From contig CALYLW010000281.1 in assembly GCA_944989445.1 (NCBI GenBank), positions 661,824-725,823 of the forward strand: a stretch of DNA of 64,000 bases, written 5' to 3'. The notes below the pieces were generated by a model that saw nothing but the letters and a program-made list of their open reading frames with translations, did no database searches and was not told where the DNA came from. Made by a program: the position numbers and the translations under genes. Below are positions 1-64,000 of the stretch, one piece after another (position 1 is the stretch's first letter; each line of letters begins with the position of its first letter). The stretch is from Ampullaceana balthica (taxonomy: Eukaryota > Mollusca > Gastropoda > Lymnaeidae).

Positions 1-32
1 ACTGGCTTCCAGATTGACCACTTCACTTTTGG
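1..32 (+). CDS. ITPR: ITPR-like exon 1 (5' end outside window)
   Basis: The reading TGFQIDHFTFG runs to the donor GG|GTAAGT. The exon ends with two bases of a Gly codon, which exon 2 completes. It lies in the N-terminal MIR region of the receptor. The 5' boundary is cut by the window edge. Confidence 0.5.
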
Positions 33-3000
33 GTAAGTCTGGGTCATTGGGTTTATTGGGAGTTTGTGGGTGGAGCTATATCAAGTGTTTAACTGAACAG
101 TTAGGGTAATGTGTTGTTAGGTTAACTGAACTGTTTGATTAACGTGTTGTTTGGGTAATTCAACTGTTTAGTTAATCTAATCTCTGTATTGTATGATGAT
201 AGCCCAAATATCAACCCATTTGAGATTGGATCTCCCTAGTCCTTTTAAACATATGCGGACAGAATTTCATATGCATCATATTTAAGTATACATATATCAA
301 ACATTTCTCCTCCAGAAAATGTGGTAAAAAGTGTTTAAAAATTAACGTGGTTAAATTCTTCACAAGCTTTACAATACATACGCTCCTTCTATAAAGAATA
401 TTATTGCGTCCTAGTGACGTTCACAGGCCACGGCTATGAGGGACCACGCAATTTTCCAGCCATCTTCGTTTCCCTAACTAATGTTAAGCACCCATTCGGA
501 GTTAGGTGGATTCGGGGCCCCGGGAACAAGGGCCTGTCTTCACGGAGTTTCGAACCCGTGACCGTCGGCCCGCTCAACCTCCGAATCCCCTCCACTTCAC
601 CCCCACGAGCGTATAAATACTTCAGGGGCAACCTCAGGACATTCATTCAAACCCTGTCAACATCCGGTCATATCATCCAGTAAAGAGGCAATATCCAGGT
701 TTCAAGTCTCTTGAAATTCCTGGAAGTCCTGGAAATTTCCTTGAATAGGAAATAAAAATCTAAAGTCTGCAAACCTCCTTAAATTAAAAACTTTCATCTT
801 ACATGCCTTGAAATTAAATTTTTGTTGAGAGTGGTGGATCAAATTCATTTTTCATCATTAAAAAATAAATAAACTTTGTACAGCGAGAAGTAGATACTTT
901 TTTGAGCGATAGACTTCAGGTCTTCGGTTTTTTAAAATTCGTATGGCCTTTTCTATATTCACCTTAATAAGTACTTAAAGTATAATTTATATATGCAGTA
1001 GTTGTACTGTGCACATCTCTTAATATCTCTGCATTTATTTATATAATCTTTGTTCGCTTCTGCAACGTTTCAATAATTCAACAATGTTCCGCCATTTTGA
1101 ACCAACAGATCCGAACTGAACCTTGGAGTTGAAAGGTCAGGGTTCACGTTGATCCGGTTCTGCAAGGAGAATCCGGAGCTGGATCTATACGTCAAGGTAA
1201 AGCACAAAGTTACGATCTGTGAGACAGTTTTCTAGTTTTTCGTTAGCTTTGTTCTGCTGTGTTTGTGTTTAGATTATCTTCTTCTGTTTAGTTTAACATA
1301 CTGTTTAGTTTAACATACTGTTTAGTTTAACATACTGTTTAGGTTAACGTAGTGTTTAGGTTAACTTAGTGTTTAGGTTAACTTACTGTTTAGGTTAACG
1401 TATTGTTTAGGTTAACTTAGTGTTTAGGTTAACATAGTTTTTAGGTTTAAGTGGTGTTTAGGTTAACTTAGTGTTTAGGTTTAAGTGGTGTTTAGGTGAC
1501 GGTAGTGTTTGGTTGTGGTAGACAACATCAACATGACGAGGCGTTGTTGAAGTGATCGTGTTGGCGTTATTTAAACCAAGGGCAGTGGCTCTCATCGGAA
1601 ACATCACAGAGCAGAGCCCCAACGCAACAATGTTTTTAACACGACTCTTCAAGTCCGTCCCTCAACAACTAAATGTAATAACAAAGTAACTTTGCTATGA
1701 CATCTACAGAAATGTTGAGAACGTTCAATAATTGGAATTAACCAATTTTGTTTTTGAAAAAAACGCGATTTAACGAGAAAAAAAAATAGAATTTTATGTG
1801 TAGCTCTATGGGTGTTTTTTTTTAAGTTTAAAATGTCAGTGTTTATAGGGCAAATCCTTACAGTGCAAAATTTAAATGCATAATCCTTTAGCAATAGTTC
1901 TATTTCATAAATAGTGTACAATTTGTCTAAAATATCCATCACATGAATGAAATTGTTTAATCACAGGGTACAAATTATTTAACTAGTATTCAAATACTTA
2001 TGGCATTATCTTAAATTAATGGCTAATGTTTACGTTACAACCTTATAATTTCCTTTATTTTAACAAAATTTCTTGCTGAAAGTACCATCAGACTTAATAC
2101 TTGCAAATTAAAGTTATACTTGAAATAAATACAACTTTCATGATACAATTTTTGATGTTTCAAGTGATTTATTAGTTCATAAACAATAGTGTAAGATTAA
2201 ACAAAAATCTATAACACGAGAACCGCCCGGACTTCATAAGTCGCTTCGGCGTTAGCGATTGTTTCGTTTCCGTTTCCACATGTATGATCCTTATTTTTTG
2301 TTATTTTGTTTTTGTTTGTTTCAGAGAGGAATTACTGTTATACCAAAATACATAAAGGTACAGAAAACAAACGGAACAATTATTCCAATCTCTCTATGTC
2401 ATCTGTGTTCGAGAGTTTTTGTGTGTTTTCTCTAACTGTAACCACTCACAAGTTTCAACGACTCTGTGTGTAACACATAATCTCTAACCACCTGCCCTTA
2501 CCTACAAAAAAATTCCTTAACTTTATGAACCTGTGGCTTTTTTTCGTCCAAAACATATCTCTATATGTGTATGTGTTTTCCTCTCTTGGAGTTTTCCCGT
2601 GACGTATGTGATGAAATCAAAAGTGTTGGCTTCCATGTACATGAGTGTATTTATGAATTAAATTAATTGTTATATCGATAGTAAAATTGTATGCATTTGT
2701 TCATACATGTACTGAGTATTAGCTAGTGCATATATATGTATTATGTGTGTATATATATATAAATATATTTATTGTATATTAGAATTTGTATATTTGGCCC
2801 ACCTCCATATTTCAATTAATGTGTTTTAATTCCCACCACATTATTCTGAGGTCCTAGTTTAGGAATAGACACGCTGCTGTTGCCATACTTGTAACCTCAC
2901 CATTGTTACACTGTTTCAATGTTTCATTGTTTCAATGTTTCCAGCAGCGTCTCCTCTCACAACTATTTTGTCGTCCCATCTTTGATGAGTCCTCCCTTTA

Positions 3001-6000
3001 GTGATACAGGATTTTATGGTCTGTCGTTTCATGTTGAGTCATTGGCTATCAAAACAGCTAATAAGGGAAACTCCATTTCTTCTTTAAATCACGTATGATT
3101 TTCTGTCTTTGGGTAACACATTCCGACACTTCTTATGATACTCAATAAACTGTGTCGGAACCCAACCAGAATTATTTCAGCTTCCTCCTATGAGTTTTTT
3201 TAAAAAACAAAACTCTTTGTGTTTATTGTTTCGTCTTGTTTCGTTTCATTTGTTTCTAACTTTATTTGTTTTTAAAAATTTTAGTTATTTATTTTTTTTC
3301 AATTTAGATTTCGCTGCTTTCGAAAATACTATAGTATACACTTTATTATCAATGGATATTTAACCAACAAACTTCGTTTATTTAAAGAACCGTCTGTTAT
3401 TTTAATTTCTTGAAACAAATTTAAACCTATTTATTATAAACAAGATTTGTTATACGTATAACATCCAAAATTTGCTGTTCTCTTCAGTGACATTAGTCCA
3501 CTGTCCAAAAAATGTATTTCTGATCTCTTTTACAAAAATTAATAACGTTCAACTATTTTATTATAATCCCGAGCTTTACGACCATCAGTAAGACACCACC
3601 TTTCAGAAGTTAATTTTTTGCAATAGTTACACAATTAAACTTCACCCATTTGTTCACTCTAATATTTCCCCAAAATTTCAACCTTATCCTCATGTTTTGC
3701 CTGTATTTATTTTCTGAACATGTAATAAGTGAAAAATGTGTGTGCGTGGGGGGGGGTGGTGGTAATAATTACATTTTATTAACAAACAAAAATGTATACA
3801 TAATATAATACAAAGGGCCTGTAAAACATTTTGAGTTTCAGTCCTATATATGATTGACAAGATTGGCATGTCTTACATCTAACAAAGTGATGGGCGAATC
3901 TTCCTTAGAACGTACGAGATATGAGATACAAACAATAATTGGTTTTACGTCTCATTTTGTCAAGCTTACCCCTGTCGCACCCCGCCTCCACCCCCAGACA
4001 TTTACACCCACATACAATTCATACCCAATACAAATAGTTCTGAAACTAAAGCTGTAGTTATTTGAGATATCAATATTAACATGTAAGTTGTTCAATCCAT
4101 TAGCTGCGTGATTTTTTTAAAAAATAGATGTATATCTTTTGCATAACAAAAAGGCTAAAAAGTATAGCTGTATTCCAAAAGACCGAACCCGCAATAAGTC
4201 ACACACAGCGTTTACCCAATTGTTGACGCAGAGACTCTTCTTGTATCCAACTGCAGGGCGGCAGCGTCATCCGACTCTTCCACAAGGAGCTCGAGGCTTA
4301 CCTCGTGGCCGAGGGCTTGTTCGACGATGACGTCACCGAAGACGGTAAGAAAGGCCACGAGCCCGGATGTTGATGTCGATGTTGCGTGTTGTAGACGTTT
4401 CCACAACTCGTACACCTTCCTGTGCCATTGTCATCTGTACTTATGTGTATGTGTACGTGACCGTTGTGACGTAGCATAGCATTATAACTGTGACTTACCC
4501 TTCATGTGACCTTTCATTGTTGTCGATCATATGTTATCCATTAAATAAGATTCGAACCCACGTAGCATGCAGCCCTCTCCAGGTGTTATTCTATGTTTAC
4601 AGCATTATATTTGACGGTGCTTTCTATATCCTGGTACTACAACCTTTGGATTCTGTCATATTCCTATCCCGTACAGCACCTCATCACAACAATCCCATTC
4701 TAACATATTCCTATCCCGTACAGCACCTCATCACAAAAATCCCATTCTGTCATATTCCTATCCCCGTACAGCACATCATCACAACAATCTCATTCTGTCA
4801 TATTCCTATCCCCGTACAGCACATCATCACAACAATCCCATTCTTCCTTCAGTCCTACTGCGTATCACAACCTCCAAAATGTAATATGCAAATTTTAAAG
4901 TAGTCATGAATTTCAATTAGCCCCAGCTTTTCATAACCTATTTTTGTAAACACTCTCTACACCAACTTTTCATAACTTCTCGTAATCTGCTCTCTTTAAA
5001 CTTTTAGTTTTATAACTTTAATTAGTATTTTTTCCATTATTTTTTTTTAAATTGTTGTATATAATACTAGGGGTTTTAGGGCGCCTATGGCGCCCACTTT
5101 TTTTTGGGTAAAAAACCCAAGTAACTTATCCTTGTTTGATAAATACGAAATATTAACCTTCCTGAAATGTACACAAAGTATTTTATAACTAGGGGTAATT
5201 TGGTGCGCTGCTTTCTAAAATTAGTAGCACTATAAAACAAAATCGATCGCAGCGCCACCTAACAGCACTACATCCATACAGACAACGGGAATTATATATA
5301 TTGATAATATTAATATTTCTTATGTCGAACGTCAATTAATCTCAAACTATTATCGATAAATCTGATAGAAATTGGTATTACTTGGGTAAAAGTCAATAAA
5401 ATCAATAATATTTATCTTTGAAAAAGTTGTGTAAGTCTTTTTTTTAAATCCTTTATATTAACTCGTGGTGTCTGCGGCCGACCTTGCTTGCTTGCTTGCT
5501 TGTCGCCAAAACTTTTGATCGATTTTTAACCCACTTGCTCGCAAGATAGCGAGCTGAAATTTTGCAGGAAGTTTTGTACCGATGATAAAAACAATGTATC
5601 AAAATTTCAGATCGATCGCATGTACCGTAATTAAATTATTGATTTTTTAGATTATTTTATTTATTCCTATGTATCATGCTATTTTTTGAGATAGAGCGTC
5701 GCGGTGCGTATTATATTGAACAACCTTTCTGTCGCGCAATAAGGTGCGTATTTTATTGACAGCTCTTTTTATAAACATATTCCTGATCGGTGCGCATTAT
5801 ATTAAACATGTTTTACGACACAACTGCAATTTTGTATTTCTGGATGGTCTGGCGCTGCGTATTATAATGAACATTCTTTTAAATTCTTCTCGTACATAAA
5901 GGATTTATAGTCAAAAACTTGGTTTTTTACGGGTTGTTTTTATTCCCTTTGCTCCGACTCATAATGTTCAGTTAGTTCCCCTTCAATATTGTCTGTTAGC

Positions 6001-7096
6001 TATGTTACAAGTTCACAATTGCTTTTTGTTGTTTAATTGTACAACACAATGAACACCAAGAATCAACATTTTTTCCAAGTCACGAACAGTGGGTGCTATA
6101 GTGGGTGCTATAGTGGGTGCTATAGTGGGTGCTATAGTGGGAGCTATAGTGGGTGCTATAGTGGGTGCTATAGTGGGTGCTATAGTGGGAGCTATAGTGG
6201 GTGCTATAGTGGGTGCTATAGTGGGTGCTATAGTGGGTGCTATAGTGGGTGCTATAGTGGGTGCTACAGTGGGTGCTACAGTGGGTGCTACAGTGGGTGC
6301 TACAGTGGGTGCTATAGTGGGTTAACCCCCCTCCCCCACTTACATCCAATCAGTTAATGAGGTCATGACCGTACAAGCCAAGTGAGAGATTCCTCATGAA
6401 TGAAATGAGGCGCTGACATAAAGGATTGTTTTAATGGCCGTCGTGTGCTGCTGTGAAAATGTTTGAGAACTATCTCTAGACTCTAGATGCCAACTAACAA
6501 ACACCTTGGTAGTCTAGTCAGCTGGTGAACACGCCCACAAGGTCCTCTTACATTGGACTAAAAATGGAAGTTAAAATGATTTCCTTTGAATAATATTTCG
6601 CACCTTTTAAAGTAGCTCGCGTTGCCCCCATGATGACACGGCGCACATTCCTAGAACCCCTGGCTTTCGCCCAACTGAGACTGGAGAAAACCCTAACAGG
6701 ACTTGCAGTCACGTCATAAATATCTATAAATAAATATATAAACGGTCATTAGTATATGGTCTGGAAGGTCTAGTCGAAAATGAGATAAATCAGAAAAACT
6801 GACCACGGCCCAGTTCTAGCTCAGAGTCCGGCTATCTGTGGTGCACACCAAACTTGTAAATAGTCTGGTAGGTCTAGTCTGAAAAAAGGTACATGAGAAA
6901 ACTGCCCAGTGTCCAGTTCTAGTCCAGGTGTCTGAGGTGCACAGCGAATGCTCGTCTGGAGCCTCGGGTATTAATTAAATTAGCAGTGGGTCACAAATGT
7001 TGATTTCCCATTGGGATTTTGACAGTTATTCCCCCCCCCCACCCCCGTGAATCAGACACGCGAGCTTAGAATTCCAGGCGCTCTGTCTCTCTCTCA

Positions 7097-7190
<94 letters not shown>

Positions 7191-10100
7191 GTCTCTCACT
7201 CTTTCGTGTTTCAGTTTGTCACGCAAAGCAGCCCTATATATTTACCAGTCCTCTTTCTTTCTCTTGAGGTCGTGTTTTATCTTATTTATTTTTGTTGTTT
7301 GTATTTAATTTACAATTCAGTTTCATCTTGAGATAACTCGACGTGTCAGTTCCACACGCCGAGAGTCACTTAATATGAGAATGTCAAAACGATTAGAGGG
7401 TGTTTCCCACTAATTTAGCCTTATTTCGGGGAAATATTCCATTGCGACATGACTGTAAAGGAAGGGTAACGGCCCATGACTGTAAATGAAGGGTAACGGC
7501 CCATGACTGTAAATGAAAGGTAATGTCCAATGACTGTAAATCAAGTGTAACGGCCCATGACTGTAAATGTAAGGTAGCGGCCCATGACTGTAAATTTCTA
7601 AGTGCTTTTGATTTGGTTGCAGTTTTCAAAATCCTTTTGAAATGTGAGAGTATATTCCAGGGCATGCAGAAAACTACTACTTGATGCGTACAATAGTCAG
7701 TTTTGTAATGAGTTCTAGGTAATGTTATTTATCGAACTATCATAGCATCAAGTACATTATTTGTTTAAGTATGTGGCATAAACAAATGTAATTTTTTATA
7801 TCTGAGGTGATGTTCATGTCAAAAAAGAAATTTAGCTCATGAAGTTGTTAAAATATGGAAAACTACATCTTGATTCTAAGCAGAGTTAGAGAGTAAGGCT
7901 AAAATGAGTTTCACCGAGTAAAGGAGTTACCCCAAAAGAACTTCTGTGATGAAACACCATCATTCTAATCAAACACAATGTATTTTGTGGTACCACGTGA
8001 TCTTGCCTTACCCTCTAACACAATTTATCGTCAGGTACCACGTGCTCCTGCCTTACCCTCTAACACAGTGTATCGTCAGGTACCACGTGCTCCTGCCTTA
8101 CTCTCTAACTCTAACACAAGGCATCTACAGATACCACGTGATCCTACCATACCCTCTCAATCCATCCACCATAAATTACGTCATTCTAACGTCACTTGTA
8201 CCACTACTTCCCGACTCAAAATGTCAACAATCTAACGTTAACTCTCACTTTTTCTAAACTTAATCTCCAACCCAATCATCGAGATCCCATCCCAGCTCAA
8301 GTTTACCCCCTCCACCCCCCCCCCTCGATGTACACCCCAACTATCACCACTGCTCGCTGTAACCGTTCATTACCATTTATCCGACCACGCCATCATTGTT
8401 AGGCCCAGAAGCGTTACGGCCACCCCAAATAATCCGTACAAGGGTGGATCTCGGCTTCCTGTTGTTAAAAAAAAGGTGGGGCTATGAGGTGGGATCAGGG
8501 ATTCAACATGATCCAGATTGTCCCTTAAATCGGAGTTGCGGTGATTAGAAAATGGTTCAGTGACATTTCAACAGAAGTCATTAGTTCCTCGCAACTGATG
8601 AATTTAGTCTCTTTGTGGGCAGTTCATGATAGCAACTAAAATGATCAGTAAAACTATTCTGTTAAAGTCAGTGGCCCATATGCACTCAACAGCCTATTGA
8701 GAGCAAGAATGACTTAAGTGGCAAAATTTCCGAAAATTTAGTTATGACGTTCTTGACCGGCTTGGTTCATAACTGATGGACGCATGTTTAACTGTTCAAA
8801 CACAGACAACACACAATGTGTGTGTCTTTTTAAGGACAGCGCTTAAGTTTTAATAAAGAACAAAATTATTAGCTGCTAGACGGAGAGAAAACTTGATATC
8901 TCAAAACAATGGTTATATTTAAATTAGGACACTTTCGTTCTGAATAGATGATACACACAGTTCTTGGTTATGTGTGGGTTAAAATATCGCTTGACTCTGC
9001 CTAACACAAATATTTCTAGGGATGTACCGGATTCAAAACTTTGAAATCCCCCGGAGCCGGATTTGGCCGGATTTAGGAAGTTAAATCCTGCCGGATCCGG
9101 AGCCGCATTTTTAAAAAAGGCCAGATTCCTGTTTTGCTGGAGCCAGAGCCATTATATATATATATATAGAGAGAGAGATATGTTATGGCTCTACCGGCTA
9201 GGTGGATTTGGCCGGATTTATGAAGTGAAATTCAGCTAGAGCCAGAGCCGTATTTTAAAGAATGGCCGGTTTCGGATTTGCCGGAGCCGAAATCCGGTAC
9301 ACCCCTAAATATTTTCCCTCACGCTAACAGAAAAAATGTTGAGTTTATTTTTGTTATTATAAATTTCAGCGGACTTGGTCCAAGATGGTATGGCTTGATT
9401 TGTTGACGTCACTTCCGTCTTTGTCTGTGTTTTTTTACTCTTCACTATTTTTTTCCCTTTGTTCGTCTTGTGCAGGGTTGGGGTTCTTTGACAATTTGTG
9501 AAGTGTTTGGACACAAAATAAATATTTCTTTATTGTTGATTTTTTAATTATTTTTTTTAAAATGTTCGTCTTGTCACTAATGTGGTTTTGTCTTGCTTTC
9601 AGTTTTGAAATAAACTTTCTTTGAATGTTTCATCTAATCAGCTTTTAAAAAAAAGATGCATCGAAATACATTTTTTAAAGAAAATTATTTTCTCTCTCTG
9701 AAATACAAAATACACAAACAAATTGTGCAATGAAAACAATAAATTTGAGAAGGTTATTTTTAGACTAACACGACAGTAAACGTTTCGGCTAATGCCTTCA
9801 TCAGTAGAACATAAAATACATTCTTACAATACTTACATAAGTAATAGTAACATTCTTAAAACATATTGTATTTTAAAATATTTATGTTAAATAAAAAGAA
9901 AGGAAAAACAAAGATGGACACAGGATATAGGAAAAAGGGGGAAGTATCCAAAGTTACAGTAAAAACCACAACGGGAACAACATTCTCTCTCTGAACCTCG
10001 CTTACGAATTTTCTTCGTTACGAGCGTTCTTGCATATTTTGGCATTTATCGTGTCAACTACTTTTGTGTGTGTTGTCATTGTGGGTTTCAACCAATCATT

Positions 10101-13100
10101 TTAATTCATTTCTTTTTTTGACATCTTTGGTCTGATGTTGTTGTTTTTTCGGGAATGATTACAAATAATTTAGCACAATTTTGAAACAATAATAACTATC
10201 CATATATCAAGTCTTAATATGACGAGGTGATGACTTGGTCGGTTTATAAGTCTTTGTGAGACTAGTTGATGATTTGGTCGGTTTCGTTTTCATTTAATCA
10301 AAGACGGCAATAAGACGTACAACCCTTAAACCATTATTAGCTTTAGGTTATTATTATTAGGATATTTATTATTATCATTATTTTGTTTTTTCTTTAAATT
10401 CACTTTTCAAATCTAACTTTGGGATTAAGGATTAATTGTTTTTATAAGTGATATTGATATGAATTTTTAAACATTTTACATTAAAAAGATAAGTTTCACA
10501 ATCGCATTTTATTTTACATTTTGTTGGGATTTTCCCCCTAAAACATTTCATCGGAGTTTGAGACCAGACAAAGGAAAGAAATTTTCAATATATTCAATAC
10601 TTTTATTACAGTGCATCGCCCGACCAAATATAGAATTTGATTTGTTGTTATTTGCTATCCCTTAAATATGAGAAATATGAAATATTTTTTTAAAAAATAG
10701 TTAGATTAAGTGGTAGTTCAATAAACAAAAGGAAAGAATCAAATAGTTTTTAAATTTCCACTTTTGAGTTGAAATAGTAGTAATTTATTCTATCGCCTAG
10801 CATGTATTTTCAATTCAAATTGTTTTTAAAACTGATACTTTTCAGAATGCATTTTTTTTACAATTGCATAAAGGTTTGGCTTGAATTTTGAATTCCAGTA
10901 ATTTATTCTAAATATATTTGTATTTTTTATTCTCAATGTGAGTTGTCCGAAAAAAAAACATTTAACAAAACCATACAAATTTGAAGATCAATAAAAATGG
11001 TAAAATTCTGCATCGGTTGTGGAATAAATATTTCATCTTATACACTAATAATCAATGCATAAAAAATAGAAAACAAAATACAGTTTTCATTGTAAACCAA
11101 ATGTACGTCTTGTTCTTCGTATTATGAGAATGTCAAAACCTCGGGCAGCCATTTGATCCAATATATGTTTATCTCTGTAGTTCACTTCCGCATCCGGGTC
11201 ATGGACCAGCACAAACCACGAACACTGTCGCCACCTTCCTCGGGGAACACGTTTTGGCAGATCGAGGCTGAGACGAGTATCTTATACGGTAAGCCAATCT
11301 GAGAGACTGGGACAGACGAGTATCTTATACGGTAAGCCAATCTGAGAGACTGGGACAGACGAGTATCTTATACGGTAAGCCAATCTGAGAGACTGGGACA
11401 GACGAGTATCTTATACGGTAAGCCAATCTGAGAGACTGGGACAGACGAGTATCTTATACGGTAAGCCAATCTGAGAGACTGGGACAGACGAGTATCTTAT
11501 ACGGTAAGCCAATCTGAGAGACTGGGACAGACGAGTATCTTATACGGTAAGGCAATCTGAGAGACTGGACCGACGAGTATCTTATACGATAAGGCAATCT
11601 GAGAGACTGGACCGACGAGTATCTTATACGGTAAGGCAATGTGCTTGGCTGGTGTTGTAACACACAACCATAAAAAGTTGACAGCACTTTTGGTGGGTCT
11701 GTTCTTGAATGCACTCAAAAAATAAGATCTATTATTTTAAAGACAACACACACAAAGTAACTGATTTCTTTCGGGGAACTGATTCATATTTAGGCGGTGT
11801 CATTTTAAAAAAAAATGTCTTAAAGCGATTGTACTGATTGTTTTGTTATAAAAAGGGTTTTGAATTTTTAAATTATTTTTATGTTGTTGTTAAATTATGT
11901 TAAATTATCATTATTTCTACTTGTCTTGATGAATTAATTTTAAAAATGATTACCTTGTAATTGATATCAGTGTTCGATTTGATGCAGTAATTATTGTCAG
12001 ATGTTCAACCGAATGTTCAACCGAATGTTCAACCGAATGCCATGTACGGTTAAACAAACAGAACACCAAAATCAATGATAAAACGCTACATAAGAGATTT
12101 CTTTATGAACTTTAAGTCCATTAAACTGATCCTATCTTGTTTGCTTTCAATTCTTTTATGCTAAAAGGACTAAATTAATTTTTAATTTTATTACACTAAC
12201 GGTAATTTATATAGTTTTTTAAAAAATTCTTCTTGACTTCTGCAATGTTTTATATAGAAATGTTTGTGTGTGTTTGTATGTAATCTTTTTTAAATTTTTT
12301 TACTCGTTTCAGGGGAGATCATTCGCTGGGAGCAGCAGGTGAGATTACGTCATATGACGACCCGGAAGTACTTGTGCATAGATGCCAACCATGAGATATC
12401 CCTGACGGTGGACAACGAAGACCCCAAGACCGTGTTCAGATTGCACTCAGTGCTCAGCGTAAGTCTCGTAGCAAAAAACGTTTTCATTATTTAGTTGTGA
12501 GACCTTGTTTGACGATACTCTCAAGAACAGAGGAACTAAGTTCAAAACAGAATCAATGTCCTCTAAATTTGCTTTTAAATAGATGTTAATTTTAATGTTT
12601 CAACTGGGGGAAAGTACCAAGGATAGGGCTTACAGATGAGACTCTACGAGAAACACATGAGACTTTACGGTTAAGACATGAGACTTTACGAGAAAGACAT
12701 GAGACTACGAGAAACACATGAGAATCTACGAGAAAGGCATGAGACTCTACGAGAAAGACATGAGACTCTACGAGAAACACATGAGACTTTACGGTTAAGA
12801 CATGAGACTTTACGAGAAAGACATGAGACTACGAGAAACACATGAGAATCTACGAGAAAGACATGAGACTCTACGAGAAAGACATGAGACTCTACGAGAA
12901 ACATATAAGACTCTATGAGAAACATACAAGAAACGCACGAGACTCTCTAAAAAAGCTTTCCTCGTTAAATAGTTATTATCCAATTATGGCTTTAACTAAA
13001 GCGCGTTGCGTCCTGAAGTTTAGCAATTTGATAGTTGAGTTGTAATCACTGTGTCATTGTATCAACACACACAAAAGTTGCATGGTTCGATTGCATTACC

Positions 13101-16100
13101 TTGTAGACCTATAGATCAAAGCCTTGTTTTAAAAAAAATATTTCAAATAGTTTTAGAGAGATATGTAAAATGTCAACAAAAAACATGAGACAAGCGCAAG
13201 AGCTTATGACGATAAAAGGTAGAAAAGCAGCGCAACAATATGTATGTGAGTTATCGTTGGTAAGATTTCAGACATTTTAATCCCGTCACACAGGAACGAG
13301 ACGAGATTCACTTTGAGAGCTACGCCAGGATTGAACACGTCCTCACTGGATTCTGGCTCCACGCCTTGAAAGGTTTGTGTCTGTCACGGCTCTGTCACTT
13401 GTCAATAAAGGTATTTGTCACTACCCAGTGGTCACTGCTCTGTCACTTGTCAATAAAGGTATTTGTCACTACCCAGTGGTCACTGCTCTGTCACTTGTCA
13501 ATAAGGGTATTTGTCACTACCCAGCGAATTCTCCATGGGTATTTGTCACTAAAATGCGAGTTAACAAAAGATATTTTTCCACTAACTTTTTTTCGACATA
13601 AATTGAGGATTCAAAACAAAAGGTATGTGTCACAACGTTGTTTTTTATTTTATTTTAAAGTTATATGTTTCATCACAACCCTGTTGGTTTTCTAAGGATA
13701 TTTGTCACTTCTCACTAAGCTATCTGTTAGGTTTCGTTACTGTCTGTGTTCTGTTAAAAAAAATTCTTATGAATAAATTTACAAATGAGTTAAGCTCCAA
13801 AAATTTTCGTGGGTGCCTACACAACTTTAACTTTATTCGGAAATACTAGTAAATCAATCGGCTTATTTACGTTCCAGTGGGGGGTCAGACCCTAGGTAGG
13901 TCATTGATGATCCCCGCTTAGCGCCGGTCCTGACCATAGAGACTCGTGTGCTTTGCCGGGGTGGCGCCAAAGTGGCAGAGGGTCGCAGTAGGGAATTCCA
14001 CTACTCCTTGTGAGGTCAATTTAGTGAGAGACATTTTCGACTTCGTGTCCTGGATGCCCTGGTGGCCACTTCAGAAGCGACTGCTCGGGGGGGGGGTCTC
14101 AGCTGTTACGTTCCCTTGGGGGCCAGATAGCTGAGAGGGTCTTCCGGGAAGACTCATGAAGAGCACTAGGCTCGGGGCTGCTGATTTTCTTCCACGTGTA
14201 AGATCATTAACGTTAGTGTAGAATTTCAAGCCATGATGCAATGACGCTATCGTTGGTGTGATATCAAGATTGAATGACGTCATTTTTTCGATTTAGGCAC
14301 ACGTACACAAATATTCTCTAACTCATTTCTTACGAGAATGATAACCGGTGGTTAACTGGCAGAAAGTTAGCAGTAGATGTTTGATCGATTCTTCGATACG
14401 TCTTCAGAGTAAATTGGGTCTTACCATAAGCGCGAGAGAAACGTAAAAAGCCGATGTCAAGAAAGTATGAGAATCTACTGACCTACAACTATAATAATCA
14501 GATTGGTCTTACAGATTGGTTTCACAGATAGGTTTTACAGATAGGTTTTTCAGATAGGTTTTACAGATAGGTTTTACAAAGCTTGTTAAAGTAGACCCGA
14601 AATATCTGAAACTGACATGTTGAAAGTTGCGAGATCAAAATAATTTAGAATTACTGCGATTTTTGTTTCTTTATTTATATAAGTAATACCGGTCTCACCC
14701 CCTGGTCTCACCCCCTAATCTCCTGCTAATAAACTCCAACCAATACATCTTTATAATAGTTAAGAGATGATCTGATTTAGTGACAATTGAAGCTGTAGGT
14801 TCCATGAATCACTCCGGCACCACTGGTGGGTCCGGGGAACTTAACGTCTGGAAAGTTGAAGAAAATGGTCCAATCGTGTGATCCACTTATGATAGCTACT
14901 AATGTAGACCAAGTGCAATATTATCTTATCTTATCTTATCTATACAGACGCTCCTTCTATGCAGAAGATAGTTGCGTCCACAGACCATGACAGATGATCT
15001 GTTGGCAAGTGATGCAGCAATCACAGGCCACGGCTTTGTGGGTTCCACGCATTACCCAGCCGCCTAACTACATGTAGTGTTAGGTACCCATTCGGAGCGG
15101 GGTGACTCAGGGACGCCCTAGGCCCCGGGAACAAACCCTTGCCTTCACACGGATTCGAACCCGTTACCATCGGTACGACAGTCCAGTGCGCTGCCACTCG
15201 ACCACCGCGATCTTACGTTTTTTTTCTTCTCTTTCATGCTCAGATGAAGACTACATCCGGAAACAGTTCAGGGCCGTAGAGGAAAACCAGGAGCATAGCA
15301 TGAGGGGGCTGAGGTGGGACACGGCAAATGTTCGACAGGTAGGACTAGGACAAGGACTTGATATACTACAGATTTACATTTGGTAGACATGAGATAAGGC
15401 TACTGATGGGGTGGTTTTGTTGTTTTTGGTTTTTGTTTGTTTATTTAGTTTTTTGTTGTTGTTGTGTGCGTGTAGGTTTGTGTGTTTGTCTTAATTTGAA
15501 AAGTCATCAATGTTTTTGCTGATAAGTCACCTTAACATATGTTAAGTCTCCTCTGACCTACGTCATCGTAAGACCGGTGAAGACTTGGCGTAAGGACTGC
15601 ACAAGGTCAATTCCGATGACTCGTTGCCAGGCGATGAGAAACAAATCGATGATTGAATGACCACGCAAAAATCTTCTAGAGAATCATTTCTAGCATCTCT
15701 TTTTTATTATGGCGTGTTACCAGTAACGCTGCGAGCAGCCAGGAAAACAAAATTCTTTTTAATGCATGTAAAAAAATATACAACAGTTTTAGTAACATCC
15801 ACAGGTTTGTTTGTAACAGCTCGTTGTCAATCTCTGACCAATTTTGTTGACAAAGGAAAACATCGACAAGGATGTGAGGTGGAGCAATTGATTGTCTATC
15901 TGTCCATTCAGATACAGCGACTTGTAATAGATCATGGCTATAACGTCTTGAAATACCACAGATGGCGGATAGAGACTTGATCTACCACCATACACTGCCA
16001 AAAGTGTCTTGTTATATGGCTACGTGACGGCGGTTGCGTCATGAGATACCGTTAGCTTCGAGCTATGTCGTCTTGTACAACTGTTATATGGCGGCTAATG

Positions 16101-19100
16101 TGGACGCTCAGCCATGGCACAGACACCGGTACTAAATCATGAGCCGGTCAGCTTTTCATCCCGTGACCTCTGGACATCAGAGCATGAATCCCAACCTACA
16201 ACCGACTCGCTGACAGGACAATCAAAACATTACTTCCAATGAGTGGGTCTGGGAAAAATGGCCGATAAAGTCAATAGATTGGGTCATGGGTCTACTACAC
16301 GGCTAGATAGCAGAAAAAAGTCAATAGATTGGGTCATTAGACTTCTACACATTTTACGTTTGGATTTGGGGACTCGTTGAAAATCTGTTTTACCTTCTAA
16401 ATATCATATCATTACACCCCAACTCCTTTCTTTAGAAAAAAATCAATTTTCCCCCCCAAAAAGGTATAACCTTTGTGAAGGGAGGCTGTTTAAGAATTGA
16501 ATTTAGTTTTCAGGATTTCGCTAAGGATATCTAAAAGTTAAGGTTCTCTGTGGCATAAAGTTTCAAGTTTTAAACCTTTCTCTGAAAGTTCTACTAACCA
16601 TGTATTAAACCTTATAATTCTGTCAACAAAGATATGTCAAAATCCGGATAATGCTGTAATTAAGAAAACATAATTCTGTCAGCGAAGATACGCAACAAAC
16701 CGGAGAATGCTGACACTGATACAATGTCAAATGAAGGCGCCAGTCAGATATTGGATACACGCCAAATTGTGTTGAAATTATCCAAATAACTTATCCTTTC
16801 ATATGTCATCACTTGACGACTAAAGCGGCGTCCAGCTCTATGAACATCCTCATTAAATGCCAAGGTTGGCAGCGGTTCCAGGAGTAGTCGGCTAAATGTC
16901 CTAACAGGGGTAAACTATTTCTGCTAACAATGCAGCAAGTCATAAAACCCAAATGAAACCAAACTGCTTAATAACGCTGTAGGCTTAGCGTCTAGGCCGT
17001 CCTATTATCGCTGTGATCCTCATATCCTTTGAGCCAGCGAGCGCCAAGTCCTGGACTGACCAAGTCGCGTTCCGACCAACTGTCAATAAATTATTCAATA
17101 ACAGAAGACTTATTGGCCCGGGTCGTCACACTCTTGAACGTCACTTCCTGGAGCCTCCTGGTCATTAGTGACCGGCGGCTTAAGGTCAAAATATACATTT
17201 CTGTCAAACAAAACTTACACAAAGCTGAGGTCTGTTAGAGTGCACTGAGCGAGCCAGACCAACGGAAATATGCTGCGGAGTCTTTGGTCCGAGCATCGGT
17301 CAATTAAAGTAATCAGGTCGTGGGGGTGGGGGTGTTGCGCTGGGCAGAAGCTTGGTCAGTCTGCACTGTCAGCTTGATGATGTTTCCACCGTCTGGAACG
17401 GGGGGTGGGGATTTTGAAGAGTTCACTTTGAGGGATGACAAAAATACGACTTTAGTGCTAAAAACAAAGTACAAATATCTTGTATTTTTTAATTATTAAA
17501 TAGCTCCTTGTTAACTGTAAGAAATCCTTTGTTTTATTTTTTACCCTAATTTTATTTGATGTGGTAGAGGGAAATTACTTTCAACTAATTTACGTTTACA
17601 GTATTGCATAAGTTTAATGTTCACGTTACTGTTAGCTCTTCGCTGGTGAAGACTTTTGAAAGGCACATCACTGTTTCGTTATTGTTTTTTTGCCTTCATT
17701 ATTTGAATGTAGGATGTCATTGACTGACTGTAGGATGTCATTGACAGATTGTAGGATGTCATTGACTGATTGTAGGATGTCATTGACAGACTGTAGGATG
17801 TCCTTTCCTGACTGTTTGATGTCATTGACTAACTATGTGACGTCATTGACTGACGGTGTGATGTCATTTCCAGGTGGCTGCCAGTGGGGAGAGTATGTAC
17901 GACGATGCGTTCACCATCCAGTACGTGGAGAAGGCGTATGTGGACGACTTTAACTACGTGGCCGGCATGGTGCCCTTCCTGCTGAACCTCATCAAAGATG
18001 TCAGTTTGTGTGGGGCAGCTGTCAGTTTGTGTGGGGTTAGATGTCAGTTTGTGGGGGCAGATGTCAGTTTGTGTGGAGTTAGATGTCAGTTTGTGGGGGC
18101 AGATGTCATTTTGTGGGGGCAGATGTAATTTTGTGGGGGCAGATGTCATTTTGTGGGGGCAGATGTCAGTTTGTGGGGGGCAGATGTCAGTTTTTAAGGG
18201 CAAATTTCATTTTGTGGGAGTAGATGTCAGTTAGTGGGGCAGATATCAGTTTGTGAGGGAAGATGTCAGTGTGTGTGGGGCAGATGTCATTTTTGTGTGG
18301 CCGAAAGTCATTTTGTGTGGGCAGATGTCAGTTTTTGAGCAGATGTCAGTTTGTGTAGACGTATGTCATTTATGAGAACTAAATATAAAATAGATTACTA
18401 ATAGGTATATTTGAAACCCATTGCTTACTCTGTAAATAACTTATCTTATGTGTTACAGACGCTCTTTCTGTACAGAATATTATTGCGACCTGTTTAGTAT
18501 TAATAAACTAAAGGCTATCTTTTGGAATGAATTGCGTGATAAGAATCTAAAATCCCCATAATTGTAGAAGATTAAGGAAATGCGAAGAAGAATTACTTGA
18601 TATGGGTAATGTCTTCTTAGACTTAAAACTAACGCGGGAACTTATAAAATTGATAACAAACATGCAAAGGTTATTCAATAAACACTTTCAATAGGCGCTA
18701 GAAGGAACAAAGGAACAAAGGTGACTGACTGGCACCTAATCCCGCTCTAATTACGAGAGTAGACATACTGACAAGACCATGATCCAAACTAATCCATTGA
18801 AGCTGAAGATCATAAGCGGGATCGTGTCATGTCTTGTGGTATGACATCATCATAACACGCGGTAATGTTATTTGAGTGTCACTCATTACCAGGCTAACGT
18901 GAACTAATTACCCGACCAACCTTGTTTATGATGTCATGATTTCTTCATTTAACGATGTATTGATGTCATGACGTCACGATGTACGATCCCAAGTAGGTCA
19001 ACGTTTTGTCATCATGTCTAATTTCCGGTGTCCTTCTCACGTTCACAGAGAAACGACACAGTCACCCTCAACGCCAAGAAGACGCACCTCACACTGACGG

Positions 19101-22100
19101 TAAGAATAGCTCCACGCGGCGCCTAAACAATATTCACAAATATTAATATTAATTCAGAACTTTGTCACTATATAACAAGTTTTAATCACCATATTGTCAC
19201 TTGTTAAGGTACTACTCAATATATATATTAAAATTAGTATAATTAACGTTGTAAACACAATTAGTCATTTCTCTCAACGGCCTTGAAATTTACAATTTTA
19301 TACGCTGAAACTGTATTTGACCACGTGACTAAATGTTGTTTCCTGCAGGCCATGGAAGAGCTAAGGAGATTCATGTACGTCAATGGGCTCACTAACAAAA
19401 ACAGACAGAAGCTCATGCGCAACCTCAGGGTGAGTGCGTTTCATTGTCACTCGCACTTTTAGTTTTACAGAATGCATGAAATTACAAATGGAAACACAAA
19501 CGATCTTTCGTTCTTTAGCACTGTTTGGGTTTATTGAACAACAAATTAGCTTCAACGCGTTCACATGGTTGGTTTTTTTTAAAAAATAAACACGGCAAGC
19601 TACATATTCAATTAAATACATGTGAGAATTTAAAATTTAAAACTAAAGAATGTGAAAATACATGAATCTCCGCGCTCGCTCCCAGGTGATCGATCTGCTG
19701 GTCAAGATTCTCCAGTGTCAACTCGATGCCCAGCCCGACGAGATCAACCTGACCTCCGTGTTCAAGGAAGCGTACGATACCCTCTACACCTACATGATTG
19801 GCCGGTCAAGGAAGAATGCCCTTTACTTCGCCAAGTACATCGACTTCTTTCAAACCCAGTTTACCCAAAAGGTATTAAATAGACACTTTATCAAACACAA
19901 CCTCATCAAAAGGTATTCAATAGACACTTTCTCAAACACAACTTCATCAAAAGGTATTCAATAGACACTTTCTCAAAACACAACTTCATCAAAAGGTATT
20001 CAATAGACACTTTCTCAAACACAACTTCATCAAAAGGTATTCAATAGACACTTTCTCAAACACAACTTCATCAAAAGGTATTCAATAGACACTTTCTCAA
20101 ACACAACTTCATCAAAAGGTATTCAATGGACACTTTCTCAAACACAACCTCATCAAAAGGCATTCAATAGATACTTTCTCAAACACAACCTCATCAAAAG
20201 GTATTCAATATAAACTTTCAGAAACACAACCTACTCACGCGGTATGAAGTTGTTAAGACATGTCATTGTAGTGGTATAATTTGTTTGATTTGACTAAACA
20301 CGTTTTACTGAACAGGTGTGACCAATATTGTATCTCTTAATAACGCTCTTAACTCGACAGATATGATTTTCAAGACATTAAAACCGTTAAACATAATCCG
20401 TCTGGCTTGTCCACAAAAACAATCTGTTTTCTCCCCCCAGGGTGGTATAGGATTGAATGTTGCCCAGATGATTGTCGAGCTCATCAGGGACAAGAGGAAG
20501 ATTGTTGACCGAATCACGCATGCGCAGATTGATCAGTTTGTGACACTGCTCGAGAAATCACAGGTCATTCATTGTTTTCTTGCAGCTTTTTAACAAAAAT
20601 AAATGTCTCGGAATTTAGTACAAACAAAGATGTATTAAAACACATTAGGTATAAAATGATTTAATATGGTGCAAAAATATTCTTGAACCAATCAACTAGT
20701 GTATTTTTGAGTTGATTCTTTGAAAGCAATAAAACTATATTCTATCGTAATATATTGTAATTGATTTGCAATTGAATTCAAATAGTCAAGGCAAATATCG
20801 ATTTGATTTCCAGTTTTTTTAGAGAATAAAGTGAGAATATATATTTCGAGATTTGAACCCATCTTCAAATCTTTGTTTAGAACTATCGATTCCTGGACCT
20901 GCTTCATGTTCTGTGTGTGTGTGATGACGTGGCCATCCCAAACAACCAGTCCTACATCGTTGAGAGATGGCTGTCTACCGGTCAGGTGAGAAATCTTGCT
21001 GTACCAATGACCAGTACATCGTTGGTCATGTTTTGGTTAGTGGACCACTACCTCTGTGTCACACAGTCAAGTCGAATGCTTGCACGTTAATTATGGATAT
21101 CTGTCAGTAGATTTTATCAGACAACCCTGCGTGATTCGGGACAGTCAAATTTGAAAAAAACAACACTATGCAACTATCAAGTCTGTCTATAAATATGAGA
21201 TCTCAGTTTAAAAAACAATACTTTTATCATGATTTTTTTCTTTTTTTCTGTTAAAGCGTATGATATTAAAGAGCTCTTTGAATATTATGTGTTTAACACA
21301 CACACAAGTTAAAACTAAAAATAACCATTTTAAGAATTGTTTGTTGTTGGTTTTTGTTTCTAATTTAAGGCTCCCACTAAAGTAGCTTGTTGTCTCTCTC
21401 TTTGATTGGCATCAGTAGCTAGAAGTTTAATATTAAAACCTTTGTTAATCAAGATTACCTTGTCCTGTTATTTCCTAATCAGTTTATGTTCTACCTTCTT
21501 TTAAAAGTAAACAATCTGTTCGTCGGTGTGTTGGACTGATTTACCTAAAGATTGACGTCTAGTCCTAGTTGTTAGTTCAGTGAGAATTGACGCTCAAAGC
21601 ACCACAGATTTTTGGTATATCCTCTTAACTGAAGGGCATAGTAATGCGTTGACCACAGTGTTGGCACAAAGCTTTTTGTACGTGACACAATGCTATTCAT
21701 ATCGACAGAAAGGAGTCTACCTGACAGCCAGGGGTCAAGACATCAACAGACAACCCAACATCCTGTACATCTCAACCACAGGAGGGAAGAGCTGGTTGGC
21801 CCTGCACGAGTTTGTGGATGTCAGTAGTCGTGGCGTAACTAATGGTGTATACAGGGTTGGGCGTGGGAACCTGGTCACATGACTGACTTTCTAGTTCTGA
21901 AATGTTGTTTTTTTCCTTAAATTTAAATACAAAAGCTTTGTATTCAAGTTTCAAAATAATAACTTTAATAAGTTCAAGGATTTACTGAAATCATTTTTAC
22001 TTTCATGACTGAATATTTTGTATAATATAATAATTATTGTTCTTTGAAACCTTCTGTCCATACGCCCTCACCCACCCACAGGAGAGCAACGCCTGCTACG

Positions 22101-25100
22101 ACCAGAACAAACACGACTTTCTGCTCCACCAACTGGACCTGTACAAGGCGCTATGCCACGTAAGTAACTCGATCTTTGACCTTGAATTATTTCACTGGAA
22201 ATTTGGGTTTTCACCCGAGCAATTGGGCACAGAAGAGTGGAGAAGTATTTGCTCGTTTTTCCTTTAATCATGATGCTGATGACCCGTGAAAAGAGGTGGG
22301 CATGATACTAAGTTTGGACAAGTGAGTTGAACAACCCTTGTTAAATACCTCAGACAAGTGAGTTGAACAACCTTTGTTAAATACCTGAGACAAGTGAGTT
22401 GAACAACCCTTGTTAAATACCTCAGACAAGTGAGTTGAACAACCCTTGTTAAATACCTCAGACAAGTGAGTTGAACAACCTTTGTTAAATACCTCAGACA
22501 AGTGAGTTGAACAACCCTTGTTAAATACCTCAGTTCATTTTCATAACTTAAAACTTTTCAGAGGGAAAAAATTTACTCTCGGGCAAAAAGACCCCAAAAG
22601 GGTTGAGAGTATCTTGAGTAAAACATACACAGTGAAGCCATCATGCAATGAACAAAAACAAATTATTTGCGTATATATTTCCAGAATGGGAAATACATTT
22701 TTGGTGGTTTTGTCAAATTAGTTGGACTTCATCGATGATTTTACATTTTTTTATCATTCACAAACATTATAGAAATCTTTAAACAAGAGAATCTGGTAAT
22801 TTCCAAAAATTCTAGACAATTTGCATAGATAAACAGGGCAGACACAACGGCCGTTACCTACATCACCCCTTTGTGTTACTGTCAAAGATAATTTTAATGA
22901 TGGTTTCGACAGGGTCGGAATGACTTCGCCATTAACATCATAACAAAGGAGTTAAGGTACCTGACCTGGGAGGAGACCTTCCTGTCCCTGAGGTCAGACA
23001 TTCTGCCAGACGCCATCAGGGCCAAGTACTGTGATCTCACCACAAGTAAGTGCCCTCCCTTGAACGAACAAACACCCGGACTGACTTCCCTTGAACATAC
23101 AAACACCTGGTCTAAACGCCCGGATCGAAATACGCAACTAGAGTAAGAGCCCTTGAAGGAACAAACACCTGCTCTTTCTGTCCCTATTAAAAACACACTT
23201 TCTTACTGCCCTTGAAAGAACAAACACACAAGTTAGAACTAAACGTCATTCCAGCTACAAGTGCCCCACCACAAAATTTCAAGAGGAGAAATTTAACTAT
23301 ATCAGTGCCAGTTGGGATCTCTCATGCCATCTTTCTATTTCTTTTATTTCTCTTTTGTTTGGCTTTTCTCATTCTAAGACACGGATATAAACAATAACAA
23401 GTATTTAAAAAAAAATTAAAATTATTCGTTACAATAAATTTAAACAAATTCAGTTACATCTGGTAAAATTTGTCCGTCATTAAAATTAAAATGTATACAC
23501 ATTTTTTTCTTTCGATTTCACTTAACGGTACAATTTACAGGTTACCGTGACTATCTTATCTTATCAGTTACAAACCTCCCTTCTATACAGAATATTATTG
23601 CGTCCTATGAAGACTGGTCTATAATTTCTTTCCGTTAAGATAACGTCAATCCTGCCAATATGATCACTGAACATTTGAATATATCTTATCTTATCTGTTA
23701 CAGACACTCCTTCTATACAGAAGATTATTGGGTCCTACGCTTCTCTATGGTTTCTGCTTAGTCCTGCATTTTTATTAGAGATTTAAATGTTGATAAAGTG
23801 TTGGTTTTCCTAGTTTCTTCAGGCAACCCATTCCACGCCCGAATGCCGGACGGGAAGAACGAAAATTTGTATGTGTTTGTTCTTGCATACGGAATAGGAA
23901 AGGTGTTTTTATCCTTATGTCTATCTGAGGGTTGTATTAAGTTATCTTTTTGTTGTATTTCTAAATTAGAATTAATTGCTTTATGTATGATTACTACTTT
24001 GCTCTTGGTTCTTCTATCCTCTAGTGTTTCAAGGTTGAATGATTTAACTAATGGTGTTATTCTTGTCAGTTTTGAATATTCTCCAGTAATGTATAAAACA
24101 ATTTAGCCAGTACACTGTCTACTGTCATTGTTAGCAGACGTCTAGACACCCATCTTTGATTGCCCCATTCAGAAATTCTAGCATGAATTTTTTTAATATT
24201 TTTTTTTAGAACCGGCCAGCCGAGTTTATTTATAATTCCTTTCTATTAACAGAATTACACTGATATCTTGAGCAACGGTTCCAGAAAATTAGATGACTTG
24301 TACCCGATCACTGTTTTGTTTGATTTTTTTTTCAAGTGTTTGCTAACAACCGTCAAATCGACCGTAAAATGAAAAACTAATTAATTTCAGTTCATAAAAT
24401 TCCGAACACACAAAATGTTTTGTATACAATAAAAGAAAAAACATCTCTCGTAACGCTGCGATGTGCTTATGTTAAGATTCACTTTAAATAAGAATTCACT
24501 AAGATGTCACTGAACTAAGTCTTTTCTGTGGTTAACTCTAGCTTTATTTTTTTTAATTTTATTTTTTTTAATTTTAAAAATAACTTTTTGAAAATTGCCC
24601 GAGCATAGATCTAAATATTTCTTAGAGGGTTATAGTTCAAAATTATGTATATTTTCCCTCTCCACAATACCTTTCGTAATATTTTTTTTAAGAAAGCTAA
24701 AAACTAGAATTAATTATAGATTTGATCTATTGCTAAGGTTGACGAATTTCAGTCCAGTTTATTCTGTAGGCCGATTTTGTTTTCTGATTGCTGCACTTTT
24801 GATTCCCCCACCCCACACCCCCCACCCCCACCCATTTAAGAACAACATGAGTAGTAATAATAAGAACGCTGCTGGAGTTTTGGTAAACAAGTTTAAGAAC
24901 CGTCATAGTTCTGCCCCCCCCCCACAACACACCTTTCAACCTGATAGATATTACTATAGATATTACTATAGATATTACTATAGATATTACTATAGATATT
25001 ACTATAGATATTACTATAGATATTACTATAGATATTACTATAGATAGTACTATAGATATTACTATAGCTATTACTATAGATAGTACTATAGATATTACTA

Positions 25101-28100
25101 TAGATGTTACTATAGATATTACTATAGATATTACTATAGATAGTACTATAGATATTACTATAGATATTACTATAGATATTACTATAGATATTACTATAGA
25201 TATTACTATAGATAGTACTATAGATATTACTATAGATATTACTATAGATATTACTATAGATATTACTATAGATATTACTATAGATATTACTATAGATATT
25301 ACTATAGATATTACTATAGATATTACTATAGATATTACTATAGATATTACTATAGATATTACTATAGATAGTACTATAGATATTACTATAGATATTACTA
25401 TAGATATTACTATAGATATTACTATAGATATTACTATAGATATTACTATAGATATTACTATAGATATTACTACCCACTTCTCACAGAGTAATGTCTCATC
25501 TAAATAGGACCAATTATTTCAGGGGAAACAACTTCGCACGTTGTTCCTTAATCATTCAATATAACATTTTAAATTAGAAGCGTTTTCATGACATGTCACC
25601 AATTTCGTATCACAGTGAGATGACTTTGACTGTGTCACAGTGAGATGACTTTGACTGTATCACAGTGAGATGACTTTGACTGTGTCACAGTGAGATGACT
25701 TTGACTGTATGACAGTGAGATGACTTTGACTTATCACAGTGAGATGACTTTGACTGTATCACAGTGAGATGACTTTGACTGTGTCACAGTGAGATGACTT
25801 TGACTGTATCACAGTGAGATGACTTTGACTGTATCACAGTGATATGACTTTGACTGTATCACAGTGAGTTGACTTTGACTGTATCGCAGTGAGATGACTT
25901 TGACTGTATCACAGTGAGATGACTTTGACTGCATCACAGTGAGATGACTTTGACTACTTTAACAAATACCACGTGAGTCTTATTATTATATCACATTATT
26001 CGTGGCACTAATTATCTATCCCATGTAACATAACTATATGCCTTGTACAGTACGGAGCTATTGTGTATTTAGTCAGTTTTGTCTTTATCGTTTCTTTCTG
26101 CTAACATGTCATTTTGGGTTTAAAATTTCATCATAAATATCGACAAATATTATCACCTCCGTTTGATTTTTTAAAAAGTAAATGTATGATCCAATATATC
26201 CCTATCCTGATCCAGTGGATGATACCTTAGTTTTAAGACCCCGCTCTGCAACCGAACAACCCCATCCCACTCACCTGCCGTGTGGATTGATGTTAAGATG
26301 GCGACAAAAATAAATTCCTTTTTCATTTCATTTCAAATCTCTCCCCCCCCCCTTTTTGTCTTACCCGCGTCCAAACCACGAATGACGAACACGGGAAAAA
26401 ACTGAAATCTCGAACCGAATTGCTAGACGTGAGAGGCGGATTTGACAAACTAGATTATCTACAATGGTTGGCGCTGGTCGATGTATGAATGATGAGCTAA
26501 ACGAAGTGCACCAGGGGTCAGCGTGGGTCAGTGGGGTCTGTGTCGGTCAGACGAAAGTAAAGGAAGAGGGAAGGGGCCAGGGGAAAAGGTCGTACGCGTC
26601 TATCGTCCGACAATGTTCCATTTAAGCTGTGCGGCTGCGTGCCTGCGCAGATATATATTTGACCGATGCTGCGCAGCACTTTAGAATTACCTCGCAGCAA
26701 AGTTTGATAAGGATAACATAATATCTGTGTTTGTTGGGTGTAATATTTTGCTTAAAAATGGTTGCTGGGCAACTTTGCACAGCTGTTTTTTATTTTGCAC
26801 ACGGACCTAAAAGTTCTATAGATTTTTATTGAATATGCACTGTAGTAAATTTGGACTCAATGCCAACAAAAATACAAAAATGTTCCTTTTGGTCTCCCCA
26901 CCGACTAGCCCGAGTACCTGGAGTGTAATTCAGTCCATTGAAAGCCGCTGAGAACAGCACGTTGTCCACGAGTGCTGGCCACAACGAATGCACTGGACGC
27001 ACCCGACCTCCCTTGGCCCGTCTCTTCAGTACTGACACAGGAGCGTTCGGCAAAGATGTATGGCGCGGTCCCCCTCCTACGAGCCTCGCTCTTCACACTG
27101 CATCACCCACTCGTGGGATAATTGCTTCACCTCTCCTATTAATTCATTCTGCAGTTGCATTTTTTTCGGCAATCTATTTGAGCGTAGTGTTCAGAGGGCA
27201 GTAAAAAATTGAGCCCCCATGAATTAAACTGATGCCAAATGACATTGTTCTTATAGACAACTGCTGCATCAGTTGCTGAACTCTTTTTTTTTCAACCACG
27301 ATAATCGATTATGGCATATGATTTTTAAAAAATCTCGGATTACTGAAAAATGGATTTATGATTTTTTTCCCTTGGATAGTTAGGATTAACCATAGGATTA
27401 ACCATAGGATTAACCATAGCCACACAGTGGCGATTGGTGAGGTGCTTGACTTTCCCTTCACTTTGTTGGAAGTGATATTTTGAAGGTGCAGAGACGGAAA
27501 CTGAAAAAGATAATCAGATGAACATTTCTATAATAATGTGTTTTTAGCTGGTTTTTTTAAATAAATATTTTTTATTCTTACAATTGCTAACGACAGAAAA
27601 GGAAATATTCGGCCATGAGAAATGAAGGCTCTAACTAGACATCAAATCTAGCAGACATTGATCGTTCTTGCAGAATTTCACCAACTTATTTATATTAAAG
27701 ATGTAAATGTATATGTCTAAAATTGACATTTTATTTTGCGGGGAATGTCATCTCAAAACAGTGCTGCACTATTAGGACATCTCACCCCCACCCCGACCCC
27801 TTTTTTAAAGTCGGTTATCAAATAATCCCATTATCCCCACAAATCCCGAATGTGAAAGGATTACAAGAAGGGAATCCCCCCCCCCTTTCCCCTGGTTTAA
27901 GAGTTAACAGATTTAAACTTAATGTTTTCAAACTTAATAGAGGATAACAGTGAGGCTGTCAGCAGTGAGGCTGTCAGCAGTGAGGCTGTCAGCGGTTAGG
28001 CTGTCAGCGATGAGGCTGTCAGCAGTGAGGATGTTAGCAGTGAGGCTGTGGCAATGAGGGACAACCAGTCTCAGAAATGTTCAGCAACAGCGAATGTAAG

Positions 28101-31100
28101 GGCAGTAACTCATGCATGGTCAAACACTTAAGTATCTATCTACATTGGAGATCGGTTTATAGAACCAAGGACTGTTGCTACAGATATTTGGCTTGGTAAA
28201 AAAAAACGGAAACAGAATAAAAAATAGAAAATAAAGAAACGCAATTGTCATAACACTTATGTCGAATTGTATCGCATTTGCGCATGCGTGATGGTCATGC
28301 ATTGTACCCATCTCACGTCTGGACATCACTATTTGAAAGATCTTCTTCTTTGTCTTCAGGACAACAGATCAAAGCGAGAATCTTTAGTGTTCCTAACTAG
28401 ATGATATTTAACGCGGAGTATAGGGCCAATGATTGATTTTGTATTGCAGTGTCAAGAAATCAGCAGAAAAATATCCAATTCCATCATTCTGACACCATTA
28501 TGTAACAGGAACAAATTATAACCATCTTAACTCTGGAGAGAGAATGGGAGTGAGAGAGAAAGCGTGTGTGTGATGTAGAGAGATGGGGTAGACAAGGGAG
28601 GGAAATAATGAGAAAATAGATTTCACCGATTCTCCCCGTATCTCATCTAGAACTGTAATTTCCCTTTCGAAGCCATGATGACTCCTGCAGTGACCTCCCC
28701 TATGAGGCCTGCACGCGCTGGCATTTATGAGGTGTAATAAAACCGATATTTTTTTTAACTTCCGGTCACGCCTCCTACCACCTACACACTCTCTGGGGAG
28801 GCTTCTCAAATTATTGTACCGCAAGCTCCATTTCTTTGTTTCCCAGAAATAGCATCAAAAACGATTAGCCAACATTATTTTAGCATGCGAAGTAGAGAAG
28901 TGCGCAATAAAAATAAATGCGGTACATTTTCTGGTAGAGTTTATGTGACTAACTTCAACATGAGTTACAGTTAAAGCCAAATCGCACGGCTCTGATTAAG
29001 AGACTACACACAGTTCTGAATTATTCCAATTTAGCCAAATTTTACCACCTTTCCTTTTGCTAATCATTCGTTTGATGGCAATCAGCAAATGTCTTCAAAG
29101 TATGTCTGCTCCGAAATCGTGTGAGACAAAACCAGTTTCAAAAGCCTGAGATTTGAGCATTTTCTTCCGAGAGTTAATAATAATAGAATTATATCATTTA
29201 ATAGAACCATTTTCTTCCGAGAGTTAATAATAATAGAATGACAGTATTTAAGAGAACCATTTTCTTCCGAGAGTTAATAATAATAGAATGACATTATTTA
29301 ACAGAACCATTTTCTTCCGAGAGTTAATAATAATAGAATGACATTATTTAACAAAACCATTTTCTTCCGAGAGTTAATAATAATAGAATGACATTATTTA
29401 ATAGAACCATTTTCTTCCGAGAGTTAATAATAATAGAATGACATCATTTAATAGAACCATTTTCTTCCGAGAGTTAATAATAATAGAATGACATCATTTA
29501 ATAGAACCATTTTCTTCCGAGAGTTAATAATAATAGAATGACATTATTTAATAGAACCATTTTCTTCCGAGAGTTAATAATAATAGAATGGTATTATTTA
29601 ATAGAACTTGTATGGTGTCTGGCAGCTTAAAGTTGAGAAGGTTCCAAAATTGTTAATGGGTTCAAGCTAAAAGTCCTGGTGACGTCAGAGTGTAGACGGA
29701 GCTACCACGAGCCCGGGAAGGAGGAATGTGCCTTATAAGCAAACATTCCAATGAACAAGAAAATCTACAAAGATTAATTTAACATTTACAACTGTAGTTT
29801 GAAAGCACTCAGCAGACAATTTTGCTCCGCGCGTGCGAAGCTCTCCTAGCATTTTAAAGATAATATTTAAAATTAAATTGTATCACAGCCTCTAATGTTC
29901 ATATGATTTTAAAAGATCATTCAATTATTAAGTGGGCCTGATGATCTGACGTATCAGTTCCACGGGCCGTGGTTTGGTGACCCCTGGGTTAAGCTAAAAG
30001 TTCATCAGATTAAATTGGAAATACTGGGCATTTTATAATTGGTCACAGAGATTAATATGCACTTTTCGGGTGGAAATTTTTACTTAAAGTGACCTTTTGA
30101 AAATGCTTTTATCGAAAAGAAATGTTCTTTTTTCCCCATCACTCGGTCACCAGTTATAGCCCTTTGATAAAAAGATAGCGTTACTGTTTCACCATCAGTT
30201 CTATCTCGTCTGCCAAGTGCCTCGATAGAAGACTTAATTGTTTCCAGGTAATCAATAACACAATGGGGCACTGACAGCGATTGGCCAATCGCACATCACC
30301 ATTTGAGGGGCATGAAACAAATAAGAGATTCAAAACCTGCAGTCTCAAACCAAAAGGGTTAATTGCATGGTTGACACAATACAAGCGTTGGTAACAAGAT
30401 TAAAGAATTTGTTGTTTTTTGTTTGTTTTGTGTGTGTATTAATTGCCATTTGTCACAGTTAGACAGACAGAGATCTCTTTGATGCATCCCTAGCATTGAA
30501 AACATTAAATGGATGCTCAAATGAAAAGACATTCGTTGTCCTATCAATCCATGTTCATCAGAATCTATAGAACTAATTTTTGCCAGCGGATTAAGTTAAT
30601 TAAATTGTCTGTGAAAATGTTTGAAGATAAATTTGACAACTTTTCTTTTTTCAGCCTGAGCTTGATATATTTTTTTACTGATAATTTATTTTATATGTGA
30701 AGTTGGGTCATATCAAGTTTAAGGATTGGTTACTCACCCTCCTACAAGTGAGTATAACATGGGAGGTTACTCACCCTCCTACAAGTGAGTATAACATGGG
30801 AGGTTACTCATCCTCCTACACGTGAGTATAACATGGGAGGTTACACATCCTCCTACAAGTGAGTATAACATGGGAGGCTACTCACCCTTCTACAAGTGAG
30901 TATAACATGGGAGGTTACTCACCCTCCTACACGTGAGTATAACATGGGAGGTTACTCACCCTCCTACAAGTGATTATAACATGGGAGGTTACTCACCCTT
31001 CTACAAGTGAGTATAACATGGGAGGTTACTCGTCCTCCTACCAGTGAGTATAACATGGGAGGTTACTCACGCTCCTACAAGTGAGTAAAACATGGGAGGT

Positions 31101-34100
31101 TACTCACCCTCCTACAAGTGAGTATAACATGAGAGGGTGGCACGTGAGTATAACATGGGAGGGTGGCACATGAGTATAACATGGGAGGGTGACACGTGAG
31201 TATAACATGAGAGGGTGGCACGTGAATATAACATGGGAGGGTGGCACGTGAGTATAACATGGGAGGGTGGCACGTGAGTATAACATGGGGGGTGGCACGA
31301 GAGTATAACGTGGGAGGGTGGCACGTGAGTATAACATGGGAGGGTGGCACATGAGTATAACATGGGAGGGTGGCACGTGAGTATAACATGGGAGGGTGGC
31401 ACGTGAGTATAACATGGGAGGGTGGCACATGAGTATAACATGGGAGGGTGGCACGTGATGATAACATGGGAGGGTGGCACGTGAGTATAACATGGGAGGG
31501 TGACACGTGATGATAACATGGGAGGGTGGCACGTGATGATAACATGGGAGGGTGGCACGTGAGTATAACATGGGAGGGTGGCACGTGAGTATAACATGGG
31601 AGGGTGGCACATGAGTATAACATGGGAGGGTGGCACGTGAGTATAACATGGGAGGGTGGCACGTGAGTATAACATGGGAGGGTGGCACGTGATGATAACA
31701 TATGAGGGTGGCACTTGATGATAACATGGGAGGGTGGCACGTGAGTATAACATGGGAGGGTGGCACGTGAGTATAACATGGGAGGGTGGCACATGAGTAT
31801 AACATGGGAGGGTGGCACATGAGTATAACATGGGAGGGTGGCACATGAGTATAACATGGGAGGGTGGCACGTGAGTATAACATGGGAGGGTGGCACATGA
31901 GTATAACATGGGAGGGTGGCACGTGAGTATAACATGGGAGGGTGGCACGTGAGTATAACATGGGAGGGTGGCACATGAGTATAACATGGGAGGGTGGCAC
32001 GTGATGATAACATGGGAGGGTGGCACGTGAGTATAACATGGGAGGGTGACACGTGATGATAACATGGGAGGGTGGCACGTGATGATAACATGGGAGGGTG
32101 GCACGTGAGTATAACATGGGAGGGTGGCACGTGAGTATAACATGGGAGGGTGGCACATGAGTATAACATGGGAGGGTGGCACGTGAGTATAACATGGGAG
32201 GGTGGCACGTGAGTATAACATGGGAGGTTGGCACGTGATGATAACATATGAGGGTGGCACTTGATGATAACATGGAAGGGTGGCACGTGATGATAACATG
32301 GGAGGGTGGTCGTGATCATAACATCGGAGGGTGGAACAAGAGAATAAAACTGTAAGATGCCATGACTAGGGTATGACTAGAGTATGAATAGAGTATGGCT
32401 AGAGGGTTACTAGAGTATGGCTATGGCTTTGGTTAGTATGACAAGAGTATTAATATGACATACAGAATAGGACAGAAATAGAACTTTCAAATAAATCACA
32501 AGATACAGAAACAAATTATGTGATCCAAAAAATAAATTAAAGACTTTATTGGTGGATTAATACACGGATAAAAGTTTCAACTAATGCCTTCATCAGTTCA
32601 AGTAAATACAAGTATATAAATATAATTTACATTATTTATTACATATTATAATACCATGGTAAAAAAAATAATTAAAAGAAGAAATGGTATGAAAGAATAA
32701 CTTCCAAATGATGAATGTATTTTACGTGTGGTCATATTTCCATTGGATTTGGTTTCCTCCTAAAAATGAAATATTATTTTTATTACCATTGCCAAGTTTT
32801 GACAACGTTTATGCGTTTCGTTGCATTTTTCCTGGCTTGATATTTCCGTTGTCATGGTTACATAGGCATGTTTCGCTTGTTACGTTCACAAGATAACGCT
32901 TTTTAAACTGTAAATTAAAAAATATGTTTGACGCTGTCAGTGAGAGCCCAAAACTACAATACATCAAAACAATACATATAATATTTTACACTTTCGTTAA
33001 ATCTTGTCACGTGATATTTTAAACGTTTCCGGTGCAGGCCTGTTAATCCTAGCTCACGTATGACGCAATTGTAATTATATTAGTTTTACCCTTAATTTTA
33101 AGTGCAATTAGTATGACCCTCAATTGTAAGTGTAATTAGTTTAACTTGTCATATCAATGGATTCAATGGTCTTTCGTTCTACTGGATGGAGAAACAATGA
33201 AATGATTTTATCTACAGTACCGGGTTCTTTTATTTTTTATGAACTAAAATAAGCGTCTAACAGGAAAACTGCCTTTGAAACACTGAACAAATGCAATGTG
33301 TGAGCCTTTAGTTGGTTCAAAAACGAAATGCATAATTGCATATCTTTGATAGCCGTTCACAACGCGTAATAAAAGATGACAAGCCCTTTGGAGATCTTAT
33401 TTTTAAAAAATTGTTCCTAAACCATTTATCGTAAAATTAGTTTATTTTAATTATTTCCACAACATGCATTAATTATTGCGCCCTCCCACTGGAGCTAAGA
33501 GTGCCGCAGTTTCTTAGTATAGTCAAATGGAATTCCAAAGGAAATAATATCAAGGGAAATAATATCACATTCAAAGGGAAATAATATCCTTTCAGATCAA
33601 AGTGGCTCAACAAAAAAGATTCCATTGTGATCTAGAAAATACAAATGTTTAAAAATCCGTGACGTCTGCTGTCACGAATGGCATCATTTCAAGAGTTGTT
33701 ATCAACTAACCAGGACCTGAGGTAGCATAAATTATAGAGTCAATGCTGGGTGATGTATAAATGGTAGTGAGAGAATTGTTAGTTTGAGAATAGCTGAAAT
33801 TATTGACTCACTGCTGGGTGATGTGGGGGTGTTGGGGTGGGGGGTTGGCCGTGGGGAGTAGCGTGGTGGCTCATTGTCCAAGGGTGGGGAGTAGCGTGGT
33901 GGCCCATTGTCCAATGGTTGGAGCAGCGTGGTGGCTCATTGTCCAAGGGTGGGGAGCAGCGTAGTGGCTCATTGTCCAAGGGTGGGGTAGCAGCGTGGTG
34001 GCTCATTGTCCAAGGGTGGGGAGCAGCGTGTTGGCTCATTGTCCAAGGAGTACGTATTATTGCACATCCAAGACTGGACCATAATTAGGTGTGCGGTAAA

Positions 34101-37100
34101 GAGATCTAGTGCAAATTTTCTCGTGACCCGGGGGGGGGGAGCATTACAATCATTTTTTTTAAAATTCAAACAATGTCGGTAATTGTATTGATTAGAAAAC
34201 GTTTAATTTTTGTTGAAATTTTGAGTTGATAAAATCTTACCTGAGAGCATCAAAGTCTCAGATTCGTTGGAGGAGATAATTCAAGATTATTTAGAAGTTT
34301 CTAGCACCATCGACTTAGGAAAGGGCAATAATAAGCTGCGTGATTATCGTTTTCAAAATAATTACGCTTTAACAATTACGCTTTACGTCAAATGAAGCGA
34401 GTTGCACTTAATCATTTTATGTTTTCCAGTAAATTTATTCTCTCGGAAAATGAGATTAACCACGATAGAACAAGAAGTGTCATAAGTTTCGATTTTTAAT
34501 AAAACAGCTATCTAAGTTGTTTGTTTGTTTTAAACTGAAATTTCTAAATCAAATAACGTATACAAGTTACATGTTTAGTGTAGGACCCAGTAGGACATAT
34601 TGGGACCAATTTGGCCCCAGTAGCACCCAGGAGGACAGCGTAGGACCCCGTTTGCCCAAGTAGGACCCAGTAGGACATATTGGGACCAATTTGGACCCAG
34701 TAAGACAATGTGGAACCCAGTTTGCCCAAGTAGGACCCAGTAGGACATATTGGGGACCAATTAGGACCCAGTAGTACAGTGTAGGACAATCTAGGACCCA
34801 GTTTGCCCAAGTAGGACCCAGTAGACTCAGTAGGACCAAATAAGACCCAAGTCGTGTATTAATATATATGAGATCAAATAAATTTTAAGAATTAATTAGA
34901 CCGATACATTATTCATTTCCCCCTAGTTTCAGTTGAGATGTCTCTAATCACACTTCTATCCAGTTAAAAATGACGGGATGAAATCAGGACTTCAATAAAG
35001 CTTCCAGAATTTCGAAAAAGTCTTTTTTTTAATTTTTATTTTTTATTTGAAAAATAACGATATCTCTGTTTCCGGTCCAAAAAGCATAATTTCTTATAAA
35101 GAAATAAAACGACACCAGATCACCCTAATGCGCCCCTCCCTCACACCTTATTTTAGAGCCACTGTTCTCAATATCATGTCCGCGCAGTTAAACAAGGACA
35201 ACCAGAATTAAACGAAACCCGACGAAATAGAATCATAGTCCAACCCATTTGCTCTTTCCACTCGGAACATAAATCATAATTTTCCTTTGTGATCGCAGCC
35301 ATCTAACAATAAGGGCATGAGGTGGTACATGAATGACGTTGGACTGTGCACAATTTCGTTGTGTGGAGCGAGTCAAAAATAAAAGTGGACTTTTTTGGTG
35401 AGGGGAAGTCATCCAAACATAACACGGGGACTTAAAGGGCAAGAGTTATGCGAACCGAAAACAAACGCTGGAATAAATGCGGACGGAAGCAACCCCCAGA
35501 CATTAATGGTGACACCTAATTCTAACAGCTAACGTGAAGACTATTTTTAATAAAAATTTTCCATTTTCACGTCAATAGATCTCAAAGTTTTTGCGATGGA
35601 CTCCTTTTCTTATGGGGAAAGGGGCTTTTAGTAACATTATTTGAGATATACGTCACCGGGAGTCCATGTTGGCAGGCGGGGGGGGATGAGGGCGATGTGG
35701 GGATGCCAAACCCTGGCCAGGTCTCAAATAGTGTCTGGTCCTGTCGTACCTTAGTGGCTGACAATGTGTGTCTGGTACTGTCGTACATCAGGGGCTGAAG
35801 ACCCCAGTATTAAAACCTTCACATTTGGTTGCCAGGTCCAATCTTGTTTATGGGGCCTTACGTTTTTAAACACCCAACAGCGTCATAAATATGTTTAGAA
35901 GCGTAACTCAATCAAACACAGTGTTATTGTTTACAGAGAAAAGATTTGAACCGTGACAGAGCCATCATGGAATAAGATAAAAATCATGATTTGTTGTTTT
36001 TTGTGATTTCGCTTGTTTGCGGAGAAAATGTTTGGGCAGTAACAGAGCGCACAGAAAAGAGTAAGAGATAAATCGTGTATTGTTGTTGTTGTTTTGTGCT
36101 ATCGGTTGTAAACAAGCAGCAGGCGCTACGACGTAACTAACCCGACAAAGGGGTCTTGAGACCCCCGGGGCCAGGAAATGGTAGGAAATATGGACACAGC
36201 GGTGATGCCTGGGCGCCTGTAAAAAATGGATACGTTCCCCAATATTTATGACACCCAGGGCGGTATGACATAAAAACGGACGATGGTATCTCGCGTGTCG
36301 AGGGGAATTGTGGCGTATGGCATTTCCATGTCCCGTCATTAACTGTTGGCCTGTAGGTGAGCGACTCTTGGGCCAGACAAGTTGTAGCATTCACCGGGGT
36401 ATGAGTTGGGTTTTTTGGGCTGGCCAGGGATCCCCAGATAGTTGAGCCAGACACATTTTAGCACTTACCGGGGTGTAAGTTGGGGTTTTTGGGCTGGTCA
36501 GGGATCCCCAGAATGTTGAGCCATATGAAGGGTTTTCTTTTTTAGACTAGTTAATTCCAGATTTCAATTTGTAATCAGGGTTCTATAGAAATGATTCATT
36601 TTAAGTTTAAAGCGGTTTGGGCTGAGGATTGTTTTTTTCTTTCTTTGATTTTTTTTTCTTTTAACGCGAACAGTTTTTTTTTAAACGGTTTATAATTTTA
36701 ATGAAATGTAAATGTTTAGAAAATCTAGACAAATTGCGATTTTAGGCATTATTTCAGTTGTTTTTCTCATCTCCTCGGTAGATACAAATTTTATCAATAA
36801 CAGCAGTTTTTATGTGTTCCTCGTCTTCCAAATTTTTTAAAAAATGTTTTCAAAGTGAAAGTCTACATGTCAATTTGCACGGAAACATTCTGAGGTATTT
36901 GTACGTAAACATGCTAAGGCATCTAAGCGAAACATTCTCATATACGTTTTTACATTCTATCTATCTATGGCATCCGTCCATCCTCATGGGATGATGGCGT
37001 TTCCTTCTGCTCCTCGACCCCCCTTCCCCTTTCTCCTGGCCCTTTTCTCCTCGCTCCTGGCTGTAAGGGAAGCTTCCGCGACTTGAATGCCCTCGCGCAC

Positions 37101-40100
37101 TTTTGCCCGCCAGGAGGTGCGCTCCACAGCAATGGTCTCCCACGTTTTATGGTCAATCTGCCCCAGAGTCATGTCTTTCTTGCAGACATCCTTGAAGCGC
37201 AAGCAGGGGCGTCCTCTCTTCCGCATACCAGAGCAAGAAGCTAACCGTAACAACATGGGTAAAAGTGCAGTTTTGATGCGTATATTATTTAGTAGCGAAT
37301 TTTAAGTATCATGCGAGAACTTAAATTTTTTTTAAAAGCCAAAAATTTGCCTGATAATCTTTTTTTTTAATGTTAAAATTAGTGCTGAAACAGCTAAAAT
37401 ATAACATTTTAATGAATTTAATAAATTAAAAACGTTATGCTTTCTCGGGAAAATTAAAATTCGATGCTAAACAATATACGCACCAAAACTGCACTTTTAC
37501 CAAAACATATTTAAGCCCATTAGACAATCACGATGTGGGGTGAACACGAGGTTCAAGCTTGGTTCAGTCGTGTGAGACAGCTACACACACATACACTGTG
37601 ACGGCTGGACCATGGGCAGCAGCAAAAATTGGTCTTGTGTTTTGGTATCTCGCTGCCCAGCCCAGTTCAGTAGAGATGATGACTTTTAACTTTTAACCGA
37701 GTCGCTGCCCAGATATCAAGAATGCTGGTATTACTATTTTTAAAAAAATAATCACAAAGATTTGAAGATATGTGCATCATGGATTTAAACGAGTTCTTTT
37801 TATTTGTGGTTTGTTATCTAATTGCAATCATATTTCTTTTCTTTGAGCTCCTTCTCCTTATGCAAACATATTTATGTCATTTGTGGACTGTCTCCTAATT
37901 CCAATCATATTTATTTTACTTACATTCCTTGGTCAATTTAATGCCAGAATTTCAAACGTGGCTTATATAGAGTCATAAATGTGTGAGAACTTGTAATTTA
38001 GATATCTAGACTGATAACGTCTTGATAACCAGATAAGGTTTAGATAAAGGCTGTCTTAATAGATTTTTTTATTTTTATAGAAGTATGGATTTAGAACTTC
38101 TTAATAACAAGGTATGCAAGTTTAGATTAAAAATGTCTAAATAGCCAAGTTTAGAATTCTTAATTTATAAAGAGAAATAATTTTTTTCATGCGTTCCTCA
38201 CAAAAGTTGTTTACCAACCCCCACCACCCACCCACCCCACTCATTTTAAAAATATCTGATAACTAAAATACTGTGCTGTCGAAGTTTTCCTTTACTCATA
38301 ACCAAATCAAAATTAAACTGTCACCTGCATGGAAGTGACATGACGTCGTGTTATGGTTTTGTTTCGACTATGAGCCCCATAAGTATCATATCCAGTTACA
38401 ACGTAAGAACCGCTGTACCTGTCCATGACCAGCGCTGTACGGTCTCACGTGAGCTGTTAGTTATACAACGTAAGAACCGCTGTACCTGTCCATGACCAGC
38501 GCTGTACGGTCTCGCGTGGACTGTTAGTTATAAAAACGTTTAAGAACCGCTGTGCCTGTCCATGACCAGCGCTGTACGGTCTCACGTGAGCTGTTAGTTA
38601 TACAAGGTAAGAACCGCTGTACCTGTCCATGACCAGCGCTGTACGGTTTAGCTTGAGCTGTTAGTTATAAAAACGTAAGAACCGCTGTGCCTGTCCATGA
38701 CCAGCGCTGTACGGTTTCACGTGAGCTGTTAGTTATAAAAACGTTTAAGAACCGCTGTGCCTGTCCATGACCAGCGCTGTACGGTCTCACGTGAGCTGTT
38801 AGTTATACAAGGTAAGAACCGCTGTACCTGTCATGACCAGCGCTGTACGGTTTAGCTTGAGCTGTTAGTTATAAAAACGTAAGAACCGCTGTGCCTGTCC
38901 ATGACCAGCGCTGTACGGTTTCACGTGAGCTGTTAGTTATAAAAACGTTTAAGAACCGCTGTACCTGTCCATGGCCAGCGCTGTACGGTCTCGCGTGAGG
39001 ACATGCACCGCCGAGGGGCAGGCACGAGCACTCTCTGCGATAAGGTCCCGCCACCGACAGAGGTCTGACCTGGGGGGCCGGCCAGATGGCTGTTTGATGC
39101 CATTAGATGACACGGCGGCCACAAGTGGGCCTCTGTCGCATTTTTGCCGTCATCAGGGTCCGCCTTAATGACCAATCGCTTGATGGAGGTCCTTAATGAA
39201 ATTGGTCGAGTCGAGGGAAGGGGGGGACGAGTGGTCGGAGTAGTCACGAGCAGGGTCCCAGGGGAGCAGCAGGTGATAAATATGACGCGGATTGTAAGGG
39301 AGGATCGGTGCTTTGAGGGAAGGTTGATGGGGGATGCAGAGATGAAAGAGAAGTAGACAAAAATAGTTTTACTTTTAAAAAGACGAAAATAGACATTTTG
39401 TAGATGTGTCAGTAAATGAAGAAAGTTCGTGTCAGAGATCTAGAAATTAAAAATACACGAGTTGAATTTAGGACACACAGTGAAACTAGGATATCACAGT
39501 GGCGACACTAGGATATCACAGTGGCATCACTAGGGGGGCGAGGGGGTGGGCCGCCCCGGGTGACACCCATCAGGGGGTGACACCCGAGCCTAAAATTTTA
39601 CTGTGTACGATTTTATGTCAGAAAAAAAAATGAAGACACATTTTTTTTCATCTAGAAAGAAATTAAGAAATACAAAGAAATACGTTAAACGCGAAAACTT
39701 TTTATTAAAAAATATCAGTTAACTTGCAATAATAAAACAGTCCCAACACACAAACAACATTAAAACAAATTAGGAAAAAAACTAAAAGAAACGTCGCAGC
39801 TGAGTGATCTTTTAAAGAGGCTGGACATGAAAGAGACAGTATCTTATGTTTTAAAAGATATAAATTATTTGGTCTATTTGGTCTTTGACACACCGACACT
39901 ATGGACGAATCCCACCTCACGACTCCCCCCACCCCAGTGGGGTGTGGGGGGATAAGATTTTTATCAGATGGGTTTTCTTTGTTGATGTTGTTTTTTCTAG
40001 ACGAAAATTATGAATTCAATGTCTTTGAGTTCATATTTTGTTTCATATATATTTATTAAAGGCGTGATATGCATGTTTATATACAGGGTGTCCCCCAGTT

Positions 40101-43100
40101 ACGACGGTCCCATCCCCACTTACGCTATTTCGTGGATACGAACGCTCCCCATACAGAAAAATTTTACGCGTTATTCCGTATTTTTTTATTTTTTTTAAAA
40201 CTTTTTTTTTCATTAGGTAACGAATTGTTTTCTGTAGTTATCATAAAGAAAATTATTGAAAAATATGTATTATATTATTTGAACCTACAGCTTTCGTTTG
40301 TGAATTTTTCTCATGGTGAAGTTATCAATCAAGTCAGTGATGCTAAGTAAGCTTACAAGTTCCTTTTCAATGCTATTAGAGAGAGCATATTCAGTCATTG
40401 TTGTCCCATGCAAATTCTAACTCATTTTATATTCTTTTCAACTTTGAAAAGGATTGCTCTCAGTTGCAGTTTGATGTCATCATTGAGAGATAGATGAGAA
40501 GTGCGATGTGTACATTTGTGTGAAATTTAGCTCATTCAAAAGCAGCAAAATGTTTAGCGCTGTGCACGTGTTTTGAGTTTGGCATTGGGTTACTTCCATT
40601 TCCTTACCCTGAGCCTAGACGATAACTTTTCTTTTTTTAAAGAGTTTTGAAAATTGGTCAAATTCTGAAGGCAATCAGTCTTCGAAATCACTTGAATATT
40701 CTTCCATTATCTTGGCTGCTGCCCATCGGATGGCGAAATTGCTGAGCTCAGATAGGTTTGTAAGAAAGCCAAATTTCTCATGGATGTCTTTATATGGGCA
40801 TAACCGATGTTGCAGGGCTCAAGAAAGTTTGTCAGTGATTACCAGAAATACCTCAACTTTGAAACTTTTGTCTCCGGGAGAATACTGTTTTGGTGATGTC
40901 CCTTTCTCAAACGGACGCCCCCCTCTCTCTCTCTCTTTTTGTTGTTGATAGCACTGAAGATTGTTCATACTCTTTTTTTATCATGGACTTGTCCTTTACT
41001 TTGTCTTCATAGGAATCAAATTAAGAATGCTGTCTTTTAACAAACTCAATTAGAGACTTCCTTTCTAAAATTGTTTCCCGAATTTCAAGTAAAATAGCGA
41101 CTTCCAGTTGTTCAAGTTCCTTTAGAAATCCTTCTGCTTCAAGTCGACAGTCACGAGGCTGATTTTCGTTTGTTGCTAATTCTTCCAGTGCTGCGATATT
41201 CGCATGGTATAAGTTATTAAAAGACCTTACTGAATCATGTCAGTCTGACCATCTTGTGTCACACAAGGCTTTGTTAACATGTATCAATTTCATGTGTTTT
41301 TAAAGTACCTGTCAACGATGAGAAGATGCAACAAGCCGGGTATAAAAATTTTGCAGAAGACAAAAAAATCTGACTGCATCAGAACAACCTGCTGCACTTT
41401 TCCTAACCAAATTAAGGGAATGAGCTGTGCACGCGGCACATAATGAGCAACACTGTACTTCTCACGAAGAATAGCCTAGTTTCCGTTATACTTCCTACTC
41501 ATATTTGCAGCATTGCCGTATGAATGTCCAAGGCATTTTAAGGGATTCATACAAACATTTGCCTGCATCTTTATTATACACTATAATAAGTTTGGATTAC
41601 CTTAAATTATTGGTGGCCCCTGGCTTTAGCCCGTTCAGCACCCCCCTTTTAATCCGTAATAGGTTGTTGGGGTCACGCATCTGTGACGATGTGTGACGAG
41701 GGGGTGGGGTTAAAAAATGTGAAGTCACATAAAAAACGCGCAACTTTAAATAAAAGTTCAACTTAAATATTTGATTGTTTACCATTTATTTAATGACGTT
41801 TTCGATGGCTTCACGCATGTTACGACATCAGAGCGCAGACTTACCCTAAATACATATTTAAATGACAAAACATAATTTGCAACATGCAAATTTTTATTTA
41901 GAAAATACGGCTTTGTTTCAAAGCTTTGTGACGTCATATCGTGAAAAGGGGTGGGGGTATAAGTATGAAGCTGGGGGAGGGTGGGGTAAAAATCGGCATC
42001 CTCGCGTGACGTCATTTATGGATGGCCCCTTCAGTCGTGAAGGGGTGACACCATGAGCTACCGCCCCGGGTGACACCAACCCTAGTGACGCCTCTGGGAT
42101 ATCACATGACTTTTTTAAAAATGTGTAACTGTAACACAACTTTTTTAAAACTGAAAAACAACTTTTTCTTATTGAAATACAACTTTTTATAACTGAACAA
42201 AATGTATAACTGAAACACAACTTGTTATAACTGAAATACAACTTTTTATCAAATTATCCAACATTATAATCTGAAGCGTGTGGCAAAAAGTTTTAAATTT
42301 AAATAATTTAATCAGCAATCAATCATGTTGCTAGTTAACCACCTAAAATAAATAAACAATTTTTAATATTTGTATTGCTTCACTTTGTACACGCAATTTG
42401 TAAACGATATAAATATATTCTACCACAACACAACTTGCCATGTTTCTACGGCAACGTTATTATTCAATTTAGTACGTACAAAAATATGAATCACGTGATG
42501 CAGTCTAAACTTATCTTCCTGAAGCCATCCAACAACTCTTCAATCTATATTTCACAAAGCGAGTATGTGCAAATGAGCATGACGAGTGACCCTCACTGAG
42601 GTCGACTAATGTCTCGAGACAAACCATGTAGTGGTTATCACGTCCGCCTTACACGCGTAGGTGCTGGGTTCAAGCCTCGGTGAAAACATTTTTTTTTAAT
42701 TTTTAAAAATGTATGTTTGTGCCCGTTCTTTCCCCCCATTTTTGCGAACATGGCTGACCCTCGCTAGGGTCGGCCAATCACAGTTTATGGTTGGCAAGCT
42801 AGGGTGATGAAGGGTGGTAGGCAGGTAGATAACCACAGTACAAATGTCAATACCAACAATGCGTCGGTGGTCCCCCCCACAGACGTTAACTCGCGTTGTT
42901 TTGATTTCTTCGTGCTGTGTCCCTTGTCCCTTCTTTCCCCAATTTCTTTCCACTATCTATGAGCAAGTCTGCGGCGTATGCTACACCGAGGGGTGTATCT
43001 AGTTTCAGATATTCTTCCAAAACTTTCCGCGCAAACTTCTTACTCCATTTAAATTTAAAAAAACAGTTTCATTAAAAGGCATTTATGCGCGGTGGTCGAG

Positions 43101-46100
43101 TGACAGCGCGCTTGGCTGGCGTATCGAGAGTCAAGGGCTCGAATCCCTGCAAATGCAGACGATTTCCCGTGGCTAAGGGCGCCTTGAATCCACCCAGCTC
43201 AGAATAACCACTGAGTTTAGTTTGTGATTGAAAAGGCGGCTAGCCACACTATCCCCTCGTATGCCGTGGCTATTGAAAGTTGTGAACGCCGCTTCACTTG
43301 TCCCATATAGGCCAGCATGGTCTGAAAAGTGAACTTTACTTTCCAACCCCAAAAGTTAAGTAAAATTGTGTACTTCAATCAATATTTCTTCTGAAATGAG
43401 TTTGAGCACCTAGTATTGATGAACGGCCGATGATTGGTTGGGAAATGTTTCGTTTCATCAAAAGTTTAACTGCGACATTTTACTATTCTGAGATAAACCA
43501 TTTGTACACTCTTCTGAGCTCTGAATTAGATTTCATTATATTCTTTATAAAACCAAAACAACAGCGAAATAACTTCTAGGTGTGTTAGCTTTGGGATTCG
43601 ATTCTCTTAAATGTGTGTAGCTGTACGATTCCATCGGGTGGCAAGTTAGGTATTGTAGGTGGCGGTACAGAAAAGTCCAGTTGGGTAGTTCCACGTCATG
43701 GCGTTACCTTCAAGTCTTGAAGAATGTCGACCACGTGATGTCTTTATGACGTTCAGGGCCTCATTGGCATATAAAACTAAAATGCTACCTCACTTTGGTG
43801 AGACCTGCACTAGAATATGCATCTTCTGTATGGGACCCATCCACCAAAGAAAACATTGATAAACTAGAACAAATTCAAAAAAGAGCTGCCAGATTCATTA
43901 CTGGAGAATATTCGAAACTGACAAGAGTAACACCATTAGTTAAGTCATTAAACCTTGAAACACTAGAGGATAGAAGAACCAAGAGCAAAGTAGTAATCAT
44001 ACATAAAGCAATTAATTCTAATTTAGAAATACAACACAAAGATAACTTAATACAACCCTCAGATAGACATAAGGATAAAAACACCTTTCTTATTCCGTAT
44101 GCAAGAACAAATACATACAAGTTTTCCTTCTTCCCGTCCGGAATTCGGGCGTGGAATGGGTTGCCTGAAGATAAGAGACATTGCGATAATGGCAGCTGAC
44201 CTCTTAGCACAGTAGGGACGGAAGTTCATAGGTCAGGCGTGTACCACCAGCACAGTCAGTGCATCAGAAGTAGGCGGTCACGTGATACGACGGAATGAGA
44301 TGGACCGGGCGTGTTAGGTAATGTCTTCAGAGACGTGACCTGTGCCACAAACAAACAATGCTTCCCCCCCAACCCCCAAAACATGGGCTTGTCGCCGTTG
44401 TGTTTACTCATGAATAAAACGTTGGCCGGAGATGAAACCGCAATTATGTAACGAAGCGTTACCGCACGGGTGAGGCATAAGCTATTTTTAAAAATCGTAC
44501 GATCACATTCTCTTGCGTAACCCCAGAAGATGATGAGCCTCAGTTTTTGTGGTAACGTAAACACTGTTCAGACACAATAACTGGCTTTGGGATGTTAGGG
44601 TGACGTAGAATGGGTTGCTAGCTCCAGGGACAAGATGAGCGTGATTCGCCCCTAACTTGTGAACAGATAGATGTCTCTTCTTCCAGATCACAAAATCATT
44701 GCCCAATTTTGCGTCCCCAAGAACTTAAGCACCCGTGGAAAACGCCCCACGGAAAATCCCTCGTATTGCCCCTGGGGGTAGGAAAAAATTAATTACAAAT
44801 TTATATTTAGCTAACGTTTAAATATTGATCGTTGGTTTACAATTAGGTCTATGGTGGATCAAATTACCGGTACATCAAATTACCGGTACATCAAATTACC
44901 GGTACATCAAATTACCGGTACATCAAATTACCGGTACATCAAATTACCGGTACATCAAATTACCGGTACATCAAATTACCGGTACATCAAATTACCGGTA
45001 CATCAAATTACCGGTACATCAAATTACCGGTACATCAAATTACCGGTACATCAAATTACCGGTACATCAAATTACCGGTACATCAAATTACCGGTACATC
45101 AAATTACCGGTACATCAAATTACCGGTACATCAAATTACCGGTACATCAAATTACCGGTACATCAAATTACCGGTACATCAAATTACCGGTACATCAAAT
45201 TACCGGTACATCAAATTACCGGTACATCAAATTACCGGTACATCAAATTACCGGTACATCAAATTACCGGTACATCAAATCACCGGTACATCAAATCACC
45301 GGTACATCAAATCACCGGTACATCAAATTACCGGTACATCAAATTACCGGTACATCAAATTACCGGTACATCAAATTACCGGTACATCAAATTACCGGTA
45401 CATCAAATTACCGGTACATCAAATTACCGGTACATCAAATTACCGGTACATCAAATTACCGGTACATCAAATTACCGGTACATCAAATTACCGGTACATC
45501 AAATTACCGGTACATCAAATTACCGGTACATCAAATTACCGGTACATCAAATTACCGGTACATCAAATTACCGGTACATCAAATTACCGGTACATCAAAT
45601 TACCGGTACATCAAATTACCGGTACATCAAATTACCGGTACATCAAATTACCGGTACATCAAATTACCGGTACATCAAATTACCGGTACATCAAATTACC
45701 GGTACATCAAATTACCGGTACATCATATCACCGGTACATCAAATCACCGGTACAACAAATCACCGGTACATCAAATCACCGGTACATCAAATCACCGTTA
45801 CATCAAATCACCGGTACATCAAATCACCGGTACAACAAATCACCGGTACATCAAATCACCGGTACATCAAATCACCGGTACATCAAATCACCGGTACATC
45901 AAATCACCGGTACATCAAATCACCGGTACATCAAATCACCGGTACATCAAATCACCGGTACATCAAATCACCGGTACATCAAATCACCGGTACATCAAAT
46001 CACCGGTACATCAAATCACCGGTACATCAAATCACCGGTACATCAAATCACCGGTACATCAAATCACCGGTACATCAAATCACCGGTACATCAAATTACC

Positions 46101-49100
46101 GGTACATCAAATTACCGGTACATCAAATTACCTGTAGTACATCAAATTACCGGTACATCAAATTACCGAACCATCTAAAGTGAGGCGTGTCCTTTTTGAA
46201 ATAGTCACCTCTAATAAGAACTCTCTAATGTCAATTTTTTTCTACCCGATTTTAAATAAACGTTCGTCTTGTTTAGAGACATAAAGACCAATGAAAATTT
46301 ACAACAAGAGGTGCAGCATCCAAGTCCCCAAAGTAATAACACAAAAAACGAAACAATATAATACAAGTTGACAATAGGGAAATACTTCATAAACATTTCT
46401 TTAAAAATAAAACGTTAACACTTTTTTTTAAATTTTAGGTTCTCAACCCAGCTTTTTTCTGAAACATCTGCGCGAAATAATTTGTGCAGTTCATAACAGT
46501 AGCTTGAGTTAGCCACGGCTTTGCTATCTTGGTTCCATACACACACAAAAAAAATATATAAAAAATGTTAAAATGTTGCAGCTATTTCAATTTCAATAAT
46601 CTCAGCCCTCTTTAAAAGGGGAAAAAAGTTTTAGCCTGGGACTGGTCACTCTCACACACACCACAGCGTTGCCATAAACATCTCGAGAAACATTAATTGT
46701 TTATCTAAAGCTATTAACACACATGATCACCACACTCGCGACAGTTGTAACCATGACTACCACGGTTGTAACCATGACTACCACGGCTGTAACCATGACC
46801 GCCCAATTTTCACAGGTCTCTTCGTTGACGTGGGCAACAACTACTCCGTGCTCGATCATCCGAACATCTGTTTCGTCTACGACTACGTGGGCTCCAAGGA
46901 CGAGGAGAAAAGTCAGGGAGATTTTGTAAGTAACAACCCTTTGAATGGGAGTTAGAAGAGCAGAAGTGGCCCTTTAAGACGCCATTTGAGAACTAGTGGC
47001 GCCTCACAACATATGTGAAGGACGCCATCGTATCTAAACGTTAGAAAACGAAGTGTTTTTTTTTAACGGGCTAATACGAAGTCTTAACTATTATATATAA
47101 AACAAACATATGTTTTAGAGATTAAGATCACTGTTTTATTTCAGGTCGTTAAAGAGCTCGTGGCCATCTTCCCAGTGTTGAGAGATTGGATCGCTGAGTT
47201 TCTGCAGCAGAACAACTGCATGGTGGCGTCGGACATCGGGCACAACATGTTGATAGAACAGGTCTGACCTAGTTAAAGTTTATCACAACATGTTGATCGA
47301 ACAGGTCTGACCTAGTTCAAGTTTATCTCAACATGTTGATAGAACAGGTCTGACATAGTTCAAGTTTATCACAACATGTTGATAGAACAGGTCTGACCTA
47401 GTTCAAGTTTATCACAACATGTTGATCGAACAGGTCTGACCTAGTTACAGTTTATCTCAACATGTTGATAGAACAGGTCTGACCTAGTTCAAGTTTATCT
47501 CAACATGTTGATAGAACAGGTCTGACCTAGTTCAAGTTTATCACAACATGTTGATAGAACAGGTCTGACCTAGTTCAAGTTTATCACAACATGTTGATCG
47601 AACAGGTCTGACCTAGTTAAAGTTTATCTCAACATGTTGATAGAACAGGTCTGACCTAGTTAAAAAATTATCACATGTTGATCGAAGAGGTCTGACCTAG
47701 TTCAAGTTTATCTCAACATGTTGATAGAACAGGTCTGACCTAGTTCAAGTTTATCACAACATGTTGATCGAAGAGGTCTGACCTAGTAAAAGTTTGACAA
47801 ATCTGTGGGTTGGCTTTATTTTAAGCTAAAAGAATTGGTGATACATTTAGATCTCTAATAGAAATGCAGGACTAAACACAAACCATAGATAAGCGTAGGA
47901 CGCAATAATCTTCTGTATAGAAGGAGCGTCTGTAAACAGATAAGATAAGATAATATAATTAAATGATGTTTTAATGGAGAAATTAGTTGTGGGGGGCGCG
48001 CAGAAGAGAGTGTTTCTGAGAGATAAAAAAGGTGAGAAAAGAAAAGGATTGAGAAGGGTGGGGAAGAGGGACGTGTGTTTTTAAAAGGTTCCATTTTCCC
48101 GTTAGAAGTGATGTGAAGCTGTAAAGTGATAGAGGATCTGTCAGAATGAAGAGTTTTGATTTTTTAATACACAGGTTGCAGATTGTGGTGTGTGTTGTTG
48201 TTTTTTAATTTTAAAAATAGTATAAGTTAATAAGAATTCAATCAATTGAGATTAATTAATTCCTCTTTTCTGAGGTCCTGTCAGAAATGTGCTCTCATTT
48301 TATCGAGGATCAAGACATATTTTAAATAGTTGACAAAAATCTTTTTATAATAGTTGTAAGTACGAGTGAATCTTTTAAAATTTGTATTTTTAAAAAAAAG
48401 TTTTTGTTATTCTGACAATTCTTCTGCTTAGATTACAATACATACCTCCCCCCAATATGCGAATGTTCATTTCCAAAATAATTATTTACAAGACAAGGGA
48501 AAGAACTAAGATTTTCATTCAGTTTAAAATAAACAGCTAGCTCAGAATCATCCGTTGAATGACTGAATGATCGCTCCTGGTCTGGTTTGTTTATAAAACG
48601 TAAAACATTTACATTTTAGTCATCAGTCTTCATAGTGAGAAATGTGTTTCAATTAAAATGAAATAATCAGGATTCTTCAATGGTAAATCTAGTTCCCCGG
48701 GGTGGACCTAAAGTTTGTACACGCCACTTCGAGAGATCTGATATGTTGCAAAGATGCCGACTTTCCACGATTAATTTCATTTAAATGTCTTTCCCCAGAC
48801 CCCTCTTTGGACCAAACTGAAGTAAAAGAATCTTTCGGTTGTTTGATATCACTGATTGTTTAAAAATATAAAGACTTAAGTTTAACTGCAGTGGGTGAAA
48901 ACTGAAAGCTTCTTCAATAGAAGAGTAAAATAAATCATTTTTAAACATTTTATTGTACAAGTAGTAATTGGTGACTGTAGACGTAGATAAAAGAATTACA
49001 ATGAAATATTTGCAAGCTATTTCTATGTCTTTGCTGCCTTTCTGTTGCAGGGTTTAATTCAATTCTAAAGTGCGCTTCACATGTCTTCTTCAAGCTACTT

Positions 49101-52100
49101 TATAAAAACTATTGTTTTTGAAGTCATATTTCAGCATAGTTACTTTTAATTCTACCTATTTCAACTTTTTAAATCAAAGAAGAGTGACGTTTTAAGAGGA
49201 AAACTTTTGTTAAATCTTTTAAGCATCTTTACTATTTACAGTCTATTGCTTCATGAGTTTTTTTTAAATATCCAGGTATTGCGTCTTTTGTACCACTTGG
49301 TCAAGTTTGGTTACTACATGGATCATGATGATGTAGGTCAGCTGTTGCCTCCCATGTTGAGTTTGTTAGATGGCAGGCATGACTTCCCTTTTCCAAAAGA
49401 CAGAGATAAAGGTTAAATATTTTTAAAATTATAAATAGCAGTTATATTTTAGGTTGAAAACACTATAGTTGAGTGAAGTTTTTTTCTGAATTAGAAAACT
49501 TAATGACAAAGAAATCCATAGCTAAATGCTTATGCCAATTAAGCTTAAAAATTATTAATTGTTTTATATTTTAATAGCAAGGGATACTTGGTATTTTATT
49601 ATGTCATTAACGTTTTTTTAAAGTCTAACTTGAAATGTTTTTGCTTATGTATTTGTGGATTTTTGTTTCATACTTTTCTTACTTTTTAAATAACTGAATG
49701 ATTCTTTAAATAATTTGTGGACCATTAGAACATCTGCAATGAGACTAGGGTTGCTAGGTGGCTGTCTCAAAACTACCGGACACTAGTGTCGAATTTTGTC
49801 GATGGCACAATATTTCAATGTAAAATGTTCGGTATTGCTTCCATTTTTCCACTGGACAAATAACGATAATACCGGACAGTCCAGTACAAAACCGGACATC
49901 TGGCAACCCTAAATGAGACAATGTTTGATCTCTCCTGCAAGGTTATTCTAAAGATGCGATGAAGCAAGTCTTGCAGTTCCAACATTCAGACCGCTACGAA
50001 AAAGCCCCTGAAACTATTGCCATTGTCAACGCTAAATATCAGTTAGTCAATGTTTCTCCTCTCCTTTTCTGAATAGCTTAAAGGATACAGTTAAAATTTG
50101 ATACATTAAAAGCTTCATAAATTCTCTATGTGCAAGGCTTAATGTTTAGATGCTTAATTTAGGTGCATAAAAATTTCATTTCATGTGTTCCATTTTGTTT
50201 TAAAAACTGTAAATCAGTCAAATTGGTAAAAATGAAATGAAGCTAAGGAAAAGCTACTTAATTATTTACTGTCACATATATTTCTTCAAACTTAAAATGC
50301 CGGACACAAGCCAAATTATCTAATACTTTACTGCATTTGTTTTTGCATTCTTTGATGACATTAAGTTCATTAAGAGCAAACTAAAATTGTAGGCTGCACA
50401 AAGGAATCAATACAAAATTTAAAATAAGGCTTTAATTTTGTGGTTAATCCCTTTGGTATGGTAAATAATTTAGATGGGAACAAATTCTTAAAGACCATGC
50501 TGTATGCTTCCTAAACAAAGCTCTAACCACAATTCATGTAAACACAAATATTTGATCATCTCTTACAGAGCATTAGAAGTTCTTGATCTGCTTCTCACAT
50601 ACCAAAGGAATTCCAGACTTCAGGTATTCAGATCATTTAGATTTATTTTAATGTATTTCACATTATGATAGTACAATGGCTGTTTATTTTGATTATTTGT
50701 GGTGTGAGGGGGGGGAGAGTGGGGTTGCGTAGGGAAATAAAATTATTTAGCTGTGACTGCAGAAATAACTCTGGACTCTGGACGCAGTAAAAGGTATTGA
50801 ACATTTTAAATAAATTATGGTACGGAAAGAAATGTAACTTAAACTAAGACATCCCACCAACCAAGGGAGCTGATTCTTATCATACAGTTAATTTTATGTC
50901 TCATTGTGTGATCCTCTGACCACAGAGCTTCGTGGGAAAGTTATTTTATGTCTCATTGTGAGATTCTCTGACCACAGAGCTTCGTGGGAAAGTTATTGTA
51001 TGCCTCATTGTGAGATCCTCTGACCACAGAGCTTCGTGGGAAAGTTATTTTATGTCTCATTGTGAGATCCTCTGACCACAGAGCTTCGTGGGAAAGTTCA
51101 AGGTAGCTGAGATGTCTGTAGCCTTAAGGAAACCGGCCAGCGTCTTAAGTCCACTGCTGTATGACACTTTTAATCCACATGACCAGTCTAAGTGAGTATC
51201 ATTGATTCTCAGCTAGCTTTTAAAGTGTGTTTTCAATTATGCAAAGTGATTTGAAACATTTACCATAAAACTTAGGAAATTTTCTGTGAACTATCATATG
51301 ATATCATTAACTATTATTAAATTTGCTGATAAGAAAACAAAGCTACCTTTTTCCCCAGCAAGAAAAAAAAATTAAAAACATAAAAATGCTGTTCTTATGT
51401 TTAGTTAAAAATATCTTAGCAGTAATTAGTAAATTAGAATATTCTAAAGTTCAATTTTTTAAGAATTTTTTTCTCATTAAACAACAGAAAATCATTGAGG
51501 AAACAGCGGCTGGTAAACAAAGAAATGCGAGATATGTTTAATGCATCTGCCATTTTTGAAATTGAGCTTCTTACTAAAATACTCACGGTAAAATTATGTT
51601 TAATTATTTGATTATTGATTTTATTTTATAAGTGTTTAATTTTGTAAAAACATTTAACTTTTAACAAAAATATTTTATTTTGTAATTTTATAGTTAATAT
51701 GTGCAAATAATTGAACACATTTGATGCTACTGGCTGTCTCAAGCTCCCTGTCTTGCTATATTTTTTAATTGTTCATAGATCCACACTTTTAAAAGCAAAC
51801 TTTAACACTTTTTTGAAGTTTAGAAATTGATCAATAATATTTTATATTGTAGAAGTTTGTGCTTTGTCTATAAAATTCATCCTCTGTGCATTGAAGCTAC
51901 CAATTTACTTTTTACTTTTAATGGTAATCATCAGTAGCAATTTTTAAAAATTACCATCATCACATTTAAAGGTCTCATCTGATTCTGTGAAATGTTTATT
52001 TCAAGGATTTATCCAAGTACAAATACAACAAAGTTATAACCAAGTCTCTTAACATCCTGAACAAAGTTTACTCTTCAAAGACCAACATGTTCAATTTATC

Positions 52101-55100
52101 TTTTAGAGCACAAGTAAGTAAAGTTTCACATAGATTAAATTTAAAAAATTATTATCTATTAAACCTAACAATATTTATTAACTTGTATTTAGCAGTTACT
52201 GTGTTTAATGAATGAGTCAGATATCTAATTGCATTAATCTGTAGATACATAGTCTACTAAATTAACCCCTTTACACGGTAGACCCGACTATAATCGTCCA
52301 AATGATATTATGATCTGCAGTATGCGGCAGACCCAATTATTCTCGTCCAAAATGCTATGATGTAGTTACAGTGCTCAAAACTATGGGAAGCCATAGTCCT
52401 CAAAAATACCTAAATATTTTATTTTGATGGTAAAGAAACAATCAAATTTTTTTGTACACTATGACTTCTTCGGTCTACCGTACTGTTTTAGATTTATTCG
52501 CCAAATAAGGGTTAGTTTAAAAAATTTTAATAGCCGGTAAAGGGGTTAATGAGCACTCTTGCTAAATTTAAAATGTAGTTGTGACAACATATGACAAAAA
52601 TGTAAGTGAATGACACTATCACATTTTGTGACCCGTTGTCATTATGATAAAATACCAAGAGTGAACAGACATCTCCTCTCCCAAAGTTTGTTTGAGCAAA
52701 GCTTAGATAGGAAGAAAAAAAAATTAATTTAAAATAAAAATTATAATTAATTTTTTAGATACTTAATTGGATGAGCTTTAATGTTTACCTTGGTAGAGAG
52801 GTTATTTTATTCTCTTCATTAATTATATTTACTTTGTTATATCTTTAAAGAAAATTTTCAAAATTATTAAGAAATTAGAGTTGGATCACATTTTTCCCTT
52901 TCGAGTTTCTATGTAGCAAAGCCCAGAGGTATCACTAAGGTTGGTGTCATCCAGTGCGGTAGCTCATGGTGTCACCCCCTAATGACTTACCCTCATAGAC
53001 CTCCGAGTCTGCCAGTGCCGAATAATGGGAACATACAGAATTTTACATTTTGTGTCATCCCTTGTGATTGCGTCACCCTGTGGGGTCTGCACCCCCCCCC
53101 CTAGTGACGCCTCTGGCAAGCCCCACTTTTAATGTGTACCTTAGTAATAAATGAAAATATTGGTGTTTTAGTGTCACATTATGCTATTGTGTATTTAGAT
53201 TCTCCTGACACAAGATTCAGCCCGTGTGCACAGAGAGGTTCTCAAAAACATGCCTGTGCTGAGAAGACTGGCTAGAGCCAAACTGGACAATGAGCAGGTC
53301 AAACTGATGGGCAGTATACTGGACGACCTGGCTGAGTGAGTAGACACATTTTTAATTAATTTTTTGGATTGCCTAATCATTTAAGTGAGAGTTTGTGTCG
53401 AGATATGAGTTAATTTATTCAAACTAATGACTGAGTTAGTTGAAACATTATGAATTTTTTGTTTAATCTTGCAGTTGTATTAGAATTAATATCATAAACT
53501 ACGAAATGCAAAGCTGAATTCAATTTTATAAAAATAATTTTGAATTTTTCTACAATTAACCTTAGTGAAACTTATTTGACTTTTAATCAAGTTTAATGTC
53601 ACTAAGAAATAGGAGTCCTTACCTCATGAAGGTATTACATTCTTCTCTGATATCCATAATTTCTTTTCAATGTCAACTGATAAAATATCTACTACTTGTT
53701 CTAGATTTTGCCACCTCCCAATGACACCAGATGAACCTCATCCAATGAACCAAAACATTTTAATCAGCAATGGTAATGATTGTATATTACAATTTATTTC
53801 TTGTGTTTGATTTTTTAAAATAATAATTTAGCTTCTTTCGAAATTATAAATTGCAGGGAATTTCTATGGATTGAAAAAAAATGTTTAAGTTGGCCTCGTA
53901 TAAAAATAGTTTTAGAATTCAACTCTAACCTTATATTACATTTTTAAAAAAAATATTCACTTAATATCTATCTATATCTATCAGTTTCCACACTTAAATT
54001 GTCACATGAGGTTACACACATACACAGATAGATTTATACATGCGTCTCCAAAGTATATATAAATTTGTTTATTTTCAGACTTATCATCTCTACATTTTCA
54101 GCTAAAATTGAATTGTCCTGTGATTTATCAATAAATATTTATAAACTGTCGCTGTCTATTTTCAACAGGAATCTTGATCATCCTCTTTGACATTCTTGTT
54201 CAAGAAGTTGATATCAAACTTTTTGTGAGTATTCTTATTTCAAGTGATGAGAAATAAAGCACATCACAGTCAATGTTCCCTTTTTAGCTACCCGGCTGAG
54301 CAGATATCTTAGCGCTGCTGCGCAGTAGTTAAGAGATAACGCGCAGCAAATTTTGTAAAATATTGCACAAAAATAGATGTTGCACAGGAGGTTTTTTTTT
54401 ACTTTGCTCACAGAACAACAAACCTTATAGGAAACATTGATGACAGTCAAAGTTTTCTGTTATGTTATCATTTATATGTTTCTTGAAATCTAGTCATTTA
54501 AAAGATATTAATTTTAATTTAATAATTCTAGAATTGTTCACAGGAATAGTTAGCTATGACTGTTACTATCACAGGAATAGTTAGTTATGACTGTTACTAT
54601 CACAGGAATAGTTAGCTATGACTGTTACTATCACAGGAATAGTTAGCTATGACTGTTACTATCACAGGAATAGTTAGTTATGACTGTTACTATCACAGGA
54701 ATAGTTAGTTATGACTGTTACTATCACAGGAATAGTTAGCTATGACTGTTACTATCACAGGAATAGTTAGTTATGACTGTTACTATCACAGGAATAGTTA
54801 GTTATGACTGTTACTATCACAGGAATAGTTAGTTATGACTGTTACTAACTATCACAGGAATAGTTAGTTATGACTGTTACTATCACATGAATAGTTAGCT
54901 ATGACTGTTACTATCACAGGAATAGTTAGTTATGACTGTTACTATCACAGGAATAGTTAGTTATGACTGTTACTATCACATGAATAGTTAGCTATGACTG
55001 TTACTATCACAGGAATAGTTAGTTATGACTGTTACTATCACAGGAATAGTTAGTTATGACTGTTACTATCACAGGAATAGTTAGTTATGACTGTTACTAT

Positions 55101-58100
55101 CACAGGAATAGTTAGTTATGACTGTTACTATCACAGGAATAGTTAGTTATGACTGTTACTATCACAGGAATAGTTAGCTATGACTGTTACTATCACAGGA
55201 ATAGTTAGTTATGACTGTTACTATCACAGGAATAGTTAGTTATGACTGTTACTATCACATGAATAGTTAGCTATGACTGTTACTATCACAGGAATAGTTA
55301 GTTATGACTGTTACTATCACAGGAATAGTTAGTTATGACTGTTTTATCACAGGAATAGTTAGTTATGACTGTTACTATCACATGAATAGTTAGTTATGAC
55401 TGTTACTATCACAGGAATAGTTAGTTATGACTGTTACTATCACAGGAATAGTTAGCTATGACTGTTACTATCACAGGAATAGTTAGCTATGACTGTTACT
55501 ATCACAGGAATAGATAGCTATGACTGTTACTATCACAGGAATAGTTAGCTATGACTGTTACTATCACAGGAATAGATAGCTATGACTGTTACTATCACGG
55601 GAACCCTTGTCCTAAAGTTAACAGTAATATAAAAGTATTCAATAACTTAACATTTTGTTCATGTGAGAAAATACATGTAGCTGAGTTAATTAAATCCATT
55701 CATGATGAATCAATTCTAAAATAATATTTTTTTCATTGTTTGGATAAAAAAGTAAGGGACCTAGCATCTTTGATGAATCCCTTAATATAATTCCTCCATA
55801 CCCCAAATCATTGATTGTATCTTGAACTGTCTTGAAGGAATAGGATTAGTGTGATCAATCTGTATTGTTCTGGGCTAATCTCAGGATTTAAAAGAATAGA
55901 TGTTCTGTATGGGTTCCCTTACGTATATGAATACATTTAAAATAGATCTAAGCTGAACCAGTACTTTTAAATTATATTTTAGCTAAATCTGTACATGTTA
56001 ATTATATTTAAGCTAAATCTGTACATGTTAATTATATTTTAGCTAAATCTGTACATGTTAATTATATTTTAGCTAAATCTGTACATGTTAATTATATTTA
56101 AGCTCAATCTGTACATGTTAATTATATTTTAGCTAAATCTGTACATGTTAATTATATTTTAGCTAAATCTGTACATGTTAATTATATTTAAGCTCAATCT
56201 GTACATGTTAATTATATTTTAGCTAAATCTGTACATGTTAATTATATTTTAGCTCAAAAAACTTTTTTTTCAAAACATTTAAGCTAAAAATATTATTTTT
56301 CAAAACATTTAATCTAAACCTGCTCATTTTTCTGTTGGAACTTTTAAGCTAAACTGTTCTTTATTTTCAATTTATGTAAACTAAGTATGTATCATTTGCT
56401 TTAGAGTAATAGTTATTTAAACTTAAACAACAGCTTTTATTCAATTATAGCTAAAATAAATTGATCAGTCTTCCCTAACCAGCTCAACTTGCTGTTTGTT
56501 TATTTTGTTTCCTTTGTTCTACAGGAACAATATGGAGGCATGACTTCAGTGTTCAGAAAGACTTTGTATCTCCTCAAGTTGCTGGCCAGGGAGAATGAAG
56601 CTGTTCAGATGCACATTTTTGAGAGGCTGGATATTTTACTAGATGTCCGGGTAGTAGAGAGTGAACTAGCCATAGCTCTTAGAGAGGTAATCTAGATATA
56701 GCTCTTAGAGAGGTAATCTAGATATACAACTATCAGAGAGTTAATCTAGATATATAACTATCAGAGAGTTAATCTAGATATATAACTATCAGAGAGTTAA
56801 TCTAGATATATAACTATCAGAGAGTTAATCTAGATAGATTACTCTTGGAGAGTGAATAAGCCACAGCTTTAAGAGAGGTAATCTAGATATATAACTATTA
56901 GATTGGTTGTTGGTTTGTTTGTTTGTTTTTTTAATTTTTTTTGTTTTGCTTGACTTATACCTTTGATGGTTAAAAAAACCTATATATGCATTAAATAAAA
57001 CCTACATTTATCCATTGGTCATTAAAATAAAATGATTTATTCCTAAAGGATATTTTAAAAAAAGAAACTTATCCCTCAGAAAGGAAAACTTCATTAATAA
57101 AATTGAAAATTTTTTAAATTCTGAAAAAAGGGAAATTAATATTGACCTATTGTCAGTAAACTTATTATAATAATGACCAACAGACGTGTGAATTTACTAA
57201 GGTTTTTTTGTGTTCCAAGTTTCTCACATTTTATAAGTATATCTTTGATTTGATCCCATAATTAAAAAAAATAGGTTTATAATCTCTGAGTCCAGCATTA
57301 ATATATGATCACAGTAATTTGCTGGACACTGTCCATTCTACCTACCAACCCACCTCTTGGTTGAGTAATATTTTATTCATGACTCTGGTCAGCAATCTGA
57401 TGATTGACCTACTTCTTTGTGTGTTTGACCTGCCATCACAAACAGCTACTTTGTATCTCCAGGTTTTCTACGGAAACCAAAACACTTGTCTTAAGATCAA
57501 CCCAAGGCAAATTCAGAAGATTGTCAACAGAGCTGCTGACCTTCAAGAGAAAGGACCAGAGTTCCTTGACCTACTTTCCATGATCGTCAAAGTAGCCGGC
57601 ACAGATTTAACCCTGAAGCGGAACCAGGCCTATGTGATGAAGTACATCATGCAGAACTATAAAAAAGTTGCTTTTGTCCTTGACCTTCCCAGGGAGGAAA
57701 GGTGGGTCCTTCCTGATATGTGATTACATTCACAAAATACAGGAATAAACCACATTATTAATATGTATCACTGGATAGGGTTTATATCTCAGATTCATGT
57801 CATGTTAATGATGAACAAATCCAATTGCTCATTACCTAGTTTATATGAATATATTGAAAGTGCTGTGTAAAGTTTAAATGTTGCCACAATAGATTATATA
57901 TAACTGTACTTAATGCTGTGTAACTGGGTCAACTAATATTTCTCTCCCTTTAGAGAAGCCATCCTGACACAAGCTGACAAAATGTCACGTCTGCGTTACT
58001 ACATTTGTTTACTGGACCTCCTGGCAGCATGTGCTGAGGTATGTAGGGTTTTACCCAGAGGAATGTAGTGTTTTACCCAGAGGAATGTAGTGTTTTACCC

Positions 58101-61100
58101 AGAGGTATGTAGTGTTTTACCCAGTGGAATGTAGTGTTTTACCCAGTGGAATGTAGGGTTTTACCCAGAGGTATGTTGTGTTTTACCCAGTGGAATGTAG
58201 TGTTTTACCCAGAGGAATGTAGTGTTTTACCCAGAGGAATGTAGCATCTATCCTGAGGATGGTTTTGTAAACATTTTACATTATTGCTCACTTACAACTG
58301 TGCTTCAGAAAAGGTGATTCATTTAAATTCATTTAAACATCTAGATATGAACAGGGGTTTAATTGGGTGGTATCTGTGTGTGGAAGGCTCTCAATAATTC
58401 ATATCCTAGTTAAGCCAAGTGACCCCCTATGTGTCCCAGGGTATCTTATCTCATCTATACAGACGCTCCTTCTATGAAGAAGATAATTGCGTCCACAGAC
58501 CATGACGGATGATCTGTTGGCAAGTGATGCAGCGTTCACAGGCCATGGCTTTGTGGGTTCCACGCATTACCCAGCCGCCTAACTAGTGTTAGGTACCCAG
58601 GGTGTGGGGAAGGCTCTAAATGATTCATTTCCTAGTTAAGCCAAGTGACCCCGTATGTTTCCCAGGGTGAGAACCTCTTCATTGAGTCCCTGTGTCAGAC
58701 GATCCTTCCGATGGAAGACCTGCTGGCGATCCTCAACAACCCGGCTATAGACAACGTCCTGAAGAAACCGTTCCTCAGATGTCTTCATCACGTGTACATG
58801 AAGAGTACAGGAAACGTCGTGGACATGCAGACCAGCGAGATACCCCATGACACGTGAGTGAATGTTGTTCCAACATCTTATATTTAATGGTGTATTGCAG
58901 CTTTTAACAAATATGACTTATGCTTCTACATAGCGCTTATTCTCCAACACATGTGTGTTACAAAGACGAAATCATTTTATAATCATGGTCATTTTTAAGA
59001 AACCAGTCAATCAATTGATGAACTATAAAAATGTCTAAGGTTTATCTACAGTTACATTTTTGTTTTTTTATGAACTTACCTCTGTCAATGCTTGGTGGTT
59101 CAGAAATTAATGGCTTTCCCACTAATTAATCAAGCGCATTGGAATCTGTTTAGATTTGTTTATATTTTAGTCATTGGAACTGTTTGATATCTAGAGACTG
59201 TTACGAGAGATCTGCGTTACTAACTTACTAGTGATGTATTCACGGACACTAATAATATGTATATGCCCTGTTTATGGTCAATGTTTGCTCATATAAAGTC
59301 AAGATTCTGTCTGTATGTGAACTCAGTGCAATCTCATTATAAATATCTACTTATCAAGAAGATTTTGGTCATGAGTGTTATTATATCCATGAATGTTATT
59401 ATATCAATCAAGAATCTTATTATATAAATCGTGAATGCTACGTGCTCCGTGTCATACTAAACTTGTAATTCCTTCTCCACAAGTTTCCCTTTTCTCATTC
59501 ACACAATTATTCTGCATCAATAACATATGTTTACAAATATATCTATATAATATAATAATAATAACAACACATTTTCTAATTCTTTATTTAGAGTTCTTGT
59601 TTTATAACAACCTAACATATGTAACATGATGAAGTTCAGGCTAATAGTCCCCCAGACGGCTGGTATGATATGGGTCTGAATTAGTCAAAGAAAACATCAC
59701 AGTCTTTCATAGAACTATTTGTTTCAGTGGCCAGTTTTATGAGACGTGATCCCTGTGACCTCATGGGCTGAGTTGTGATTGATCCAACTGGCAATCAGCT
59801 TATAAACTTTGGTTTTGAAAAGTTCACGTTTATGTGGTTATAATTTTGTATTGACAAGTTCAATAGATGTGGGTTATAGTTATAGTTTGGTTTTGACAAA
59901 GTTCACTCGATGTGGTTATAGTTATAGTTTGGTATTGACAAGTTCACTCGATGTGGTTATAGTTATAGTTTGGTTTTGACAAGTTCACTCGATGTGGTTA
60001 TAGTTATAGTTTGGTTTTGACAAGTTCACTCGATGTGGTTATAGTTATAGTTTGGTATTGACAAGTTCACTCGATGTGGTTATAGTTATAGTTTGGTATT
60101 GACAAGTTCAATAGAAGTGGTTATAGTTTTATTTGACAAGTTCAATAGATGTGGTTATAGTTATAGTTTGGTTTTGACAAGTTCACTCATTGTGGTTATA
60201 GATTTGTTGAATGATTTTTGCAATACACTCATCACATTCCTAAAACACTGTAAGCCTAATGGAATTTATTAAACATACTGGAATCAAAATGCTTAATGTG
60301 CATAAATGAAGTTGCTGTCTTCATCAATAAGGTTTATCGTGGATGTTTCACTGTTATTTAAAATGAGAGATGTCTGTTCTTAACACAAATAGTTATTTCA
60401 AGCCCCATGAGAAAATGAATACCCCCCAGCCCTTTTGAAATTATTTGAGCTTGAATTTTAAGATGGACATCATGTTTCATCATGTTACTGTAACTTGTTA
60501 TTTACCATCATACTGCACCAAAAAGATAATCAACCAATTGTCTGTCCTTACACAATTTACCTCTTCTTTCTTCTCTCTCTCCTGTCTTCCTCCACCGTGG
60601 AACTACTTGTAAAGAACACGGACCAACACCTCGTGAGTCTGAATGATTTATTCTAATACTTGCAGTCAAAAACTATTTGAAACTCGTGTTGGAATGGAAT
60701 TTCTATAAATAGCTCTAGCATGGTATGGGTGGTCAGAGTCACTGCACTGTGCTGCTGTTCATGTTCCAAGGGCTGCCACTCACATCACTCTCATTGCAAT
60801 GTTTATTTCAACAACAGTTTTGACTGTATTTTTCAAGAGTATGCTCATTTTCTTTTTCTGATTACTTTTTTTTTCAGAATTTTTTTTAAAAAATCAAACT
60901 GTAAGCATTTGCTGAGAATATTAACCCCTGAAGAAATGCTGTGCAGTCTGTCGGCTGTTTTAGAATATACACAACATATAAGTAAAACTTGATAAATCAA
61001 AACGATAGAGAATAACTATTTAAAAAAGATTTGGAAGCTTTCAGAAAACAATAATAAAAAGAAGAGAAGATCATTTCATATCAGATATAAAAACATACTA

Positions 61101-63432: not shown

Positions 63433-63514
63433 GTAAAGACAGAAGTAGAAGCATTTTGGACAGTGTTGTGAGACTGTGTCTATGCTTTGTTGGTTGCATG
63501 CATGACTAGTGCAG

Positions 63515-63722
63515 ATTATAGATGATAGACATGGCATTTGGCGGAGCAATGCAAAATAGAGCTGCTGGACATGGCATTTGGCGGAGAAATGCTAAATAGA
63601 GCTGCTGGACATGGCATTTGGTGGAGCAATGCAAAATAAAAAAAAAGCTAATCAACATGTGGAGCAATGCAAAATAAAACTTATAGACATGGCATTTTGT
63701 GGAGCAATGCAAAATTTTTTTA
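63515..63722 (+). repeat. About 42-bp minisatellite
   Basis: Five partly shortened copies of GACATGGCATTTGGCGGAGC plus AATGCAAAATAGAGCTGCTG. It follows exon 34 by about 80 bases. Confidence 0.5.
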
Positions 63723-64000
63723 ATAAGATGTCCACGAAATGCAGCAGTGTTGTGCTGTAAAAGCAAAGGATGTTTACAAAAAATGTATGCCCGCCATGGT
63801 CATGCAAACTGACGACATCATAAGGTCAGAAATATTTGCATTTAATTTTCTCAGTAAGAAAAGTTTGTAAGTCTCATAGTTAAAACATCATCATCATGTT
63901 ATGAGTGCTGTGTGCTGTGCTGTGTGCTGTGTCCACATAAAACTGACATGGATTTATTTGCGACAGAAAATGTATGTGCTGTAGTCACCATATCATGTCA
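63723..64000. other. Intronic end of window
   Basis: Presumed intron 34, with a short GTGCTGTGCTGTGTGCTGT run at about 63906-63930. No further exon found. Confidence 0.5.

What the first reader, a model, noticed from the sequence alone, without database searches (positions are those of the whole stretch)
11272..58441. Tandem repeats seeded exactly at splice junctions of one gene
At exons 4, 11, 18 (donor side) and 22 (acceptor side), and more weakly at 6, 8, 28 and 30, the intronic minisatellite begins at the exon boundary and every unit contains the splice site. Repeat arrays are common in introns, but a recurrent start at the splice junction in a single gene is not expected by chance and suggests a shared mechanism: slippage or break repair at exon-intron borders, selection for many U1/U2 binding sites, or both. 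I know of no named phenomenon that covers this.
Basis: seen in the sequence. Interest (0 to 1): 0.88.

Follow-up and report, generated by a model that had tools for sequence, protein, structure and literature searches.

The report
Splice donors grown into minisatellites

Summary
Arrays overlap 6 of 30 donors in the window (0.66 expected; 0 of 20,000 shuffles). Other genes add 5 of 65 donors (P 0.007), or 4 of 64 (P 0.03) without one donor that I reached by following its array: 319 copies over 10.5 kb, absent from the paralogue.
The effect is donor-specific: 16 array starts in the last 50 exon nt against about 3 per 50 nt of intron; acceptors show 4 against 4.5. It lies almost wholly in arrays of six or more copies (12 against 0.8), and real donors exceed equally good pseudo-donors (7/44 against 5/164 sense).
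Donor bases are not better conserved than other unit bases, and using the next copy gives a stop or frameshift in 15 of 16 arrays, so selection for many U1 sites is not supported. I favour a transcription- or splicing-coupled expansion, tolerated because the first donor is used; that is inferred. A single case is known (IFI6).

The parts
11181..11288 (+). exon 4 of the IP3 receptor gene (...NTFWQIEAETSILYG)
   Evidence: tblastn with P0036/P0037/P0038, junction refinement
11271..11640 (+). donor-spanning array, 43 bp x 8.7; first 18 nt are exon 4; donor ACG|GTAAGC (or GTAAGG) in each of the first 7 units
   Evidence: TRF, units
13383..13524 (+). array 48 bp x 3.0 beginning 10 nt after the exon 6 donor; does not contain the donor
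17704..17868 (+). array 21 bp x 7.9 ending 5 nt before the exon 8 acceptor
17996..18356 (+). donor-spanning array at exon 8 (exon 17874-17999), about 20-bp units, 4 nt of exon
19866..20230 (+). donor-spanning array at exon 11 (exon 19686-19871), 41 bp x 8.9, 6 nt of exon
23046..46815 (+). intron 16, 23.8 kb, with many arrays away from junctions
47145..47261 (+). exon 18 (...ASDIGHNMLIEQ)
47241..47795 (+). donor-spanning array at exon 18, 43 bp x 13.0, 21 nt of exon (HNMLIEQ), donor CAG|GTCTGA; GT in 12 of 12 parsed later copies
50886..51098 (+). acceptor-spanning array at exon 22 (exon starts 51082), 52 bp x 4.1, 17 nt of exon
56681..56902 (+). donor-spanning array at exon 28 (exon 56525-56686), 28 bp x 8.1; degenerate, GT kept in 2 of 4 parsed copies
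58036..58244 (+). donor-spanning array at exon 30 (exon 57954-58038), 22 bp x 9.5, 3 nt of exon; GT kept in 2 of 8 later copies

Best explanation
These are minisatellites whose repeated unit contains a real 5' splice site together with 3-49 nt of the exon before it, and they most likely grow to high copy number through a process coupled to transcription or splicing (for example break or gap repair at R-loops on exon ends) while splicing would keep using the exon-proximal donor. Step 1 (shown by paralogues at one site): an in-place tandem duplication takes in the donor; the native intron continues directly after the array, with no foreign insert. Step 2 (inferred from copy-number classes): duplications that contain a working donor expand or persist far more than other intronic duplications. 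Step 3 (seen in one transcript of the same or a close species; otherwise inferred): the first donor is the one used, so the protein is unchanged. The coupling to transcription or splicing is inferred from enrichment at donors only, and at real donors more than at look-alikes.
For: Array starts per 50-nt bin from the last 50 exon nt onward: 16,3,6,2,4,1,3 over 115 donors, P 2.5e-7; acceptors 4 against mean 4.5 over 118. With 14 more donors, none overlapped: 16 of 129, P 4.9e-6; outside the IP3 receptor gene 5 of 65, P 0.007; leaving out the C719 donor whose exon I fetched after seeing its array, 4 of 64, P 0.03, and 15 of 128, P 2e-5. Copies >=6: 12 against 1,1,0,2,0,1; copies <3: 1 against 3,4,2,3,1,2. 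Real IP3 receptor donors (score >=6) in arrays of >=6 copies 7/44, pseudo-donors of equal score in the same introns 5/164 sense, 3/178 antisense. Sense G-skew of donor arrays 0.28 against -0.03 for other high-copy arrays, p 0.026. Myosin paralogues: 319 copies at one donor against none at its twin, and the reverse at another donor (L024 3314 has 8 copies, its C719 counterpart in L050 has none). Genome-wide: 4,173 hits of a paired perfect donor against 1,246 for the pattern read backwards; 6 of the 9 clusters inspected begin at a coding-like exon end, 4 of them with domain or homologue support.
Against: No direct mutational, R-loop or expression data. The count of starts within 25 nt of the donor in the unseen introns alone was not significant (4 against 2.07, p 0.14; for arrays scoring 100 or more 4 against 1.43, p 0.047), because two arrays begin 29 nt inside the exon. 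Five of eight myosin loci have no donor array, and outside the IP3 receptor gene the evidence is modest (P 0.007, or 0.03 by the stricter count). High-copy arrays away from junctions show no G-skew, so R-loops do not explain arrays in general. The pseudo-donor contrast is not significant on the sense strand at score >=9 (5/14 against 2/15, p 0.21). Six of 16 arrays take in only 3-6 exon nt, which could be partly chance extension. Array ends within 25 nt of acceptors are mildly in excess (7 against 3.43, p 0.049). Selection on something other than the donor bases is not excluded. The genome-wide pattern count is of copies, not arrays, and is not corrected for how common the single 9-mer is.
Confidence: 0.5

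Rival explanations
1. Selection keeps arrays because many donor copies add U1 binding, for robust splicing or against premature polyadenylation.
For: GT is kept in 161 of 179 later copies outside the 319-copy array (478 of 497 with it); some arrays show less change in the donor than elsewhere (for example the 25-copy array at 193542 of the joined locus, 0.000 against 0.062).
Against: Over 15 arrays the donor 9-mer is less variable than the intronic rest in only 7, p 0.39. Use of the next copy gives a stop (8) or frameshift (7) in 15 of 16 arrays. Donors with arrays are not weak (median score 9.0 against 7.2, p 0.07). IP3 receptor introns with donor arrays are not longer once arrays are removed (560 against 530 nt, p 0.77).
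Confidence: 0.17
2. Passive tolerance: this genome makes tandem duplications everywhere, and those over a donor are simply harmless.
For: The 264 kb around the gene holds 208 arrays covering 67.7 kb. Low-copy duplications show no donor bias. The non-receptor sample alone is small: 5 of 65 donors, or 4 of 64.
Against: Tolerance predicts at most the intronic density, yet the last 50 exon nt hold 16 array starts against 1 to 6 in the six intronic bins, and 12 against 0.8 for high-copy arrays.
Confidence: 0.13
3. A DNA-level motif effect: G-rich GTRAGT-like sequence is prone to expand wherever it lies.
For: Donor arrays are G-skewed; array units away from junctions hold donor-like motifs somewhat more than expected, 4 against 0.8 sense and 3 against 1.3 antisense of 46 arrays; 3 of 9 donor-motif clusters on C1 do not abut an exon.
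Against: Pseudo-donors of equal score in the same introns lie in high-copy arrays far less often: 5/164 sense and 3/178 antisense against 7/44 at score >=6; weaker at score >=9.
Confidence: 0.12
4. Arrays born inside introns grow outward until the exon stops them, so edges pile up at splice sites.
For: Four arrays end 1-5 nt before an acceptor, and six start only 3-6 nt inside an exon.
Against: In the other ten arrays the first 18-49 nt are exon; where I printed units that exon end recurs from unit to unit, so the first duplication already spanned the donor. Pile-up should be equal at acceptors and is not.
Confidence: 0.08

Closest known systems
IFI6 (6-16) minisatellite giving multiple splice donors (Turri, Cuin, Porter 1995, doi 10.1093/nar/23.11.1854)
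   Same: By its title, a minisatellite that supplies multiple splice donor sites in a transcript. I saw only the title, in the reference lists of PMC2915984 and PMC4526556; the paper is not held.
   Different: One human gene there; here 16 of 129 sampled donors in several genes, with a measured donor bias, high copy number and a paralogue comparison.
Internal tandem repeats of human segmental-duplication genes (PMC2812944, passages read)
   Same: Minisatellites of about 30-bp units vary between paralogues and, at an exon-intron boundary, may change gene structure.
   Different: There half of the repeats lie in coding sequence and some may form new introns; here introns pre-exist and the coding sequence is unchanged. 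No donor-side bias is described in the passages I read.
Intron gain by tandem genomic duplication (PMC4974935, start of abstract in a listing only); introns from tandem arrays (Zhuo et al. 2007, recalled, not seen)
   Same: Tandem duplication of a segment holding a splice signal.
   Different: Those create introns from a duplication; here an existing intron's donor is multiplied, up to 319 times.
Intronic VNTR linked to splicing, TERT VNTR6-1 (PMC11830802, start of abstract in a listing only)
   Same: High-copy 38-bp array in an intron.
   Different: Described in the listing as lying within intron 6; no donor inside the unit is stated there.

Membership tests
Splice-donor minisatellite (IFI6/6-16 type) | array overlaps the 3' end of an exon | tested here: met
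   16 arrays start 3-49 nt inside the exon
Splice-donor minisatellite (IFI6/6-16 type) | later units carry a GT donor | tested here: met
   GT kept in 478 of 497 later copies of 15 parsed arrays (161 of 179 without the 319-copy one), but only 2 of 8 at exon 30, 2 of 4 at exon 28, 0 of 1 at L024 4454
Splice-donor minisatellite (IFI6/6-16 type) | alternative donors are used in transcripts | not testable with these tools
   Only one transcript-derived protein was seen, over one arrayed donor; it uses the first donor
Intron gain by tandem duplication | both splice sites of a new intron come from the duplicated segment | tested here: not met
   In the 11 IP3 receptor introns with a donor array the acceptor lies 196-7063 nt after the array end
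Intron gain by tandem duplication | intron absent from relatives | tested here: not met
   Myosin paralogue L024 has the same intron without an array; one pair only
Inserted mobile element with splice sites (introner type, recalled) | same sequence at many sites, inserted into flanking sequence | tested here: not met
   In the arrays printed, the unit is made of the local exon end and intron start and differs from array to array; after the C719 array the native intron continues. Dispersed copies in the genome were looked for only with one array stretch, which matched itself alone

The most novel reading that the evidence does not exclude
Working 5' splice sites are a genome-wide mutational hotspot in this lineage: a splicing-coupled process turns roughly one donor in eight into a minisatellite, growing introns outward from the exon end and rewriting thousands of genes without touching the protein.
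Probability: 0.4. Interest if true: 0.87.

Novelty: new variant of a known kind. Interest (0 to 1): 0.72.

Why it matters
Minisatellites are usually treated as arising blindly and being tolerated. An excess of high-copy arrays at donors only, and at real donors only, would tie repeat expansion to transcription and splicing and give a direct source of intron growth. It also poses a clean splicing question: how does the spliceosome pick the first of up to 319 near-identical donors, when nearly every other choice breaks the frame? The paralogue pair with 319 copies against none makes both questions testable.

Tried and rejected
Ab initio gene finding alone missed exons and made false exons inside arrays; for the IP3 receptor it was replaced by homology. 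Pfam and PDB searches with single exons gave little. The array at 38397 (TACAAG|GTAAGA) looked like a donor array, but no conserved exon lies there and it was not counted. I considered rolling-circle insertion of donor RNA fragments; the seamless native flank after the C719 array speaks against it. Protection against premature polyadenylation was rejected on intron length. One search stopped with an error after its first part; the part that failed was redone. Papers: nine searches showed no report of a genome-wide donor bias of tandem arrays in what they listed; most subscription journals are not held. An earthworm metallothionein paper with intronic minisatellites (PMC12783039, passages) does not mention donors inside units in those passages. 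Splice-site weights, codon seeds and consensus frequencies in my scripts are recalled or self-trained, from no call.

Rows dropped before counts: the intron ending at 168014 of the joined locus and the unbridged stretch between exon 31 and about 167483 (no homologue across). Of 64 predicted exons at myosin loci, 13 donors were left out as not myosin-like or uncertain (L024 3542, 7192; L025 1042, 2657; L026 7620; L027 931, 5622; L028 381, 2411, 5176; L030 64, 3411; C719 11669); two of them (L024 3542, L030 64) lie inside arrays, though outside the 50-nt bin. The kept myosin donors rest on the ab initio model plus likeness to myosin, not on a full homology model. The C719 donor 355 was reached by fetching L032 after its array had been seen in L031; counts without it are. 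Of the last 16 loci, L042 and L056 were dropped (no peptide found), L044 and L054 were kept with no GT near the peptide end, and their TRF rows were not merged, which can only raise the background.
Full report
WHAT THE GENE IS. The window encodes exons of an inositol 1,4,5-trisphosphate receptor. A draft translation found relatives, the best in gastropods: Plakobranchus ocellatus (87% identity), Batillaria attramentaria (85%), Bradybaena similaris (93%). The source is therefore likely a gastropod; no name was available. The window lies at 661824-725823 of contig C281 of a 1.097-Gb assembly. I fetched 100 kb on each side; matched exons span about 131 kb. Sixty-four introns are bridged by homologues: 30 in the window and 34 outside it.

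CHECK OF THE OBSERVATION. Arrays overlap the donors of exons 4, 8, 11, 18, 28 and 30 and the acceptor of exon 22; at exon 6 the array begins 10 nt after the donor. In exons 4, 11 and 18 nearly every unit repeats the exon end and the donor (GT in 6 of 7, 7 of 8 and 12 of 12 later copies); in exon 30 six of eight later copies have lost the GT, in exon 28 two of the four that could be parsed.

CHANCE. I moved each array at random within its own intron, allowing 25 nt of exon on either side. In the window 6 donor overlaps were seen against 0.66 expected (0 of 20,000 shuffles; 1 of 20,000 if only arrays scoring 100 or more are used) and 1 acceptor overlap against 0.66 (p 0.49). The other donor count, starts within 25 nt, was 4 against 2.07 there (p 0.14), not significant. 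Over all 64 introns: 11 against 1.68 at donors (0 of 20,000), 3 against 1.68 at acceptors (p 0.23), and 7 array ends within 25 nt of an acceptor against 3.43 (p 0.049).

OTHER GENES. A myosin-head search listed 80 matches in the genome. I fetched eight myosin loci, chosen without knowledge of their repeats, and then a further stretch of one of them, C719, because its array had been seen to carry an exon end. Five of 51 scored donors are overlapped: two in L024, a myosin VII-like gene (PDB match to myosin VIIa), two in L029, and one in C719. Five loci (L025, L026, L027, L028, L030) have none at a scored donor. Sixteen more exon ends gave none; two of these could not be placed. Outside the IP3 receptor gene 5 of 65 donors are overlapped, against 1.17 array starts per intronic 50-nt bin (P 0.007); in all, 16 of 129 (P 4.9e-6). 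Without the C719 donor reached by following its array: 4 of 64 (P 0.03) and 15 of 128 (P 2e-5).

SHAPE OF THE EFFECT. Over 115 donors, array starts per 50-nt bin from the last 50 exon nt onward are 16, 3, 6, 2, 4, 1, 3; over 118 acceptors the matching counts are 4, 7, 4, 4, 3, 5, 4. Exon overhangs run from 3 to 49 nt. The excess sits in arrays of six or more copies (12 against 1,1,0,2,0,1), is small for three to six copies (3 against 2,1,0,0,1,1), and absent for fewer than three (1 against 3,4,2,3,1,2). Donor arrays have a median of 8.9 copies; arrays starting within 300 nt after a donor have 3.0 and the rest 4.1 (p 0.008 against both together). So the first duplication is not what is special; growth or persistence is.

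REAL DONORS, NOT THE MOTIF. In the IP3 receptor introns, real donors scoring 6 or more lie in arrays of six or more copies in 7 of 44 cases; pseudo-donors of equal score do so in 5 of 164 (sense) and 3 of 178 (antisense). The contrast holds at thresholds 5, 6 and 7.3 and weakens at 9 (sense 5/14 against 2/15, p 0.21; antisense p 0.018).

SPEED AND ORIGIN. C719 and L024 are paralogues: aligned blocks are 78-95% identical, about 94% in the three that hold most exon sequence. At one donor C719 carries 319 copies of a 33-bp unit (10.5 kb), starting 19 nt inside the exon; L024 has none there. After the array the C719 sequence continues as the L024 intron does, so the array is an in-place tandem duplication, most simply one that expanded after the paralogues split. 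At another donor the reverse holds: L024 has an 8-copy array and C719 has none.

GENOME-WIDE. The pattern CAGGTGAGT, 11-41 bases, CAGGTGAGT occurs 4,173 times against 1,246 for the pattern read backwards. The places printed (a cut list, all on contig C1) form nine clusters by my grouping. I read the upstream flank of all nine: six begin at the end of an open, coding-like exon, namely a homeodomain exon, two exons of galactosyltransferase type 13 kb apart (Pfam), an ABCA-type ATPase exon (PDB match), and two open frames without a family match (L035, L039). Three clusters (L033, L036, L041) do not. The counts are of copies and are not corrected for single-motif frequency; the searches for that did not complete.

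DOES SELECTION KEEP MANY DONORS? Among later copies the donor 9-mer is less variable than the intronic part of the unit in 7 of 15 arrays (p 0.39); the sixteenth could not be parsed. Taking the next donor would insert a stop in 8 and shift the frame in 7 of 16 arrays; one stays open. Arrayed donors are, if anything, strong (median score 9.0 against 7.2, p 0.07), and arrayed introns are not long once arrays are subtracted. This does not favour selection for U1 sites. Sense G-skew is higher in donor arrays than in other high-copy arrays (p 0.026) and at arrayed than at unarrayed donors (0.26 against 0.12, p 0.033), which would suit R-loops, but other high-copy arrays show no skew.

WHICH DONOR IS USED. 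A 663-aa protein from a 2,154-base contig (P0087) aligns over 492 residues at 97.6% identity without a gap and joins the exon that ends at the first copy of a 25-copy array directly to the next exon. The contig is far shorter than the 10.7 kb its exons span here, so it is most simply a spliced transcript of the same or a close species; whether that animal has the array is unknown.

VERDICT. The phenomenon is real, donor-specific and present in several genes. The mechanism, a transcription- or splicing-coupled expansion tolerated by first-donor use, is inferred. A single instance of a donor minisatellite is in print (IFI6, title seen); I found no report of a genome-wide donor bias in the searches named under Tried and rejected.

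Noticed in passing
38397-38999: 204-bp higher-order array in intron 16 beginning TACAAG|GTAAGA, a good donor with no conserved exon before it; perhaps a lost or alternative exon.
   Followed up: partly
30728-32334: Two abutting arrays in intron 16 sharing GTGAGTATAACATGGGA, together about 58 copies of a donor-like motif far from any exon of the gene.
   Followed up: no
56655-56712: The exon 28 end (...CTAGCCATAGCTCTTAGAGAG) resembles the intron's first bases (...CTAGATATAGCTCTTAGAGAG), as if the intron start were a copy of the exon end.
   Followed up: partly
43750-44199 (+) and 23761-24102 (-): Two related open frames (one reads ...YASSVWDPSTKENIDKLEQIQKRAARFITGEYSKLTRV...) that I recall as a retrotransposon reverse-transcriptase tail; no Pfam match for the first.
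   Followed up: partly
G000:C430:316077-319978: Five nearby matches to nearly the same short part of the myosin head, possibly mutually exclusive exons or a duplicated exon.
   Followed up: no
L029 reverse complement 6482-7830: A second, 37-copy array whose unit resembles the donor array at 5578-5744 in the same intron, so donor-derived units may spread further downstream.
   Followed up: no
G000:C281, joined locus 11537-13658 (+ strand, upstream of the window): Predicted exons of an EF-hand protein lie upstream of the receptor gene.
   Followed up: partly
17868 in the window, and joined-locus positions 80508, 99933, 168607: Four arrays stop 1-5 nt before an acceptor, which may show that arrays are stopped at acceptors but run over donors.
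   Followed up: partly
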